Assembly (NCBI GenBank): GCA_949383255.1
Contig: CASJPF010000005.1
Span: 1 to 64,000 of the forward strand
DNA: 64,000 nt
DNA from: Lachnospiraceae bacterium
GTDB taxonomy: Bacteria; Bacillota; Clostridia; Lachnospirales; Lachnospiraceae
Direction of reading: 5' to 3'
The notes under the pieces were generated by a model. It saw only the letters and a program-made list of their open reading frames with translations, did not search any database and was not told the origin of the DNA. Below, piece after piece: positions 1 through 64,000 of the stretch; position 1 is the stretch's first letter; every line of letters begins with the position of its first letter. A program made the position numbers and the translations under genes.

Positions 1-208
1 TGGCAGAAAAAATTTATATTTTTTTCACTGTCTACTTGACGGGGAGCAGTTCATTGTCTTTGCAAGTTCTTTATGAACAGCTTTTCATTTTTTTAGAATC
101 TGTAAAAACTCTCTTCCTACTATTCTTTAACAGCTCGGCTTCATCAAACTATTATGTATCAAGTCATAAAAAATTGCTTTTCAATATTAAAACAAACCTT
201 TTTATTGT
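1..208. other. gene-free left edge
   Basis: I see no convincing gene here. The stretch is AT-rich and lies downstream of the leftward gene ending at 209. An imperfect inverted repeat (AGCAGTTCAT near 46 and ATGAACAGCT near 72) could be a weak terminator or a decayed end of the repeat family described below, but it is too degenerate to call. Confidence 0.3.
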
Positions 209-784
209 CTATTTCTCATCTGTCTCTAATAACGCCTTTTCTTTTTCGCGTATTACTTGTTCCCGTTCAGACAATTGCTGTTCCCACTCTGCATAACGAT
301 TTTGCAGCATACTCTCATAGTTAAATACAGTAGGCGCAGATCCTATTGTTGATACCCCAACCACTGCAATCAATAAAAATACCAATATAATATTGACAAG
401 GATTGAAGTTCTTCTGCTAAAAAATTCCTGTTTGGTTTTTTGCTTTGCTGGCTTTCTACTCGCAATAACCCGCTCAACGGTAGGATTTGCACTTTCCCGC
501 ATACTGTAGACACCATACACGGGTATGTTGGCGGGCGCATCTTCTGAAATTGAACTTTCTTGTAAAATTCGCTGCAACTTTTTTAGAAACACATACCCTA
601 CAGGGGTCCTAAATACCCGATTGTTTATCGCCTTATAGTACACTGCATTTACCATATCCTGATTTTCATAATCCAACTTTTCTTCTAACCGTTCTATCCG
701 TTGTTGTTCATTTCTTGCAAGCTCTGCGTCTTTCTCTGTCCCAAATTGAAACCCATCCACAATCCAATCCGTTTTATCTGCCAT
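209..784 (-). CDS. small single-pass membrane protein with the N-terminal domain also found on the two sortases
   Basis: I recognise no named family. The 191-residue protein has a soluble N-terminal domain (about 1-75: W7-IVDGFQF, then a VYYK motif near 48-51 and PVGYVF near 61-66), a polar linker, one membrane segment (about 128-147) and a C-terminal heptad-like helix rich in Glu, Gln and Arg. There is no signal peptide, so the N-terminus is probably cytoplasmic and the coiled-coil tail outside. The same W.V(D/E)G..F ... YYK ... VG..F layout precedes the membrane segment of the sortase at 24936-26138 and, less clearly, the one at 36766-37911. The start is supported by GGAG eight bases upstream. 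It follows the Hpt gene by 55 bases and is the last gene of the cheA operon; whether it acts in chemotaxis is unknown. Confidence 0.75.
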   Translation of the reverse strand: MADKTDWIVDGFQFGTEKDAELARNEQQRIERLEEKLDYENQDMVNAVYYKAINNRVFRTPVGYVFLKKLQRILQESSISEDAPANIPVYGVYSMRESANPTVERVIASRKPAKQKTKQEFFSRRTSILVNIILVFLLIAVVGVSTIGSAPTVFNYESMLQNRYAEWEQQLSEREQVIREKEKALLETDEK

Positions 785-839
785 AGGAATTTCTCCTGTT
801 TTTCACTAATCCTGTAGACATACTACATACATTCCTATC

Positions 840-1190
840 TTATAGACTTTCGATAGTTTTATAAGCATCTACATATAACGCCTCTAACTGTTTCATTTCT
901 TGTTCCAGATTCATATCCTGAACTCTAAGCTTCTCTACCATAGGAATCAATAGATGATAAATCTCATTAATTCCCAGATTTGATACAAATCCTTTCATTG
1001 TATGTGCTCCCTCAAAAGCCTCCTTGCAATTCCCCTTTTCATAGCCTTTTTTCAACTTTTCAAAGCTTGAATCATCCAGAAACTTTTTAAGGCATTTCAG
1101 ATACAATGTCTCATTATTTAAGAAACGTTTCATTGTTCCATCTACGTCAAATCCCTTTTCTTCCAAATATTTCTTTTGTTTTACATCCAT
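840..1190 (-). CDS. stand-alone histidine phosphotransfer (Hpt) protein
   Basis: A 116-residue Hpt domain made of helices, with the phospho-acceptor signature A-H63-TMKGF. Such proteins relay phosphoryl groups between a histidine kinase and response regulators. A longer reading from 1205 exists, but the ATG at 1190 is preceded six bases upstream by a near-perfect GGAGGGA, so I start there. That ribosome-binding site lies just beyond the cheA stop (1212), so the two genes are tightly linked. It is distinct from the Hpt domain already present at the N-terminus of CheA, so it may be a second phosphate sink or a relay to another regulator. No response regulator lies in the window. Confidence 0.85.
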   Translation of the reverse strand: MDVKQKKYLEEKGFDVDGTMKRFLNNETLYLKCLKKFLDDSSFEKLKKGYEKGNCKEAFEGAHTMKGFVSNLGINEIYHLLIPMVEKLRVQDMNLEQEMKQLEALYVDAYKTIESL

Positions 1191-1211
1191 GTAGTATCCC
1201 TCCATCAGCCA

Positions 1212-3350
1212 TCAATCCTGCATCAATCCGCTTACATCAAGAATTAATGCAATACTGCCATCACCAAGCTGTGTACATCCGGATATGCCATGTACCTTTT
1301 TAACGTATGGTGGAATTGGCTTTACAACGATTTCCTGTGTTCCAATTAGCTCGTCAATCAATACACAAAGCGTATTTCCTTCATATTCAAGAAGAAGCAT
1401 AACGCCGTCTTCTACATCTGTAACTGCATCTTCAAGATGATACTTCTGGCTAAGCCGAAGTATCGGATAACATTCCCCACGAATCATTACATATTCTTCA
1501 CCGTTTGGCTCATGTATAAGTTGATTGTCTGTTACCCGGATAAACTGCTTGATTGCGCCAGTTTCCATCACAAATTTTGTATTGCCGTTGCGCATAACGA
1601 TTCCATCTATAATTGCCATTGTCAATGGAATCTTCATCGTCATTGTTGTGCCTTCACCCTCAACAGACTCAATATCAAGCACACCGCCAATTTTTTGAAT
1701 ATTCTTGACCACAACATCCATTCCCACTCCACGGCCAGAAAACTCTGTCACCTTTTCCTTGGTAGAAAACCCCGGAAAAGTTATAAATTGGAAAATTTCT
1801 TTGTCACTGTAGTCACTCTCAATTCGATTATCTGGAAGAATACCATTCTCCCACGCTTTCTTATATAGCTTGTTCCTGTTAAGCCCCTTTCCATTGTCTC
1901 TGACAGAAATCCATACTTTACCACCCTCGTTCTTCGCTTCGAGTGTAACTTTTGCAGGCTCAGTCTTTCCAGCAGCTTGACGCTCTTCGGGTGTCTCCAC
2001 TCCATGATCCACTGAGTTTCTAACCAGATGCATCAATGGATCCGAAATATTTTCAATAATATTTTTATCTACCTCTGTTGTATCTCCAATCATCTCAAAC
2101 TCAATATTTTTTCCAAGCTTCCTCGACATATCAAACACTGTTCTGTTCATCTTCTGGAAAGTATTGGTAAGCGGCATCATTCTCATAGACATAATGAGTT
2201 CCTGCATCTCTGTTGTAATCTTAGAAAGCTGTGACGCTGCCTTCTGAAAATTAGAAAGGTCAAGATTTGGCACTTGCAAATCAGGGTTTTGGAGTACAAC
2301 CGACTCTGCAATTACCATCTCACCCATCAAGTCCATCAACATATTCATCTTATCAATGTTGACACTCATAAAAGCCTGCTTTACTTCTTTTTTCTTTTTC
2401 TTTGTAATCTGTTTTGCTTTTCCGGCTTCCTTCTGAATAACATAATCACCCGGCTGTGGTTGCGCTTCCTCTTTCTTTTGCATTTCTGCATCTGCCGTTG
2501 GAGACTCCACGCTCTCCTCCTGCACAGGCTCACCAGAAAAACCTCTTTCAAATTCCGCATTTGTACACTCCGAAATCAAAATATCACTTATTTCAGAGGT
2601 CGTATCGAGCAGTTCACGAAGTTTGTCTTCTGTAAAGTCGCCTCTCACAAGCATTAAGAAACCTTCTGCCAATATTGTTTCAGAAGAACTTTCATCAGTG
2701 AGGATATCTTCCGGCCAATAATGCACATCTTCTGTGTATTCCTTCAAGGCATATGTAGCGGAATACGCCCGCAAATTGCTCATCTGTGTGTCTTCGTGAT
2801 ATGTAATTTTAATTCGGAAACATTTTGCTGTTCCTGAAACCTGCGGTGCAATATAGAACTGATTTGGTCCAAGACTCATACCCGTCGAAGTTTCTGACGC
2901 TGGCGTCTGCTCTTTCTCTGGCTCCTTAGGCGAATCTATTGCTCCTTTCAAATTCACGAGGAACTTATCCATCATCTCTATCAACTGAGAATTATCACCA
3001 TTTGGATCGTTTCCGTCTTTAATTTTCTCCATCTCTCCATTAATAAAGTCCATAACCTGAAAAACAATATCGGTAAGTTCCATATGAGGCTCTTTAATAC
3101 CAATATTTTCTCTCAGATAATAAAAGATATCTTCCAGCTTATGAGACACTTTCATAATGTTATCATACATCATGACTCCAGATGAACCCTTGATTGTATG
3201 CATGATTCTAAATATCTCATTGATACTGTTCTCATCAAATGCGTCATCATCCTTGGTCTCTAACACAATCTCCTCAAGATTTTCCAAAAGCTGGCCATTC
3301 TCATAAATGTATATGTCCACCATTCCGTCTAAATTGAATTCCTCAGCCAT
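1212..3350 (-). CDS. cheA: chemotaxis histidine kinase CheA
   Basis: A 712-residue CheA with the standard order of domains: N-terminal Hpt (P1) with phospho-acceptor H51 in the MHTIKGSSG motif; a P2-like response-regulator docking domain (about 175-265); a charged linker ending in a Lys-rich stretch; dimerisation helices (MNMLMDLMGEMVIAES); an HATPase domain with the N box LVRNSVDHG and the G boxes DNGKGL and GRGVGMDVV; and a C-terminal CheW-like domain ending in DVSGLM. It autophosphorylates on receptor signals and passes phosphate to CheY/CheB. Start: ATG preceded by GGAAGGGGTG. It is the first gene of an operon with the Hpt protein and the small membrane protein, behind a promoter at 3433-3461. 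Confidence 0.95.
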   Translation of the reverse strand: MAEEFNLDGMVDIYIYENGQLLENLEEIVLETKDDDAFDENSINEIFRIMHTIKGSSGVMMYDNIMKVSHKLEDIFYYLRENIGIKEPHMELTDIVFQVMDFINGEMEKIKDGNDPNGDNSQLIEMMDKFLVNLKGAIDSPKEPEKEQTPASETSTGMSLGPNQFYIAPQVSGTAKCFRIKITYHEDTQMSNLRAYSATYALKEYTEDVHYWPEDILTDESSSETILAEGFLMLVRGDFTEDKLRELLDTTSEISDILISECTNAEFERGFSGEPVQEESVESPTADAEMQKKEEAQPQPGDYVIQKEAGKAKQITKKKKKEVKQAFMSVNIDKMNMLMDLMGEMVIAESVVLQNPDLQVPNLDLSNFQKAASQLSKITTEMQELIMSMRMMPLTNTFQKMNRTVFDMSRKLGKNIEFEMIGDTTEVDKNIIENISDPLMHLVRNSVDHGVETPEERQAAGKTEPAKVTLEAKNEGGKVWISVRDNGKGLNRNKLYKKAWENGILPDNRIESDYSDKEIFQFITFPGFSTKEKVTEFSGRGVGMDVVVKNIQKIGGVLDIESVEGEGTTMTMKIPLTMAIIDGIVMRNGNTKFVMETGAIKQFIRVTDNQLIHEPNGEEYVMIRGECYPILRLSQKYHLEDAVTDVEDGVMLLLEYEGNTLCVLIDELIGTQEIVVKPIPPYVKKVHGISGCTQLGDGSIALILDVSGLMQD

Positions 3351-3432
3351 GCGGGCACCCCTTCCATTACAACTACCATTAATCTTACGTTTTTAGTAAA
3401 GTGCAATCTAAAGCACAATACATTTACTTACA

Positions 3433-3461
3433 ATTTTATATCGAATCCGCACAATAGTCAA
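3433..3461 (-). promoter_or_regulatory. sigma-A-type promoter for the cheA operon
   Basis: On the minus strand, TTGACT (3461-3456), a 17-base spacer and TAAAAT (3438-3433). It points at cheA, whose ATG is about 80 bases further on. Read by eye only. Confidence 0.5.
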
Positions 3462-3482
3462 TGTTTTCTGATAATATTTATC

Positions 3483-3562
3483 GTAACAGTTCAGCATTCA
3501 GCTTCCTGTTATATACATCAAGCCGTGCATAAACCGCTACGTGGTTGACTTGATGCAGCTCT
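3483..3562. repeat. truncated copy A of the GTAACAGTTCAG hairpin element
   Basis: It begins with the 12-base terminal repeat GTAACAGTTCAG (3483-3494), followed by an internal CCTGTTAT that can fold back on the end, then a hairpin bounded by CATCAAG and CTTGATG. The third hairpin and right terminal repeat seen in complete copies are absent, so this copy has lost its right end. It sits in the 511-base gap between cheA and the SGNH gene. Confidence 0.7.
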
Positions 3563-3747
3563 TTCACTTTTAAATAGAAATATATGGATTTCCAATATAT
3601 TGTAGTATTCAAAATTATAAAAGGTAATATTGTAATTTATTTAATAGAATAATAATACTTTTTTAAATAAATTGTAATTTTATGGCAATTTTTATTACAT
3701 AGTTTTATTTGTGTGAATAAATATGAAATATTTTTATAAGAATGGTA

Positions 3748-3776
3748 TTGTCTAAATCGCACTTTGCATTTATAAT
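3748..3776 (+). promoter_or_regulatory. promoter for the SGNH hydrolase gene
   Basis: TTGTCT (3748-3753), a 17-base spacer and a consensus TATAAT (3771-3776) on the plus strand, about 86 bases before the chosen ATG. The AT-rich sequence between 3560 and 3748 shows nothing else. Confidence 0.55.
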
Positions 3777-3861
3777 AATCTAAGACTTAAATTACGAAAT
3801 GTTGTTGAATATCAGGGCTGTTTACTACTCTTTAGTTTTTTATGAAAGGAGCTTTGAAGCC

Positions 3862-4746
3862 ATGAAAAAATATACCAACTCTGTAATCGCGCTTTTTATA
3901 TGTATGCTAATATTGACTCCATCAACAGTATATGCTGAGGAACTAGCCTCCATGCCAACATTCTCTGTTATCCAGCCCATAACTGGTGCAGCTCTGCCAA
4001 ATGAAAATCTCTCAGCAAGCCTTATTACACGTTTAAACACCTATCTTGCAGATAACTTGAACAATGGAAATATTGACATGCAGAAATTTAATGATATCCT
4101 GTCAAGCGGAATGGTTTCAGAAAATGCCTTTTTTGCAAATTCTGTTTTTGTAGGGGACTCACTTACAGTTGGCTTTTCAGAATATTGTAGAACGCATGAC
4201 TCCATCGCATCAGATACCACGTATTTTCTGGCAAGAGTTAGTTGTTCCGCCAAGGCTGCTATCTCCAGAAATGCACTTACTACACATGCCAATATTATGC
4301 CAAAATATAAAGGAAAAGTTCAGTTCATTGAAGATTCTGTAGCGCAGTTACCCAATGTATCCAAAATGTTTATCTGCTTTGGCATGAATGACTTAACAAG
4401 CAGTACTCCAGAACAGTTTGTATCAGATTTACAGACTCTTATAGGAAGAATTACTGCAAAAACTCCTGAACTACAAGTATATGTCATCTCAATTCCTTGT
4501 GTGATGTCTAACGTCAATAATGGCGGATTAAGCAACAAAACCATTCGGTCCACAAATCTCTTGCTACAAGATGCCTGTGTTCAAAATGGGTGGGGTTATA
4601 TTAATATTGCAGAACATTTGATGGGGTCTGACAATGCCATTCGCCCAGAATACAGTTCTGACCACTATGTACACGAGAATAGTCATGCTTACCAAATATG
4701 GAATAATGTCTTAAAAGACTATGCTTTCTGGGAAATTACAAAATAA
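3862..4746 (+). CDS. secreted SGNH/GDSL-type hydrolase
   Basis: A 294-residue exported hydrolase. The signal peptide is MKKYTNSVIALFICMLILTP followed by STVYA, with likely cleavage after Ala25. SGNH blocks are clear: FVGDSLTVG with nucleophile S100, FGMND with N176, and a C-terminal DHYVH carrying the Asp/His pair. These enzymes are esterases or lipases, often acting on cell-wall or polysaccharide acyl groups; the substrate cannot be told here. I start at the ATG at 3862, ten bases after AAAGGAG, because the longer reading places 21 extra residues before the signal peptide. It stands alone on the plus strand and converges on icd, with a perfect inverted repeat covering its last codons. Confidence 0.85.
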   Translation: MKKYTNSVIALFICMLILTPSTVYAEELASMPTFSVIQPITGAALPNENLSASLITRLNTYLADNLNNGNIDMQKFNDILSSGMVSENAFFANSVFVGDSLTVGFSEYCRTHDSIASDTTYFLARVSCSAKAAISRNALTTHANIMPKYKGKVQFIEDSVAQLPNVSKMFICFGMNDLTSSTPEQFVSDLQTLIGRITAKTPELQVYVISIPCVMSNVNNGGLSNKTIRSTNLLLQDACVQNGWGYINIAEHLMGSDNAIRPEYSSDHYVHENSHAYQIWNNVLKDYAFWEITK

Positions 4747-4765
4747 TTTCCCAGAAAGCATAGTC
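4717..4765 (-). terminator. perfect 22-bp inverted repeat between SGNH gene and icd, likely terminator of the icd operon
   Basis: Arms 4717-4738 and 4744-4765 are perfectly complementary over 22 bases with a 5-base loop. Read leftward, the stem is followed by TTTTAAG, so it fits a rho-independent terminator for icd. It also covers the last codons and stop of the SGNH gene and so could protect or end that transcript, although no U-run follows in the rightward direction. Confidence 0.75.
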
Positions 4766-4787
4766 CCGTCTCCTTGCAAACTCTTTT

Positions 4788-5993
4788 TTATAATGTCTCA
4801 AATGTCTTCCGAATCGCCTTGATAAAATCCAGACTATTTAAAATCACTGGATTCTCACAGGTGGAAATCAAAGATAAACTCTTTGTCATTTTTCCGTTCT
4901 CAACGGTCTTAATACATGCCTGATCCAACTTATCCGCAAAGTCCTGTAATTCCTTTATGCCGTCTAGCTCTCCGCGCTTGCGCAGCGCACCAGTCCATGC
5001 AAAGATTGTCGCAATTGAGTTTGTGGAGGTCTCCTCCCCTTTCAAATGTTTATAATAATGGCGCTGTACAGTTCCATGTGCTGCCTCATATTCATAGACG
5101 CCGCTTGGCGATACCAACACAGAGGTCATCATGGACAAATCCCCATATGCGGTTGCAACCATATCCGACATTACATCTCCATCATAGTTTTTGCACGCCC
5201 AAATAAATCCCCCCTCAGAGCGAATTACGCGCGCAACGGCATCATCAATCAATGTATAAAAATATTCAATGCCCAATTTCTCAAACTGTTCCTTGTACTC
5301 CGCATCATAAATCTCCTGAAAAATATCTTTAAATGTATGGTCATATTTTTTTGAAATAGTATCTTTGGTTGCAAACCACAAATCCTGTTTTGTGTCGATT
5401 GCATAGCCAAAACAAGCCCTTGCAAAGCTGGAAATAGACTCCTTTGTATTATGAATTCCCTGAATAATTCCAGCACCCTCAAAATTATGAATCAGCTCTC
5501 TTGTCTCTGTTCCATCCTCCGCTGTAAATACTAGCTCTGCCTTTCCTTTTCCTGGAACTTTAATCTCTGTATTCTTATAGACGTCACCATATGCGTGGCG
5601 GGCAATTGTAATGGGCTTGGTCCAATTTTTTACATAAGGAACAATTCCTTTGATTAAAATTGGCGCCCGAAAAACAGTTCCATCTAAAATTGCGCGAATC
5701 GTTCCATTCGGACTTTTCCACATTTCCTTAAGATTGTACTCTGTCATTCTAGCTGCATTTGGCGTAATTGTCGCGCACTTAACCGCCACGCCATACTTTT
5801 TTGTCGCCTCCGCAGAATCTACTGTCACTTGATCGTTTGTCTCATTGCGGTGCTCTAATCCAAGGTCATAATACTCTGTCTTTAAGTCAATATATGGAAG
5901 AATCAGCTCGTCCTTAATCATCTTCCAGAGGATTCGCGTCATCTCATCCCCATCCATTTCCACCAAAGGTGTTGTCATTTGAATCTTTGCCAT
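4788..5993 (-). CDS. icd: NADP-dependent isocitrate dehydrogenase
   Basis: A 401-residue enzyme of the eukaryote-like homodimeric NADP-IDH type, beginning [20 protein letters not shown], with the substrate-binding NGTIR motif, the metal-binding region near [29 protein letters not shown] and the cofactor region [13 protein letters not shown]. It oxidatively decarboxylates isocitrate to 2-oxoglutarate, supplying glutamate synthesis in anaerobes with an incomplete citric acid cycle. The length is normal. The start is preceded by GGAGGAGATAAGA. It follows the GntR regulator by 18 bases and the Re-citrate synthase one gene further up. No aconitase is in the window, so the pathway must be completed elsewhere. 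Confidence 0.95.
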
Positions 5994-6011
5994 TCTTATC
6001 TCCTCCTAAAT

Positions 6012-6692
6012 TTAATGTTTTTCGCTCAAACCACATTTTACCATATTTTGATATGCATTACAAATATGTTCGTCTGCAAGTTTTTCTGCAAGTTGTGCAT
6101 TGCCGTCTCGTATGGCTTCCATAATGCTCTTGTGCTCCTCCACAGCCGCCGCACTTCGCGCCTTGTCAGAAAGTGTCTGCTGCCGTTCCTTCTGCACATA
6201 TTGGTGAAAATCTTTTAACAAATGTATCAGCATCTTGCTCTCACATGCCTCATACAAATGCATGTGAAAGCGGTTGTCCAACTCAATCAACTGCTCATAG
6301 TGCTCTTTTGACAGGTGAAATTCGCTCAGAAGAATAATCTCTTCTAACTCCTCAATTTTTTCTTTTGTAATCTTCTCTGTTGCCCATCTGGCGCACAGAC
6401 CTTCCAAAAGGGAACGAATTTCATAGATATCTGCCACATCTGATATAGAAATACCTGTGACATAGGCGCCTTTATTTGGCACAATCCGAATTAATCCTTC
6501 TAATTCCAACTGTCGAAACGCTTCGCGTACTGGTGTTCTACTTACACCAAGTTCTTCCGCAATTGCCGCTTCTTTTAATTCTTCATTTTCTTGGTATGTC
6601 CCACTTAAAATCGCTTCCCGCAACTTCCGAAACACTCTCCCCCGCAACGAATACTTGTCCGATACATCTTGATTCACATCATACTCGCCCAT
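6012..6692 (-). CDS. GntR/FadR (FCD) family transcriptional regulator
   Basis: A 226-residue regulator with an N-terminal winged helix-turn-helix (about 15-80, including EELGVSRTPVREAFRQLELEGLIRI) and a C-terminal all-helical FCD domain whose His and Asp/Glu residues usually hold a metal and a small carboxylic acid. Two starts are possible: GTG at 6701, overlapping the upstream stop as GTGA, or ATG at 6692 preceded by GAGGTGA five bases away. I prefer the latter. It lies between Re-citrate synthase and icd, so regulation of this citrate-to-2-oxoglutarate operon is the obvious inference. A TTGTATACAA palindrome in the operon promoter is the likely binding site. Confidence 0.9.
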   Translation of the reverse strand: MGEYDVNQDVSDKYSLRGRVFRKLREAILSGTYQENEELKEAAIAEELGVSRTPVREAFRQLELEGLIRIVPNKGAYVTGISISDVADIYEIRSLLEGLCARWATEKITKEKIEELEEIILLSEFHLSKEHYEQLIELDNRFHMHLYEACESKMLIHLLKDFHQYVQKERQQTLSDKARSAAAVEEHKSIMEAIRDGNAQLAEKLADEHICNAYQNMVKCGLSEKH

Positions 6693-6697
6693 TTCTG

Positions 6698-8122
6698 TCA
6701 CCTCGTCATATTTCCCAATGTAACACCGAGCGTCTCACACCCCTCTGCAATCACAGCAAGCAACTCATCATCTGTGAGAACAGTCACTCTGCCACTCTCA
6801 TACTCTGTATCGACCCATGCTTTTACATACGCCACAAGTTCTGAAGACTTGCTAATCTTTTTATCATCCTTAAATTTATAATAGGTGTTAATCCAGTGCG
6901 CAATTCCCGCAAGCCCTGAAGTATTAGATACCGCGCATAATACAGGGCGATTCAGAAACTTTTCTGTGTCAAAAATATTGTAGATTTCCTCATTCTTTAA
7001 CAGTCCATCAGCATGGATACCTGCTCTAGTGACATTAAAATTCTTCCCCACAAAAGGCGTTCTTTCTGGAATACGATAACCAATCTCTTTCTCATAATAC
7101 TCTGCAAGCTCTGTGATAACAGTTGTATCCATACCGTTTAAGGTGCCTTTAAGCTGTGCATACTCAAAAATCATTGCCTCAAGTGGTGTATTTCCAGTGC
7201 GCTCGCCAATGCCAAACAGCGATGTATTCACACCACAACAGCCATATAACCACGCTGTTGTGGAGTTTGTAACTGCCTTATAAAAGTCATTGTGCCCATG
7301 CCATTCAATCCATTCCTGTGGCACACCTGCATGTGTGTGCAACGCATAGATAATTCCTTGCACACTTCTTGGAATAACTGCACCTGCGTAATTTACGCCA
7401 TATCCCATCGTATCACAGGCGCGCACCACAATAGGAAGCTGATATTGCTCTGCCAATCGCATTAGCTCTTGGCAGAATGGTACAACATATCCATAAATAT
7501 CCGCCCTTGTAATATCTTCCAAATGGCATCGCACACTAATGCCTTCCTCTAGGCAGTCTTGTACCACCGATAGATAATGCTCCATTGCCTGTCGCCTTGT
7601 CATTTTAAGTTTCATAAAAATATGATAATCTGAACAACTTACAAGGATACCTGTCTGTTTCATACCAATCTCCTTGACAAGCTTAAAGTCTTCTTTACTT
7701 GCTCGTATCCACGACGTCACTTCGGGAAATTGATAACCACGCTCCATACACTTGTAAACTGCATCTCTATCTTTCTGACTGTACAGAAAAAACTCACTCT
7801 GTCGAATCATGCCATTCGGACCGCCAAGCTTGTGTAAATAATCGTAGATTGTAACAATTTGCTCCGTACTATATGGCGCTCTCGACTGTTGTCCATCACG
7901 AAATGTTGTATCTGTAATCCAGATTTCTTTTGGCATGTTGTGTGGAACCACTCTGTCATTAAATGGTATCTTTGGTATCTCATCATAAGGAAACATATTG
8001 CGGAATGCATTTGGCTTCTCCACATCTTGCAACTGATACATATGTTCCTCAATCTGTAAAAGATTGTTATGTTCATTCATTGTAACAGGTCGGTTTTCAA
8101 AATATTCGTTGTTGTCTGCCAT
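6698..8122 (-). CDS. Re-type citrate synthase (isopropylmalate/homocitrate synthase family)
   Basis: A 474-residue HMGL-like TIM-barrel enzyme with the signature WITDTTFRDGQQSRAPYS near the N-terminus and the metal-binding EWHGHNDF plus GIGERTGNTPLEAM later. It is shorter than LeuA and lacks the C-terminal leucine-regulatory domain. Its layout resembles the Re-citrate synthase characterised in Clostridium kluyveri, which condenses oxaloacetate and acetyl-CoA with stereochemistry opposite to the usual citrate synthase. The neighbouring icd supports this over isopropylmalate or homocitrate synthase. The chosen ATG at 8122 follows GGAGG by seven bases; a GTG lies one codon upstream. It is the first gene of the operon, with the GntR gene overlapping or abutting its stop. 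Confidence 0.8.
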   Translation of the reverse strand: MADNNEYFENRPVTMNEHNNLLQIEEHMYQLQDVEKPNAFRNMFPYDEIPKIPFNDRVVPHNMPKEIWITDTTFRDGQQSRAPYSTEQIVTIYDYLHKLGGPNGMIRQSEFFLYSQKDRDAVYKCMERGYQFPEVTSWIRASKEDFKLVKEIGMKQTGILVSCSDYHIFMKLKMTRRQAMEHYLSVVQDCLEEGISVRCHLEDITRADIYGYVVPFCQELMRLAEQYQLPIVVRACDTMGYGVNYAGAVIPRSVQGIIYALHTHAGVPQEWIEWHGHNDFYKAVTNSTTAWLYGCCGVNTSLFGIGERTGNTPLEAMIFEYAQLKGTLNGMDTTVITELAEYYEKEIGYRIPERTPFVGKNFNVTRAGIHADGLLKNEEIYNIFDTEKFLNRPVLCAVSNTSGLAGIAHWINTYYKFKDDKKISKSSELVAYVKAWVDTEYESGRVTVLTDDELLAVIAEGCETLGVTLGNMTR

Positions 8123-8196
8123 CACTTTTCCTCCTCAGTCTTTCCTGCATATACTCCCGTAATTTACTTAGAAGTACATAAATGCATTTTTGTATT

Positions 8197-8225
8197 ATTG
8201 TATACAAATGTACAGTTATTGTCAA
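8197..8225 (-). promoter_or_regulatory. promoter of the Re-citrate synthase operon with overlapping GntR-type palindrome
   Basis: Minus strand TTGACA (8225-8220), a 17-base spacer and TACAAT (8202-8197). The perfect palindrome TTGTATACAA at 8198-8207 covers the -10 box, matching the TGTATACA-type half-site pattern known for FCD-subfamily GntR regulators. Binding there would block RNA polymerase. The match to the family pattern is from memory. Confidence 0.65.
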
Positions 8226-8254
8226 TATATAATTATACTCACGGCAAATAAAAT

Positions 8255-8445
8255 GTTACAGTTCAACCTTATCCAGCTGCAACGCATCAAACCATACAAA
8301 ATCCTAGTACTCCATTCGACCAGAAATCAGAATCGTGAACCACCTATTCTCACTATTGCGTTGGGATTTTACCTAGCACTGGCACAAACCATGCGATTCA
8401 CAACTCTAATTTCTGTCTGGACGGAGCACTAGACTGAACTGTAGC
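8255..8445. repeat. copy G of the hairpin element (divergent, 191 bp)
   Basis: Ends are GTTACAGTTCAA (8255-8266) and CTGAACTGTAGC (8434-8445), one or two changes from the family ends. The middle can form a long nested stem and contains CATCAAACCATAC, close to the CATCAAGCCATGC of copies C and D. No clear flanking duplication is seen, so it is probably an old copy. The remainder of the 8123-8498 gap holds only the promoter and leader of the Re-citrate synthase operon. Confidence 0.6.
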
Positions 8446-8498
8446 CGCAAAGCGGTATATTTCCTTATACAGCTGTGTGCATCCCATTATACTGGTGG

Positions 8499-9449
8499 TT
8501 AGTCTTTTGGACTGCCAGTATAAAAATATCCTTGCGCAAGCAAACTGTCTATCCGAAGCATTCCCGCGCCCTGCACACCCCAACTTTGCCCCAAATCCAT
8601 TGCAGATCCCAGCAAAAGGCGTCGTAATTCTCCATTGGTCAACTGTGGATACTTTTGCAAACACAGTGCACATGCGCCGCTGACAATCGGTGCTGACATG
8701 GAAGTTCCGCTCTTAGAAATATATGGTGTTGTGCGAAAATGAGCGCCACAGGACACAATATCCGTACCAGGTGCCACAATGTCCGGTTTTTTGAGGGGAT
8801 TGCAGACAGCCGAAGTATCTTTCCCGGGTCCCCTGCTGGAATACTCATTGCAGGGTCGCCCATGTTTTGGCTTGTAATCGCCATCATGACACCCCACACA
8901 AACACATCCTCCACATTCACCAATAGGTGACAATGTCATGGGATTGGGTCCTTTATTTCCCGCCGCTGCAACAATCATAATATTTCTGTCCCACAAATAA
9001 CGAATATATTTTCGAAATTGTTCCCAATCATCTGGATCAATTCCTTCCTCTGACTCCATCTCAATTGATATATTCAGAATCCGAATTGGGACACTCTTAA
9101 TTAAATCAGATATCCAGATTAATCCTTTAGTAAGATTTTTAAGGCTGCCTCCGCCCTCTTTGTCCAACACCTTGCCGCAGACCAACATACTTTCCGGTGC
9201 AATCCCTCGATATTTCCCCTTGGACACTGCACCATTTCCAGCCAAAATTCCAGACACATGTGTTCCATGCCCATTGTCATCATAGGCAATATTCTTGTTT
9301 GATACAAAATCCTTAAAAGCAGCAATCCGCCCTCGCAAATCAGGATGCGCTGCCACACCACTGTCCAATATGGCTACATAAATTCCTCTTCCTGTATAAT
9401 GTTTTACTTCTCTGTGTTCACAGCCAATCACTCTGCGTACTCTATCCAT
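8499..9449 (-). CDS. intracellular subtilisin-like serine protease (S8 family)
   Basis: A 316-residue protease with all subtilase landmarks: D29 in VAILDSGV, H61 in GHGTHVSGI, the oxyanion N165 in AAAGNKGP, and S250 in SGTSMSAP. There is no signal peptide and no long propeptide; the protein begins only about 20 residues before the catalytic core, as in intracellular subtilisins. It is rich in cysteine between residues 179 and 234 (including a CGGCVCVGC cluster), which is unusual for subtilases and could bind metal. Start ATG follows AGAGGGAATAAAA. It appears monocistronic: the ABC operon upstream ends in a terminator at 9538-9564. Targets are unknown. Confidence 0.9.
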   Translation of the reverse strand: MDRVRRVIGCEHREVKHYTGRGIYVAILDSGVAAHPDLRGRIAAFKDFVSNKNIAYDDNGHGTHVSGILAGNGAVSKGKYRGIAPESMLVCGKVLDKEGGGSLKNLTKGLIWISDLIKSVPIRILNISIEMESEEGIDPDDWEQFRKYIRYLWDRNIMIVAAAGNKGPNPMTLSPIGECGGCVCVGCHDGDYKPKHGRPCNEYSSRGPGKDTSAVCNPLKKPDIVAPGTDIVSCGAHFRTTPYISKSGTSMSAPIVSGACALCLQKYPQLTNGELRRLLLGSAMDLGQSWGVQGAGMLRIDSLLAQGYFYTGSPKD

Positions 9450-9537
9450 TTTTATTCCCTCTGTAAGGATCTGCCAAGCAGACCATTACGTTGTATCTTC
9501 ACATTAATATATGTTGGGAATGCTTTAAAGTACACAA

Positions 9538-9564
9538 AAGGGCTTCTCTTTTTGAGAAGCCCTT
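9538..9564 (-). terminator. rho-independent terminator of the ABC/MacB operon
   Basis: A perfect 11-bp stem AAGGGCTTCTC/GAGAAGCCCTT with a 5-base loop; in the leftward direction it is followed by TTGTG to give a short TTTT run. It lies 14 bases below the permease stop at 9578. Confidence 0.8.
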
Positions 9565-9577
9565 ATCCTATATTACA

Positions 9578-10954
9578 CTATTCGTTGCGGATTGCCGCAA
9601 GCGGACTTAGCCGCATTGCCCGAAGAGACGGGATAAAACCTGCAACCATACCAATTACAATTGCAAACACAATTGCGAGCGGACTCAGCCACAGCGGAAT
9701 CCGGCAGATCGCACCGGAGATGCCCATACTGGCTGTCGCATCACTTCCAGCTACAAGGCTGTTAATTATAACACTTAACCCATAACTAAAACCAACGCCA
9801 ATCACACCTCCAATAAATCCAATAAATCCTGCCTCCATCAAAAATAGTCCTTGTATATTGCGAATATCACAGCCAAGCACTTTCATAACACCAATCTCTT
9901 TCGTGCGCTCATAGATAGACATCATCATGGTATTTGTGATACTAATTGCCGCTACCAGCATGGCAACTGCTCCAATTGCACCAAGCACTGCCTGTATCAT
10001 ATTCATTGTGTCAAGCTCCTGTTGTATCCACTCTGCGGAACTATATGCATTGTAACCGCTATCTTTCAGCCACGTTGTCAGTTCTGTCACATTTGCCATA
10101 TCATCAACCTGAACAATAATTTCAGAATAAAAAAGTTCATTGTATGGTTTTCCATTTTTTCTAGTTGGTTGTCCTGGAATCGGATTTTTCTTAAAAATAC
10201 GCTTTAATTCCGCCTTTAGTGCTTCCATATTACAGAGAACACTTTGGCTATTGTTGTTATTCCACTCTCCAAGCTCACCCTCCATAATACCACATGCTTC
10301 TATCAAATATTTCTTGGGTTGTTTGACAGGTGTGCCATCTTCGTTTGTACCGCCCTGTGAACGCCAATACGCGTCTGTATCAAAAATTACAAAGATTGCA
10401 TCTTCCATCAAGTCAATATCTGGGGCCTCTCCTGTATCCCAAAAAGAATAGACATTTGTTTTCTCCACATAAAAATTTGTAAGCACATTATTTCCGTAGA
10501 AAAACTGCAATTCTGTATCTGAATCTGGAAGCTTTCCTTTCCCGATTGAAACATTCATGGTTGCAAATTCTTCCTTGGTAATTCCATAAATATCAAGATG
10601 CCCTGCATATTTTCCAACCTTTGCTATTGCAGAAATATTTAGTCTAGGATAGACTTCCTTAACATGCTCCATACCCAGAAGCTCTTGGACAAACGCATCG
10701 TCAAGCCGTTTTTCTTCATCCTGATTACTCCCACTACTAGAAAAATAATATCCTCCGCCAGAAACCTGTATCTGTGTCATAGAACTGTAATTAGCATAGT
10801 TATCCAACATTGACTGCTTGAGTCCATTTCCAAGCGCAACCATAACGACTATCGAAGTAATACCAATCACCACTCCTAAAACAGTCAACACAGTACGAAG
10901 TTTTCGTTTCCATAGATTGGAAATGCTCATGCGCAATAAATCAAAGAATTTCAT
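9578..10954 (-). CDS. MacB/FtsX-type ABC transporter permease
   Basis: A 458-residue permease with the MacB layout: a first membrane helix after MSISNLWKRKLRTVLTVLG, a large extracytoplasmic domain (about 50-310), then three membrane helices within a C-terminal FtsX domain (MMSIYERTKEIGVMKVLGCD motif; end RAMRLSPLAAIRNE). Such permeases work as dimers with a LolD-like ATPase, coupling ATP hydrolysis to movement of periplasmic or wall-side substrates rather than classical import. Its ATG overlaps the upstream stop as TAATG, so translation is coupled. Partners are the CARDB-type protein and the ATPase just upstream. Substrate not deducible; peptide or lipid export is typical. Confidence 0.9.
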   Translation of the reverse strand: MKFFDLLRMSISNLWKRKLRTVLTVLGVVIGITSIVVMVALGNGLKQSMLDNYANYSSMTQIQVSGGGYYFSSSGSNQDEEKRLDDAFVQELLGMEHVKEVYPRLNISAIAKVGKYAGHLDIYGITKEEFATMNVSIGKGKLPDSDTELQFFYGNNVLTNFYVEKTNVYSFWDTGEAPDIDLMEDAIFVIFDTDAYWRSQGGTNEDGTPVKQPKKYLIEACGIMEGELGEWNNNNSQSVLCNMEALKAELKRIFKKNPIPGQPTRKNGKPYNELFYSEIIVQVDDMANVTELTTWLKDSGYNAYSSAEWIQQELDTMNMIQAVLGAIGAVAMLVAAISITNTMMMSIYERTKEIGVMKVLGCDIRNIQGLFLMEAGFIGFIGGVIGVGFSYGLSVIINSLVAGSDATASMGISGAICRIPLWLSPLAIVFAIVIGMVAGFIPSLRAMRLSPLAAIRNE

Positions 10955-12651
10955 TATACATCATCCTCATCTAGCAAATCCATATCTTCCTTATGCTTCT
11001 TTGCCTTTCTCTTTTTAGAAATAATGGTGATGACAACCACAATCACTGCAATCGCTGCTGCCGCAATGCCAAGAATCCCAACAAGAGGAATTTTCTTCTT
11101 TGAATTCTCCTCCTCTATTGGCTCCATTGGCATATCTTCTATCATTCCCTCATCCATCACCATCTCGTATACAAAAAGATTTAAGTCTTTCTCAAATCGT
11201 GTCTCATTTCCAGCTTCATCTTCGTAAGTAATCACTGCCTTAACAATACCATCTCCTGTATCGGGCGCAATACCGGTCAACATAGAGTCAACGTTTTGAG
11301 TCGCGCCTGGCGCAATATTTCCCAGATAGGTAATACCGCTCTCCACCGTCGCACTTTCATATGTAACCTTTACATTGTAAAGCGTTGTCTTACCTGTATT
11401 AAACACACTAAACATAACATTAGACTGTTCGCCCACTGGAATGGATTCAGGCATAATCTCCGCAGAACCAGTGTCAATCTTTGCCTCCTGCTTGATTGGC
11501 ACAGATACATTTGCAGCATCAGATATATTAATCTGGTCCTCTGTATCATATTTCATATTAACCGTCAACACATAGGGTTTCTGCGAGAGATCTGATTTCG
11601 CCTCCATCTCAATACTCATATCATAAGTTTGACCTGGCGAAATACGCTCTGTATAGACAGAGCTGGAACCTGATGTTGGCAAAAATGCCGAGTATGTAGC
11701 GTCTGCATCCTTTCCTTCCACTGTTGCCTCTAGGTTAAAAAGCACATTCTCAACAGCAGTCTCTTTTGATGTATTTTTAACACTTACTGTCAGCTTAAAA
11801 GTTGAACCTGCATAGACTACTTCTGGTTCCGTGCGGTAGCCTGTTACAATAATACGTGGATTTGTTGCTTTCTTTTCTGGTTCATCTTCGTCTTTTATTA
11901 AAGTTTTCTCAGGATCGGCACCCTTGACATTAATGTAAGTCGTAATATCTGTTTCCACCAATGCGCCATTTTGATAGTACGTAGCATGGAAACTCAGTGG
12001 ATAGCAGCCTGTGAGTACATCCTGTCTGACATTAAAATACCACCCAATATCCATTCGCTTATTAAATGCATCTGTGGTATCTTTTGAAGCCTGTATAATC
12101 GGAAGCATTTGCGCATCGTAGGCTTGATTAATATCAAATGGCCATTTTGTCCTATCATTAGATACTGTCGGTGTAATCACAACATCTGTAATATCAGATT
12201 TTCCTAAATTAACCAGTGACAGTACTACAAACGTAAGTTCACCATACTGCGCACTTGTAATAGGGACCTCATTAGAAAGCATCAAAAACTTCTCACTTCC
12301 CGAAGCGTTCTCCTCTAAGATTTCTTTCAGATATCCTTCAACTTCAGCCTCATAACTTGTCAACTCTGACATGGTAAGCGGCGCATTTTCCATATAAGTC
12401 ATAGCGCTGTTATAAATCTTATCCATGCGCTTGCGCTTATCCTCTGTCAACTTATAACGCATCTTTAAATCCGTATAGAACCGATTTAGCTCCCCTCGAA
12501 TCTGGTCCTTCCATTCTTTTGATGCGTACTCATCACTTGGGCTATTCTGTGTAGGTTTATTATCTGACTCGTCTGCCAATGCAGTCATTGTATTACCACA
12601 CAGCAAAACCGCCATAAGTATCAAAACTAATATCCGTTTTACCTTTTTCAT
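10954..12651 (-). CDS. membrane-anchored CARDB/S-layer-like accessory protein of the ABC exporter
   Basis: A 565-residue exported protein: signal peptide (KRILVLILMAVLLCGNTMTALA), a helical region (about 35-110), several Ig-like CARDB/NEW3-type modules (for example PRIIVTGYRTEPEVVYAGSTFKLTVSVKNTS and AEIMPESIPVGEQSNVMFSVFNTGKTTLYNV), and a C-terminal membrane helix (VGILGIAAAAIAVIVVVITII) followed by a Lys-rich cytoplasmic tail. It resembles the COG1361-type partners encoded beside MacB permeases in Gram-positive bacteria, likely acting as an extracellular adaptor. ATGA overlap with the ATPase stop and TAATG overlap with the permease bind the three genes into one operon. Confidence 0.8.
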   Translation of the reverse strand: MKKVKRILVLILMAVLLCGNTMTALADESDNKPTQNSPSDEYASKEWKDQIRGELNRFYTDLKMRYKLTEDKRKRMDKIYNSAMTYMENAPLTMSELTSYEAEVEGYLKEILEENASGSEKFLMLSNEVPITSAQYGELTFVVLSLVNLGKSDITDVVITPTVSNDRTKWPFDINQAYDAQMLPIIQASKDTTDAFNKRMDIGWYFNVRQDVLTGCYPLSFHATYYQNGALVETDITTYINVKGADPEKTLIKDEDEPEKKATNPRIIVTGYRTEPEVVYAGSTFKLTVSVKNTSKETAVENVLFNLEATVEGKDADATYSAFLPTSGSSSVYTERISPGQTYDMSIEMEAKSDLSQKPYVLTVNMKYDTEDQINISDAANVSVPIKQEAKIDTGSAEIMPESIPVGEQSNVMFSVFNTGKTTLYNVKVTYESATVESGITYLGNIAPGATQNVDSMLTGIAPDTGDGIVKAVITYEDEAGNETRFEKDLNLFVYEMVMDEGMIEDMPMEPIEEENSKKKIPLVGILGIAAAAIAVIVVVITIISKKRKAKKHKEDMDLLDEDDV

Positions 12652-13379
12652 TCTTCCTCCTCCTTTTTTGTATTATCCACCATATCGACAATTTTACCAT
12701 CGACAATCCGAATAATCTTATCAGCAAAACTTGCAAGCGTATTGTCATGTGTAACCATAATCAAAGTACGTTTCTGCTCTCTCACTACACGCTGCATTAA
12801 ATTCATAATATCTCTTGAAGTGTTGGAATCAAGATTTCCAGTGGGTTCATCTGCAAAGATAATTTCTGGATTCACCACAAGTGCTCTCGCAACACCGACA
12901 CGCTGTTGTTGTCCACCTGACATCTGATTTGGTCTGTGATCCCAATATTTGTCAAGTCCTACCAAATGCACCATCTTTTTTGCACGCTTTATACGCTCTC
13001 TTTTGGACACACCTTGAAACGTTAATGGCAATGCCACATTCTCCACTGCATTCATTGTCCCCATCAAATTAAATGACTGAAAAATAAAACCAATATGTTC
13101 CCGCCGAAATCGCACCAACTGATTTTCATTTTTCTTCTCCATATGCTCGCCAATAATGACAATCTCACCCTTGGTGGGTTTTTCCAAACCTGCCAACATA
13201 TTGAGTAGCGTTGATTTTCCTGATCCAGATGTTCCTACAATCGCACAGAACTCGCCGCGGTTAATACTAAAACTCACCCCGTTGAGTGCGCGTACTCGGT
13301 TCTCGCCAATCCGATACACTTTATATAAATCCTTGACTGTAATGACCGGTTTGGTCATCTTCCCCTCTGTTCCTGCCAT
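12648..13379 (-). CDS. LolD/MacB-type ABC transporter ATP-binding protein
   Basis: A 243-residue ATPase: Walker A GTSGSGKST, Q-loop FIFQSFNLM, signature LSGGQQQRVGVARAL, Walker B IIFADEPTGNLDS and switch His in MVTHD. The family powers MacB-like permeases. A longer reading from 13400 is possible, but AAGGAGGGG sits three to four bases before the ATG at 13379, so I start there. It is the first gene of the operon and overlaps the accessory protein by ATGA. The likely promoter is the extended -10 at 13445-13453, which touches the end of repeat copy B. Confidence 0.93.
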   Translation of the reverse strand: MAGTEGKMTKPVITVKDLYKVYRIGENRVRALNGVSFSINRGEFCAIVGTSGSGKSTLLNMLAGLEKPTKGEIVIIGEHMEKKNENQLVRFRREHIGFIFQSFNLMGTMNAVENVALPLTFQGVSKRERIKRAKKMVHLVGLDKYWDHRPNQMSGGQQQRVGVARALVVNPEIIFADEPTGNLDSNTSRDIMNLMQRVVREQKRTLIMVTHDNTLASFADKIIRIVDGKIVDMVDNTKKEEEE

Positions 13380-13444
13380 TTTCCCCTCCTTAACATACAT
13401 GTAGGCTTCCGAAATCCCTGTGCCTGAAAAACATTGCTTTCTGT

Positions 13445-13453
13445 ATTATAGCA
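13445..13453 (-). promoter_or_regulatory. extended -10 promoter element at the edge of repeat copy B
   Basis: Minus strand TGCTATAAT (13453-13445) is a TGN-extended consensus -10. No good -35 lies 17 bases upstream. Its first bases lie inside the end of the mobile-looking repeat, so the insertion may have created or altered the promoter of the ABC operon. By eye only. Confidence 0.4.
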
Positions 13454-13583
13454 GTTCGGACAGGTCTGCGCATTTACTGCGCTGACCGTGCGAAAACATA
13501 AAGCTTGAGAGCAAAAATCCCATCGCCAAAGGCGATTTTTAATGGATTTTTGCAGTAACAGGTCAGCTTGTCTGAACTGTTAC
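13448..13583. repeat. copy B of the hairpin element (136 bp) with flanking 8-bp direct repeats
   Basis: Ends ATAGCAGTTCGGACA and (inverted) GTAACAGTTCAGACA. In reverse orientation its first 60 bases are almost identical to copy E at 49562. It contains three nested hairpins. The flanks TCTGTATT (13440-13447) and GCTGTATT (13584-13591) agree in 7 of 8 bases and look like a target-site duplication. It fills most of the 13380-13718 gap; a small inverted repeat CTGTATT/AATACAG follows at about 13585-13607. Confidence 0.8.
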
Positions 13584-13668
13584 GCTGTATTGTTTGAATT
13601 AATACAGTTCATACGCTTTTCACTTGAAATCATAGCACACATAATGCAAAATTTCAACCAATACATGA

Positions 13669-13713
13669 AAAAAGAAGATATAAGATTGCTTAAACTTATA
13701 CCTTCTTTTTAAG
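13669..13713 (-). terminator. probable terminator of the surface-protein operon
   Basis: An AT-rich stem (AAAAAGAAGGTATAAG paired imperfectly with CTTATATCTTCTTTTTT in the leftward direction) just below the stop at 13719, ending in a T-run. Confidence 0.6.
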
Positions 13714-13718
13714 GATTT

Positions 13719-14660
13719 TTAATAATTATAATCCACGTATTCTGTGTCTTTGCGGAGTTTTCCATGAACGATATTTCTGTATTCCTTGGTGTCATCGCTC
13801 ATATATTTAATCCCCTTTCTGTGGTCTGACATAATATTCCTCTGATTATCTGTCAGGGAATTTGGGATCTCCGTTTCCACAATTTTCATATCGGCTACCT
13901 GTGTGACTGGCGCATATGCAAACTCGCTAAACTCAGTGTAGTATGTATTCATCTCTACATAATCTCCAGTCTCAACATCGGCAGGAAAAATAGTGACTGC
14001 TTTGTCATACCCTTCCTTAAACTGAAAGATGGCAATCTGTCCTTTCAACTCTACAAGATCGTCAAACTTAAACTCCACAATCCGCTCTCCAAAATTATTG
14101 ACAGTAGCTGTCTTTGTCATTTTTAGATTAATGTCTTTTTTTATCTTATCTTCATAGAGCATCTTAAAAGAGACACCAATCTCATCATCAATCTTTGTGT
14201 AAAGTATTACTTTGCGTCCTAGATAACTATTGTATATATCTTTCTTAATTACTTTTTCTTTGTTTAATTTGAGATAGACAAACTCATATCCCAACTCAGC
14301 CGCTGTCTTCTGTGCATCTGCTATCTGTTTATCTTCTGGATCACTAATGCCAATCGCTCCGGCAGAAGTGACTGAATCCATTTTCACATAGCAAATCACA
14401 CCAATATTGATTCGATACCATCCATTTGAGTACTCACCAATTACTTGAACGGGCAAATTCGCACCCAACGTTGTTAGAACTGTAGAAGTATAAGTAGGCT
14501 CTGCATACACCACACAGTTCTCTTTTGTGTAATAGACATCTTGCACTGCTGTGTAGGTTGGTCCTTTTGCATACGAAATCATATCCACATTTACGGCTGT
14601 CAGCAATACAACAACTGCCAATAACACTGCCGCAGCTTTTTTCTTCAAACTTTTTCGCAT
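13719..14660 (-). CDS. secreted SH3-domain protein
   Basis: A 313-residue exported protein with a signal peptide (KKAAAVLLAVVVLLTAVNVDMISYA) and one bacterial SH3 domain at about 37-100 (ENCVVYAEPTYTSTVLTTLGANLPVQVIGEYSNGWYRINIGVICYVKMDSVT), of the kind that binds cell-wall peptides or glycans. The remaining 200 residues show beta-type sequence of unknown fold and no sorting signal, hydrolase motif or membrane anchor. It is the last gene of a four-gene series of exported proteins, starting 22 bases after the leucine-rich-repeat gene stop. Role presumably in the cell envelope; nothing more can be claimed. Confidence 0.8.
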   Translation of the reverse strand: MRKSLKKKAAAVLLAVVVLLTAVNVDMISYAKGPTYTAVQDVYYTKENCVVYAEPTYTSTVLTTLGANLPVQVIGEYSNGWYRINIGVICYVKMDSVTSAGAIGISDPEDKQIADAQKTAAELGYEFVYLKLNKEKVIKKDIYNSYLGRKVILYTKIDDEIGVSFKMLYEDKIKKDINLKMTKTATVNNFGERIVEFKFDDLVELKGQIAIFQFKEGYDKAVTIFPADVETGDYVEMNTYYTEFSEFAYAPVTQVADMKIVETEIPNSLTDNQRNIMSDHRKGIKYMSDDTKEYRNIVHGKLRKDTEYVDYNY

Positions 14661-14682
14661 TGACTCACCCCCTTAGGAACGA

Positions 14683-16089
14683 CTAATAATAGTTCTCATC
14701 TGTAATCGCAAAAGGAAACGAATTTGTCTGATAAGAGCATTTTGAGTTGATTGTCACCTCAGTAAAAGTACAATCCGCAAAGGCAGATGCGCCAATGCTA
14801 AGCGTATTTTTGGGTATGGATACACTGGCAAGGGCTTTACAACCTGTAAATGCACCATCTCCAATACTGATAATCGACTTTGGAAATATCACTTCTGTAA
14901 TGCCTGCACAGCCTGCAAACGCCGCCTCAGGAATTGCCTCAATCCCTGATTTAATTTCCAATGTCTGAATACCTGTACAACCCATAAAAGCACTCTCACC
15001 CATTGTTCGCATTGTGCTAGGAAGTTTTACATCTGTGATGGCAGTACACCCCTCAAAAGCACTTTCGCCAATCACTTCCAGTTCACTTGGCCACTTTGTC
15101 AATGCCATTGCAGCACATCCAGTAAACGCCTCTTTCCCCACTCTCTTTAATGATGATGGAAGTTTTTTCAGCTCCATTCGCGCACAATTGTTAAAGGCCT
15201 GCTCCTCAATCGTCTCAATGTCACTGCTAAGCGTGACGGCACGCAAATTCTCACACTCATTAAACGCTTTCTTTCCAATGCTTGTAACACCATCTGGCAC
15301 GGTAATCCGTGCAAGTTTGGAACAGCCGTCAAAAATACCTTCTCCCATTTCTGTCAGACTGTCTGGCAAACTGACATCTACTAAAAGTTCGCTGCTTTTA
15401 AATACATTCTTTCCAAGTTTTGTCACAGATTCTGGTATATATACTCTAACAAGTGTCTTGGAACTTGCAAATGCAGAATCCCGTATCTCTGTCACTGGCT
15501 GGTCGTCTATCATATCTGGAATATCAAGTGTTGACGATGTGCCAACATATTTCTTGATTGTCACATGATCTGGATATAAAGTATACTCATACTCACTGTT
15601 TTTCTTTTCCTCTGGTTTTGCCTCCGTGGTACTTGATTCTTCTACTTCTGAAGTCTCTTCCGGCGCCTCCTCAGAAGGATTTTCCAAGAAAAACTCATGG
15701 TCATCATTTCTGTTTCCGTCTACCGATCCATTGGTTTTTTGACCATTCCCAAATGTACTTGGCGTAGTTGTAGACCCCGTTACAGGCTTTTTCCCCGCAT
15801 TTTCCGCCGCCTCTCTTGAAGCTGCTTCCGCGGATTCTTCCTCAAACACTTTCATCGCCTCTGCGTAGTTATTTTGAGCATCCTCAATCATAGATTGTAT
15901 CTCAGAAGGAAACTCGCCATTGTCAGCCAATAGTCCTTCCTCTGTGTCTGTCTCTGTCTCCGAAACCACTTCTGTTGTCGCAGTTTCTGGTTCTGCACCG
16001 ATTATTCCGGCTTTATTTAAATACATACACAGCAAAATTACAAACGCAGCCGTGCATCCTCCTACCATTCCCCAAAAAAGTTTTTCCAT
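14683..16089 (-). CDS. membrane-anchored BspA-like leucine-rich-repeat protein
   Basis: A 468-residue protein with an N-terminal membrane helix (about 2-24, WGMVGGCTAAFVILLCMYL) and no cleavage site, an acidic low-complexity stretch rich in Glu, Thr and Ser (about 30-160), and about ten LRR_5 (BspA/TpLRR) units of 22-23 residues with the pattern IGE.AF.GC..I..V.LPS.... These repeats form a solenoid used in adhesion. I start at 16089 because GGAGATGA lies six bases upstream of that ATG; the upstream alternative at 16107 adds six residues. It follows the next LRR gene by 24 bases. No C-terminal sorting signal, so it is probably held by its N-terminal helix. Confidence 0.85.
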   Translation of the reverse strand: MEKLFWGMVGGCTAAFVILLCMYLNKAGIIGAEPETATTEVVSETETDTEEGLLADNGEFPSEIQSMIEDAQNNYAEAMKVFEEESAEAASREAAENAGKKPVTGSTTTPSTFGNGQKTNGSVDGNRNDDHEFFLENPSEEAPEETSEVEESSTTEAKPEEKKNSEYEYTLYPDHVTIKKYVGTSSTLDIPDMIDDQPVTEIRDSAFASSKTLVRVYIPESVTKLGKNVFKSSELLVDVSLPDSLTEMGEGIFDGCSKLARITVPDGVTSIGKKAFNECENLRAVTLSSDIETIEEQAFNNCARMELKKLPSSLKRVGKEAFTGCAAMALTKWPSELEVIGESAFEGCTAITDVKLPSTMRTMGESAFMGCTGIQTLEIKSGIEAIPEAAFAGCAGITEVIFPKSIISIGDGAFTGCKALASVSIPKNTLSIGASAFADCTFTEVTINSKCSYQTNSFPFAITDENYY

Positions 16090-16113
16090 TCCGTCATCTC
16101 CGGTCAATCATTT

Positions 16114-18009
16114 TCATTTTTTAAATTCCCCTTCAGAAATCTGTGTTCCATAAAATGCTCCGCGGACTACTGTTTTTAATCCGTTGCATCCTGTCAATCC
16201 AGTCAAGGAACTACAATTGCGAAATGCCTCTGCACAGATTTTTGTCACGGAATCTGGCAGCGCTGCATCTAGTATTTCTTGATGTCCTTTAAATACCTCT
16301 GGGCCAATCTGTTTCACACCCTCTGGAATCTCCACATGTTCCGCATTTCCTCTGTACGCAATTAAAATACCATCACCTACAATTAGAAAATCTCCCTCTC
16401 CGTTGTCTGTACTGCCATCGCGCCATTGATTTAACCATGCAGTTCCCTCAAATGCTTTTGTGCCAATTACAGAAACGGAATCTGGTATTGTAATATTTGT
16501 CAATCCTGCACAGGATAAAAATGCGCCATATGCAATCTCTGTGACATTTTCTGGAATTTCAATTGTCTTTAACCCGCTCTCCGCAAATGCCAGACGATCA
16601 ATAATTTTAACAGTGTCATCAATTTTATACGTTGTCAAATCTTTTTGTTTATAAAATTTTCTCTGTGGAATGCTCTCGTTCTCTGGCCGCTGATACGTTA
16701 TATTGATGGAATTTTTATCCGACGTGTCTGAATCTGCTGTATTTTGTGTGTTTGACTGATTGCCCTGAACAATCTCTGCTGTTACTCCATCTGGAATTCC
16801 ATACACTCTTCCTTTATGATTATCCATCAACACAACTGCTTTTCCAGCCACAATCACAGTCTTACCAATCACATCAGCAGGTTCTGGCACATCCAATGGG
16901 TGAATATAACCCTCCGTGCTCTCAAATCGGGAAGGATTTTTCTGAACATTTGTACTGCTATTGTCTTCTTTATCTTTATCTGAATCTGTTACTGAATTGT
17001 CTGTTGTTGCATTATCTGTTGTTGGCGTTGTATCCGTATCAGAGTCAACACTGGAATCATATCCCACATTTGGCTTTTCTTCAAGCCCTGCATTACTGTC
17101 CATAAAATCTGTTGGATACTCTGCCTTATAAATTACTGGAATATTATTATTTTTTCCAAAAGTATCTGCTGTGCTAGATTGCGTGGTAAAAATCTTTAAA
17201 TTTGGACTACCTGCAAACGCTTTTTTATCAATATTTACAACAGAATCTGGAACTGCAACTTGCTTTAATGCGGCATTGTTTGCAATCGCCCGCTCTTCAA
17301 TACCTGTAACTGAGTCCTTTAATACCACATTCTCAACACTTCCCATACTGGACATTGCCTGTTTTGGGATTGTAGATACATTTTCTGAAACCATTACATT
17401 CTTTGTATTTTGAAGATTCCAAAACGCATATGTGTCAATCGCTTCCACAGTGTCGGGCATTACGTAATTTTCACCTTCGCGCGCTGGAAGCACTTGATAT
17501 AACATTGTCATATTTCCATTGTACAGCGCGCCATTGTAGTAGGTAAGATATTCATTGTTCGCATCCACTGAAATCTTTGCAAGTTTTTCGCAGTTTGCAA
17601 AGACACCAGATCCCCATGCACTTACATTTTTTCCAACCTGGACAGAAGTGAGTGCCTTGCAGCCCTCGAAAGCGCCAGGACCAACTTTGGTTACAGAATC
17701 AGGAATAATAATCCCCGTCAGCGCTGTACAGTTTTTGAATGCGTTGTATGATACCTGCGTAACCGAATCTGGAACTGAAATACTTGTCAACGTCTCATTT
17801 CCAGAAAAAGCCTCGTCACCAATCACGGTGACTGTATCTGGGATACTGACATAAGTGTCAGTTCCCAGATACTTTGTCAACGTTGTTCCATTAATCCGAA
17901 ATCGTTCATCCTCTGCGGCTGTCACACCGCCAATTCCTTTCGCAACCGTCACAAGCGCAAGGATTCCCAATATTGCCACACTTGCAATTGCAGTATATAT
18001 TTTTTTCAT
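16114..18009 (-). CDS. secreted BspA-like leucine-rich-repeat protein
   Basis: A 631-residue exported protein: signal sequence KKIYTAIASVAILGILALVTVAKG, a first LRR_5 block (about 35-290, repeats such as TVIGDEAFSGNETLTSISVP), a Ser/Thr/Asp-rich spacer (about 305-355), a short ordered region, and a second LRR_5 block (about 465-625). The C-terminus ends within the repeats and has no sorting signal. The repeats are closely related to those of its two neighbours, suggesting gene duplication. It starts 38 bases after the 1878-residue LRR gene. Likely role: adhesion or binding of host or polysaccharide ligands, by family analogy only. Confidence 0.85.
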   Translation of the reverse strand: MKKIYTAIASVAILGILALVTVAKGIGGVTAAEDERFRINGTTLTKYLGTDTYVSIPDTVTVIGDEAFSGNETLTSISVPDSVTQVSYNAFKNCTALTGIIIPDSVTKVGPGAFEGCKALTSVQVGKNVSAWGSGVFANCEKLAKISVDANNEYLTYYNGALYNGNMTMLYQVLPAREGENYVMPDTVEAIDTYAFWNLQNTKNVMVSENVSTIPKQAMSSMGSVENVVLKDSVTGIEERAIANNAALKQVAVPDSVVNIDKKAFAGSPNLKIFTTQSSTADTFGKNNNIPVIYKAEYPTDFMDSNAGLEEKPNVGYDSSVDSDTDTTPTTDNATTDNSVTDSDKDKEDNSSTNVQKNPSRFESTEGYIHPLDVPEPADVIGKTVIVAGKAVVLMDNHKGRVYGIPDGVTAEIVQGNQSNTQNTADSDTSDKNSINITYQRPENESIPQRKFYKQKDLTTYKIDDTVKIIDRLAFAESGLKTIEIPENVTEIAYGAFLSCAGLTNITIPDSVSVIGTKAFEGTAWLNQWRDGSTDNGEGDFLIVGDGILIAYRGNAEHVEIPEGVKQIGPEVFKGHQEILDAALPDSVTKICAEAFRNCSSLTGLTGCNGLKTVVRGAFYGTQISEGEFKK

Positions 18010-18047
18010 AGTGGTCTCCTTTTATTGCTTTGATTTTCTGCGCCAAA

Positions 18048-21000
18048 CTATGCTGCCTTGTAGTTCTTACGCTTGCGCCCATCGCTTGTAACAAACAGTA
18101 AGATTGAAATACATGCCATTCCAATCGCCGCAAACCACTTAGGATGAATTGGATCGCCTGTAGAAGGTGTCGAATCCAGTGTCTGTCCTGCGGTTAGATT
18201 GCTTGTGTCCACATAAATCACATACGGTGAAAAGTGTGGTGGTACAAACGAAATACATGCGATTCCGTCAATTGTTGTAAATCTTGGTGTCAACTGTTGT
18301 AAGTTTCCATTGTCGGCTGCCGCCACCCGTGAATTTCCGCCATACTGAATCAATACATCTGGTATTGGCATTGTCACTGTAATATTTAATCCATAAGTAT
18401 CTGTAATCTTATTCTGTCCTGTAGAATCATACAATGAAATATCCATTGGGAAATACACCAATCCGTCAAGCGAACCATATTTATTGATCAATGCTTCTTC
18501 AACCGCTGCAGTAGCCTCCGCTGACTCTGTAATTCTCACAATAAAGTTATCCGTAGAACCATCTACAGAAATAGATGCCACATCTTTATTGGATACACCA
18601 TTCTTTGTAATATAAATCTTATTTCCATTATTGTTGGCAGTGCTGCCTGTGTTTCCTGTATTACTGCTTCCAGAAGTAGGGTTTGTCACAGTGCCTGTCG
18701 TTCCTGTAGTACCTGTCGAACTGCTGCCTGGTCTGTTTGGTACAGTGGTTGTACTTGTATTGGTTCCTGGTCTCCTTGATGGCCCATCGTCATCATCGTC
18801 ATCATCGTCGGACCGCACCTTGTAATTTGCCGTCACAGTCACATCTGCAGATGGCATTACAAAACTCGTTGTTGCAGAGTTTGCATTTACAAAGCTCAAT
18901 CCAGAGTTGCTTGTCGTCCACTTTGAAAATACTCTATTGGGTGAATCTGGTGCATATGCAGAAATATTAACAGTAGCACCTGCTGCATACTCACCGCTTC
19001 CTGAACCATAATTTACGGTTACTTTGTATTTTTTACCATCTTCACCTGGAGTATTACCACCTGGAGTATTTCCACCTGGAGTATTTCCACCCGGTTTATC
19101 ACCGCCCGGGGTATTTCCACCATTACCACCACTGAAATTTGCTGTCAGTGTCACATTTTCGTTTGGCATAATAAAGGTCGTATTTGCTGTAGTTACTCCA
19201 TCAACAAGCAGATTTGTATGTGCTGACGGCTCAACAGTCCAGTACTGGAACTTACTTCCATCTGTCTTGGTGTCGGCAACCACAAGTATCTTATCTCCAC
19301 CTTTTGCTGTAATAGACTCTGTTTTGCCATTTGCAGTACCGCCTTTAATTGTCAGTGTGTAGTCATTGCCATCTGGCACAACAATATTTGCGTTTGGCTT
19401 ATACACTGCCTGAATAATTCTGTCTTCTGTGACATTTAACCAAGGATCGCCTGAGCCTGTAAACTGTGTACCATCTGACAGAATACATTTCCATGCAGAA
19501 AATTCATATCCTGAGCGCTCTGGCTTTGCCACACAGATTGCATTTCCCTCATGATCAACATACTGCGGATTTTGAACCTCTGGATCAACAATCAAAGAGG
19601 TATCATAATCAATAAAGGTTACTTTATGTTTATCCTCTGATGCAAAGATTATATTCTCTTCTTTGCCTTGTGCTTTCAGCTTATCCTTCATCTTTAGATA
19701 AAAATTATAGATTGCACTATTTCTTGTTCCAGAGGCATCAAACTGTGGTCCTCTAATCGTAACCTTACGGTTTCCATCAAAGTTAAACGCGGTCTCTCCA
19801 ATCGCACAACTTGGATTTGGTATAGTAATTTCCATATTATCACTGGTATCCAAGAATGCTTCCGCGCCAATGGTCTCAATGCTTTCAGGAAGTTTCACAG
19901 TTCCCAGTTTCTCTGCTTTGTAGAAACATCTCTCTGGTATTTGTGTGATCGCAGAGGTACTCAGATCAACCTCTGTGATTTGATCACAGTAAGAGAATGC
20001 CTCATTGTCAATGCTGACAACATTTGCTAACAGCGTATCTCCTGATTCCTCTCCTACTTTAAAGGAACCACTCGCGCCACTTCCGCTTCCTCGCCCTTCT
20101 AGGCATTGAATAATCCCAAGTCCATTCCCTGAGCCTTGATTTTTGCGGAAAAGAATCATATTGCCAAACTGTACATATTGATTTCCGGCAGGAATATCAA
20201 TCTGTGTCAAACTCTTACAATTCCTGTATGGCAATGCACCAATCTTCTGCATTTCTGTACCATAAGAAGTTTTTAGAAGATTCTCACAGCTCATAAATGC
20301 ATAGTCTGGAAGTTCCTTTATTGTTTTTAAATCAATTGTTGTCAAATAGTCATTTCCAACAATTGAGTTTTCAACATATTCATGTCCATCGTAAGTACGC
20401 CAAATAATACCCGGTATATCATCGGTAATTCTAGTAATATTGGTGCTAAGCTCAGACTCTGCCAAAAATCCGCTAAACAGACCTGCTTTCTGACCAAATT
20501 CATCCAAATCACTCTCTGAAATATACTTATCATCAGAATATACACTCTTCACATCATTATATCTGCTATAACTTTGTTTTTGGTTAATATTTCTCTCTAA
20601 AGCACCAGTCTCGCCCTGAATGCCAATCTCAATCTCTTTGCCATTGCTCATTTTGGTCTGGGATACATATTTTCTTGTTAAATATGCCAGATCGCTTGCA
20701 TTTTTAGAATTATTATAGTATGCGTTTGCATCAATGCTGTCAATACCTTTTGGTATTGTCATAAAAAGAGTGTAGAGCGGAATATCTTCCTCACTAAAAT
20801 TTTTATATTGATTATAGGGTCTGTCTGCATAGTTGGGGTCCGCAGCATTTCTTAGTTCACTCCACTCCTCGAACTTATCTGTAATGCTGTATCCACTATC
20901 ACCATTTGCCCACATTTGAATCAGATCTTTATTGATGGTGTCAATTTCCTCATAATGTGGATAGTCAATCAATGTGCTTTCGCCAGTATCATTGTCTCGC

Positions 21001-23684
21001 AGTATTGTAAGATTTGTCGGCGCATCTGTCTTATAACAAATCTGAAGACTAGAACCTGTCATAGACTTGCTATCCTCACTCATTGCTAGTTTAAACGGCG
21101 CATACTCTGGGTGCACAGCACCATGAAAGGTAAGGAAGTCTGAACCCGTTTTAAATGCATTTGTCTCAATTGTAAGCGCATCTTTCCAATAAGTATCCTC
21201 ATCTCCAAAAAGTGCTGTCTGTGTTTGGCTAAAAAGCACATTCTCAAGACTCTTGCATCCCTCAAATGCATTTGCACCAATAAAACTTACAGAATCCCCA
21301 AGTTCCACCCACTGCAGTTTCGCACAGTCCCGGAATGCATTCGCGTTGATTCTCTGCACGGTTCCATCTGCAATTACTACTTTATATATAATATCCTTTA
21401 CGTCTTTAAAACACCCATCCGCAATCTCTATAATTGTATAGCCGCCAACTGTTGCTGGAACTACCACGGCAAGCGGAAATCCTGTTGGATGATTTTCTGT
21501 ATAACCTGACAAACTAGCTGTCTTTGCATTTGCATCAATAATATCAATGGTTGCAATATAATCATCGCGGCTTTCTTCACCAACACCAATTTCCATATGC
21601 TCTTTACCATCAGCCCCCATATATACATATGGTACAACGCCTGGCTTGCCATCTTCCATAAAATACCCGGGCACTGCATTCCATGTACATCTTCTAGGAG
21701 AAGCAATAGAACCGCTACTAGCGCCTGACTCGGGACCTCTCACATAGAACTTATCGTTCAATACCCCTGCAAAAAGTTTCTCTGGCGTATACACTGCATC
21801 GTAAGCCCCATCCGGAAATTCCACACACTCCAGATTCTTACAGCCTGCAAATGTTGTATCAGGCACATTCCTTTCCTCTTCATTTGGAACACTGTTGCCA
21901 AGTCTTCCAGGGAGAACTACTGTCTTAAGATTTTCCCTGCCAGCCAAAATATAATTTGAATAATCTTCGCCATAATTTATCTGGTTCATATAGGATGGGA
22001 ATGTAAATGTTTCAAGTGCTCCACCACCTTGGTCTGCTGCCAAAGCAAAGATGCCATCTCCCATCTTAAAGTTTGTACTTTCTCCTGCAAAATTTACCTT
22101 AGCCAATTTTTCGCAGCCAAAAAATGCATATGGCTCAATTACAAGCTCATCATTCCTAAGACCTCCCATTGTCATTTCCCGTATATCAGAAAGATATAGA
22201 CAACCTGCGCCAATTATCTTGACGTAAGGCGGAAATATTATATTGTCTAACTTTGTATTATAAAAGGCCTTACATCCAATCGTCTCCAAACGAGAATTGG
22301 CACTTGTAAACTTGATAGATGCAAGATTAGGACATTGCATAAATGCTTCATCAGCTAAAATAGTACAATTTGTATCATCCAAAGTTACATCCTTCAAAAA
22401 TTTAGAATTAGCAAACGCCCTCACACCAATAAATTCTACTGTATCTGGAATTGTGATAGTTCCTACTTCTCTGTTTGTTTCTGGAGGCTTATTTTCTATA
22501 TCAAACGCATTGGAAGCAATCCCCTTTATATTTGCCTTTCCTTTGGCAAGATAACCGTCCTCATCATTCACTTGATTAGAATCAGGACCATTTGGACTAT
22601 TATTTTTAGGAACATATACAACAGCATCCTTCTGATTTATTAATTTAATTAATCCATATTTAACAAGGTCTCCTGTGTTATTACTTGATTCAAGCCTTTG
22701 ACAAATTGCATAATCTACAATATCTGGAAGATCATTTTCATCCTCATCTGTATCCTTCGCCTCTGCCCGAATTTCTGCAAAAGTTTTTGTTAAATTCAAC
22801 AATCCCTGTCCTGTACTTTGCAAAGCAGAAATTGCTGTTACAGAATCATTCCACCTTCTTTCGTCATCCTGCGTAAGATCTGTTGTGGATTTTGCTTTTA
22901 TTTCTTCTAGCACCTCTATGTATTTTTGCATCTCTTTATTGTAATCATCAATTTTGTCTGTATGAGACTTTAGTACCTCTGGGGCATAATTTTCAAAGAT
23001 TTTTGAATTGCTAGCAGAAGACTTTATTGTATCATACGGATTCCCATTTAATGTCCCCCGCAAAGTACCTGTTGGCGAATTTGTAATTGTCTCTTTCGGT
23101 GAATCTGTTTTTATCAAATCAAAATTAACAGCACTTAAATTTAAAGTGATGTTCTGTCCAGATGCATCTGTTATCGTGGTATTTATTGCACTATAACTTT
23201 TAGAATCTTTATCATATGTGATAGAATAAGTTTCACCATCAAATGTATTTTCTACTGCTTTTATATAATCAGCATCCATCTGAATATAACCATAATACTC
23301 CACATCGTATATATCAAACTTATCCAAGTCTTTCTTAAATACACTTTCCTTAATCATCGCATCTTCAGAGTTATTCGTTTTTAACTGAATTCTATATGCG
23401 TCAATAAAAACATCCCCCTCAATATGCTGAGCAATTTCTATATCACCTTGGTAAACGCTTTCCTTATCATCCGTTTTATAAGTTGGTTTATTCGGATCAT
23501 TGAAATAATTATCTGCCTCACTTTTTAAATCAACACCATCCTCCACTCCTGATGCCTGCATTGTACCATAGTTCTCAACTGGTATTGCAGCCACAACAAT
23601 CGCCATAACCATTGTGAGTGCTGCGATTGTTCGTTTTACTCTCCTTCTTAGCTTAAAGTTCTTTTTCTTTTTACTCTTTGCCAT
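18048..23684 (-). CDS. giant sortase-anchored leucine-rich-repeat surface protein
   Basis: An 1878-residue protein with a Lys/Arg-rich signal peptide (RRRVKRTIAALTMVMAIVVAAIPVEN), a unique N-terminal region (about 30-400), long BspA-like LRR_5 blocks (about 400-1310 with interruptions), an InlB-type beta repeat (KVTFIDYDTSLIVDPE...), two divergent InlB/Flg_new-like repeats ending in TANF and TANYKV, a Gly/Pro-Thr linker with a run of eight Asp, a further beta domain, and a C-terminal sorting signal: TPSTGDP, hydrophobic helix, KRKNYKAA tail. The ATG at 23684 follows GGGGAG; a longer reading to 23735 lacks such a site. First gene of the surface operon; the sortase at 24936-26138 is the likely anchoring enzyme. 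Confidence 0.9.
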   Translation of the reverse strand: MAKSKKKKNFKLRRRVKRTIAALTMVMAIVVAAIPVENYGTMQASGVEDGVDLKSEADNYFNDPNKPTYKTDDKESVYQGDIEIAQHIEGDVFIDAYRIQLKTNNSEDAMIKESVFKKDLDKFDIYDVEYYGYIQMDADYIKAVENTFDGETYSITYDKDSKSYSAINTTITDASGQNITLNLSAVNFDLIKTDSPKETITNSPTGTLRGTLNGNPYDTIKSSASNSKIFENYAPEVLKSHTDKIDDYNKEMQKYIEVLEEIKAKSTTDLTQDDERRWNDSVTAISALQSTGQGLLNLTKTFAEIRAEAKDTDEDENDLPDIVDYAICQRLESSNNTGDLVKYGLIKLINQKDAVVYVPKNNSPNGPDSNQVNDEDGYLAKGKANIKGIASNAFDIENKPPETNREVGTITIPDTVEFIGVRAFANSKFLKDVTLDDTNCTILADEAFMQCPNLASIKFTSANSRLETIGCKAFYNTKLDNIIFPPYVKIIGAGCLYLSDIREMTMGGLRNDELVIEPYAFFGCEKLAKVNFAGESTNFKMGDGIFALAADQGGGALETFTFPSYMNQINYGEDYSNYILAGRENLKTVVLPGRLGNSVPNEEERNVPDTTFAGCKNLECVEFPDGAYDAVYTPEKLFAGVLNDKFYVRGPESGASSGSIASPRRCTWNAVPGYFMEDGKPGVVPYVYMGADGKEHMEIGVGEESRDDYIATIDIIDANAKTASLSGYTENHPTGFPLAVVVPATVGGYTIIEIADGCFKDVKDIIYKVVIADGTVQRINANAFRDCAKLQWVELGDSVSFIGANAFEGCKSLENVLFSQTQTALFGDEDTYWKDALTIETNAFKTGSDFLTFHGAVHPEYAPFKLAMSEDSKSMTGSSLQICYKTDAPTNLTILRDNDTGESTLIDYPHYEEIDTINKDLIQMWANGDSGYSITDKFEEWSELRNAADPNYADRPYNQYKNFSEEDIPLYTLFMTIPKGIDSIDANAYYNNSKNASDLAYLTRKYVSQTKMSNGKEIEIGIQGETGALERNINQKQSYSRYNDVKSVYSDDKYISESDLDEFGQKAGLFSGFLAESELSTNITRITDDIPGIIWRTYDGHEYVENSIVGNDYLTTIDLKTIKELPDYAFMSCENLLKTSYGTEMQKIGALPYRNCKSLTQIDIPAGNQYVQFGNMILFRKNQGSGNGLGIIQCLEGRGSGSGASGSFKVGEESGDTLLANVVSIDNEAFSYCDQITEVDLSTSAITQIPERCFYKAEKLGTVKLPESIETIGAEAFLDTSDNMEITIPNPSCAIGETAFNFDGNRKVTIRGPQFDASGTRNSAIYNFYLKMKDKLKAQGKEENIIFASEDKHKVTFIDYDTSLIVDPEVQNPQYVDHEGNAICVAKPERSGYEFSAWKCILSDGTQFTGSGDPWLNVTEDRIIQAVYKPNANIVVPDGNDYTLTIKGGTANGKTESITAKGGDKILVVADTKTDGSKFQYWTVEPSAHTNLLVDGVTTANTTFIMPNENVTLTANFSGGNGGNTPGGDKPGGNTPGGNTPGGNTPGEDGKKYKVTVNYGSGSGEYAAGATVNISAYAPDSPNRVFSKWTTSNSGLSFVNANSATTSFVMPSADVTVTANYKVRSDDDDDDDDGPSRRPGTNTSTTTVPNRPGSSSTGTTGTTGTVTNPTSGSSNTGNTGSTANNNGNKIYITKNGVSNKDVASISVDGSTDNFIVRITESAEATAAVEEALINKYGSLDGLVYFPMDISLYDSTGQNKITDTYGLNITVTMPIPDVLIQYGGNSRVAAADNGNLQQLTPRFTTIDGIACISFVPPHFSPYVIYVDTSNLTAGQTLDSTPSTGDPIHPKWFAAIGMACISILLFVTSDGRKRKNYKAA

Positions 23685-23768
23685 ATTGTTTCTCCCCACT
23701 TTGTTATTTATACTCCCTTTTATTGACAATATCATCTATCTATACATACAATTTATGCCTCCAATCTT

Positions 23769-23796
23769 ACTATATATTTTACAGTAAACGTTTCAA
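23769..23796 (-). promoter_or_regulatory. possible promoter of the surface-protein operon
   Basis: Minus strand TTGAAA (23796-23791), 16-base spacer, TATAGT (23774-23769), about 85 bases before the ATG of the giant LRR gene. A small hairpin AAGCCA/TGGCTT at 23857-23875 covers the stop of the gene upstream and may end its transcript. Confidence 0.4.
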
Positions 23797-23865
23797 TACA
23801 TCTCATGTTTTTATTAATTCCTGCAAGTCTTAATATATTTCACAGGCATTTCTTATAAGCCATTT

Positions 23866-24924
23866 TCATTGGCTTGAAACAAACCCAATTATTCGCTCAA
23901 ATTCCTGTATATTTTCCACTTTCGCTGCTGTTTTATGCCAGCGTCGCAGCACTTCCAAATCAGTTTGATCCATAATGTATTTTTGGAGTTCCTTAGAAAG
24001 TTTTCCGATTTCTTCAAGAAGTTCTATAACGGCCTCTGCTTTTCCTTCTGCCTTTCCTTCTGCTTTTCCTTCTACTCTTCCTTCTGTTTTTCCTTCTACC
24101 CTTCCTTGCTCTTTTTCTTTATTCAAAAGTCTTTCAAATGAACTACACATCACTCTCTCCTCCCCTTCTTTTAATTCTTCAATGAAGGTTTTGCGCTCTT
24201 CTTCATTTAATTTCCTTATCACATTTGAAAACCATATTATCCATTCATTTAAATCATTTTGCTCCATTGCTCGCACACGACGAATCAACTTTAGTGTCTC
24301 CTCACTCGTCCATGCTTCCCGAGTTCTTTTCTTATCAGCAAGCAGAATATTATCAATTAAAGTATTTGAGCGCTCAATCTTTGAGACTGCAAGGTTATTA
24401 ATTGATACAAAAACATATTCAAAATCTATAACATATTTTCCAAATAGGTCTGATTGATCTATTATTTCCTTAAACCGATGTGCGGCTGTCCAATTCCGTT
24501 CACCATTATACAAAACAATTGGTATCACTGCTGGAAGTTTAAAACCTTTTTGTTTTCTTTTATTCTTATCACTATTTTTAAAGTAATCTAGCCAAATTGC
24601 CGTCATATAGACCAACAATCGAAATGGCATTGTAAAATCATTATAACTTTGTAGTTCAAACAAGAAAAATAAATATACACTTCCTGCTTTTGTATTTACT
24701 CGATACACTAAGTCTGACTCATAAGTATCAAACTGGTCTGTAATAAATTCCTTGTCAATTAACTCAATGTCACTCTCCCTCAAAGGCAGCATCCAGTCTA
24801 AACCAATATACTTCTTTATAAAATCAAGAAAATTCTTTTTAATAGAAAAAACTCTTTTATATCCTTTATCATGTGGATTGTCTGTATTTTGTTCTTGCGT
24901 CATTATTTTTTCTGATGCATCCAT
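23866..24924 (-). CDS. Rpn-family putative PD-(D/E)XK nuclease/transposase
   Basis: A 352-residue member of the Rpn (YhgA-like, formerly transposase_31) family. The N-terminal half has the family core KGYKRVFSIKKNFLDFIKKYIG, then the nuclease-like ESDLVYRV ... VYLFFLFELQSYND with Asp and the ExQ pair, and PIVLYNGERNW. The C-terminal part has a tandem Gly-Lys/Arg-Ala/Val/Thr-Glu repeat (about 278-303) followed by a helix, a hallmark of these proteins. Members promote recombination or DNA degradation in vitro; the biological role is debated. It starts 11 bases after the sortase stop and so is probably co-transcribed with it, separating the sortase from the LRR operon. The in-frame 12-base repeats make it prone to length change. 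Confidence 0.88.
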   Translation of the reverse strand: MDASEKIMTQEQNTDNPHDKGYKRVFSIKKNFLDFIKKYIGLDWMLPLRESDIELIDKEFITDQFDTYESDLVYRVNTKAGSVYLFFLFELQSYNDFTMPFRLLVYMTAIWLDYFKNSDKNKRKQKGFKLPAVIPIVLYNGERNWTAAHRFKEIIDQSDLFGKYVIDFEYVFVSINNLAVSKIERSNTLIDNILLADKKRTREAWTSEETLKLIRRVRAMEQNDLNEWIIWFSNVIRKLNEEERKTFIEELKEGEERVMCSSFERLLNKEKEQGRVEGKTEGRVEGKAEGKAEGKAEAVIELLEEIGKLSKELQKYIMDQTDLEVLRRWHKTAAKVENIQEFERIIGFVSSQ

Positions 24925-24935
24925 CCTTTAAACCC

Positions 24936-26138
24936 CTAGCGAATCTTTTTAGCTACTACAACAAACCTTCCTTTTTTCTCCTGATAATCGCAGGTTGAAA
25001 GTGTTAAAAGCTTATCCCCATAACTGGCGGTAACTCCCGTATCATATAAAGACAGTTCCGCCATCTCGTTTAAGTATGAATTAAATTCCATCTCCGAGGC
25101 GGCATTAATAAATTGATAATATTTAAACGTTACATCCTCCTCCGAATAAACTTTTGAACGAAATACATACATCACCTGATATTTTCCTTTTTCATAAATT
25201 GTATCAAACTGTATGACAGGGTGTTCTTCATAATAAGCCTCTTCACTGTACTTATTTAAAGTCCCAAACATCTTTCCAGACTTCATGTGATGCCCATACA
25301 AGATCATGTTATCGCATCCCTTAACCACATCACACTGATAATCCAAAAAGATACAACCGTTTCTGTCTTCCTCCTGATTGAAATTATGATCCAGATAATA
25401 TTCATTGTTCACTGTCTGCATTACAGGGTAGTCAATTATAGTATCGTCAATTTTAACCCATCCAATTAGCTTTTGATTCTTCTGATGTATTTTTTCATAT
25501 TCTGGAAGAATATCTGGCAGCGAAGCATCTTTGTCAGTAAGGTGTATTTCAACTTTTTTGTTACCAGAATTTGCACCGCGTGCTCCTGCTTCCTTCAATG
25601 CCGACAACTCTTCAAATTCGCGTGCGCTTTTGGCAGATACTTGGTAATATGCCCCTAAATATCCAAAACTAACAATACACAAAAACATACAGACTGCCAC
25701 TAAAACTTTTCGTTTTCTTTCTTTTTTCTTGAGCACTTCTATAATCTGTTGCTGCATATCTTTGTCAAAATCCTCAAGTTTTGTTCTATTTTCCAATTTC
25801 CGCTGCTTTCGCGGTGATGTTACCATTTTCTCAAGCTTTTGAATCTGTTGTTTTCTCTTCTCTTTTCGTGCGGCTTTTTTTTCTTCTGCTTGTTCTTCTT
25901 GCTGTTTGATTCGCTGATATAACTCATAAACATTATCATCAAACTGTCTACCCACAATAGATTCAAATGTATAATGCCCTTCTTTCAATTTATAATACAA
26001 TATCTCAACATCTTTTGGATTATCCAGTTTCAGACTGCCGGTAATGGAATCGATGAGTTCTTTGTCCCTAAGCGCCGCCTGATATTCCTCTGCGTTCCGA
26101 AACCGCCTGCCCTCAACAGTCCATTTTATTTCCGCCAT
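24936..26138 (-). CDS. class B sortase with N-terminal cytoplasmic extension
   Basis: A 400-residue transpeptidase. Cytoplasmic N-terminal domain (about 1-80: W6-TVEGRRF, ILYYK, VGRQF), a highly charged coiled coil (about 78-143), one membrane helix (144-164), then the sortase fold with class B hallmarks: DYPVMQTVNNEYYLDHNF, the catalytic H283 in ILYGHHM, C383 in TLSTC and R391 in KGRF. Class B sortases are normally about 230-280 residues, so the 140-residue cytoplasmic part is an addition. Start at 26138 after GGAAGGTAGA rather than 26171. Upstream is the giant Ig-like protein and downstream the Rpn gene and the LRR protein with a TPSTGDP signal, the likely substrate. Confidence 0.9.
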   Translation of the reverse strand: MAEIKWTVEGRRFRNAEEYQAALRDKELIDSITGSLKLDNPKDVEILYYKLKEGHYTFESIVGRQFDDNVYELYQRIKQQEEQAEEKKAARKEKRKQQIQKLEKMVTSPRKQRKLENRTKLEDFDKDMQQQIIEVLKKKERKRKVLVAVCMFLCIVSFGYLGAYYQVSAKSAREFEELSALKEAGARGANSGNKKVEIHLTDKDASLPDILPEYEKIHQKNQKLIGWVKIDDTIIDYPVMQTVNNEYYLDHNFNQEEDRNGCIFLDYQCDVVKGCDNMILYGHHMKSGKMFGTLNKYSEEAYYEEHPVIQFDTIYEKGKYQVMYVFRSKVYSEEDVTFKYYQFINAASEMEFNSYLNEMAELSLYDTGVTASYGDKLLTLSTCDYQEKKGRFVVVAKKIR

Positions 26139-26213
26139 TCTACCTTCCTTTCTATCTAACAAATCATTCATTTACATAAACATTCTATTTAAACGGTTTA
26201 CATATATACTATT

Positions 26214-26241
26214 ATTTTACTATATTTTCAGTTAATTTCAA
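26214..26241 (-). promoter_or_regulatory. possible promoter of the sortase gene
   Basis: Minus strand TTGAAA (26241-26236), 16-base spacer, TAAAAT (26219-26214), between the terminator of the adhesin gene and the sortase start. Modest match. Confidence 0.35.
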
Positions 26242-26268
26242 GTCTTTTTCCGATTTTTATGACAAAAT

Positions 26269-26305
26269 ATTAGAAACAGCACAAATTTAATATGCTGTTT
26301 CTAAT
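26269..26305 (-). terminator. terminator of the giant Ig-like protein gene
   Basis: A perfect 13-bp stem (ATTAGAAACAGCA/TGCTGTTTCTAAT) with an 11-base AT-rich loop, followed leftward by ATTTTG, 30 bases below the stop at 26337. Confidence 0.75.
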
Positions 26306-26336
26306 GTTTGTACACTTTATGTAATTTTAACCAATT

Positions 26337-29300
26337 TTATTTTACAGTGATTGTCATTGTCACCGTAGCTGGCTTTGCCTCAGGATCTGCATCGCGGAAC
26401 GAAACCAAACATTTTACTTTATATTGACCTTTCTTAATCTTAGTTCTGTCACCTGCCAAACTAAAACTTACCGTGCCATTCTTACCAATATTATTGACCA
26501 ACAAAAAGTTGTTCGCATTATTTTTATTGCTTGGGTCAATCTTAATCCCTGTAATATTATCTATATCGATACTGTTGTTTTTCAGTGATATAGAAGTTGT
26601 ATACTTGTTCGAATTACTTCGATACAAATTACATTTTGCAGGAGTAAATACAATCTTTGGCAGTGTGTTGACAGGTTTGATTTTCACTGAGGACAAAATC
26701 TTGTAGTCATTCTGTAACACAGACTGAATTTGAACAGAATATGATTGCTTAGAGGACATGCCCTTTCCAGTCTTAATCTTCACTTCCACTTTCTTGTCAG
26801 CATTTAGAGAAGCGGAAAAATACTCCGCATTATCTCCTACTACGCTCACACTTCTTATAGCAGAATCAATTCCAGAAACCTTTGGTGTATACACCACAGA
26901 TGTATTTTCCCTGTCTATTAGGTTGATCTTTCCCTTGGGTGATGCAAGTGTTACCTTTGCTTTATCTGCCTCTGTAAGCTTGATTGTCAATGTTGCTTTC
27001 TTAATTGTAATCTCCTGATTTAATAGATTTACAGTTGCATACAAATCCAGCTTGTAAGTTCCCGCCTTGACCGTTCCGCGCTTCCCCTCCTTCAATCCCA
27101 GACTAATACTCTTAATTCCCTGGCTTGTAGGCCGATAATCACACACAAGATATTCATCTATATCAATCAGTTTTGCCGCTGATCCTCCATAAGTTAGCTT
27201 TGTTATTCCAATATCACTTCCGTTTACAGAAATGGGAATTGTATTTGTACCATTTGCCTTGATGTTTGTAGCCATATTCAATGTCAATTGTTTACTCCCA
27301 AGCGACAATGACAACTTATCGGGAGATGTTACATAGGTAATTTTTCCCTTTGCATTAACTGGCTGTGTCCAATTAGAACTTTTTAGTTCTGTAGTATAAG
27401 ATACATTTTTAGTACCAAGATACTTTACAGCAATGCTGCCATTCCTGTTAATCGTTGTACTAATACCACTATTAAGTGGTTTTGTAACTGCAAATGTCAT
27501 TGCATTATCTAACAGAACCTGCTCCTTTGTCTTTGAATTAATTACATTAACCACACCTGATGAAATCCCCGGGCAAATCACCATTCCCGTCAAACTTAAT
27601 GATGGTTTTTTATTCTCGGTTGCAATATTAAGTTCTATCGGCTGCTTATAGGTATAGCCTGCAAAGGCAATATTTAACTGTACCTTCACATTTGGTGACT
27701 TTGGAGAAAATTGACCTAATGTATTACTATCAAGCCCTTTTGCTCGAAAAGTTATCGTGTTATTACTGCGATGATAACTTCCATCAAAGCCAATACCATT
27801 TGCTTCTGGAATTTCTATAGACTGAATATTATATTTGCTAGAAATTGTATAAACAGCTTCTGCATCCTTATAAAACAGATTGGCCTTTGTTTTTAATTTT
27901 AATGTTACAGAAGGCTTGGTAACATCGGTAGTCACATTCAACGAATATGGATATTTTCCTTTTTCTGTAATAACTTCTAGCTTGCACTTTGAAACAGTTT
28001 TTCTTGAAGCGGATAATACTGGCGCATTTGGCTTTATATTTAAAGTGGAAATCCCTTCTGTCGGTGCACTTACAGAAAAGTTTGATGAGTTTCTGTCTTC
28101 CTCTCCATCCTTTTCCAACACATTTACAGAAGTAATTTTATTTCCATTCTGTTGCTGTAAAGCAAATTCTGTTCCTTGAGTATAATACTTGTTAATCGTT
28201 ATACTTGATACTTCAAGGATTGGTGCATAATCCATAATATTCACTGTCAATGTGCCTGTGCACTCTCCCTGATCCTTCGCCTTCGCCGTAATTTCTACAC
28301 TGCCCTCCTTTTTCACAGTGAGAATCACTTCATTACTCTCATTTATTGCAACAGTTGCCACAGTCGTATCGTTTGATTCCCAGTCAAATTTCATATTTGG
28401 TGCTGGCTTTCCATTAATCGTTGCCTCTGCCTGAAGCTTAATCGCATATTTATTCTTTGCATCTCGAACATCTTTTTGATCAACTTCCATTCGATCTTCT
28501 GCTTCTGTATATGTAAAGTTCTGGTTGCCTATCTTTATAGGCTTCACTTTTACATTGTTTACGCAATCTGTCAGAGGAACATCAACACTAAAATCTTTTA
28601 CAAACAAATCAAGTTCCTGACTTGTTCCTTGATCAATTGCTAATGTCAGTGAGAAATCTGCCGTTCCACCGCTAGTTTTTTCCATTGCAGCAATCACAAG
28701 CTCATTCCACTCTAAAGATTCTACTGCTGCAATATTTCCCTCTGATGTTCTGACACAATTCGTAGTGAGCCGTTCCCGGAACTTAGGAGTATTAATATCT
28801 GCTCCTATATACTGATAGGTAATCTGATAGGTTTCCTTCTGTCCTTGATTAATCAGCTTTTTGCCCGTTACATCAATACCGACAATACGCGTAGCTGCCA
28901 CTGGCAGTCTTGCAGAAAATGGCTGATACCCCTCTTCTGTATAGGTTGCCCAGCAATATTGCAGCTCGTCACTTGCCGTTAAGATAAGATCATCATTGTT
29001 CCACTCCCATCCTTTGGGTAACTTGCAGTAAGACAATGCTCGATCAACATTCTCAATGTAGCTGACAGTCCCTACTTCTTTAATCTTAATTTCTTTTTTA
29101 TCATATAAAGGAAAAGAATTTGTAATAGAGATTGTCACTGCTACAGTATAGGGAGTTCCTTCCAATGTAGCTCGCAGCACTGCTGTTCCAGACTTCAATG
29201 CCGTAACTCTTGCCGTCCTATTTGTTAATTTCTTCACATACAACACATTGTTATCTGATGATATAAAGTTTACAATTTGTGTCGGGTCCTCTGCGCTTGA

Positions 29301-32300
29301 TGGTTGAATAAATGCCTCTGCCTCAAAAGAATCCCCAACCCTCATATGTCGATCTGAAGTATTGATCGTAATGCCAGATGTATTTCTTGTAACTGTGACA
29401 AATACACTCTTTTTCACGCCATCCGCAATAACTGTAATAAATGTTGTTCCTGTATTTTTGGCAATCACTCGTCTCTTGTTCGGATCTGTTGTCTGTGTTC
29501 CAGTTTCCTCGGAAGTCTCTATATATTCCTCCAACTCCACGACCTCATCATCCGAAACTTCAAACACTGGTTTCTGCTGATTGCCTGATACAATAATAAC
29601 AGTTGATTTTCCGCTCTCTGCGCCATCAACATACAATGTATCACTAATAATCTGTAAATCAAAGTCATTTATTGTTTCTTCTTCTTTGTAACCAAGATTG
29701 ATTCTTGCATAAGATCTTCCCCAATTCTCACCAAAATCTGTGACAGTCATATCATACAATCGATCTTTCTTTTCCAGACTGTCATAAAATTCTTTGGTAA
29801 AATAATAATAATTACCCTCTGTTGTAGAGGGAATGGTAATCCTATCAATTACCTCTGTATTTTCTGTCGCATAGATTGTCAAGGTTGCAGGCAGTGCCAG
29901 ATTCTGAATATTAATACCAATTACCCGATTGTTTGCCAATACAGGCAAACCTTTATTAGAAGAAATAGATGTCTTATCACCATTGACCTCATCCGTATAA
30001 TACTTTTCGTTTAAATTGGACATTTTATATGGTTGATCTAATTCTTTATGTGTTATCAGCACATTGTAATCTTTAAACGCCTTACTTCTGTCCAGTCCAG
30101 TAATATTCATAAAAACGCTATCCGTGTATCTCTCTGTTACTACTGCACTGATGCCTGTCACTTCTCCACCGTCAACTTCTGTCAATTTAACATTAAAATC
30201 ATCTGTCTCTGCGCAGTTTGGTGTCTTTATATAAACCTGTATGGTCTTATCATCAATCCAAGAAAGCGCATAGGTGTCAAGAACAAATTTTTTATAATCA
30301 GATGCAATCACCTCAAATGTGTGAGATGTATACGCGTTGCCATCTCTAGTAATTCTTACTGTATGAGAACCAAATTCCAACTTTTGTGTAGGAATCCATA
30401 GCTGAATACGTGTACCCTTTACATCATCCTCTCGCTGCCACTCACTTGCGTAGACTGCTACTTCTCCACTATATCCATCTATTGATGCCTTCAATGTATC
30501 ATTGCTGATTCCAGCTTCTGTATCAAAGTAATAAAAATCATGTCTTTCTGCATTCTTTGAGATTACCGCAGGCGCATCCCAATGGCTTTTGACTGCTGTT
30601 GCCTGACTCACAGTAAATTCTTTATAATATGTATTTCCTCCTGTTTCCTTTAACTTCACATAATAACGCCCCCTGTCTAAAACCTTATTAGGTGTAAGAT
30701 AGACCAAGCTTTCTGTCAACGATCTTGTTGTAACATCTGATTCAAATGAAGGATTATCACCTTTTTCATTAACAATACTAAACTTTACCGCTTTTCCATT
30801 TAAGTCTGTTGTAACACCAACTTCCACAGCATTCAATACATTACTATACTCTGCATAGTAGATACCACTCTCTAGCAACGCCTCAAACTCAGTTTGCGTA
30901 AAATTAATATTTCCAGACTTTTTAGAGATCGTTACCTTAATTTTATTTCCTGCCTTCTCCCAATTTCCTTCCTTTCGGAACTTCACAATAAATCCAGACT
31001 GCACAGTTTTATAATCAATTCTTGTGGTAGATAAAATGGCTGATGTCGCCTCGTCCTCAAAATCAAAACGTACCTGGGAAGGATTAAAACCTGTTCCCTG
31101 AATATACAAATACACAAAATTACTTGTATTATCGTAATCCATACCCAGTGTACACTTTGTAACAACTGCCTTTGAAGAGACCTCCACAACATTGCCAAGA
31201 AGCATATCCGAACCGCTATCAAGTGTCAATCGAACATCATAGTTGCCAACTTCAAGCGCATTTTTCTCTGTAGGAAGAATCCACGTTGTTTTATATAAAA
31301 TATCTTCTTTATACTCATACCCATTTCCAATGCCTGTATAACGAGGATCTTCTCTTTGAGGTACAGCTGGGCTTTTCTGGTTGGAGCGTGCAACAATATC
31401 ACCATTTGGTGCAGTAATCTGAACGGATGTAATATTATCATCTGGATTAAAAAGTGCTACTTCAATTGTGTCATCCGTTGCAGAAATAAAATATTTTTCT
31501 GCTTCCGTAAATACATTTGCTTCTTCTATTGTAAACTCAAGTTTTCTGCTTACCAATTCAGAAATAGCGTCTGGTGGCGTCGGATCTATTAATTTAACCG
31601 TCAATGTATGTGTACCTGTCAAAACATCCATTCCTTGTAAGGAAATTCTATAATAATCTCCATCTTTTTCACCATTGACTTTTTGTCCTTTATTGTTATC
31701 CTCTTCGTCAATATAAAACTCAATATTTATTGTATCTGGTATTTCACACCCTTCTAATTTTACAAAAATATCTTTTGCTTTTTCATAATAATAGTATTTT
31801 TTTTCTGAGACAACAGAAAGTAATTTTTTATAATCTGGCAATTCATCTGCAAGCGCTGTCACCAGCTGTTCCGCCGTCTCCTCCTCTATATCAGTCGTTC
31901 CTGTTTCTGTCATGCCTGTCTCTAGCTCAACAGTCTCTTCTGCGTCTGGCATTTCCGACAGTTCTGATGTCTCTGCCACTTCTGATTCTTCCGCTGTCGG
32001 CGAAGTTTCTATCACGCTGGACTCCTCGGCAGTCGACGATACTTCTGTTGTGCTCATCTCCTCAGTTGTAAACAACGTTTCTTCAGTCGTGCTCTCTTCC
32101 TTCTGTGTCAGTGATGTATCAGCAGCATTTATATCCTCAAATAATTCTGATGATTCTAGCGCATCTGACTTTTCGGTCACTTCTGATGTTTCCTCTATAT
32201 CTGTCTCTGATATCACCTGTGCGTCTTCTGATTCTAATGAATCTAAACTGTTTGTTTCCTGATTTTCTTTCTGAGATTCTATTGTGTCCGACTGCTCATG

Positions 32301-32423
32301 CTCATAGGATTGTACTGTCTCTGCGACTTCACTTGCCACTGCCTCTGCAGGCACACACTGAAATACCATAACAGCACACAATACACCTGCCAATATCTTT
32401 CGTCCAATCTTAGTTGACCTCAT
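26337..32423 (-). CDS. giant secreted Ig-like (Big_2) repeat protein
   Basis: A 2028-residue exported protein. Signal peptide: MRSTKIGRKILAGVLCAVMV with FQCVPAEAVASE after it. A Glu/Ser/Thr-rich region (about 35-190) with repeated TTEE/SAEES-like units is followed by many beta-sandwich modules. At least two match bacterial Ig-like group 2: the one starting ITINTSDRHMRVGDSFEAEAF, and one with WESNDTTVATVAINESNEVILTVKKEG. There is no C-terminal sorting motif or membrane helix (end VTMTITVK), so it may be released or held non-covalently. The ATG at 32423 follows GGGGGATTTCAAAT; the 20 residues upstream of it do not look like a signal sequence. A good promoter lies at 32521-32549. Probable adhesin or binding scaffold; ligand unknown. 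Confidence 0.85.
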   Translation of the reverse strand: MRSTKIGRKILAGVLCAVMVFQCVPAEAVASEVAETVQSYEHEQSDTIESQKENQETNSLDSLESEDAQVISETDIEETSEVTEKSDALESSELFEDINAADTSLTQKEESTTEETLFTTEEMSTTEVSSTAEESSVIETSPTAEESEVAETSELSEMPDAEETVELETGMTETGTTDIEEETAEQLVTALADELPDYKKLLSVVSEKKYYYYEKAKDIFVKLEGCEIPDTINIEFYIDEEDNNKGQKVNGEKDGDYYRISLQGMDVLTGTHTLTVKLIDPTPPDAISELVSRKLEFTIEEANVFTEAEKYFISATDDTIEVALFNPDDNITSVQITAPNGDIVARSNQKSPAVPQREDPRYTGIGNGYEYKEDILYKTTWILPTEKNALEVGNYDVRLTLDSGSDMLLGNVVEVSSKAVVTKCTLGMDYDNTSNFVYLYIQGTGFNPSQVRFDFEDEATSAILSTTRIDYKTVQSGFIVKFRKEGNWEKAGNKIKVTISKKSGNINFTQTEFEALLESGIYYAEYSNVLNAVEVGVTTDLNGKAVKFSIVNEKGDNPSFESDVTTRSLTESLVYLTPNKVLDRGRYYVKLKETGGNTYYKEFTVSQATAVKSHWDAPAVISKNAERHDFYYFDTEAGISNDTLKASIDGYSGEVAVYASEWQREDDVKGTRIQLWIPTQKLEFGSHTVRITRDGNAYTSHTFEVIASDYKKFVLDTYALSWIDDKTIQVYIKTPNCAETDDFNVKLTEVDGGEVTGISAVVTERYTDSVFMNITGLDRSKAFKDYNVLITHKELDQPYKMSNLNEKYYTDEVNGDKTSISSNKGLPVLANNRVIGINIQNLALPATLTIYATENTEVIDRITIPSTTEGNYYYFTKEFYDSLEKKDRLYDMTVTDFGENWGRSYARINLGYKEEETINDFDLQIISDTLYVDGAESGKSTVIIVSGNQQKPVFEVSDDEVVELEEYIETSEETGTQTTDPNKRRVIAKNTGTTFITVIADGVKKSVFVTVTRNTSGITINTSDRHMRVGDSFEAEAFIQPSSAEDPTQIVNFISSDNNVLYVKKLTNRTARVTALKSGTAVLRATLEGTPYTVAVTISITNSFPLYDKKEIKIKEVGTVSYIENVDRALSYCKLPKGWEWNNDDLILTASDELQYCWATYTEEGYQPFSARLPVAATRIVGIDVTGKKLINQGQKETYQITYQYIGADINTPKFRERLTTNCVRTSEGNIAAVESLEWNELVIAAMEKTSGGTADFSLTLAIDQGTSQELDLFVKDFSVDVPLTDCVNNVKVKPIKIGNQNFTYTEAEDRMEVDQKDVRDAKNKYAIKLQAEATINGKPAPNMKFDWESNDTTVATVAINESNEVILTVKKEGSVEITAKAKDQGECTGTLTVNIMDYAPILEVSSITINKYYTQGTEFALQQQNGNKITSVNVLEKDGEEDRNSSNFSVSAPTEGISTLNIKPNAPVLSASRKTVSKCKLEVITEKGKYPYSLNVTTDVTKPSVTLKLKTKANLFYKDAEAVYTISSKYNIQSIEIPEANGIGFDGSYHRSNNTITFRAKGLDSNTLGQFSPKSPNVKVQLNIAFAGYTYKQPIELNIATENKKPSLSLTGMVICPGISSGVVNVINSKTKEQVLLDNAMTFAVTKPLNSGISTTINRNGSIAVKYLGTKNVSYTTELKSSNWTQPVNAKGKITYVTSPDKLSLSLGSKQLTLNMATNIKANGTNTIPISVNGSDIGITKLTYGGSAAKLIDIDEYLVCDYRPTSQGIKSISLGLKEGKRGTVKAGTYKLDLYATVNLLNQEITIKKATLTIKLTEADKAKVTLASPKGKINLIDRENTSVVYTPKVSGIDSAIRSVSVVGDNAEYFSASLNADKKVEVKIKTGKGMSSKQSYSVQIQSVLQNDYKILSSVKIKPVNTLPKIVFTPAKCNLYRSNSNKYTTSISLKNNSIDIDNITGIKIDPSNKNNANNFLLVNNIGKNGTVSFSLAGDRTKIKKGQYKVKCLVSFRDADPEAKPATVTMTITVK

Positions 32424-32520
32424 ATTTGAAATCCCCCTTATCCTTTGGTGCTTTGCACAAATACTCCACTTTATGCCAAACACCCTTACACTTATTTATA
32501 ATAGAAGTACATTATTTACT

Positions 32521-32549
32521 ATTATAATATATTTTTTCTAAATATTCAA
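32521..32549 (-). promoter_or_regulatory. promoter of the giant Ig-like protein gene
   Basis: Minus strand TTGAAT (32549-32544), 17-base spacer, consensus TATAAT (32526-32521), about 98 bases before the ATG. Confidence 0.6.
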
Positions 32550-32613
32550 TGAATTATCTGATAAATCTTCAATTCGTATTTTGTCAAAAATGTGTAATTT
32601 TCGTTAGACAGAA

Positions 32614-32653
32614 AAAACCATCAAATCTGCATAAATGCTTAATTGGTGGTTTT
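32614..32653 (-). terminator. terminator below the decayed Rpn gene
   Basis: Leftward reading gives AAAACCACCAATT, a 14-base loop, ATTTGATGGTTTT, then a TTTTTT run: a 13-bp stem with one G-U pair and one mismatch. It lies just downstream of the Rpn remnant, showing that the C-terminal half of that gene is truly missing. Confidence 0.7.
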
Positions 32654-32663
32654 ATTCTGGTCT

Positions 32664-33041
32664 TTAGCAATATTCATTTAAATATCTTGCACCTTTCTCT
32701 ATTGAATTTAGATCGATCATCCCCTGATAATATCTCAAACACTTAGGAAGATTCCGTTTTACCGCAACCTGCATCTCGATGTTGTATACTGTACCTTTAC
32801 TATCCTGCACATAAATATCTAGTCGTACACTCTTGCCATCAGGCGTGATATCCAATATTTTTTCCTTATCTGCAAGCTCTACCTTCTTTATCTTAACACG
32901 AAGTATCAACTCTAATAGCTGCCGACATAGATCCAAATTATTTTCCATAGCCTTACAAACCACAAAATTATTTGTAAATGTCAGTTTACTGTAATCTATA
33001 CTTCTTTTCTCCTCTAAACGTCTAGCACAATATTTACCAAG
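32664..33041 (-). pseudogene. truncated Rpn-family (PD-(D/E)XK) gene
   Basis: The open frame runs from a TAA at 33042-33044 to a stop at 32664 and reads RRLEEKRSIDYSKLTFTNNF, then VVCKAMENNLDLCRQLLELIL, RLDIYVQDSKGTVYNIEMQ and CLRYYQGMIDLNSIEKG, all typical of the N-terminal third of Rpn/PD-(D/E)XK putative transposases (catalytic Asp in RLDIYV and the E-x-Q pair present). No ATG begins the frame at the expected point, and the protein breaks off after about 125 residues against the usual 270-300. A terminator follows at once. I call it a remnant; a small expressed protein from a GTG at 32963 is possible but unlikely. It belongs to a different subgroup from the intact gene at 23866. Confidence 0.75.
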
Positions 33042-33261
33042 TTATTGTATATTTTTATTGTATCGATTTTGCAACTTAGTGTCAATATCTTGTCTATAAT
33101 CTGTTACTATTCACGCTCTAGAAAGCCACTCACAGCAATGATTCGGTGCGATATATAATCTTTCAGACCTCAAAGTTTTTTATTACTCTTGAAGCCAAAC
33201 TACCAGCTATTTATATTAGAGAACGAAAAACCAAACTGCCATATAAATTCATTTTTCAGGA
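33042..33261. other. gene-free stretch upstream of the cysteine-rich gene
   Basis: AT-rich, no open frame with coding features, no clear hairpin. It may hold decayed sequence upstream of the Rpn remnant. Confidence 0.3.
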
Positions 33262-33288
33262 ACACTTTCTATACTCTGTCATATAGTA
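33262..33288 (+). promoter_or_regulatory. possible sigma-K-like promoter of the cysteine-rich gene
   Basis: AC at 33262-33263, 16 bases, then CATATAGTA at 33280-33288, which fits the AC / CATANNNTA pattern of late mother-cell sporulation promoters (sigma-K). The pattern is short and could arise by chance; no better sigma-A promoter is visible. The start codon is 30 bases downstream, with GGAGGT at 33306-33311. Confidence 0.35.
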
Positions 33289-33318
33289 TAGAAAAAAGCT
33301 TCTTCGGAGGTACTCAAC

Positions 33319-33618
33319 ATGAGTGAATTATCAGCAAGCCATTGCGGCTGCAATCAGACAAATACGGTTTCGGAGTGTGGCTGTGGATGCAACAACAACA
33401 GCGGTTTCGGTAGCTGGATCTGGATTCTTATCCTTCTGTCTTGCTGCTGCGGCGGCAACAACAATGGATTTGGCGGCTTCGGCATTTCCAATGGATGCGG
33501 TTGTGGATGTGGCTGTGAAAACGGCAATAACGGCGGTTTCGGCAGTTGGATTTGGATTCTCATTCTTCTGTCCTGCTGCTGTGGCAACAACAACGGCGGC
33601 GGATGCGGATGCTGCTAA
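33319..33618 (+). CDS. Cys/Gly/Asn-rich small protein with duplicated SWIWILILLSCCCG block
   Basis: A 99-residue protein with 24 cysteines by my count and high Gly/Asn. The 17-residue block GFGSWIWILILLSCCCG occurs twice (about 31-47 and 73-89), each followed by an Asn/Gly-rich turn, with CGCGCGC-type stretches between and at the end. Small proteins of this kind in clostridia are sometimes annotated as high-cysteine chorion-like proteins, and the hydrophobic block recalls the short YjcZ-type sporulation peptides; both are analogies from memory. Start ATG has GGAGGT seven bases upstream. Alternating hydrophobic segments and Cys runs suggest a cross-linked or metal-rich coat material. A hairpin follows the gene. 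Confidence 0.75.
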   Translation: MSELSASHCGCNQTNTVSECGCGCNNNSGFGSWIWILILLSCCCGGNNNGFGGFGISNGCGCGCGCENGNNGGFGSWIWILILLSCCCGNNNGGGCGCC

Positions 33619-33630
33619 TGTTCTGATTTG

Positions 33631-33657
33631 TGAGGGTCCGTTTCATACGGACCCTCA
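33631..33657 (+). terminator. hairpin after the cysteine-rich gene
   Basis: A perfect 11-bp stem TGAGGGTCCGT/ACGGACCCTCA with a 5-base loop, 12 bases beyond the stop. No strong T-run follows, so termination may be partial. Confidence 0.6.
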
Positions 33658-33804
33658 TAATCTGTATGGATTCTATTCTGGAACGTGCATAACAGATATT
33701 CCCATTTCATATATATAATATCAAAAAACGATGCAAAAAACTCTCGCATCAATTGGCAGGTCTGCTATAGACTCCGAGAGACTATAATAATTGGAGGTTT
33801 ATTT

Positions 33805-34338
33805 ATGGAGGATAATGATTACGTGCTGGCATTTGACCACTTTTACACCACGAATCACATCCAGATCTTAAAGTCCCTTCTGCCTTTTATGGAGAATGGC
33901 AACTTTCGGATGCTGCCTGCCCTAATCAAATATATGGAATTTCAGTACACGCTGTCGTTGCTTGACAAAGGAGTTTCTAGTTTCTCTGGAGGAATCCACG
34001 CCAGCAGCCTTGACAGTAGCATCAAATCTGCATCCAATGCAGACCCAACAGAAAACCTCGAACAAATCTACAAGGCAGTTCATAAATACCTTGCTCCTAG
34101 CGAGGAACAGAGCTTTAACCAGATACTTTCTGCCATAAAAACGATGAAAAATTTCCGCGAAATGCAGCAGATGATGGAACTAATACAAAACCTTAATCCA
34201 GACTCAAATTTCAACATGGATCTCGGTAATATAATGGAAAGTCTATCATCTGGCAATGAAAATACAGGCGGACTAAATATCAATGAAATGATGGAAATGA
34301 TGAAAATATTTGGAGGAAATGACAATGGAAACAAATAA
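33805..34338 (+). CDS. uncharacterised helical protein (177 aa)
   Basis: I recognise no family. The protein is soluble, mostly helical and Met-rich: YVLAFDHFYTTNHIQILKSLLPFMENGNFRMLPALIKYMEFQYTLSLL (split here across residues 6-53), a Ser/Gly-rich spacer (about 58-80), two amphipathic helices, and a C-terminal Met/Asn-rich stretch (MNEMMEMMKIFGG). The ATG at 33805 is set by GGAGG nine bases upstream; the longer reading from 33685 covers intergenic sequence with a hairpin. Its 3' end overlaps the next gene by 14 bases, so the two are co-translated, and their similar composition suggests a two-protein complex. The cysteine-rich gene just upstream points loosely to sporulation, but that is a guess. 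Confidence 0.7.
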   Translation: MEDNDYVLAFDHFYTTNHIQILKSLLPFMENGNFRMLPALIKYMEFQYTLSLLDKGVSSFSGGIHASSLDSSIKSASNADPTENLEQIYKAVHKYLAPSEEQSFNQILSAIKTMKNFREMQQMMELIQNLNPDSNFNMDLGNIMESLSSGNENTGGLNINEMMEMMKIFGGNDNGNK

Positions 34339-34624
34339 CGAGTGGATGAATGATCCAGAACTGCAAAAGATAGACCCGTCAAAACTTGATTTTCTTAATA
34401 AAATGTTTATGCAAAGCACCACGATTAACAATGGTGGCAATCAGGCAGAAACACAGAAAAAAATGATGGCATTTCTGTTATCACTAAATAAACTAAGCAA
34501 AGACAACAACATTTCCTTTCATCCAGAAGAGGTTGAGCTAATTTTCTCTGTCCTGAAAAAATACTCAACCCCTGATGATATTGCTAAAATGCAGAAGATT
34601 TCTTCCTTCTTCCGTTCCCGGTAA
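34325..34624 (+). CDS. uncharacterised small protein (99 aa), partner of the preceding gene
   Basis: Not a family I recognise. A small soluble helical protein (WMNDPELQKIDPSKLDFLNKMF ... KLSKDNNISFHPEEVELIFSVLKKY ... KISSFFRSR). The ATG at 34325 has GGAGG eight bases upstream, inside the end of the preceding gene, an arrangement typical of translational coupling. Earlier starts (TTG at 34310, ATG at 34319) are too close to or before that site. Its last 41 bases overlap, tail to tail, the end of the leftward surface-protein gene at 34584. No signal peptide or membrane segment. Confidence 0.7.
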   Translation: METNNEWMNDPELQKIDPSKLDFLNKMFMQSTTINNGGNQAETQKKMMAFLLSLNKLSKDNNISFHPEEVELIFSVLKKYSTPDDIAKMQKISSFFRSR

Positions 34625-36728
34625 GAACAAGCAATGCTCCCACTGAAAACATTGCACATACAATAAGCATACGATACTGTACTGGGTCTCCTGTCTTCGG
34701 CGTGGAATCTTTGATATGCGCTGTGCTTTTTGGTGCGTTTGCAGCCGCAATCTTTGTTTTTTGTGTCGTCCCCACACTTTGGTCCGCAGATACAAAAGAA
34801 TCAGAAGTACTCTGCTGCGAGGACGATGTTATATTGCTTCTCACAGACTGCGGTCCTGATGATGACTGTGTTGTAGACATTGGCTGTGGTACAGACGTTG
34901 ATGATGTTGGTTGTGTTGTCACTCCCGGTTGTGGTATAGATGTTGGCGGTATTGTCACTTCTGGCTGCGATATCTGCGTCGAAGGTACTGTTACTTCTGA
35001 CCGCGGCGCAGATATTGATGGCATAGTGGATGTTGGCGATGTTACTGTCGTTGTGTTGTTTTTTGTGTTATTCTGTGTAGTTGGATTACTGCCAGAAATT
35101 GTCGCGCCAAGCTGAATACTTCCAGAAGCCGTCCGGCTTACAACAACACTGTCATCTGTATCGCTTTCCTTATAAACAAAACGTGTATACTGATTAGCCA
35201 ATCTCTTTGCAATGTTTTTGGCACTTTCAGTTTTTCCAGTAATTGTAATATCTTTTGAGACATTCTTCACTCCTCGAAAAGCATTTTCCTGAACCTCGGA
35301 GATGTTATCCGGCAATGTAATACTTGCAATGCTGCCCATGCTTGTAAATGCATCATTTCCAATTATTTTAACAGAATCTGGTATTTTGACATCTGCCACA
35401 GATGCGCTGTATTTGTACAACACAGCTCCTGTTGCATTCATGGTAAATCCAGATGACGTATAATACCATTTCTTATATAATGTAAGATCTCCCTTCACCT
35501 TAGCATCTTGTTCGTATACCTGAAGACATTCCTTATCCTTATACCAATTTGAATCCGTTGAAAAGTTAGAATACTTAAAATTAGATGTAGAACCGCTTCC
35601 CGGATAATCTGTGGAAGAAATTTTTTCTCCCGTTGTAATTTTTGCAGTCAGGCTCGCTGTATCTGTGTAGGACTTTCCATTATATTTACCTGTAAATCCA
35701 CCACCATTCATATGGAAGACCACTGTATTGCTCTTTTCTGCAAAAAGGGCATAAAGCGTTATATCTTTTGTCAGAGGCTTTCCCCATGCTTTAAACTCCG
35801 ATTTCGCATCTGAGGGGTTTGTATACCACCCTTTAAAATTTTTATTTTTTAAAGAGGGCTTCTTTGTCGGCTTCTTTAACTTATCGTCTGCATACAACTT
35901 TTGTTTTTCTGGTATATTAGTAGCATTTTCACTGCCTTCCGCTGCACGATAGATCACATAAAAATATGCTTTTGTCTGTCTATCCCACTTTGCATAGATT
36001 GTTGTATCCTGCTCGATAGTATCGTTGGCAAAATCCCATTCAGCAGTATAGTTATTATCCCGATACCAACCTGCAAATGTATATACAATCTCCTGTTTTC
36101 CATCATCTTGCTCAACCTGATAAATTCCTTTTCTCAAAATCTGTGACTGATTGCCATTTACCGACACAAGTTCAGACACTGTTCGACCGTGAAGAACCTC
36201 CCTTTTCTCACCATTTACCCCCAAAATTCCGGTAACAAACGTTACTGTATATTTCTGATCTGGATCAATTACAATCTCTGATGATGATATTACTGAACTT
36301 TCCTCCGGTTCTGTTGATGGTATTACTGAACTTTCCTCTGGTTCTGTTGATGGTACTACTGAACTTTCTTCTGGTTCTGTTGACGGTACTACTGAGCTTT
36401 CTTCTGGTTCTGTTGACGGTACTACTGAGCTTTCTTCTGGCTCTGTTGATGGTGCTGCTGGGCTTTCCTCCGCTTCTGCTGATGGTGCTGTTGAGTTTTC
36501 TTCCGCTTCTGCTGACATTGTTTTTGCGTTTTCCTCTAGTCCCGTCAATATCTCAGATGCATTTTCTGCCAAATCTGTTGCTGTTTCCAATAACGTTTCC
36601 TCTACAGTCTGTGTCTCTGACATCTTCTGTGTCACTTCCGCCTGTGCATCTGGCATAGGAACCTGAGAAATAACAACTGCCAAAATCATTAGACTTACCC
36701 CTAAAATATTTTTTAATCTCCGATACAT
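34584..36728 (-). CDS. sortase-anchored surface protein with InlB-type and leucine-rich repeats
   Basis: A 714-residue exported protein: signal peptide (LGVSLMILAVVISQVPMPDAQA), an acidic Ser/Pro/Thr region with tandem EESSVVPSTEP units (about 72-150), three InlB B-type (Listeria-Bacteroides) repeats with FAGWYRDNNYTAEWDF, FKGWYTNPSD and similar motifs (about 158-420), one short LRR_5 block (SVKIIGNDAFTSMGSIASITLP), a Pro/Thr/Ser-rich wall-spanning stretch (about 540-670), and a C-terminal sorting signal: TPKTGDP, a hydrophobic helix and RRKKSSAF. The signal matches that of the giant LRR protein. The class B sortase gene lies 37 bases upstream in the same operon, so this is almost certainly its substrate. 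Confidence 0.88.
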   Translation of the reverse strand: MYRRLKNILGVSLMILAVVISQVPMPDAQAEVTQKMSETQTVEETLLETATDLAENASEILTGLEENAKTMSAEAEENSTAPSAEAEESPAAPSTEPEESSVVPSTEPEESSVVPSTEPEESSVVPSTEPEESSVIPSTEPEESSVISSSEIVIDPDQKYTVTFVTGILGVNGEKREVLHGRTVSELVSVNGNQSQILRKGIYQVEQDDGKQEIVYTFAGWYRDNNYTAEWDFANDTIEQDTTIYAKWDRQTKAYFYVIYRAAEGSENATNIPEKQKLYADDKLKKPTKKPSLKNKNFKGWYTNPSDAKSEFKAWGKPLTKDITLYALFAEKSNTVVFHMNGGGFTGKYNGKSYTDTASLTAKITTGEKISSTDYPGSGSTSNFKYSNFSTDSNWYKDKECLQVYEQDAKVKGDLTLYKKWYYTSSGFTMNATGAVLYKYSASVADVKIPDSVKIIGNDAFTSMGSIASITLPDNISEVQENAFRGVKNVSKDITITGKTESAKNIAKRLANQYTRFVYKESDTDDSVVVSRTASGSIQLGATISGSNPTTQNNTKNNTTTVTSPTSTMPSISAPRSEVTVPSTQISQPEVTIPPTSIPQPGVTTQPTSSTSVPQPMSTTQSSSGPQSVRSNITSSSQQSTSDSFVSADQSVGTTQKTKIAAANAPKSTAHIKDSTPKTGDPVQYRMLIVCAMFSVGALLVLTGNGRRKKSSAF
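36285..36515. repeat. 33-bp in-frame tandem repeat (minisatellite) inside the surface protein gene
   Basis: About seven units of 33 bases encode variants of EESSVVPSTEP. The central four units differ at only a few bases, a structure open to slipped-strand change in copy number without shifting frame. Confidence 0.75.
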
Positions 36729-36765
36729 AACAATCCCCTCTTACTTATAAAAATTCTTAAAATTT

Positions 36766-37911
36766 TTAGCGCACTCTTTTTGCAATCAATACAAACCGCC
36801 CGTCTTCCTTATAATTATCACAGGTAGACAGAATCAGGCAGGTATCCCCATATGTAATCGTCTCATCTGTCGTATAAATGGCATTGGAAAGTATATTTTC
36901 ACGAAATATATTAAAATTTTCCTCTGTGCTAATATCAATCGCATCATAATAGCGAAAGACATTTTCATCCTCATATGCCACACCACTTAACATTGCTGCC
37001 ACAACCTGATACTCACAAGTTTCGTACAATGTATCAAACTGAATGGTTTTGTGTTCTTCACAAAAATCTTTCTCTTTATAATATTTAAGTGTACCAAACA
37101 TAACACCCGTTCTCATATTATGACCATATATTATAAAATTCTGTGGATTTACTGTCTTATCTTTTTGAATTTCATTTCGATAATCCAATATTAACAGTCC
37201 ATTTTTATCGTACTGTTGTCTGAAATTCTTATCAAGGTAATAATCATTATCCCCCTTTCTCGACATAACTGGATAATCAATTTTTGTTCCGGGTATCCTC
37301 AACCATCCAACAAAATCCTGATTCTCCTCATACAATTGTGTAAACTTAGGCAATACGCCACTCTCAAATTCGCTCATATCGTCTGTCATGTGTTGTTCTA
37401 TTAGCTTCACCCCCTCTTGATTTTCTTTAGATAGGTTAGAAGCTGCTTTTTGTGCATAGGCGATATCTTTTTCTTTTATCCTTTCCTGTAACTTCTGGGT
37501 TTGATAATTTGTTCTAACATCCATTAGCAAATTCCAGTTAATACATAAAATAGAAGAAATAAAAACCAATGCTGACACCATACACGCGATTCTTCGATTG
37601 ATTCGCAATAGCTTTCTTCTATTTTGTTTCTTTTGCTTCTCTCGGCGTACAGCATTGTTAATCTTCTGTATTTGGGCATCTGTCATATGCTCATATAGAT
37701 TTATCAGAAAATTCTCTCCAGTTTCACTCTGAAATTGTATGTTTTCTCTCTTTATTTTATAATATAGCTCCTGCGCTTGTTGTGCTGTAAACTTTTTCTT
37801 GCCAGATAACTTTCCTCGCGTCAATTGGCTTATAATTTTTAAGTCATGTTCTACTGCTTTTGGATTATAACCAGCGCTATAATCATTTTCATCTCTTTTG
37901 TCATTCTCCAT
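36766..37911 (-). CDS. class B sortase with N-terminal cytoplasmic extension (second copy)
   Basis: A 381-residue transpeptidase. Cytoplasmic N-terminal domain (about 15-90; shared ELYYK motif at 48-52 and F-x-S-E-T-G-ENF), a basic stretch, one membrane helix (about 108-128), an extracytoplasmic helix, then the class B sortase fold: DYPVMSRKGDNDYYLDKNF, catalytic H264 in IYGHNM, C364 in ILSTC and R372 in DGRF. It is a diverged paralogue of the sortase at 24936-26138. It sits 37 bases before the gene for a TPKTGDP-bearing protein, giving a dedicated enzyme-substrate pair. The start has only a weak ribosome-binding site (GGTGTGATAA). No convincing promoter could be placed upstream. Confidence 0.9.
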   Translation of the reverse strand: MENDKRDENDYSAGYNPKAVEHDLKIISQLTRGKLSGKKKFTAQQAQELYYKIKRENIQFQSETGENFLINLYEHMTDAQIQKINNAVRREKQKKQNRRKLLRINRRIACMVSALVFISSILCINWNLLMDVRTNYQTQKLQERIKEKDIAYAQKAASNLSKENQEGVKLIEQHMTDDMSEFESGVLPKFTQLYEENQDFVGWLRIPGTKIDYPVMSRKGDNDYYLDKNFRQQYDKNGLLILDYRNEIQKDKTVNPQNFIIYGHNMRTGVMFGTLKYYKEKDFCEEHKTIQFDTLYETCEYQVVAAMLSGVAYEDENVFRYYDAIDISTEENFNIFRENILSNAIYTTDETITYGDTCLILSTCDNYKEDGRFVLIAKRVR

Positions 37912-37975
37912 TTATCACACCTTTATATAAATTGTACACTTATTATGTAACCCTAAATTATAATTAATATAACAT

Positions 37976-38011
37976 AAAAAGAGAAAATTGTATAGACAAT
38001 TTCCTCTTTTT
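37976..38011 (-). terminator. terminator of the ABC exporter operon
   Basis: A 16-bp near-perfect stem (AAAAAGAGAAAATTGT with ACAATTTCCTCTTTTT) around a 4-base loop, with T-runs on both sides, about 50 bases below the stop at 38060. Confidence 0.75.
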
Positions 38012-38059
38012 TTGACTAATTTTTTTAATAGTTTAAAAGACTTTCAAATATTGCTTATA

Positions 38060-39973
38060 TCAACTTGCCGCAATTGCATTTCCAGTGTAAAGTTGATAAT
38101 ACTTGCCTTTTGCCTCAATAAGCTCATCATGTGTACCCCGCTCAATAATTCTGCCCTGCTCAAGTACCATAATGCAATCACTATTTTTGACAGTGGAAAG
38201 TCTATGCGCAATCACAAACGTTGTTCTTCCCTTCATCAACTTATCCATGCCATCCTGCACAATCTTCTCTGTGCGCGTGTCAATCGAGCTGGTCGCCTCA
38301 TCAAGAATCAAAGCCGGCGGGTCCGCAATCGCAGCGCGCGCAATCGCAAGTAACTGCCTTTGCCCTTGGCTTAGGTTCGCACCATCACCTGTCAGCAATG
38401 TATTGTATCCATCGGGGAGTTTCTCAATAAATTCATGCGCATTGGCAAGCTTTGCCGCCGCGATAACCTCGTCGTCTGTGGCGTCTAGTTTGCCATAGCG
38501 AATATTTTCCATTACCGTAGCCGTAAACAAATGTGTATCCTGCAGCACAATACCAAGGGAACGGCGTAAATCCGCCTTCTTTATCTTGTTCACATTAATT
38601 GCATCATATCGAATTTTTCCATCTTGAATATCATAAAAACGATTGATAAGATTTGTGATTGTTGTCTTGCCTGCACCCGTGGAACCAACAAACGCAATCT
38701 TCTGCCCGGGCTCCGCAAACATCTTAATATTGTGCAGCACAATCTTGTCATCTGTGTATCCAAAGTCCACATCATCAAATACAACAGCCCCCTCTAGTCG
38801 CTGATAAGTCGTTGTGTCACTGTCTTTGTGATAATGCTTCCATGCCCACATACCCGTATGTTTTGTCGTCTCCCGAATCTCACCATTGATTTCCTCAGCG
38901 TTGACTAGCATAACATATCCGTCATCCGCCTCCGGCTCCTCATCTAGCATCTTAAAAATACGATCAGCACCGGCAAGCGCCATCACAATGGAGTTAAACT
39001 GTTGGCTCACCTGGTTAATTGGCATGTTAAAACTCTTGTTAAATGTAAGGAAGCTTGCAAGACCGCCAAGTGTAAGCCCTCCAATATTTCCAAGCGCCAA
39101 CGCCCCCCCGACAATTGCACACACCACATAGCTCAAATTTCCAAGCTGTGCATTAATTGGTCCAAGCATATTTGCAAACTGATTCGCATTGTAAGAGCTC
39201 TCAAACAGTTCCTCATTCAGCTTGTTAAAACGCGCCATACTCTCTTCCTCGTGGCAGAACACTTTCACAACCTTCTGCCCCTCCATCATCTCCTCGACAA
39301 ATCCATTTACAGAGCCAATTGCCTTCTGCTGTGCTACAAAATATCTGCCGGAAAGTCCTGCCGCCTTCTTTGTGACAAATAGCATTAAGGATACCATAAT
39401 TAATGTTGTGACTGTCAATGGTACACTTAAAATAATCATACTGATAAAAACACTGACAATTGTGATAGCACTATTCAGACATTGCGGCATACTCTGGCTA
39501 ATCATCTGCCTCAAAGTATCAATATCATTGGTGTATCTTGACATAATGTCTCCATGCGGGTGCGTATCAAAATATTTAATAGGAAGCGATTCCATCTTGT
39601 TAAACATATCTGTACGAATTCCGCGCATAGTGCCCTGACTGACATTAATCATAATTCTATTATATAAATAGGAAGATACAACTCCAACTGCATAAAAACA
39701 TGCCACCCGAAAAATTGCCTGTGCAAGTCCAGAAAAGTCTGGATTATCCGTTCCTAAAAGCGGCATAATATACTCGTCAATCAGTGTCTGTGTAAATAAT
39801 GTTCCCTGAATGTTTGCAAATACACCGACAAAAATACATATCACAACAACAATTACATGCGGCGTATAATTTTTGAGCACATACCCCATAAGCCTGCGAA
39901 AAAGCTTACCCGGATTTTCAATCTTTGGTTTGGCTCCTCTTGGTCCTCTCATTGGATGTCCTGGTCCTGGCAT
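38060..39973 (-). CDS. heterodimeric ABC exporter, subunit with canonical ATPase site
   Basis: A 637-residue fused permease-ATPase of the multidrug/lipid exporter type (type IV ABC). Six membrane helices (about 35-340), then an ATPase domain with Walker A GSTGAGKTT, signature LSQGQRQLLAIARA, Walker B ALILDEATSSID with catalytic Glu, and switch His in FVIAHR. The N-terminal Pro/Gly/Met-rich tail (PGPGHPMRGPRGAKPK) is often found in this subunit. A roughly 40-residue stretch between the membrane and ATPase domains (about 355-390) is longer than usual. Its ATG overlaps the stop of the partner gene as TAATG. With that degenerate partner it forms one exporter, under MarR control. Confidence 0.93.
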   Translation of the reverse strand: MPGPGHPMRGPRGAKPKIENPGKLFRRLMGYVLKNYTPHVIVVVICIFVGVFANIQGTLFTQTLIDEYIMPLLGTDNPDFSGLAQAIFRVACFYAVGVVSSYLYNRIMINVSQGTMRGIRTDMFNKMESLPIKYFDTHPHGDIMSRYTNDIDTLRQMISQSMPQCLNSAITIVSVFISMIILSVPLTVTTLIMVSLMLFVTKKAAGLSGRYFVAQQKAIGSVNGFVEEMMEGQKVVKVFCHEEESMARFNKLNEELFESSYNANQFANMLGPINAQLGNLSYVVCAIVGGALALGNIGGLTLGGLASFLTFNKSFNMPINQVSQQFNSIVMALAGADRIFKMLDEEPEADDGYVMLVNAEEINGEIRETTKHTGMWAWKHYHKDSDTTTYQRLEGAVVFDDVDFGYTDDKIVLHNIKMFAEPGQKIAFVGSTGAGKTTITNLINRFYDIQDGKIRYDAINVNKIKKADLRRSLGIVLQDTHLFTATVMENIRYGKLDATDDEVIAAAKLANAHEFIEKLPDGYNTLLTGDGANLSQGQRQLLAIARAAIADPPALILDEATSSIDTRTEKIVQDGMDKLMKGRTTFVIAHRLSTVKNSDCIMVLEQGRIIERGTHDELIEAKGKYYQLYTGNAIAAS

Positions 39974-41721
39974 TAGTTGTCACCTCCATTCTGGTCAAAG
40001 TCCGCATTTCCGCCTGTCTGCGATTCAAATACCTCGCGGTAAATCGGACTGGTTTTTAACAGCTCCTCATGTGTATCAAATGCAGTCACATTGCCATTGT
40101 CCATCACAATAATGCGGTCTGCATTCTGTACACTACTTACTCTCTGTGCAATAATCAGTTTGGTTGTGTCTGGAATCTCCTCCGCAAACGCCTTTCTAAT
40201 CTTGGCATCTGTGGCAGTGTCCACCGCACTAGTACTATCGTCTAATATTAAAATTCGTGGTTTTTTGAGCAGCGCCCGCGCAATACAAAGTCGCTGCTTT
40301 TGCCCGCCGGACACATTTGTGCCACCCTGCTCAATAAATGTATTGTATTTCTCAGGCATCTTCTGAATAAATTCGTCTGCACAGGCAAGTTTGCACGCTC
40401 GAATGCATTCTTCCTCCGAAGCATTCTTGTCACCCCAGCGCAAGTTTTCAAAAATTGTACCACTAAACAATACGTTTTTCTGTAATACAACTGCAACTTG
40501 ATTTCTAAGCGATTCCATATCATATTTTCGCACATCAAGCCCGCCGACCAAAAGCTCCCCAGAGGTAACATCATAAAGACGACTAATTAAATTGACTAGA
40601 CTTGATTTTGCGCTTCCTGTGCCACCGATAATTCCAATAGTTTCGCCTGACTTAATTTCCAGATTAATATGATTTAAAACTGCCTTACTGTCCTTGTTGT
40701 AAGCAAAAGACACATCTTGAAATACAATGCTGCCATCCTTTACATCTGTTACTGGGTTCTCTGGATTCTGTAAATCTGTCTGCTCTGTCAAAACCTCTGC
40801 AATACGCTTTGCACTGGCGTAACTCATAGAAAGCATAACAAAAATCATAGAAACCATCATTAAACTCATTAAAATATTCATACAATATGCAAGCAAACTC
40901 ATCATCTCGCCTGTCGTGAGATTTCCTGCGACAATCGTCTTAGCACCCAGCCACGAAATTAGCAGAATGCAGGCATACACTGTCACTTGCATCAATGGCA
41001 TATTGACGACAACAAGTTTCTCTGCCTTCAAAAACATGTTATAGATATTTTGATTTGCCTTGGCAAACTTATCTTTTTCATAGTCCTCACGCACATATGC
41101 TTTCACAACACGAATCGCAGACACATTCTCCTGCACACTGGCATTCAAATCATCATACTTTTCAAAAACCTGCCGAAAATACTTGTTTGCCCGCGGCATA
41201 ATAAACGCAAGACAAACTGCAAGAAACAGCACTGCGACAAGATAAATGCTGGCAAGTCGCGCATTGATAGAAAACGCCATTACCATTGCAATAATCATAG
41301 ATGCTGGCGCACGCATTGCCATGCGCAATATCATTTGAAACGCATTTTGTATATTTGTCACATCTGTCGTAAGTCGTGTTATTAGACTTGATGTAGAATA
41401 TTTGTCAATGTTGGAGAACGAATATGTTTGAATATTCTCAAACATTGCCTTTCTAAGATTTCTCGCAAAACCCGTCGATGCTCTCGCACCATACTTTGCC
41501 CCCATCAGTCCTGCCCACAATCCAATGAGTGCCACCACAATCATCAGACCACCAATCTTATAGATATGGTTTAAATTTCCATTGTTGACACCCTCGTCAA
41601 TAATGGATGCCATCAGCAGCGGAATAACCATTTCCATGATTACTTCTAAAATCATAAAGACAGGCGTAAGTATGGAATCCTTTTTAAACTCCTTAATTTG
41701 TGCGCCTAATACTTTTAGCAT
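39973..41721 (-). CDS. heterodimeric ABC exporter, subunit with degenerate ATPase site
   Basis: A 582-residue fused permease-ATPase. Six membrane helices (about 15-300), then Walker A GGTGSAKSS, signature VSGGQKQRLCIARA, Walker B ILILDDSTSAVD and the switch region LIIAQR. The catalytic Glu after Walker B is Asp and the switch His is Gln, as in the degenerate-site subunits of heterodimeric exporters such as TM287/288, BmrC/BmrD and LmrC/LmrD. The canonical site is then made with the downstream partner. I start at the ATG at 41721, seven bases after GGAGG; a longer reading from 41763 has no such site. Substrates: probably drugs or amphiphiles, by family. Confidence 0.92.
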   Translation of the reverse strand: MLKVLGAQIKEFKKDSILTPVFMILEVIMEMVIPLLMASIIDEGVNNGNLNHIYKIGGLMIVVALIGLWAGLMGAKYGARASTGFARNLRKAMFENIQTYSFSNIDKYSTSSLITRLTTDVTNIQNAFQMILRMAMRAPASMIIAMVMAFSINARLASIYLVAVLFLAVCLAFIMPRANKYFRQVFEKYDDLNASVQENVSAIRVVKAYVREDYEKDKFAKANQNIYNMFLKAEKLVVVNMPLMQVTVYACILLISWLGAKTIVAGNLTTGEMMSLLAYCMNILMSLMMVSMIFVMLSMSYASAKRIAEVLTEQTDLQNPENPVTDVKDGSIVFQDVSFAYNKDSKAVLNHINLEIKSGETIGIIGGTGSAKSSLVNLISRLYDVTSGELLVGGLDVRKYDMESLRNQVAVVLQKNVLFSGTIFENLRWGDKNASEEECIRACKLACADEFIQKMPEKYNTFIEQGGTNVSGGQKQRLCIARALLKKPRILILDDSTSAVDTATDAKIRKAFAEEIPDTTKLIIAQRVSSVQNADRIIVMDNGNVTAFDTHEELLKTSPIYREVFESQTGGNADFDQNGGDN

Positions 41722-41790
41722 AATCAAACCTCCATTCATTTTTAAGGAATTGTAGAAAAACATATATTGGAATCTTATACTATTGTCAAA

Positions 41791-41811
41791 ACAAATGAAC
41801 TCTACATTTGT
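41791..41811. promoter_or_regulatory. inverted repeat between marR and exporter genes, candidate operator
   Basis: Perfect 7-bp arms ACAAATG/CATTTGT with 7 bases between, in the 94-base gap between the marR stop and the exporter start. A MarR operator is possible, as is a simple hairpin in the joint transcript. Confidence 0.35.
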
Positions 41812-41815
41812 CGAA

Positions 41816-42283
41816 CTATTGTTCCATATTGGTTATAAGCCTTTGTGCTACCTCATAAAAAATCTCCAGTTTATCAGGCGCGATTCCTTCCACAATACTA
41901 CTTTCCATATTATCAATCGTCGCCTTCGCTTTGATAGCAGTCTCCATTCCCTGCTCTGTGAGCGATATTTGCTTCAGCCGAGCATCTCCCTCCACTGATG
42001 ACCGTCTAATATAGCCTTTCTTTTCCATAAGTTGCAATATTGTTGTCACTGTAGAACGTCTAATATTAAAGTCAGACTCAATTGTCTTCTGATAAATCGC
42101 TCTTTCCTGATTATAATGAAGATAGCCCATAATCCAACCATGCATTAATGTTACCTCATCAAGTCCCGCCGCCATGCCACACGCCATAAATTTCTTTCCA
42201 AATGCACCGTGCAGCCCCCTAATAATGTTTCCAAGTTTGTACTTTTCAGACTTGTCATCACAACAATGTTCAAACTCTTCCAT
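41816..42283 (-). CDS. MarR-family transcriptional regulator
   Basis: A 155-residue winged-helix regulator: helices MEEFEHCCDD..., a helix-turn-helix around YQKTIESDFNIRRSTVTTILQLMEKKGYIRR, and the wing SVEGDARLKQISLTEQG with the conserved DxR of MarR proteins. These usually repress their own operon and a drug exporter and are released by small phenolic or other ligands. Placement as first gene before the two exporter genes is classic. Start ATG is preceded by GAGGTGAATGTC. A promoter with direct repeats TGCACGAACA and TGCGAACA just downstream lies at 42330-42388. Confidence 0.92.
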   Translation of the reverse strand: MEEFEHCCDDKSEKYKLGNIIRGLHGAFGKKFMACGMAAGLDEVTLMHGWIMGYLHYNQERAIYQKTIESDFNIRRSTVTTILQLMEKKGYIRRSSVEGDARLKQISLTEQGMETAIKAKATIDNMESSIVEGIAPDKLEIFYEVAQRLITNMEQ

Positions 42284-42329
42284 ACGACATTCACCTCATT
42301 TCTGTTATTTTTAATCTTCAAATATTAAT

Positions 42330-42388
42330 TGTTCGCATTCAAACTGTTCGTGCACTAACATATTATTCCAGATAAAAAAATAAGTCAA
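42330..42388 (-). promoter_or_regulatory. promoter and candidate operator of the marR-exporter operon
   Basis: Minus strand TTGACT (42388-42383), 17-base spacer, TAATAT (42365-42360). Just downstream are the related sequences TGCACGAACA and TGCGAACA, 7-8 bases apart, a plausible autoregulatory MarR site over the transcription start. Confidence 0.55.
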
Positions 42389-42427
42389 TACTTTATTATC
42401 ATTTTCACACTTTTTTCACACTTTTCT

Positions 42428-42582
42428 GTAATAATTCAGCATTTGACTTCCTGTTACAAACATCAAGCCATGCACCATCGCTTCACAACGTCAAAGCCAC
42501 GTTCGGTGGCTTGATGCATCTCAACTGCTATGCGGTTTCACGGACTTTGCAATCAATGCAAAGTCCTATACTAAACTATAAC
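42428..42582. repeat. copy C of the hairpin element (155 bp)
   Basis: Ends GTAATAATTCAG and CTAAACTATAAC are degenerate forms of the terminal repeat. Inside are the CATCAAGCC/GGCTTGATG hairpin and the perfect stem GGACTTTGCA/TGCAAAGTCC. The flanks ACTTTTCT and ATTTTTAC agree in only 5 of 8 bases. It lies in the gap between marR and the ABC-F gene. Confidence 0.75.
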
Positions 42583-42641
42583 ATTTTTACAATCATGTGT
42601 TATCAAACAGCAACCGCACAGTCGAAATTTTCTATAGGTTT

Positions 42642-44477
42642 TTATTTGTTTTGCTGTGCAATCTTTTCTGCCAAATCCTGTAAATACATCCAGCGTTCCA
42701 TCTTCTCCTCAAGAAGTTGTTCTATCGACTCCTTTTCAATTGTCAACTCATTTAACTTCACAAAGTCATAACCATTTTCTATCATTTCTGTTTCTAATCT
42801 CTGCAATTTTTCTTCTAGTGATGTGATTTCTTCCTCTATTGTCTCATATTCTTTTTGCTCTTTATAGGTAAACTTTAATTTTTCCTGACGATTTTTTACT
42901 GTTTTTAGGCTTACCGCAGCTTTTTTTTCTGTGCTTTTTGTTTCGTTCTCCTCTGATCTAACAGTTTCCTCCTGCTGCCGTCTTGCTTGATAATCAGTAA
43001 ATCCCCCCTCGTACTGTCTGATTGTCCCTTCTTGAAAGGCAAAAATTCGTCGCACAACACGATCCAGAAAATAGCGGTCATGTGAGACTGCAATCACAAT
43101 GCCGTCAAAGTGATCCAGATAATCCTCAAGAATTGTCAAAGTTTGTATATCCAAATCATTGGTGGGCTCGTCTAAAATCAGTACATTTGGCGCCTCCATC
43201 AACACCCGCAAAAGGTTTAATCTGCGTCGCTCCCCACCGGAAAGTTTGCCGAGCAATCCATACTGTTTTTCTGGCGGAAACAGAAATCTATCCAACATCA
43301 TTGAGGCTGAAATAGAACCATCCACTGTCTGTACATACTCTGCTGTATTCCTAATATAGTCAATAACACGCATATCTGGTTTCATATAAGCAAGACCTGC
43401 CTGTACATCATTTTGAATCTCCTGCGCATAATATCCAATTTGAATGGTCTGTCCTGTTAAAACTTCGCCCGAGTCAGGCGACTCCACACCACAAATAATT
43501 TTCATCAGTGTTGTTTTACCACAGCCATTTTCTCCAATAAAACCAATCCTATCATTTTTTAGAAAAATATAGCTAAAGTCATTGATCAGTCTCTTTCCAT
43601 CATAGCCCTTTGTAATATGCTGCAACTCTATCGTACTTTTTCCCATACGAGTAGAAACCGAGCTTAACTCTAATTGTGCATCCTGTTGTGGTCCTTTTTG
43701 TGCCGCAAGATTCTCATAACGCTGGATATGCGCTTTCTGTTTGGTGCTTCTAGCGCGTGCACCGCGTTTCATCCACTCAATTTCCACACGTAAAATACTT
43801 TGTCTTTTGCGTTCTGTTGCAAGTTCCATCTCCTCGCGCTGTGCTTTTAACTCCAGAAAACCGGTATAATTCGTTTGATAACTATAAATTTTTCCCTTAT
43901 CAATCTCCACAATTCGATTGGACACACTGTCAAGAAAATAACGGTCATGTGTTACCATCACCAGTGCACCCCTATAATTTTTCAAGTATTCCTCTAACCA
44001 ATCTGCCATGTACGAATCTAAGTGGTTTGTCGGCTCGTCAAGTACCAAAATATCTGCTTTTGCCAGCAATGTATTTGCCAGTGCAATGCGCTTGCGCTGA
44101 CCACCCGACAGCGTGTCCACTTTCTGTTCGTATGCTACAATACCAAGCCGTTGTAGCATGGTCTTAGCATCACTCTCAAGCGACCATTCATTTTCAGGTG
44201 TATGATTTCCTTCCATCACTGCTTCCAGCACTGTTCTATCCTTCTGAAACTCTGGATTTTGCGGTAGATAACGAATTACAAGATGATTCGCTCTTGTTAT
44301 ACTTCCCTGATCTGGTACTTCCGCACCAATCAGCATCTTTAATAACGTGGTCTTTCCTGTGCCATTTATGCCAATAATCCCTATTTTCTCCATCTCGTCA
44401 ACAGTAAATGACGCATTTTCAAAAAGTGGCGTATCTGTGTAGTATTTTGTAATATTTTCTATATTTATTAGATTCAT
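42642..44477 (-). CDS. ABC-F family ATPase (Uup/EttA-like)
   Basis: A 611-residue soluble protein with two ABC domains: Walker A GINGTGKTT with signature LSGGQRKRIALA and LDEPTNHLD in the first, and GENGCGKTT with LSGGERRRLNLLR and LDEPTNDLD in the second. The inter-domain P-site tRNA interaction motif region (Glu/Arg-rich, about 235-275) and a C-terminal coiled coil (about 525-605) are present, the latter typical of Uup-like members. ABC-F proteins bind the ribosomal E site to rescue or regulate translation; some give antibiotic resistance, but nothing here marks it as a resistance type. Followed upstream by greA 29 bases away, so probably one operon. Confidence 0.92.
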   Translation of the reverse strand: MNLINIENITKYYTDTPLFENASFTVDEMEKIGIIGINGTGKTTLLKMLIGAEVPDQGSITRANHLVIRYLPQNPEFQKDRTVLEAVMEGNHTPENEWSLESDAKTMLQRLGIVAYEQKVDTLSGGQRKRIALANTLLAKADILVLDEPTNHLDSYMADWLEEYLKNYRGALVMVTHDRYFLDSVSNRIVEIDKGKIYSYQTNYTGFLELKAQREEMELATERKRQSILRVEIEWMKRGARARSTKQKAHIQRYENLAAQKGPQQDAQLELSSVSTRMGKSTIELQHITKGYDGKRLINDFSYIFLKNDRIGFIGENGCGKTTLMKIICGVESPDSGEVLTGQTIQIGYYAQEIQNDVQAGLAYMKPDMRVIDYIRNTAEYVQTVDGSISASMMLDRFLFPPEKQYGLLGKLSGGERRRLNLLRVLMEAPNVLILDEPTNDLDIQTLTILEDYLDHFDGIVIAVSHDRYFLDRVVRRIFAFQEGTIRQYEGGFTDYQARRQQEETVRSEENETKSTEKKAAVSLKTVKNRQEKLKFTYKEQKEYETIEEEITSLEEKLQRLETEMIENGYDFVKLNELTIEKESIEQLLEEKMERWMYLQDLAEKIAQQNK

Positions 44478-44506
44478 GCAAAATACCCTTTCCTTTCTTT
44501 ATTATT

Positions 44507-45010
44507 TTAAAATTTCCGCAGTGCAATAGAATCATCATCTGGTGTATTTTCTACGGACTTTACCACCACATCATAACCAAAATCACTGTTTACTTGTACA
44601 TGTACTGTATCACCGCACTTATGTCCTGCAAGCGCCTTTCCAATAGGAGATTCAATACTAATAATCCCCTGCAAAGGATTGTTGCGCACAGTTGTCACCA
44701 GACGATACGTCTCAACTGTGCCATCTTCCACAAACTCAACCTCCACTGTTTTATTTAATCCAATCTCATCCTCCTTGGTATTATCCTCAATAATCTGTGC
44801 AGTCTTAATCATACGCTCAAGATAACGTATACGACTTTCATTTTGATTTTTAAATTTCTTGGCAGCATAGTACTCAAAATTTTCACTCAAGTCTCCCTGC
44901 GCACGTGCTTCCTTTACTGCCTCCAACGCCTCTTTTCGTATTACAAGTTTTCTGTGCTCAATTTCCTCCTCCATCTTTTTAATATCATTTCTTGTCAATT
45001 TGTCATTCAT
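44507..45010 (-). CDS. greA: transcription elongation factor GreA family
   Basis: A 167-residue GreA/GreB-family protein: N-terminal antiparallel coiled coil (about 1-80, with the tip motif ARAQGDLSENFEY carrying the acidic Asp and Glu that stimulate RNA cleavage) and a C-terminal FKBP-like domain (GIISIESPIGKALAGHKCGDTVHV). It rescues backtracked RNA polymerase. The ATG is preceded by AAGGAGTG. It is followed by the ABC-F gene. The first helix is slightly unusual (KLTRNDIKKMEEEIEHRK), so it might be a GreA paralogue rather than the main copy. Confidence 0.9.
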   Translation of the reverse strand: MNDKLTRNDIKKMEEEIEHRKLVIRKEALEAVKEARAQGDLSENFEYYAAKKFKNQNESRIRYLERMIKTAQIIEDNTKEDEIGLNKTVEVEFVEDGTVETYRLVTTVRNNPLQGIISIESPIGKALAGHKCGDTVHVQVNSDFGYDVVVKSVENTPDDDSIALRKF

Positions 45011-45111
45011 AATCTCTTCACTCCTTAAAAATATACAACCGTTTCCTTAAATCTCCAAAAATGTATAGAAACCGCAAAATCTCTTTGTATTTCATATCAA
45101 AAAATGCATAA

Positions 45112-45141
45112 GAAATCGAGCAGGTTTTCCTGCCCGATTTC
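45112..45141 (-). terminator. hairpin downstream of the formate channel gene, probable terminator
   Basis: A 13-bp stem GAAATCGAGCAGG/CCTGCCCGATTTC (one G-U in RNA) with loop TTTT; leftward reading continues TTATGCATTTTTTG, a delayed T-run. Confidence 0.6.
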
Positions 45142-45175
45142 CTATGAAAACAACCATCGTAAAAATAATTTAACA

Positions 45176-45312
45176 GTAACAGTTCAGCCTTCGGCTTCCT
45201 GTTACGTGCATCAAGCCATGCAAAACCACTTCGCGGTGGCTTGATGCTTCTCAACCGCAACACTGTTTTACGGACTTTGCAGTAAATGCAAAGTCCTAGA
45301 CTGAACTGTAAC
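45176..45312. repeat. copy D of the hairpin element (137 bp) with flanking 8-bp direct repeats
   Basis: Ends GTAACAGTTCAG (45176-45187) and CTGAACTGTAAC (45301-45312). Inside: end-pairing CCTGTTAC, the hairpin CATCAAGCC/GGCTTGATG, and the stem GGACTTTGCA/TGCAAAGTCC. Flanks ATTTAACA (45168-45175) and GTTTAACA (45313-45320) match in 7 of 8 bases, as expected for a target-site duplication. It lies in the 318-base gap between greA and the formate channel gene. Confidence 0.85.
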
Positions 45313-45328
45313 GTTTAACACATTAAAA

Positions 45329-46180
45329 TCACTTTATATTATTTACAAGCTTGCTTTTATGTATTGCATACAACGGAAGTGCAATAAACACCATACCACC
45401 AAGAATATTTCCAATTGTAACTGGAATCAAATTTGACGCAAAACCACCAATTGTCAGGTTGGATACAATCTGGTCCGCAGTAATGCCATACAGTTCTTCC
45501 GCCTTTGCCACATAGGTATCATTCATACTTGCAATAATTCCCGCAGGAATATAAAACATGTTGGCAACACAGTGTTCCCAACCGCCAACGACAAATGCGC
45601 AAATTGGAAAAAAGATTGCCCACACCTTTCCTGCAATATCTTTTGCAGCAGTCGCCATCAATACTGCCATACACACAAGAATATTACAGAGAATCCCAGA
45701 ACATATTGCCTTAAACGGCGTAATTGTCGCCTTACCATATGCCACTTTGATAGTAAATGCACCAAGCGCTCCATTTGTGTAGTCAAGTAGTCCACTAAAA
45801 TATACCAATGTCGCAATCAATACCGCACCAACCATATTACTAAAAAATACAATAACGAGCGTCTTAATCATTGTAAGCGCACGAAATCGCTTGTCCACCA
45901 CCCCTGCAATCAAAAGACAATCTCCCGTGAAAAGTTCTCCTCCCACAAAGACAATCATCATTAAACCAACTGGGAAAATACACCCCGCAAGGGTTTTGGA
46001 AAGTCCCTGATTTGCAATATTATGTACCGCGGCATTACTCGACGCTCCACCAAACGCAATAAACGCCCCCGCCATTATACCAAGTAAGATACACTTTAAT
46101 ATAGGAAGTTTTACCTTCCCCTCTCCCGCATTCATATTTGCGTCTAGCACCTGCACTGGTGTGTTAAATGCATTCTCCAT
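45329..46180 (-). CDS. focA: formate/nitrite channel (FNT family, FocA-like)
   Basis: A 283-residue membrane protein with six helices and the FNT signatures GGASSNAAVHNIA (first half) and GELFTGDCLL (omega loop region), plus SGILCNILVCMAV and GGWEHCVANMFYIPAG, where the conserved central His is present. FNT pentamers pass formate, nitrite or hydrosulfide. In a fermenting anaerobe formate is likeliest, but pyruvate formate-lyase is not in the window. Start follows AAAGGGAGATGAGAAA. It is transcribed alone, divergently from the LacI-type gene. Confidence 0.88.
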   Translation of the reverse strand: MENAFNTPVQVLDANMNAGEGKVKLPILKCILLGIMAGAFIAFGGASSNAAVHNIANQGLSKTLAGCIFPVGLMMIVFVGGELFTGDCLLIAGVVDKRFRALTMIKTLVIVFFSNMVGAVLIATLVYFSGLLDYTNGALGAFTIKVAYGKATITPFKAICSGILCNILVCMAVLMATAAKDIAGKVWAIFFPICAFVVGGWEHCVANMFYIPAGIIASMNDTYVAKAEELYGITADQIVSNLTIGGFASNLIPVTIGNILGGMVFIALPLYAIHKSKLVNNIK

Positions 46181-46376
46181 TTTCTCATCTCCCTTTTCTT
46201 TTTATAGACTCTGCAAGACTATTTTGTGCAATATTAGTAATACCTATTTGACGAACTATAAAGCTTTTTGTCATATAATGTATCACTTTTCTTTGCTATC
46301 TATTTAAGATTATAACGCATAAAATATAATTTGCAAATAATTTTCCCTGATAATTTTGTGATAGGAGTTGAAAACA

Positions 46377-46526
46377 ATGTTTATATCATGTAAACTTATA
46401 TGCAAAGGCATTTCTTGGAATGCCCAGAGAACGAATTTTTCCGAAAGAGAGTGTTCACTATGGTTACAATTAAGGACATCGCAAACCGTCTTGGTATCGC
46501 TCCCAGTACCGTTTCCAAAGGATTAA
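46377..46526 (+). CDS. possible upstream leader ORF overlapping the LacI-type gene
   Basis: An ATG at 46377 has AGGAG nine bases upstream, a better ribosome-binding site than that of the regulator itself (GAAAGAGAG before 46460). The 49-codon frame (MFISCKLICKGISWNAQRTN ...) ends at 46524-46526, 67 bases inside the regulator gene in another frame. It also spans a small hairpin GGCATT/AATGCC (46406-46423). This could modulate translation of the regulator; it may equally be fortuitous. Confidence 0.3.
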   Translation: MFISCKLICKGISWNAQRTNFSERECSLWLQLRTSQTVLVSLPVPFPKD

Positions 46527-47485
46527 ATGATGCCAAAGATATTAGCCCAGAATTAAAAAAACTGGTTCTTGACACCGCAATTGAAATGGGATATGTCACA
46601 AAACGCATGAAAAAAGAGACGAGAAAACGCCTCTGCATCTTTGTTGAAAACATGCAATATGAAATGCCCGGCGACTTTGGTTTTGATATTATTCTAGGCT
46701 TTAAACAGGCTGCAATCCGCAATAATTGGGACGTTACAGTTGTGCCAATCACCCCGCTGTTACAATTGCGCGACCCCTATGACCGCTATATGGTTAAGAA
46801 TAATTTCCACGGCGGATTTCTGGTTGGTTTTGCTTTAAAAGACCCTTGGATGAGCCAATTACAAACCACCACAATACCGACTGTTCTCTTTGATAACTAT
46901 ATCCGAAAAAATCCAAATGTTGGCTATGTTGGCACAGATAGTTTTGAGGGAATTGATTTGGCAATTGACCACTTAACCGAGCTGGGTCACTCTAAGATTG
47001 CTCTGCTCAATGGGTCTCCCAATTCGATGGTCACTGTCAACAGATATGATGCGTATATTAGCAGTATGCAGAGCCATGATTTAAAAATTGATGAAAATCT
47101 AATTGCGCATGGACATTATGTAGAAGACAGCGCAAAATATCATCTGCCCTCTCTATTAAAAAGTGGCGCAACTGCTATTGTATGTGGTAATGATTTATTA
47201 GCGATTGGTGTCATTAAAGAATGCGCGCGCCTAAACATTAAGATTCCACAAGAATTAAGCGTTGTAGGCTTTGACAATCTGCCTATAGCAGAAAAGATTA
47301 CCCCCGCGCTCACCACAATTTGTCAGAACCGAATTGATCTTGGTCGGAACTCTTACGCTGCTCTTTACTGGCTTATCGCAAAAGTTCCAATCTCAAAATC
47401 ATTACTCAGGCCCCACTTAATCATACGCAACTCCACAGCGATGCTTTATACACCCCAAAAGCGAAAGAAGCCCCCATTTCTTTAA
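46460..47485 (+). CDS. LacI/GalR-family transcriptional regulator
   Basis: A 341-residue regulator with the LacI helix-turn-helix at the extreme N-terminus (MVTIKDIANRLGIAPSTVSKGLNDAKDIS), a hinge region, and a periplasmic-binding-protein-like sugar-sensing domain (FDNYIRKNPNVGYVGTDSFEGI, GHSKIALLNG, AIVCGNDLLAIGVIKE, VVGFDNLPIAEKITPALTTI). The start at 46460 is fixed by this conserved N-terminus; 20 extra codons upstream are not part of the family. No sugar operon adjoins it: the formate channel is divergent and lysA converges on it 14 bases away, so its targets are unknown. Confidence 0.92.
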   Translation: MVTIKDIANRLGIAPSTVSKGLNDAKDISPELKKLVLDTAIEMGYVTKRMKKETRKRLCIFVENMQYEMPGDFGFDIILGFKQAAIRNNWDVTVVPITPLLQLRDPYDRYMVKNNFHGGFLVGFALKDPWMSQLQTTTIPTVLFDNYIRKNPNVGYVGTDSFEGIDLAIDHLTELGHSKIALLNGSPNSMVTVNRYDAYISSMQSHDLKIDENLIAHGHYVEDSAKYHLPSLLKSGATAIVCGNDLLAIGVIKECARLNIKIPQELSVVGFDNLPIAEKITPALTTICQNRIDLGRNSYAALYWLIAKVPISKSLLRPHLIIRNSTAMLYTPQKRKKPPFL

Positions 47486-47499
47486 GTGGTGGGAGGATG

Positions 47500-48771
47500 T
47501 CACAATCCAAGTTTTTTGTAAATATCAAAACAGTCAAATGTTGCAAAATAATCCTTTGGCGTCTCTGCACGTCGAATTAACTGCACTTGATTGTCCTCTG
47601 TCAGCAACAACTCTGCGGATTTGAGTTTTCCATTATAGTTGTATCCCATCGCAAAGCCATGCGCACCCGTATCATGAATTGCTAAGTAATCACCTATATC
47701 AATTTTAGGAAGCATTCGGTCCACTGCAAACTTGTCATTATTTTCGCAGAGAGAACCTGTAATATCATACTTGTGATCGCAAGGCTTATTTTCCTTGCCA
47801 AGCACAGTAATATGATGGTATGCTCCATACATAGCAGGCCGCATTAAATTCACTGCGCAGGCATCTACACCAACATACTCCTTATGGGTATGTTTTTCAT
47901 GAATTGCCTTTACAATCAGATGACCATATGGCCCCATCATAAAACGCCCCAATTCTGTATAGATTGCCACATCTCCCATTCCTGCTGGCACAAGTACCTC
48001 CTCATATACTTTTCGCACGCCTTCTCCAATTGCTCGAATATCATTTGGTTCTTGGTCCGGTCTATATGGAATGCCAATTCCTCCTGATAAATTAATAAAT
48101 CGAATATTGGCTCCTGTTTCCTTCTTAAGCTTTACAGCCACCTCGAACAAGGTCTTTGCAAGCGTTGGATAATATTCATTGGTGACAGTATTGCTTGCAA
48201 GAAATGCATGGATACCAAAATTTTTAACACCTTTTTTCTGCAAAATCCGGTATCCTTCAAAAAGCTGTTCTGTCGTAAAACCATACTTTGCATCTCCTGG
48301 ATTATCCATAATATCTGTTGTAATCTGGAAAAGTCCCCCCGGATTATAGCGGCATGAGATTGTCTCTGGAAGTTTTCCAATTGTTTTTTCCAAAAAATCA
48401 ATATGCGTAATGTCATCTAAATTAATTGTGGCACCAATCTTTGCCGCATATGCAAATTCTTCTGCCGGAGTATCATTAGAAGAAAACATAATGTCTTTTC
48501 CTTCCACTCCAATTGCATCGCTCAGCATTAACTCTGTGAGGGAAGAACAGTCACAACCAAAGCCATATTCCCGCAAAATATGAATTAAAAATGGATTGGG
48601 GGTTGCCTTAACAGCAAAAAATTCTTTAAATCCTTTATTCCATGCAAATGCTTCTTTTAACGCACGCGCATTTTCTCGGATTCCTTTTTCATCATAAATA
48701 TGAAATGGCGTTGGATAAGTTTTTACAATCTCTTCAATTTGCTCTTTTGTAACAAATGCTTCTTTTTTCAT
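47500..48771 (-). CDS. lysA: diaminopimelate decarboxylase
   Basis: A 423-residue fold type III PLP enzyme: Schiff-base K55 in FFAVKATPNP, the Gly-rich LSGGIGIPYRPDQ, the substrate-side ELGRFMMGPYG, the catalytic Cys region TGSLCENNDKFAVDRMLPKIDIGD and the C-terminal GAHGFAMGYNYNGKLKSAELLL. It converts meso-diaminopimelate to lysine. The ATG at 48771 is preceded by AAAGGAG at a longish distance (14 bases); a GTG at 48795 would add eight residues. It sits 35 bases after the TrmB-like regulator gene in an operon. No lysine riboswitch is visible upstream. Confidence 0.92.
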   Translation of the reverse strand: MKKEAFVTKEQIEEIVKTYPTPFHIYDEKGIRENARALKEAFAWNKGFKEFFAVKATPNPFLIHILREYGFGCDCSSLTELMLSDAIGVEGKDIMFSSNDTPAEEFAYAAKIGATINLDDITHIDFLEKTIGKLPETISCRYNPGGLFQITTDIMDNPGDAKYGFTTEQLFEGYRILQKKGVKNFGIHAFLASNTVTNEYYPTLAKTLFEVAVKLKKETGANIRFINLSGGIGIPYRPDQEPNDIRAIGEGVRKVYEEVLVPAGMGDVAIYTELGRFMMGPYGHLIVKAIHEKHTHKEYVGVDACAVNLMRPAMYGAYHHITVLGKENKPCDHKYDITGSLCENNDKFAVDRMLPKIDIGDYLAIHDTGAHGFAMGYNYNGKLKSAELLLTEDNQVQLIRRAETPKDYFATFDCFDIYKKLGL

Positions 48772-48806
48772 TGTTGGTATTTTTTCTCCTTTCACAACGA
48801 ACTCTT

Positions 48807-49538
48807 CTATTCTAGTTTTTTATTTGTTCTGGTCAGCTCTATCAGTTTTATCTCATTTCTAAGAGAATCTTTAAACACATTTACAAAATTTTTTTGACCA
48901 CAATATAGACAACTATCTGTAATATCTCCTGTCATCTCTCCAGTCAAAACATAACTAGAATCCACAATTAGCCTTAGCTGTCTATCTTTTTTATTTGACA
49001 AATAGACAATACAACCTTTTATCTGGACTTCAGATATGGCACTCACAAGAAGCACTACTTTTTTCCCCTCCGCTGCAAGCTGTTCTAATTGTGTTCTAAA
49101 CTGTTGAAGATATTCTTCTGGCATAGATAAATACACGCGATATTCAACATGTTGTAGCATATTATAGATTTTATCCATAATATGTCTGTGACTGCTAATG
49201 GTAATATACCCCTCTGAATTATCCCTAATTTGTGGTATCTGTGTGGTGAGTTCCTGCTTTAATCTTGTTAGCTGTCGAATCCTATTTTCACAAAAATCCT
49301 CTATAAAAACCGCGGTGTACTTGTTCGTTTCTCCTTCGAGCAAATATGCCGCGCCCTCCTCAACCAAACTGGCAAGCGCACTGTACACATTAGAGCGCGA
49401 TATTCCTGTGAGCTTAGACACTTCATAACCTGACAAATCTTTATTTTGCAGCAGACATAGATAAATCGTTGCCTCCTGCCTAGTCAGACCAAACTGCACT
49501 AACTTTTCTGTCAAAACACCCAACACAATATTATCCAT
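48807..49538 (-). CDS. TrmB-like transcriptional regulator
   Basis: A 243-residue protein with an N-terminal TrmB-type winged helix (LTEKLVQFGLTRQEATIYLCLLQNKDLSGYEVSKLTGISRSNVYSALASLVEEGAAYLLEGE), a connecting helix, and a C-terminal domain resembling the PLD-like/TrmB effector part. A CLYCGQ motif near residue 218 hints at metal or redox sensing, though only one CxxC is present. I start at the ATG at 49538 (GGTGATGAG upstream); the 13 codons further up run into repeat copy E. It leads an operon with lysA, so control of lysine synthesis is possible but unproven. Confidence 0.82.
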   Translation of the reverse strand: MDNIVLGVLTEKLVQFGLTRQEATIYLCLLQNKDLSGYEVSKLTGISRSNVYSALASLVEEGAAYLLEGETNKYTAVFIEDFCENRIRQLTRLKQELTTQIPQIRDNSEGYITISSHRHIMDKIYNMLQHVEYRVYLSMPEEYLQQFRTQLEQLAAEGKKVVLLVSAISEVQIKGCIVYLSNKKDRQLRLIVDSSYVLTGEMTGDITDSCLYCGQKNFVNVFKDSLRNEIKLIELTRTNKKLE

Positions 49539-49561
49539 GCATCTCATCACCCACTTCCGCA

Positions 49562-49697
49562 GTAACAGTTCAGACAAGCTGACCTGTTACTGCAAAAATC
49601 CATTAAAAATCGCCTTTGGCGATGAATTTTTGCTTGCAGCCACCACGCTTTCCTACGGTATTTGCAGCACAGTGCAAATACCTGTCTGAACTGTTAC
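49562..49697. repeat. copy E of the hairpin element (136 bp) with flanking 8-bp direct repeats
   Basis: Perfect 15-bp terminal inverted repeats GTAACAGTTCAGACA. Inside: end-pairing CCTGTTAC, the hairpin TTAAAAATCGCC/GGCGATGAATTTTTG, and GGTATTTGCA paired with TGCAAATACC. Flanks CTTCCGCA (49554-49561) and CTTCCACA (49698-49705) match in 7 of 8 bases. It lies in the leader of the TrmB-lysA operon, between promoter and start codon. Copy B shares about 60 nearly identical bases in the reverse orientation. Confidence 0.88.
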
Positions 49698-49755
49698 CTT
49701 CCACACAACTATTTTTTCGTATCAGCTTTACCAAATAGTAGTTCTCAACAGGAAC

Positions 49756-49784
49756 ACTATACTATGTACCACGAAAAATGTCAA
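49756..49784 (-). promoter_or_regulatory. promoter of the TrmB-like/lysA operon
   Basis: Minus strand consensus TTGACA (49784-49779), 17-base spacer, TATAGT (49761-49756). The leader of about 210 bases to the regulator ATG contains the whole of repeat copy E. Confidence 0.65.
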
Positions 49785-49821
49785 GAAGCATAACAAAAAT
49801 TGTGTTCTGGTTTTAATTATG

Positions 49822-51915
49822 TTATTCATCACTTTGCATACTTGGAAGTCCTTCTGCACGCCAGCCTTGTCCATCTACATCTTTAAATGCCAAATAAACT
49901 TTGACTTCTCCTTCCCCATAATCATCGCTGTAAGAAAATTGAAATACATACTCTTTCTCATCTTCAGAATGGCGCACCTCCTCAGCAAGAGATAACTTTT
50001 TCGTATTTTCTGCAAATTCCTGCTGCTTTTGGTCAGAGTATGCGACTCCTGTGGAAAGTGCACAGATACCAGCGTAATCATGCATGTTATAAGCCCCCAT
50101 ATAATCTAACAAACACTGGCTTACGCTTGTTCCAGAATTTTGCGCAATTGACTGATAGAAACTGTCATCTTGTTTTAAAAGCTTTGGCAAGGTTGCCTGT
50201 TCTTTATGAAAAAGTTGATATTTCTGCTCCCCCTCTTTGTAATACACTGTGGCAAGTTCTATGGTATCCCAACAAATCATTCCATAAGAATGTTCTCCTA
50301 ATGGTAAGACATTCGTTGCCATTTTCCATGTTTTTGTCACCCCGTCTTCAAATGGTGTATCATATTTTGAGACAAAACGGTCAAACGGCACATAATCCTC
50401 CAATAACGCTGTATTATATGCAAACAATTTGTCGTTCTCAACATCATAGACATAACCAGTATCAACGGAATATGGATATGGTGTAATCACTGCCTTTAGT
50501 TGTCCAGTACCATTTTGGTATACTGTGACATCACAAGCTTTTCCCGTCTGCACTGCTTGACAATGCAGTGCTTTTAAGTCTACACTGTGTACAATGCGTT
50601 GTTTTTCCAAATCATATACAAAAAGTCCACTTGAAATATGAAATAAAATTCTATCCGAATCTACATAATCCAGAGAACAAAATTCCAAATCAAACATTGT
50701 ATTTTCTGCCCATTGCGCTTCTTGATGTGCTATAATATGTTCCGAATCTGCAATATTCTGTGTGGAATCATTTGCTTTGTCTAATTCCGCAGAAAAATTC
50801 AAAGTATTATTATCCAATAGTATCGTCTGCTGCATGGTTTCACTCTCTGAAAGAATGGTCTTATTTGTATCAGATAACACTGATTTTGCATCTGTTGCAC
50901 ATGCAGCCAACGTTAACATTACTACAACTGTGCCAACTGCCAATTTCCAGTGCACAGTTTTTTGATATTCCAATATATTTTGTATTCGCTTCATTGTATT
51001 TCCCTCCCCAAATGCCAAAGAACTAGCCGAAAACTTTCTTTTATTTACTGCGAATGCTAGCATTAATCTGCTATACTCCTTGCGCAACTCTATATCAAAT
51101 CCTGCAATAATTTTCTCGTCACAGCTCATTTCCATATCAAGACACATCAAATGGTATGCCACCCACACCAACGGTTGAAACCAATAGACTACCACCAATA
51201 ACCAAGCAACTCTTTTTATTAGATAATCTTTTCTTTTAATATGATACTCCTCATGCGCCAAAATACACTGCTGTTCGACTTTACTTAACCGAAATGGCAA
51301 ATAAATTTTTGGAGAGAGAATCCCAAATACAAATGGAGACCGAATACTATCACATTCATAAACGCAACCATACTGCCGTATTCCAAATTGAATCTTTCTT
51401 TTAATTTTTCGGAGTGCAACAATTGTATAACAAATCAGTCCCAACATTCCAGACAACCAAAAACATGCCAAAATATTGATCCATTTATTATTCTTAAAAT
51501 TTGTTGTCTTTTTTTCTGCATGAAATATATCTGCCATATAGATATTTTTATCTGTTTCATATTCTTGGTAAGCAATACTTTCTGTATTGTCTATTGTAGT
51601 TTCCTCTGTAATTTTCTGTGGTCTTTCAACTACTGTCTGAGCTGTCGCAGCAGTATTGCTTGTATTGGAAACTTTTTCTAAATTAATATTTTTTAATTCC
51701 ATTTTTTCACTGTTAAACAAATTATACACACTAATCCCCGAATCAATAGAGCTTGGTATTATTAGCCGAAAAGCTACCACAAGCCAAAGGAAATATGCAA
51801 AACTTTTTGGAAATCTTTTTAGTAAAACTCTTACGGCAAGAACAATGAAAATAACAATTCCCGCATTTAGACTTTGTTCCACAATTTTTAAAAACAATGC
51901 ATTTATTATCTGCAT
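49822..51915 (-). CDS. BlaR1/MecR1-like M56 metalloprotease sensor
   Basis: A 697-residue membrane protein of the M56 family: helices at about 12-35 and 40-55, a loop, a helix near 145-165, and the cytoplasmic zinc protease motif HEEYH at 221-225 followed by the membrane stretch VAWLLVVVYWFQPLVWVAYH and the second-half CDEKII. A further helix (about 326-343) leads to a roughly 350-residue extracytoplasmic domain with no penicillin-binding SxxK motif that I can find, so the trigger is probably not a beta-lactam. In BlaR1, sensing leads to cleavage of the BlaI repressor. The ATG at 51915 follows GGAGATGAGG. Located 14 bases after the BlaI-like gene. Confidence 0.88.
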   Translation of the reverse strand: MQIINALFLKIVEQSLNAGIVIFIVLAVRVLLKRFPKSFAYFLWLVVAFRLIIPSSIDSGISVYNLFNSEKMELKNINLEKVSNTSNTAATAQTVVERPQKITEETTIDNTESIAYQEYETDKNIYMADIFHAEKKTTNFKNNKWINILACFWLSGMLGLICYTIVALRKIKRKIQFGIRQYGCVYECDSIRSPFVFGILSPKIYLPFRLSKVEQQCILAHEEYHIKRKDYLIKRVAWLLVVVYWFQPLVWVAYHLMCLDMEMSCDEKIIAGFDIELRKEYSRLMLAFAVNKRKFSASSLAFGEGNTMKRIQNILEYQKTVHWKLAVGTVVVMLTLAACATDAKSVLSDTNKTILSESETMQQTILLDNNTLNFSAELDKANDSTQNIADSEHIIAHQEAQWAENTMFDLEFCSLDYVDSDRILFHISSGLFVYDLEKQRIVHSVDLKALHCQAVQTGKACDVTVYQNGTGQLKAVITPYPYSVDTGYVYDVENDKLFAYNTALLEDYVPFDRFVSKYDTPFEDGVTKTWKMATNVLPLGEHSYGMICWDTIELATVYYKEGEQKYQLFHKEQATLPKLLKQDDSFYQSIAQNSGTSVSQCLLDYMGAYNMHDYAGICALSTGVAYSDQKQQEFAENTKKLSLAEEVRHSEDEKEYVFQFSYSDDYGEGEVKVYLAFKDVDGQGWRAEGLPSMQSDE

Positions 51916-51929
51916 AACCTCATCTCCAA

Positions 51930-52289
51930 TCACTCAATATGTTCATCAATCATTCTCTTAATCCTCTCCGCTTCCTGTTCAGATATTGTTTTTCCTCCAA
52001 GAAATGCCGTTAGAAATTCTGGAAGCGAACCGTCAAATGTACGTTCCACAAAATAGGCACTCTCCTTAGCTTGTACTTTTTCCTTAGGAATCAGCACTCG
52101 AACTGTAGCCTGTACATTTTCAATATACCCTTTATCACACATTTTTTTTATCTGTGTGTATGTGGTAGACTTCTTCCAACCAAGCTTTTGATTACACAAC
52201 TGCACTAACTCTCCAGAATTAATTGGCGCAAATTCCCAAACTACCAGCATAAAACGATAATCACTGTCACATAATTTGAAATTTTCCAT
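51930..52289 (-). CDS. BlaI/MecI/CopY-family repressor
   Basis: A 119-residue winged-helix repressor: MLVVWEFAPINSGELVQLCNQKLGWKKSTTYTQIKKMCDKGYIE with the family's KKSTTYT recognition helix, and a C-terminal dimerisation helix (EQEAERIKRMIDEHIE). The site normally cut by BlaR1 (Asn-Phe in BlaI) falls in the C-terminal half; here FVERTFDGS lies in that region. Paired with the M56 sensor directly downstream. Its own promoter carries two 16-bp palindromic operators (52326-52369), as expected for autoregulation. Confidence 0.92.
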   Translation of the reverse strand: MENFKLCDSDYRFMLVVWEFAPINSGELVQLCNQKLGWKKSTTYTQIKKMCDKGYIENVQATVRVLIPKEKVQAKESAYFVERTFDGSLPEFLTAFLGGKTISEQEAERIKRMIDEHIE

Positions 52290-52322
52290 TGTATTAATCC
52301 CCCCATATCTTTATAATATTTT

Positions 52323-52381
52323 TAGGTCTATAAGTATAGACTTGTTGAGTAAAGTCTATACTTATAGACCTAATTTGTCAA
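52323..52381 (-). promoter_or_regulatory. BlaI-type promoter with double palindromic operator
   Basis: Minus strand -35 TTGACA (52381-52376), 17-base spacer, -10 TAGACT (52358-52353). Two copies of the near-palindrome GTCTATAAGTATAGAC lie at 52326-52341 and, reverse-complemented, at 52354-52369; extended to 19 bases the two form a perfect inverted repeat with 12 bases between. The upstream copy fills the -35/-10 spacer, so repressor binding would exclude polymerase. Confidence 0.8.
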
Positions 52382-52388
52382 TCTTTTT

Positions 52389-53018
52389 CTACCATTTTGT
52401 TTCAAATTCCCTACACTTGTCTATTTTATTTCTTAAATTCATTCTAAGCTCTTCAACATCTCCATAGTATACGCAGCCATCCATTCCCAAATTTCTAGCT
52501 GCCTCAACATTTGCTGGCATATCATCAATAAAAAAGCACTCCTCAGGATTCAAGGAAAACGTTCGGAAGAAATCAAGATATGCCGCTGGTTCTGGCTTAA
52601 GCAGTCCATGCTCACAGGAAATCCAGATTCCTTTCATATACGCAATTGACCGAATATACTGACTAAATATCCGAAAACGATGTGAAGTATTGGACATTAA
52701 ATATAGGTCAAATCCATTTTGTGCGAGCTCTTCCACCAGTTTCTCCATAGGCGGATTAGGCGGCTGTATCATACGATACTCTCTAATAAAACGCTCTACA
52801 ATACTATGTAAATGTTCTGGGATTCTCTTGCAAATAGAGGCAATCGCCGCCTCATCTGTAATTGTCCCCCTATCCATTTGAAGCCACTCCACCGATGCAC
52901 AGAGGTGATTCTTTATCCATCGAAAATCCTCTTCATTCTCCACATATCCCAAAATATATTCTCTAGCATTGTATACTGTCAATACATTTCCCATATCAAA
53001 CACAATATTCTTAATCAT
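52389..53018 (-). CDS. HAD-family (subfamily IA) phosphatase, YihX-like
   Basis: A 209-residue haloacid-dehalogenase-type hydrolase. Motif I is IVFDMGNVLTVYN (nucleophile Asp; the second Asp is replaced by Gly-Asn as in GNVL-type members), motif II LYLMSNTS, motif III Lys in GLLKPEPAAY and motif IV FFIDDMPANVEAARNLGM. Such proteins dephosphorylate small metabolites such as sugar phosphates; substrate unknown. The ATG at 53018 follows GGAGG and GAAGG; the longer reading to 53054 enters a structured repeat. It is the last gene in line after the Opp, ApbE-like and lepB genes, but a GC-rich structured gap of 158 bases separates it from lepB. Confidence 0.88.
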   Translation of the reverse strand: MIKNIVFDMGNVLTVYNAREYILGYVENEEDFRWIKNHLCASVEWLQMDRGTITDEAAIASICKRIPEHLHSIVERFIREYRMIQPPNPPMEKLVEELAQNGFDLYLMSNTSHRFRIFSQYIRSIAYMKGIWISCEHGLLKPEPAAYLDFFRTFSLNPEECFFIDDMPANVEAARNLGMDGCVYYGDVEELRMNLRNKIDKCREFETKW

Positions 53019-53038
53019 TGATTTACCTTCTTTCCTCC

Positions 53039-53139
53039 GCGCAGGTCCGTGCAATCGAGTAGGGAAGGTTATTTCCCCTACTCGCCGCGCGACCTGCGCG
53101 CCACTTTAGTGGCATATTTCCTTTGCGCAGGTCTGTGCA
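53039..53139. repeat. GC-rich structured intergenic element
   Basis: GCGCAGGTCCGTGCA (53039-53053) recurs as GCGCAGGTCTGTGCA (53125-53139), and GACCTGCGC (53091-53099) is the inverse of its first nine bases. Between them is a 9-bp hairpin CGAGTAGGG/CCCTACTCG (53056-53084), and a small CCACT/AGTGG stem follows at 53101-53112. Locally GC-rich against an AT-rich genome. Different from the GTAACAGTTCAG family. Confidence 0.6.
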
Positions 53140-53176
53140 TAAAAGCAAAAATCGACCGCAAAAGCAGCCGATTCCC

Positions 53177-53689
53177 TTATTTTAACACTTTTATTTCTGG
53201 ATAATATTCAAATGTGGCTTTGCCAACAATTTCCTCTAAATTCACAAATTTATTCTCCCAAAATCTTGAATCCCAAGAATTATTGCGGTTGTCTCCCATC
53301 ATAAAATAACAGCCTTCTGGTATTCTGTAAGGTCCAAAATCCTCATAAAATCTGTTTCCTGTATAATCTGATATTTCTTTGCCATCAATGTATATCTTAC
53401 TGTCAATTCCCTCAATTACTTCTCCCGGCAAACCAATAATCCGTTTTAGATACAACGTCTCTCCGTCATCAGGATAGTAAAAGGACACAATATCTCCTCT
53501 TTGCGGGCTGTCATATAAATATGCCAGGCGATTAATCACAATCCTGCTCCCTGTCATAACAGCTCCTTCCATTGAGCCTGTTGGCACCAACGCGCTTGCA
53601 ACAACATTATTTTTTAGCCAAAAAGCAACCGCCAGCGCGAACAAAAGCATCTTTGACCATTCATAAATTCCCCTTACAATCTTCTTCAT
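53177..53689 (-). CDS. lepB: type I signal peptidase
   Basis: A 170-residue signal peptidase I of the short Gram-positive type: one N-terminal membrane helix (about 13-33), nucleophile S39 in VPTGSME, general base K82 in LYLKRIIGLPGE, box B RGDIVSFYYP and box E GDNRNNSWDSRFW. It removes signal peptides from exported proteins. It begins 22 bases after the ApbE-like gene and is probably co-transcribed with it and the Opp operon. Given the many exported proteins in this window it may be one of several copies. Confidence 0.95.
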   Translation of the reverse strand: MKKIVRGIYEWSKMLLFALAVAFWLKNNVVASALVPTGSMEGAVMTGSRIVINRLAYLYDSPQRGDIVSFYYPDDGETLYLKRIIGLPGEVIEGIDSKIYIDGKEISDYTGNRFYEDFGPYRIPEGCYFMMGDNRNNSWDSRFWENKFVNLEEIVGKATFEYYPEIKVLK

Positions 53690-53711
53690 AGTATGCCTTT
53701 CTATTATAATG

Positions 53712-54983
53712 TTATTCCTCTCTATGCTTTGCGCTATATCGCACTTTATCTTTATTGTATAGGTCTGTCAGTCGTAAATCAGCATCATTGTAAAAAATTG
53801 TTCTGTTCTCACAATAAATAGAATAAAATTTACTTTGCGCTAGCGTATTTAGTTGCTTTGTATCAAAATAGTTGGCAATAAAAACAGGCATCACCCGCAA
53901 TAAAACCTCTGTACAACTACTGTCTCTTGCATAACAGACAAGGCTGTCAACAGAATTTTTGCTATATCCGTCTGATGGGTCAATATATGCTGTCTGAACT
54001 GTTCCATCACGAAATTCATAATAATACTGCCAGTCAAGACGATTCACTGGATAGCTGCGCAAAGACACAATACTAATCGCATTGTTATATTTCATTACCC
54101 CAGCCGGATAGATTGCGTTATCTTCCTTGTCCAAAATATTGAAAGCATACTCTGTATCACCAACAGTATCCAAATTTCGTATAAATCCATCATAGCTAGA
54201 GATGGAACCCTGCACAAAACCATTTGCCACCATAACATCTGCAATATAGTCAACAATAAATGCGTTTTTCATCCAGTAAAAATCAATAAAATCCAAAAAT
54301 CCATTTTCTGACGCATAATTCAAATACGCCTCCGAAACAGACAACATTATTTTATTTCCTTCCAAAAGCTTTAGTTCAATCGCATCTGAATCGTTCGTAT
54401 AAGAAAGAATCTCTGAAAAATAGGTGGCTATCTCTTGATTTTGCCGTGGGTCAAAATTCACCGTCTCCAAGTCATCATTACACCCAAACAGATTGTCATA
54501 CTGAATATACACTGGCGCCAAATATATCGCTCTATTTTTATACTGATTCATTAGAGAAAAAGCCTTGTAAAGTACCAAATCAACCTCAATCTCCTCATTA
54601 GGATGCTGATTGATATAGTACAAGTTATGCACCCCATCAAAGGATATTCTTGTATGAAAAAGCTGATACGCCTTTATCACAGCCTCTGTATACAACGCAG
54701 TAATCGCTTTCTGTTCTGCCGTGGCAGACAGTTCTCCTGCTCCGAGATTGTACCGAAATATCAATTCATCTGCACAGCTTGCTTCCGACGTAGAAGCTTC
54801 AATTGTTGTCCAGCCAGCATCTACCGTAAGATACGCTACCAGCGAATATCCAAACGCACCAATGCCAATTCCTATCAATAAAATTACGATAATCAGCCTG
54901 CTTTTGGGATACTTTTCTAACAATGAAATCCGTTTTACAGGTTTTGGATACCTATCAGATCTATCCCTAACTGTACGATTCAA
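53712..54983 (-). CDS. membrane-anchored protein with divergent ApbE-like (flavin transferase) fold
   Basis: A 423-residue protein with a basic N-terminus, one membrane helix (about 29-50) and a large outside domain. It is unlike any protein I know closely, but its order of segments parallels ApbE (FAD:protein FMN transferase): an early helical part, YLAPVYIQYDNLFG with FDPRQNQEI near where ApbE has its FDPTVGPL segment, then KNAFIVDYIADVMVANGFVQGSISSYDG in place of the KGYAADRV...GG region, and YYYEFRDGTVQTAYIDPSDGYSKNSVDSLVCYA in place of HHIIDPKTGYP...SVTV. Key catalytic positions look changed (AYIDP for HIIDP, SYDG for GGNI), so it may bind flavin without transferring it. It begins one base after the oppF stop, so it is coupled to the peptide transporter. 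Confidence 0.6.
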   Translation of the reverse strand: MNRTVRDRSDRYPKPVKRISLLEKYPKSRLIIVILLIGIGIGAFGYSLVAYLTVDAGWTTIEASTSEASCADELIFRYNLGAGELSATAEQKAITALYTEAVIKAYQLFHTRISFDGVHNLYYINQHPNEEIEVDLVLYKAFSLMNQYKNRAIYLAPVYIQYDNLFGCNDDLETVNFDPRQNQEIATYFSEILSYTNDSDAIELKLLEGNKIMLSVSEAYLNYASENGFLDFIDFYWMKNAFIVDYIADVMVANGFVQGSISSYDGFIRNLDTVGDTEYAFNILDKEDNAIYPAGVMKYNNAISIVSLRSYPVNRLDWQYYYEFRDGTVQTAYIDPSDGYSKNSVDSLVCYARDSSCTEVLLRVMPVFIANYFDTKQLNTLAQSKFYSIYCENRTIFYNDADLRLTDLYNKDKVRYSAKHREE

Positions 54984-54984
54984 G

Positions 54985-56307
54985 TTATACCACCACTAAA
55001 ATCAATAACAAAATAAACAGTACAATAATCGCTGCTATCACAATCAAACCAGCTATCGCGCCCTTCTTACATGTCGTATAATTACGGTAATAATGAAAAT
55101 GCTTAAACACAAAAGCCGCTATCAATCCAAACACGGGAAGCAAAAAGGAAAGAATCTTATACCACACGCTTCCTGTATCGTGCACAGGCGCTTTCAAAAA
55201 TTCATCTTCCTGAGCAGATATTGTATTCGCCTTTGTTTCCTGTAAATTTTGCTGCTTTTGCGGCGCACTTGGATCGACGATATTAATGGATTTTAAAGGT
55301 ACTCCCTTTGCGCGAATTGCCTTATATTCCTCAATTTCTTTCTTATTGCCATAGACAAAGTGATCATGTCCAATATTGACAAGTTCTGGCTGATCTGTAC
55401 TGTAATCATGCATTGACGGATCATACGTATAGAGCACTTTGTTTTTCTCTAATTTCGGATCTGGAATTGGAATCGCAGAAATTAAAGAGTGCGTATACGG
55501 ATGCAATGGAAATTCAAACAATTCATCCGCCTCTGCTATCTCCACAATGTTTCCCTTATAGATTACCCCAATTCGGTCAGAAATAAACCGCACAATAGAG
55601 AGATCATGTGCAATAAACAAATAGGTAACATTTTTTTCTATCTGGAATTTTTTGAGCAGGTTTAACACCTGCGCTCGGATTGAGACATCCAATGCCGAGA
55701 TTGGTTCGTCTGCCACAACAAGTTCTGGCTCCATAACCATAGCGCGGGCAAGTCCAATTCGCTGGCGCTGCCCACCCGAAAACTCATGTGGATAACGGGT
55801 CAAATGCTCTGGCAGCAGTCCTACCTCATTGATCATATTCTCGACTTTGCGAACACGATCTGCCTCATTTTCATATAAATGAAAATTATACAATCCTTCT
55901 GATACAATATAATCCACCGTGGCACGCTCATTGAGCGATGCCGCTGGGTCCTGAAAAACCATCTGGATATTACGGATAACCTCTCTGTCCAAAGAGCGCG
56001 GAATTTTCCCAGAAATGCGCACACCCTTATATAAAATTTCTCCTCCAGCACACGGATTGACACGAATCACAGCTCTCCCTACAGTTGTCTTTCCAGAGCC
56101 TGACTCTCCTACCAATGAGAAGGTCTCTCCTTTATAAATATCAAAGTTCGCATTTTTTACAGCTTTGACCGCGTTTTCCCCTTTGCCAAAAGTAATATCT
56201 ACATTTTTTACTGATAATAATATCTCTTTGCCGTTTTTTTCATCAATTGGACCATGCTCCGGCAAATGAAATACACGTCCTGATTTATTCTGATTCAGAT
56301 TTGACAC
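54985..56307 (-). CDS. oppF: oligopeptide ABC transporter ATPase (OppF-like) with C-terminal membrane tail
   Basis: A 440-residue ATPase: Walker [10 protein letters not shown] (67-75), Q-loop [12 protein letters not shown], signature [14 protein letters not shown], Walker [13 protein letters not shown], switch His in FIAHD, and the oligopeptide-type C-terminal region ([16 protein letters not shown]). Beyond about residue 330, where family members end, there is a polar linker and then two hydrophobic segments (about 384-403 and 416-440). That tail is unusual: OppF proteins are peripheral and have no membrane helices of their own. Start is supported by the standard N-terminus; the gene follows oppD by 95 bases and abuts the ApbE-like gene. 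Confidence 0.9.
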
Positions 56308-56402
56308 GTTCTAAGTCTCCTATCTAAAGATCTGCAAAGGAATGACCTAAGACTCTTACCTGCAAAATTGTCATATTATTTCTTTACAGTTCCTAAAAGT
56401 CG

Positions 56403-58151
56403 CTATATATTAAAAGCTTTTAAAAGTTTCTCATGAATATTCTGAATTGCTTCTGGTTTCTCAACCCGAGGTGAACGAGGGTCCAGCAGCCAAGTTTTTG
56501 CAAAGTGTGTGTCACTAACCTGAAACATTGGCGGCTCCTTCAGCGTATCAATCTTCATACAGTATGGATTACGCGGCGCAAATGCATCTCCCACCACTTT
56601 ATTATAGAGAGATGGCGGTGTGCCTGTGATGGAATACAACTTTGTATTCTTCTCTGCAAGTTGTGGCATAGAGGATAACAACGCCCATGTATATGGATGC
56701 CTTGGATCATAAAAAATCTCATCTACAGAGGCAAGCTCTATTATCTGACCTGCATACACAACCGCAACACGGTCCGCTATATTCGCCACAACACCAAGAT
56801 CATGCGTAATAAATACAATCGTATAATTAAACTCTTTCTGCAAATCTTTTAGAAGCTTTAAAATCTGCGCCTGAATTGTCACATCAAGCGCTGTTGTCGG
56901 CTCGTCACAAATCAATATCTTCGGCTGGCAAGAAAGTGCAATTGCAATAACAATTCGCTGTCTCATACCACCGGAATATTGAAACGGATAGTCATCAAAA
57001 CGTGCCTCCGCATTGGGGATTCCTACCTTTTTCATAAGGTCCAATGCCTTTGCCCGCGCCTCGACCTCTGTCACTTCCTGATGCTTCATAATAATTGATG
57101 TAATCTGTTTTCCAATTGTTATAATTGGATTTAAAGAAGTCATTGGGTCCTGAAAGACCGTTGCAATCTTCTTTCCGCGAATCTGATACCAGTCTTTTGC
57201 ATACTTTACATTTGCCAAATTTAACACACAAATTCCATGAAGCTGATTTGCTGTCTCATCAAGATATTTCACGCGGAACGCCACTTTGTCAAAAACTGCA
57301 TTTCTGTGCACATCATCCGACAAGTCCGCTCCTATTTTCATTGCTGACTGAAATGCTGCCAAAAACTTAAATAACATCTGTACACGCTTATGAAAACTAT
57401 ATCTTCCAATTGAGAGATACACTTCCTTTGCAAGAATTTCATTGCGTTCCCTTGTCTCCTTGGAAATCGTTCCCTTGATTGCCGCATCATACTTTGCTTT
57501 TAATGCAGCCATATCCGAATTGTATTGATTGATATAGGCTGTGTCACTCTTAAGCTGTTTCTCTGCGGCTTTTTCCATTGCAACTCTATCTTTTAGAAGT
57601 TTTTTAATCTCCTTCTCCATCTGCTTTATAGATTGCGTAAGTTCTCTTATCTTCGCCCTTTCTGTCTTAGGGTCCAATGTCTGTTTCAAATTAAAGACTT
57701 CTGTCTTTTTTGTGCCAAGTTCAGCAATCGCTTTGTCGCTCTTTTCTTTCTGTTCCAAACTGATATTTGCCCTTTTAGCACGCTCGGTCTTCAAAGCCTC
57801 TATCTCTTTATAAATTTCTGCTCCTAGTTCAAGCTGCGAATATGCATTCAACTTTGCAAATGTATAATCAATCATCTTCTTTGAAACAGAAGTCTTGCGA
57901 ACAACTGTATCCGCTAAATCTTCATCATTAAAAATAATACTTCCATTGTCAATATATCCGTTACTGTCAAGCATTCCCGCAAATGTTTTTGTAAATACAG
58001 ATTTACCAGAACCAGACTCCCCAACAATCGCTATTGACTCATTTTCATAAATATCAAGTGAAACACCGCGAATCGCAGTCAGTCGCTTTCCGCGCACGCG
58101 AAATTTCACTTCCAAATCCTTGATTGATAATAAAACTTTTTTATCTTCCAT
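56403..58151 (-). CDS. oppD: oligopeptide ABC transporter ATPase (OppD-like) with large helical insertion
   Basis: A 582-residue ATPase, against about 330-350 for OppD. Walker A GESGSGKS is at 44-51, but Q334 of the Q-loop (TVFQDPMTSLNP) comes 280 residues later: a segment of about 240 residues (roughly 82-322) is inserted. It is highly charged and helical, with a clear coiled coil (about 110-205, Lys/Glu-rich) and a second helical part. The rest is normal: signature YSGGMRQRI (392-400), Walker B ILICDEPTTALD, switch His in FITHD, and the C-terminal HPYTWALLSSMPQ with the peptide-importer tail. The frame is intact and all motifs are present, so this is not a fusion artefact visible as a frameshift. 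Confidence 0.92.
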   Translation of the reverse strand: MEDKKVLLSIKDLEVKFRVRGKRLTAIRGVSLDIYENESIAIVGESGSGKSVFTKTFAGMLDSNGYIDNGSIIFNDEDLADTVVRKTSVSKKMIDYTFAKLNAYSQLELGAEIYKEIEALKTERAKRANISLEQKEKSDKAIAELGTKKTEVFNLKQTLDPKTERAKIRELTQSIKQMEKEIKKLLKDRVAMEKAAEKQLKSDTAYINQYNSDMAALKAKYDAAIKGTISKETRERNEILAKEVYLSIGRYSFHKRVQMLFKFLAAFQSAMKIGADLSDDVHRNAVFDKVAFRVKYLDETANQLHGICVLNLANVKYAKDWYQIRGKKIATVFQDPMTSLNPIITIGKQITSIIMKHQEVTEVEARAKALDLMKKVGIPNAEARFDDYPFQYSGGMRQRIVIAIALSCQPKILICDEPTTALDVTIQAQILKLLKDLQKEFNYTIVFITHDLGVVANIADRVAVVYAGQIIELASVDEIFYDPRHPYTWALLSSMPQLAEKNTKLYSITGTPPSLYNKVVGDAFAPRNPYCMKIDTLKEPPMFQVSDTHFAKTWLLDPRSPRVEKPEAIQNIHEKLLKAFNI

Positions 58152-58221
58152 GCTACCTTCCTCTTACTCGGAATCGTACAACCATTGTTGTGATACCACC
58201 CGCAACATTATTCTGCACTTT

Positions 58222-59241
58222 CTACATATGGGTTCTAGGGTCAGACGCATCACCAAGATTCTGTCCTACCACATACAAAACAATTGTGATAATCGAAGCA
58301 ACCGCAACCGGACTCCAGAACTCAAACCCCCATCCAGGTGTCAACATTGCACTCTCAGCCTCATAGATTAATCTACCAAGGGACATTTCCTTAAGTCCCA
58401 TGCCAATGTAGGCAAGAAACACCTCATAAGAAATATAAGAAGGTATCTCTGTCGCTGCAAGTGTCACAACAACAGAAGTCATAAACGGCAAAATATTTTT
58501 CATTGCAATCCGAATTGTGGAAGTCCCTAGACACCTCGATGCCAAATTATACTCCCTATCACGGATAATAATAACTTGTGTACGTATAAAATATGCGATT
58601 GACAACCATCCAGTCACGGTCATTGCAAAGACCATTGTCCAAAAGCCTGCAGTAAATATCATAACCATTACTGAAATCACTAAAATATAAGGCAGATTTG
58701 CAATAATGTTATAGACAATCATCATAACATTATCCACCTTCTTAGAAAATCCCCAGATAGCACCAATCACAACACCAACCGACATATTAATCAACGCAAC
58801 AATAAGCGCCAGCGAAATGGAAATCTGAGATCCATACCAAATCGCATCAAAGGTAGACTGACCAGCCGCGCCAGCTCCCAAAACCCAGTGAATATTGTAA
58901 CCAAACTGTTTAAATGCAGCTGTAGGCGTCAAATGTTTTGCGGAGGCATTCAACAAATTTCCATAGCGATCATACTCTACAAATACTGGGTACAAATATG
59001 CCATCAATACAATCACTGCAAGCAATCCCAACATTACAATATTAATCTTTTTTCGGAAAAACACGCGAAAAACAGAATGCCAGTACGAATACCGCGGCGC
59101 TGTAATTTTTTCTGATTCAAGGTCACTGTGATTTACCACAGTAAACAGCTCCGCATCTGACATTCCTTCTGTTGGGTCTGTTTCCTTCAAATCTGTAACT
59201 TCTACGTTGACATACTTACCCATTTTAAAATCTACATTCAT
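58222..59241 (-). CDS. oppC: oligopeptide ABC transporter permease (OppC-like)
   Basis: A 339-residue permease with a long soluble N-terminus (about 1-70, acidic), a first membrane helix (IVMLGLLAVIVLMAYLYPVFV), an extracytoplasmic loop, then five helices and the EAA-type cytoplasmic loop ATEIPSYISYEVFLAYIGMGLKEMSLGRLIYEAE that docks with an ATPase. This is the OppC/DppC pattern. Start ATG follows AAGGGATAGA; a second ATG five codons on is also possible. It lies 109 bases after oppB and 70 before oppD. Confidence 0.93.
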   Translation of the reverse strand: MNVDFKMGKYVNVEVTDLKETDPTEGMSDAELFTVVNHSDLESEKITAPRYSYWHSVFRVFFRKKINIVMLGLLAVIVLMAYLYPVFVEYDRYGNLLNASAKHLTPTAAFKQFGYNIHWVLGAGAAGQSTFDAIWYGSQISISLALIVALINMSVGVVIGAIWGFSKKVDNVMMIVYNIIANLPYILVISVMVMIFTAGFWTMVFAMTVTGWLSIAYFIRTQVIIIRDREYNLASRCLGTSTIRIAMKNILPFMTSVVVTLAATEIPSYISYEVFLAYIGMGLKEMSLGRLIYEAESAMLTPGWGFEFWSPVAVASIITIVLYVVGQNLGDASDPRTHM

Positions 59242-59350
59242 TCTATCCCTTGCCTTTCTCTAAATACTGCTCACTCTCACGTCTTTCATAATAATTTAGA
59301 CAAGTTAATCTATTATTACTTCTCTTTGGTGAGAATAGAAACAATAAGCG

Positions 59351-60922
59351 TTATCGATCCTTGCTCGAGAAGGAAATTCTAGGATCTACCATTGACATCA
59401 ACACATCACCTAAAATAATCGCCACAACACTCAGCACTGCATAAAATAAGGAAACACCGACAATAACACCATTGTCATATTTGTTGATCGCCTCTGTCAG
59501 CAAGTTACCTGCACCTGGAACGACGTATACGCGCTCTGTAATAATCGCACCTGTCAGACACCCTAAAACGCTTCCCGGTATTCCATGAATTACTGGAATT
59601 GACGCATTCTTCAAAATATGTTTTGTAAAAATTTCATTCTCTGAAAGTCCTCCGGCTCTGGCAAATTTTACATAGTCGGAATTCATCTGGTCAATCATAT
59701 AGCGACGCAACCATTTCATTAGATTCGCAACTTGTGGCAAAGCAAGAGAAATAATTGGCAACACATACACAAGTTTGTTGGCTGTATCCATATCAAAAGT
59801 AGTTGGGAATCCCAGCTTGCCACCCATTGCCTTGAACAAGAAAATATAAGCCAATGAAGGAACTGCTATAATAAATACAATATATAATGTACCAATTCTG
59901 TCAATCAGCTTGTCCTTCTTTCTTGCCATTGCAATTCCAAGCGGCACGCCAAGCACATATGCTAAAACTGTTGCGATAATACCAATCAGGAAGGAGTATC
60001 CCATCTTGGACAAACCACCTTTTACCGTGCCCACGATAGTATAGTCATCTGTGTATCGCGTCTCATATACAAGGCTAGAATGCAGAGAATCCGCCAGATA
60101 TGTAGCTGAATGCAAATCATCTGCACTCTCCTCCACCAACCCTGTTGGATAAGTAATCGTTGAGGTGATAAACGACCCTTGTGTTTTTGTCATTGTTGTA
60201 AACACGTCAACTCCCGTATTGACAGAATATGAAGTTCCTAATTGAATACTCATAATATTCTGATGGATAAATGGAAATTTGGAATCACAGTACAGCAGAT
60301 ACTTATGTACAGTACCATTTCCAATAATCGCTGGTGAAAAAGTTTCCCCGCCATAGACAGGATCATATAAAGTAAAGGAAATCCCACGATCTCCCACATC
60401 ATTTTCAATTTTATTAATATTGTCAATACTCAATATTCCACTAAAATAATTCCATACACGAGATATTAATGGAATATTTTTATAAGCAAAAAGTTGCTGT
60501 TGCCCACCGCTGGCAATTTTCTTTTTTCCCATTAATACAGCGTTCAATCGCTCAACTGTATAACCTTGGGATTTATAATATTGTGTAAATTTTTCTACAT
60601 ATTCTTTTACAAGATCAGAATCTTTTTCAGGAGTTCTTCCAAATCCAACCGCGGCGGATCGGGTCTCCTCATCAATTTCTCCACTCGAAGTTAGGATATT
60701 CAAATAATCAGAGTAGGTTACATAATCCAGATAACCATAATCTTCCCATTTCTGATATTTATAAGTTACCTTTTGGTTATTCTGCTGCTTGGTATACACT
60801 GGATCTGATGCAAAAATCAGATTGCGGTCCAGCAGGGAATAGATCATAATCATAATCAATATCACGACTGCTATCACAGATAACAATCCATGAAATAAAC
60901 GTTTCAATAAATACTTAGCCAT
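59351..60922 (-). CDS. oppB: oligopeptide ABC transporter permease (OppB-like) with large extracytoplasmic domain
   Basis: A 523-residue permease, against about 310 for OppB. The N-terminal membrane helix (LLKRLFHGLLSVIAVVILIMIMIYSLL) is standard, but a polar domain of about 240 residues follows before the second helix (about 290), facing outside. The C-terminal half is canonical OppB, with five helices, the motif LPIISLALPQVANLMKWLRRYMIDQMNSDYVKFARAGGLSENEIF and the closing MVDPRISFS. The ATG at 60922 follows GGGAGATGGAT; the longer reading to 60979 has no such site. The extra domain probably contacts the likewise enlarged substrate-binding protein. Confidence 0.92.
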   Translation of the reverse strand: MAKYLLKRLFHGLLSVIAVVILIMIMIYSLLDRNLIFASDPVYTKQQNNQKVTYKYQKWEDYGYLDYVTYSDYLNILTSSGEIDEETRSAAVGFGRTPEKDSDLVKEYVEKFTQYYKSQGYTVERLNAVLMGKKKIASGGQQQLFAYKNIPLISRVWNYFSGILSIDNINKIENDVGDRGISFTLYDPVYGGETFSPAIIGNGTVHKYLLYCDSKFPFIHQNIMSIQLGTSYSVNTGVDVFTTMTKTQGSFITSTITYPTGLVEESADDLHSATYLADSLHSSLVYETRYTDDYTIVGTVKGGLSKMGYSFLIGIIATVLAYVLGVPLGIAMARKKDKLIDRIGTLYIVFIIAVPSLAYIFLFKAMGGKLGFPTTFDMDTANKLVYVLPIISLALPQVANLMKWLRRYMIDQMNSDYVKFARAGGLSENEIFTKHILKNASIPVIHGIPGSVLGCLTGAIITERVYVVPGAGNLLTEAINKYDNGVIVGVSLFYAVLSVVAIILGDVLMSMVDPRISFSSKDR

Positions 60923-60992
60923 ATCCATCTCCCATTCTTGCTTCATCTGCGAGTTTGGGCGCAAGCGCAAACTATCCACTTTTTATCTGCTA

Positions 60993-61018
60993 CCAGAAAC
61001 GGCAAAAGCCGTTTCTGG
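60993..61018. promoter_or_regulatory. perfect hairpin between oppA and oppB
   Basis: An 11-bp perfect stem CCAGAAACGGC/GCCGTTTCTGG with a 4-base loop, 14 bases below the oppA stop. No T-run follows leftward, so it is more likely a 3' stabiliser or partial terminator raising oppA transcript over the permease genes. Confidence 0.6.
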
Positions 61019-61031
61019 ACAACAGAGTGTA

Positions 61032-63296
61032 TTAGAAAATACCAAGACTCTTTGTTACATAGCCTGAGTAATCAGGTAAAAATGTATCAAGGTAAGTAAC
61101 AGGATCACCATAATCCGGTCCCCAGCCAGATACATCTGTAATATTATAATTTGCCTCGTATCCATAATCTGTATAGTATCCTGTGTAATACCATTCATTG
61201 CTGTCTGCTCCATCAGCAAGAATAATTTCCACCTTGCCTCCAAAAGCGCCCTCAACAGACTGTTTTACAGCATTTGCCTGGTTTGTTGCCCACTCGATAC
61301 TAGATGTGTATGGAAGCTCCAAACGAACAGGATGTTCCTCATCAATCACAACGCCCTGTGCTGCCAACTCCTCAATTGCTTTATTTAAAAATGTAACAGC
61401 ATTTTCTGGACTGTACCATCCATCATAACCATCACTGCTTCCTATGCCATCACTTGCTGTTTTATCAAATGCCTTGATAGGGATTCCATCCGCATCAATC
61501 TGTGCCTGAACAATCTCACCATAAACTGTACCTGCTGGAAAGTTTGTCGGTGTGCCATTGATGTCGATGGTCACTTCATTCTCAAGTGTCACAAAGTTAC
61601 CTGGTATATAGGTGTTTCTAAGTCTACCGTATTTGAGAGCCTCGCCTACACGCTGTGCCTGTCTTGCTGCCTTATCCATAGAGAAGGACAACGCCAGACG
61701 GAAATTGGCATTGCCAAGAGCTGCGTTTGCCAAATCTTTTTCCTCATCTGTAAGGATAGAGACCACCTTTGTCTCATCATTGCTGTTTGCATATGCTGTA
61801 CGGAACAAGTTATAATACATCGGGAATGTTGAACCGTTTGTATCGCTGATAAATACATACTCATCAAACAATCCATCTGCCTTTGCAGATTCCACCTCAG
61901 ATGTATTTAAACCAGTGTGATCCAAAGTGCCATTCTTTACATCATTGTACATCTTCGTCGCATCAGACTGATCCTCATACGGCCATGACATAGACTTAAT
62001 TGTCATATTATCCTTATTCCAGTAAGACTCATTTTGCTTAAACGCAATTACATTCTTAGAAGTAAAGTTTGTAATCAAAAACGGACCATTGTATGCAATA
62101 TTGTCCGGAGACTTTCCATAGGTATAATCTGCTGCTGAACTGTCAAATTCATCACCAAATTTACCACCCTGCGATGTGTAGTAATCTCTGCTGATCGGCG
62201 CAAATACATTATATCCAAGCATTGTTGGGAAATATGGCAGTGCTTCCTCCAATGTGTATTCCAATGTATAATCATCAACTGCCTTAACACCAACCTGTGA
62301 AAAGTCTGTAATCTCACCAGAAATATATCCAGAGGCATTCAGGACAACGCCGTCAACCAAATCGCCTAGCCCACCGTTTGTATCAATCATATGTTGAAAG
62401 CCTGCAACCCAGTCATCTGCCTTGACATCTGCAACTTTTCTGCCCTGTGAGTCAACCCAGTCAACTCCCTCGCGAATGTGGAATGTATAAGTCAATCCAT
62501 CATCTGACACATCATAGCTTGTCGCCAAAGCAGGCTGCTGAACATTCTCACAATCATACTCTAGCAAACCATCATATGTATTTACTGTCGCATAACTGTC
62601 AACAGTCTGACTTGTGGAGAGAATATCCCAAGTTGTTGGGTCAGAACCAAACCAGTGCGCTGCATAGGAATCTTTCAGCTCATATCCTTTTTCTGCAAGA
62701 TATGTTTTTGCCCATTCAGTATAAGTTCCTGAGCCGCGCAACTCTGCCCATTTCTGCCGCATCTCTGTTCTGTCCGCCACTTTTATTGGCTCTGTTGTCA
62801 CAAGCACATTGTGGTATCTATATTCATCATTGCCCCACAACACTGTTGTCTCTGTGTTTGGAACTCTTCTTGATATGGAGTAAGTACCACCCTGCGCAGT
62901 CTGCGGATTTAAGACACCCGTTTCCAAAAGCTTTGCTTCTGCAACCGCCATCATTGCATACCGCTTAGAAAGGTCATTGATCTCAGCTTTTGCCTCCTGA
63001 TAAATCTCATAGAACTCGCCAAGATTCTGTTCGTACAGATAAGAGGACCGCTCATCATAATCCATCTCCGCAAGTTCCGCCATACTCTTTGCAGAACCCC
63101 CTTCTCCTTCCTCTGTTGTAGTCTCCTCTGCATTTGCCGTCTCTGTGCCCGCCTGTTCGGTTTCTTTATTATTTTCTGCTACAGGAGTATCTGTAGCTGG
63201 TTTATCAGAACCACCGTTAGAACCACAGCCTGCCAAAGAACCGGCAACCATCGTTCCTGCTAGTAAAACAGCAAGAACTCGTTTTCTGTTTCTCAT
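61032..63296 (-). CDS. oppA: oligopeptide-binding lipoprotein (OppA-like, SBP family 5)
   Basis: A 754-residue lipoprotein: signal peptide MRNRKRVLAVLLAGTMVAGS with lipobox LAGC (lipid on C24), a Gly/Glu/Thr-rich linker (about 25-70), a helical region (about 70-125), and the extracellular solute-binding domain with LEYDCENVQQPALATSYDVSDDGLTYTFHIREGVDWVDSQG. It is longer than typical OppA (540-600). It captures peptides for the OppBCDF machine. The ATG is preceded by AAGGAGGT with a slightly long spacer. Its consensus promoter lies at 63618-63646, giving a leader of about 310 bases that contains an inverted repeat and repeat copy F. Confidence 0.93.
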   Translation of the reverse strand: MRNRKRVLAVLLAGTMVAGSLAGCGSNGGSDKPATDTPVAENNKETEQAGTETANAEETTTEEGEGGSAKSMAELAEMDYDERSSYLYEQNLGEFYEIYQEAKAEINDLSKRYAMMAVAEAKLLETGVLNPQTAQGGTYSISRRVPNTETTVLWGNDEYRYHNVLVTTEPIKVADRTEMRQKWAELRGSGTYTEWAKTYLAEKGYELKDSYAAHWFGSDPTTWDILSTSQTVDSYATVNTYDGLLEYDCENVQQPALATSYDVSDDGLTYTFHIREGVDWVDSQGRKVADVKADDWVAGFQHMIDTNGGLGDLVDGVVLNASGYISGEITDFSQVGVKAVDDYTLEYTLEEALPYFPTMLGYNVFAPISRDYYTSQGGKFGDEFDSSAADYTYGKSPDNIAYNGPFLITNFTSKNVIAFKQNESYWNKDNMTIKSMSWPYEDQSDATKMYNDVKNGTLDHTGLNTSEVESAKADGLFDEYVFISDTNGSTFPMYYNLFRTAYANSNDETKVVSILTDEEKDLANAALGNANFRLALSFSMDKAARQAQRVGEALKYGRLRNTYIPGNFVTLENEVTIDINGTPTNFPAGTVYGEIVQAQIDADGIPIKAFDKTASDGIGSSDGYDGWYSPENAVTFLNKAIEELAAQGVVIDEEHPVRLELPYTSSIEWATNQANAVKQSVEGAFGGKVEIILADGADSNEWYYTGYYTDYGYEANYNITDVSGWGPDYGDPVTYLDTFLPDYSGYVTKSLGIF

Positions 63297-63432
63297 AATA
63301 CTTTTTTACCTCCTTAAAAATTGAACTATGTTTTAACCTAACAATAAGGTAAAAACCAAGCAAAATCTGTCAAATGACACAAAAAAGTAAAAAAAGTGCC
63401 TATGAACGCCATTGTCCACTGCACTTAACTCT

Positions 63433-63545
63433 ATAACAGTTCCGATGCCTTCACTTGTGTACAGGACCTCCAAAAACCCTGCCTGCAGCCACTGCTCTCG
63501 TATATGGTCAGCACAATCAATGTGCTGACCTGACTAAACTGTTGC
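63433..63545. repeat. copy F of the hairpin element (113 bp, degenerate)
   Basis: Ends ATAACAGTTCCGA and CTAAACTGTTGC are degenerate terminal repeats; inside is the perfect stem GGTCAGCACA/TGTGCTGACC, equivalent to hairpin 3 of the other copies. No clear flanking duplication. It lies inside the oppA leader. Confidence 0.65.
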
Positions 63546-63562
63546 TTTCACTTACTATTTCC

Positions 63563-63604
63563 GACATAAGCTTTCGCTTTAATATGCTAAAGTAAGTTTA
63601 TGTC
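63563..63604. promoter_or_regulatory. imperfect inverted repeat near the oppA transcription start
   Basis: GACATAAGCTTTCGCTTTA pairs imperfectly with TAAAGTAAGTTTATGTC around a 6-base loop, about 14-50 bases downstream of the oppA -10. Could be an operator or a leader hairpin. Confidence 0.4.
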
Positions 63605-63617
63605 AAATGACTATTTA

Positions 63618-63646
63618 ATTATACTTACATTGAAAAAGTTTGTCAA
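63618..63646 (-). promoter_or_regulatory. consensus promoter of the opp operon
   Basis: Minus strand perfect TTGACA (63646-63641), 17-base spacer and perfect TATAAT (63623-63618). The best sigma-A match in the window. The rest of the 63297-63800 gap (63650-63800) shows only AT-rich sequence. Confidence 0.8.
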
Positions 63647-63800
63647 TAGCCTACATTCTAATGATTTTACATATAATGCCAGCAATACCACTTTTTTCAT
63701 TCTTTTTTGTGCAACATAACCTACGTTTTTTCCGTTTTACGACACAATTTTTTTACAATAACCACATATTTTATGTAACATATTGCTAAAAATTTTTAAA

Positions 63801-64000
63801 TTAGATATTTTCTATCTGCCAGTCAATTGGCTCTACCCCATTTGCTTTTAGAAACTCATTTGCTTGACTGAAATGCTTGCATCCAAAAAATCCGTTATGT
63901 GCGGACAGTGGGCTTGGATGTGCTGCCTTCAAAATTAGATGTTTGGGATTGGTCAGCATTGGTATCTTGCGCTGTGCTGGTTTTCCCCACAAAAAATACA
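63801..64000 (-). CDS. ung: uracil-DNA glycosylase, C-terminal part (cut by window edge)
   Basis: The last 66 residues of family 1 uracil-DNA glycosylase, reading FLWGKPAQRK and ending with the diagnostic HPSPLSAHNGFFGCKHFSQAN, where the first His of HPSPLSA is the catalytic one. It removes uracil from DNA. The N-terminal part lies beyond 64000. It is upstream of, and read in the same direction as, the opp operon, which has its own promoter. Confidence 0.95.
   Translation of the reverse strand, partial: YFLWGKPAQRKIPMLTNPKHLILKAAHPSPLSAHNGFFGCKHFSQANEFLKANGVEPIDWQIENI

Follow-up and report, generated by a model that had tools for sequence, protein, structure and literature searches.

The 64,000-nt stretch of a Lachnospiraceae contig analysed here (the window) contains, at seven sites, short hairpin repeats that share the terminal sequence GTAACAGTTCAG. 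This raises the question of whether these repeats are mobile elements and, if so, which transposase moves them.

Seven copies of a short repeat

An earlier note had described seven sites with common ends and a common plan of hairpins. All seven are present at the positions listed in Table 1 and both ends are kept in five of them (8255, 13448, 45176, 49562, and 63433), but the plan does not hold throughout, as the copy at 3483 is truncated, the one at 8255 is a hybrid, and those at 42428 and 63433 are decayed. The complete copies are 136–137 bp long and, as is the case for MITEs, have no transposase gene of their own. The same note had placed 8-bp repeats agreeing in 7 of 8 bases directly at the ends of three copies, which proved correct for 13448–13583, 45176–45312, and 49562–49697. 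Neither hairpin 3 nor a right end was present in the sequence of the truncated copy. The interior of the hybrid copy contains a second, unrelated inverted repeat, CTAGTACTCCATT...GGAGCACTAG, and a nested inverted repeat of the same kind was found in a copy from another locus (L126). The left edge of the copy at 49562 overlaps the mechanical TTG start of an ORF (48807–49577).

Table 1. Copies of the repeat, flanking repeats, and empty target site in the window. Hairpin coordinates were counted from the sequence.
Feature	Position	Strand	Remarks
Truncated copy, left half only	3483..3562	+	Left end exact GTAACAGTTCAG; hairpins 1 and 2
Hybrid copy	8255..8445	+	Ends GTTACAGTTCAA and CTGAACTGTAGC; flanks match 3/8
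Flanking repeat	13440..13447	.	TCTGTATT
Complete copy, 136 bp	13448..13583	-	Sub-family of 49562–49697, in opposite orientation to it
Flanking repeat	13584..13591	.	GCTGTATT, 7/8 vs TCTGTATT
Decayed copy	42428..42582	+	No convincing flanking repeat; right side below end threshold
Flanking repeat	45168..45175	.	ATTTAACA
Complete copy, 137 bp	45176..45312	+	Hairpin 1, 45176–45205; hairpin 2, 45208–45247; hairpin 3, 45272–45296; right end, 45301–45312
Flanking repeat	45313..45320	.	GTTTAACA, 7/8 vs ATTTAACA
Flanking repeat	49554..49561	.	CTTCCGCA
Complete copy, 136 bp	49562..49697	+	Hairpin 1, 49562–49590; hairpin 2, 49592–49633; hairpin 3, 49657–49682; right end, 49686–49697
Flanking repeat	49698..49705	.	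CTTCCACA, 7/8 vs CTTCCGCA
Empty target site	49806..49813	.	TCTGGTTT; filled in relative G141
Decayed copy, 113 bp	63433..63545	+	Flanks match 3/8

The ends are abundant. The window contained 20 matches to GTAACAGTTCAG with at most 2 mismatches, as compared with a mean of 4.7 and a maximum of 14 in shuffled sequence, and the genome to which it belongs had 77 exact ends, versus 1 for the reversed control. When pairs of ends 24–330 bp long were listed in the window (at most 4 mismatches over both ends, nested and overlapping pairs being counted), the flanks of 3 out of 10 agreed at 7 of 8 positions.

An empty and a filled site

Evidence for recent movement was provided by genome G141, which is more than 99% identical to the window over positions 53–64000 (99.6% over 53–49816 and 99.2% over 49806–64000). 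At the position of the window's single TCTGGTTT, G141 has an extra 137-bp copy with a perfect TCTGGTTT on both sides. G141 has another copy, 98.5% identical to this new one, at a different place, where it is flanked by a perfect repeat of its own, AGTTCGAT. Because the site is empty in the window and TCTGGTTT is duplicated in G141, we conclude that the repeats are recently mobile MITEs, the insertion of which duplicates 8 bp. The comparison of orthologous empty sites proposed in the earlier note thus showed, at one site in near-identical genomes, the 8-bp duplication on the filled side, and many copies in the collected loci and in G141 have exact 8-bp repeats; both support the reading of the flanks as a transposition footprint. 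The elements at 42428, 45176, and 49562 were also absent from several more distant relatives, in which divergence hides the 8 bases.

Constant length of the duplication

Among 91 end pairs spaced 60–260 bp within the collected loci, flanks compared at a width of 8 were perfect in 43 and matched in 7 of 8 bases in 18 (61 of 91 at 7–8 bases), while perfect flanks numbered 2 at a width of 7 and 1 at a width of 9. In a larger set of 322 end pairs, some of them overlapping, the flanks agreed at 6 or more of 8 positions in 150 and were perfect in 85; the loci of both sets were mostly chosen for containing ends and the proportions are therefore not genome-wide. An unselected sample of 866 kb, about a fifth of the G141 genome, gave at least 6 of 8 matches in 26 of 78 end pairs with at most 4 mismatches and in 17 of 24 with at most 2 mismatches, and in none when the flanks were displaced. 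Only 7 of these 26 elements touched a mechanical ORF of at least 100 aa, as compared with 90% of random points. The same 8-bp footprint was observed for short elements with other ends (GTAACT.. and GTTACTGTTCAC, the latter being present in G141) and for elements with a different, 187-bp body. Terminal inverted repeats and a duplication of constant length, both typical of MITEs, are therefore observed.

This duplication also bears on the idea that the repeats are hairpins of the REP or IS200/IS605 type, which a Y1 transposase would move in single-stranded form and which would fit with the strong hairpins at their ends and inside. Y1 transposition is not known to produce a target duplication, and with 8 bp duplicated here we give this explanation practically no credence.

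An IS66-family transposase as the candidate partner

IS66 elements have GTAA ends and duplicate 8 bp of their target, a rule that was tested here. In G419, at two sites with different flanks, and in G450, an exact GTAACAGTTCAG was found about 45 bp beyond the end of an IS66 transposase gene (PF03050 at 2.1e-19 and 2.7e-20). Contig ends truncate the G419 copies, and the G450 copy is cut at its 5' side. G450 also carries a short element (L052), so that short element and truncated partner share this genome. The similarity extends beyond the terminal 12 bp: counted by hand, 22 of the first 23 bases agree between the G450 IS end and L052, and 20 of 22 between the G419 IS end and the 187-bp element. 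G149, which belongs to the genus of the window, contains a 441-bp element in which two exact ends enclose a tnpC remnant, 83% identical to that of G450 over 118 aa; the flanks of this element match in 3 of 8 bases only. A complete IS combining a duplication with exact GTAACAG at either end was not found. Outside the family, an exact GTAACAGTTCAG also adjoins an IS66 gene in a Chlorohelix plasmid, and the ISGst1-type element, from Geobacillus, showed GTAACTATTCAG/GTAACTATTCAC and AAAAGAAC. Of 53 records of plasmid IS66 copies, 10 more were examined and 9 had perfect 8-bp repeats, including one with GTAACAGTTCAG and one that represents this Geobacillus element in a different location. A single transposase ORF was seen in L269 and in the ISGst1 type, and the 5' part was not seen for the cut, GTAACAG-ended genes of G419 and G450.

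Similar observations were made for other end types. G023 (five), G020, G147, and G006 have, immediately within GTAWCT[AG]TTCAG ends, fragments with 70–92% identity to the L269 transposase. Of the four genomes with IS fragments of the GTAACT type, only two abound in ends of that type, and no match to the L269 transposase was found in G008, G143, G014, and G144, which are rich in such ends. A flanking repeat is missing from the complete L269 element (2 of 8), and the other end of L294 was not found. Within the genus, G003, G002, and G022 contain complete IS66-type elements with GTTACTGTTCAC or GTTACTTTTCAC ends and perfect 8-bp duplications, and their GTTACTGTTCAC ends match those of the G141 short elements. 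Eight further genomes of the genus gave distant IS66 matches (23–43%) with the L269 transposase as query.

The earlier note had asked for an IS with such ends and an 8-bp duplication, and IS66-family examples do exist. On comparison of the sequences, the ends of the short elements match IS66 ends, and the 8-bp duplication is common to both. Because of the identical ends, the longer shared end sequence, the equal length of the duplication, and the deletion derivative in G149, we infer that the MITEs are very probably moved in trans by a DDE transposase for which the IS66 family is the most likely source. Such a transposase, encoded elsewhere, would recognise the 12-bp ends GTAACAGTTCAG / CTGAACTGTTAC and insert the element, mostly between genes, into AT-rich DNA, with an 8-bp target duplication. 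The movement in trans is only inferred because the window's own draft assembly gave no match to PF03050 and a partner IS was thus not found in the same genome. Multi-copy IS may be missing because the assemblies are drafts.

It could alternatively be proposed that a DDE transposase of another family moves the MITEs, the similar ends and the 8-bp stagger being coincidental. This would agree with the lack of an IS66 gene in the window's assembly and in the GTAACA-rich genomes G010, G139, G141, and G144 despite recent transposition; these four, all rich in GTAACARTTCAG ends, gave no match with the L269 transposase query. Yet in G419, G450, and G149 it is IS66 genes that exact GTAACAGTTCAG ends adjoin, with 20–22 end bases shared with the short elements, and no IS-sized end pair with matching flanks and a different transposase was encountered in the loci searched. 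We therefore consider another family improbable and retain IS66 as the preferred partner.

IS-sized end pairs with matching flanks were represented in the collected loci only by scaffold-gap copies and by pairs judged to be due to chance, and inspection by eye of the end list of G010 revealed none. A 2.8-kb end pair in the 866 kb of G141 was discarded, as its right end belongs to a 133-bp element and no recognised transposase frame lies inside. Partial BLAST matches of the copy at 45176, considered as a possible autonomous element, proved to be gaps, truncations, or nested hairpins. No relatives of the transposase in viral contigs were confirmed by tblastn.

A body made of three hairpins

The structure of the body was analysed in 91 elements of 115–180 bp whose flanks agreed at 6 or more of 8 positions, from which 2 elements without hairpin 1 and 1 duplicate were dropped; hairpin 1 is partly selected for in this set. 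In an alignment of 29 rows picked by eye for diversity, compensatory changes affected 11 of the 16 pairs predicted in the three hairpins. The covariation score of 0.492 exceeded that of shuffles (0.138) and those obtained on sliding (0.124 at most). Four of five covariation measures exceeded all 500 shuffles, and the fifth (further pair types) was reached by 83 of 500. Helix 2 contained some G-U cells in the alignment, and 26% of its cells were unpaired through poor alignment, so that this count is not decisive as to selection for RNA. With a stem finder that seeks Watson-Crick stems, a design that favours its percentage, and counts G-T and A-C mismatches alike, 7 stem mismatches were of the G-T type and 14 of the A-C type, hence without G·U bias. 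The top strand had the lower folding energy in 43 of 88 elements (p 0.21), indicating no difference between strands.

Three hairpins with compensatory changes, and covariation above that of shuffles, could suggest structured RNA genes or regulatory hairpins (terminators or riboregulators) spread by descent rather than by transposition. The exact 8-bp duplications and the polymorphic insertion contradict spread by descent, no Rfam family reached its gathering score in the window, and the lack of G-T excess and of a strand difference in folding energy speaks against selection for an RNA from one strand. We regard this origin as highly improbable; a role as RNA is possible for inserted copies.

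The stems of hairpins 2 and 3 remain Watson-Crick palindromes while their sequence changes, and the sub-families share body structure more than body sequence. Stem upkeep could be due to template-switch correction or to the need for a DNA hairpin. Descent of the repeats from an IS66 element by internal deletion may be considered: 20–22 bases are shared at one IS end, and the 441-bp element of G149 is an internally deleted IS66 with both ends, but no source of the hairpin 2–3 body was found in an IS. At another locus (L320), a tnpC remnant is joined to a hairpin-3-like sequence.

The sequence of the internal palindromic arm, CTGTTAC, changes along with that of the end and is AGTTAC where the end is GTAACT. 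It is conceivable, though we would not favour it, that IS66 mobilisation requires, or benefits from, the three-hairpin body with its co-varying internal copy of the end, and that this body is not passive filler. Micro-copies of 28–32 bp consist of hairpin 1 alone (the end plus the internal arm) and carry 8-bp flanking repeats. Hairpin 1 alone may thus be a minimal transposable unit, but for now the micro-copies are accounted for just as well by simple deletion from one GTAACAG repeat to the other within a full copy.

Significance and comparison with known systems

The repeats represent a large, still active MITE family of gut Lachnospiraceae, with a likely transposase family and an empty/filled site pair. 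Several end types are available, and for each there is an IS66 element with identical ends to set beside it. The strand-neutral, changing Watson-Crick stems offer a good case for how bacterial palindromes are maintained. Copies may also account for some of the scaffold gaps and contig ends of draft genomes that are located inside them. Titles and abstracts contained no description of this family or of an IS66-dependent MITE, subscription papers being largely outside this scope.

The closest IS elements are those of the IS66 ISBst12 group (ISGst1, ISBst12, and ISDge4), which have the same kind of ends (GTAAC[TA][AG]TTCAG) and an 8-bp target duplication. However, these are autonomous elements of about 1.5–1.8 kb with one transposase gene, whereas the repeats described here have about 113–190 bp and no gene. 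For ISDge4, transposition accompanied by an 8-bp repeat has been observed (PMC12898284). The GTAAR-ended IS66 elements of Lachnospiraceae also have GTAA ends and 8-bp duplications (6–8 of 8; ends found in 11 of 40 loci), but they measure about 2.5–2.9 kb and their ends read GTAAR.. rather than GTAAC..; they were set aside as partner. Like the bacterial MITEs MITECca01 and MITEPsy1, the present repeats are short, have terminal inverted repeats and no gene, and occur in many copies. MITECca01 has been linked to IS982, and MITEPsy1 may be linked to IS5; the literature consulted included PMC8024623, PMC3189936, PMC3281130, and PMC9769881. Unlike MITECca01 and MITEPsy1, the present family keeps its body as three hairpins, the stem sequences of which differ between sub-families.

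Element copies in the window

The earlier note had described seven sites with a common inverted repeat, three of them flanked by 8-bp repeats agreeing in 7 of 8 bases; all seven were present in the sequence, and the three flanking repeats were as described. The end sequence, allowing up to 2 mismatches, occurred 20 times in the window against 4.7 expected, and exact ends numbered 77 in the window's own genome against 1 for a reversed control. A second inverted repeat, of the CTAGTACTCCATCC...GGATGGAGTACTAG kind, lay inside the copy at 8255 and also in locus L126 (511-809), where it was nested with CTAG on either side, as if a 4-bp duplication had accompanied its insertion.

Element copies and a further repeat in the window (both ends together, up to 4 mismatches)
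Position	Description	Both ends kept
3483-3562	left half of element	
8255-8445	hybrid; contains second inverted repeat	yes
13448-13583		yes
42428-42582	decayed copy	
45176-45312		yes
49562-49697		yes
63433-63545	decayed copy	yes
36277-36536	33-bp tandem repeats within ORF 34584-36728 (product with Listeria-Bacteroides repeat and BspA-type leucine-rich repeat domains)	

Mobility and target duplication

Among the loci collected, the flanks of 61 of 91 end pairs (60-260 bp) agreed in at least 7 of 8 bases, and this agreement was lost when the duplication width was shifted by one base. In an 866-kb sample of the relative G141, flanks agreed in at least 6 of 8 bases in 26 of 78 end pairs, while none of the displaced flanks used as control agreed. 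The window and G141 share 99.6% identity over 53-49816 and 99.2% over 49806-64000, and the only large insertion in G141 over the compared stretch was a 137-bp copy of the element. The comparison of empty sites proposed by the earlier note bore out the duplication: TCTGGTTT occurs once in the window (49806-49813) and on both sides of the copy in G141. A second copy on the same G141 contig, with its own perfect duplication, was 98.5% identical to the inserted one. The G141 insertion is a recent transposition. Target sites were AT-rich (72% A+T in 85 perfect duplications), and insertions lay mostly between genes, 7 of 26 in the G141 sample touching a mechanical ORF. It is nearly certain that the element is mobile and duplicates 8 bp.

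At L149:6454-6707, an element with GTAACT-type ends and one with GTAACA-type ends were fused end to end; a single perfect duplication (AAATTATT) enclosed the pair, as though they had moved together.

Structure of the element body

Read with hairpin 1 first, the element has an end and hairpin 1, which holds an internal copy of the end, followed by hairpin 2, a spacer finishing in YACG in most copies, hairpin 3 and the right end. Hairpin 2 consists of an outer stem, in most copies a CATnnAAA-like bulge, and an inner stem-loop. Since the elements were selected partly for hairpin 1, the structural evidence rests on helices 2 and 3. Stem 2 was present in 23 of 26 non-redundant elements and stem 3 in 18 of 26, compared with 1 and 0 of 78 shuffled bodies, respectively. 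Pairs changed on both sides yet still paired made up 11 of the 16 predicted; the covariation score was 0.492, where shuffling gave 0.138 and sliding no more than 0.124, and the count of further pair types fell within the range of shuffles. The sixth end base covaried with its partner in the internal arm (A-T 23, T-A 5, unpaired 1; n=29). In 88 elements the stems were about 98% Watson-Crick, their mismatches showed no excess of G-T (7) over A-C (14), and neither strand folded better, which favours palindromes maintained as DNA over an RNA made from one strand. Several copies (L198, L208, L213) carried an extra small hairpin, GTGGCTTGTATAAGCCAT-like, within stem 3.

Related short forms and distribution

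The collected loci included 21 micro-copies, shorter than 70 bp and with flanks agreeing in at least 7 of 8 bases; 16 of these measured 28-32 bp and were essentially just hairpin 1. Micro-copies are accounted for by a deletion that joins the two GTAACAG repeats of a single full copy, though movement of hairpin 1 itself might also give rise to them. Another short element, 187 bp long (L019:1501-1687), had the same ends and an 8-bp duplication around a different body; it gave 18 matches in the window's own genome and 18 in G009, another of the genomes compared, partial ones counted.

Of 40 genomes, counting the window's own, 20 had matches to the copy at 45176; 19 of 23 relatives of the same genus were among them, and 0 of 16 genomes from other families of the order. 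At least 10 ends (GTAACARTTCAG and GTAACTRTTCAG types summed) were found in 28 of 38 genomes of the genus. Scanning a one-genome-per-species collection for an end plus internal arm gave at least 113 stretches; among the 80 matches listed, nearly all were from Lachnospiraceae or other Clostridia, and one was from Pedobacter. Two contigs of a viral collection carried copies (L323:2671-2808 and L324:168-304, with flanks agreeing in 8 and 7 of 8 bases); the element may also ride on phages, or these may be mis-sorted bacterial contigs.

Probable link to IS66 transposases

We suspected IS66 because of the eight-base duplications and the GTAA ends. No IS66 gene was found in the window's own assembly; 40 of 100 family genomes (one per genus, own included) had a match. 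GTAAR ends were frequent among these loci, ends being found in 11 of the 40. Locus L269 encodes a single-ORF transposase of 487 aa (including a masked run), IS66 by both Pfam and NCBIfam, between ends GTATCTGTTCAGAACCCCC and GTAACTGTTCAGAACCCCC. Close fragments of it lay just inside ends of that kind in genomes of the genus (G023, with five, G020, G147, and G006), as did relatives of 44-64% identity in family genomes (G369, G354, G092, and G072, the last with ATAACTG). In three genomes of the genus (G003, G002, and G022), complete IS66-type elements, each about 2.3 kb long and with a perfect 8-bp duplication, had a third type of end, GTTACTGTTCAC or GTTACTTTTCAC, which also stood at one end of an IS66-type element in G157 (family); short elements of G141 also had GTTACTGTTCAC ends and perfect duplications. 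Farther afield, an ISGst1-type element carried an 8-bp repeat, and one of its ends was GTAACTATTCAG. Nine of ten further plasmid IS66 copies had perfect 8-bp repeats, and one of the ten, from a Chlorohelix plasmid, had an exact GTAACAGTTCAG at one end. Transposition of ISDge4 (ISBst12 group) has been observed, accompanied by an 8-bp duplication (PMC12898284).

Re-checking distant matches (23-34% to L269) yielded IS66 genes beside exact GTAACAG ends: two copies at different sites in G419, each cut by a contig end, and one 5'-truncated copy in G450. These genes matched PF03050 (2.1e-19 and 2.7e-20) and were 75% identical to each other; their stop codons lay some 45 bp inward of an exact GTAACAGTTCAG. 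The G450 IS end agreed in 22 of 23 bases with that of L052, a short element of the same genome, which means that the IS end contains part of hairpin 1. Between the G419 IS end and the 187-bp element, 20 of 22 bases agreed. G149, a genome of the window's genus, had a 441-bp derivative with exact ends on both sides that enclosed a tnpC remnant 83% identical to the G450 gene over 118 aa; its flanks agreed in 3 of 8 bases only. At L320:1408-1740, another tnpC remnant (64% identical, aa 429-481) adjoined hairpin-3-like sequence and a decayed end, and is either an IS66 deletion derivative or a chance junction.

G023 and G020, which have the GTAACT-type IS, contained 103 and 49 GTAACT-type ends and only 4 and 4 of the GTAACA type, but G147 and G006 departed from this pattern (6 and 3 versus 21 and 29). 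Four GTAACT-rich genomes searched for the IS gave no match. The enzyme moving the elements very probably belongs to the IS66 family, an assignment that is well supported. The searches turned up no complete IS that combined a duplication with GTAACAG at both ends, and the window's own assembly yielded no IS66 gene, so we only infer that such an enzyme moves the elements in trans.

A literature search yielded no description of this element family. The elements are ordinary in kind, namely MITEs, with an unusually structured body and a likely IS66 partner.
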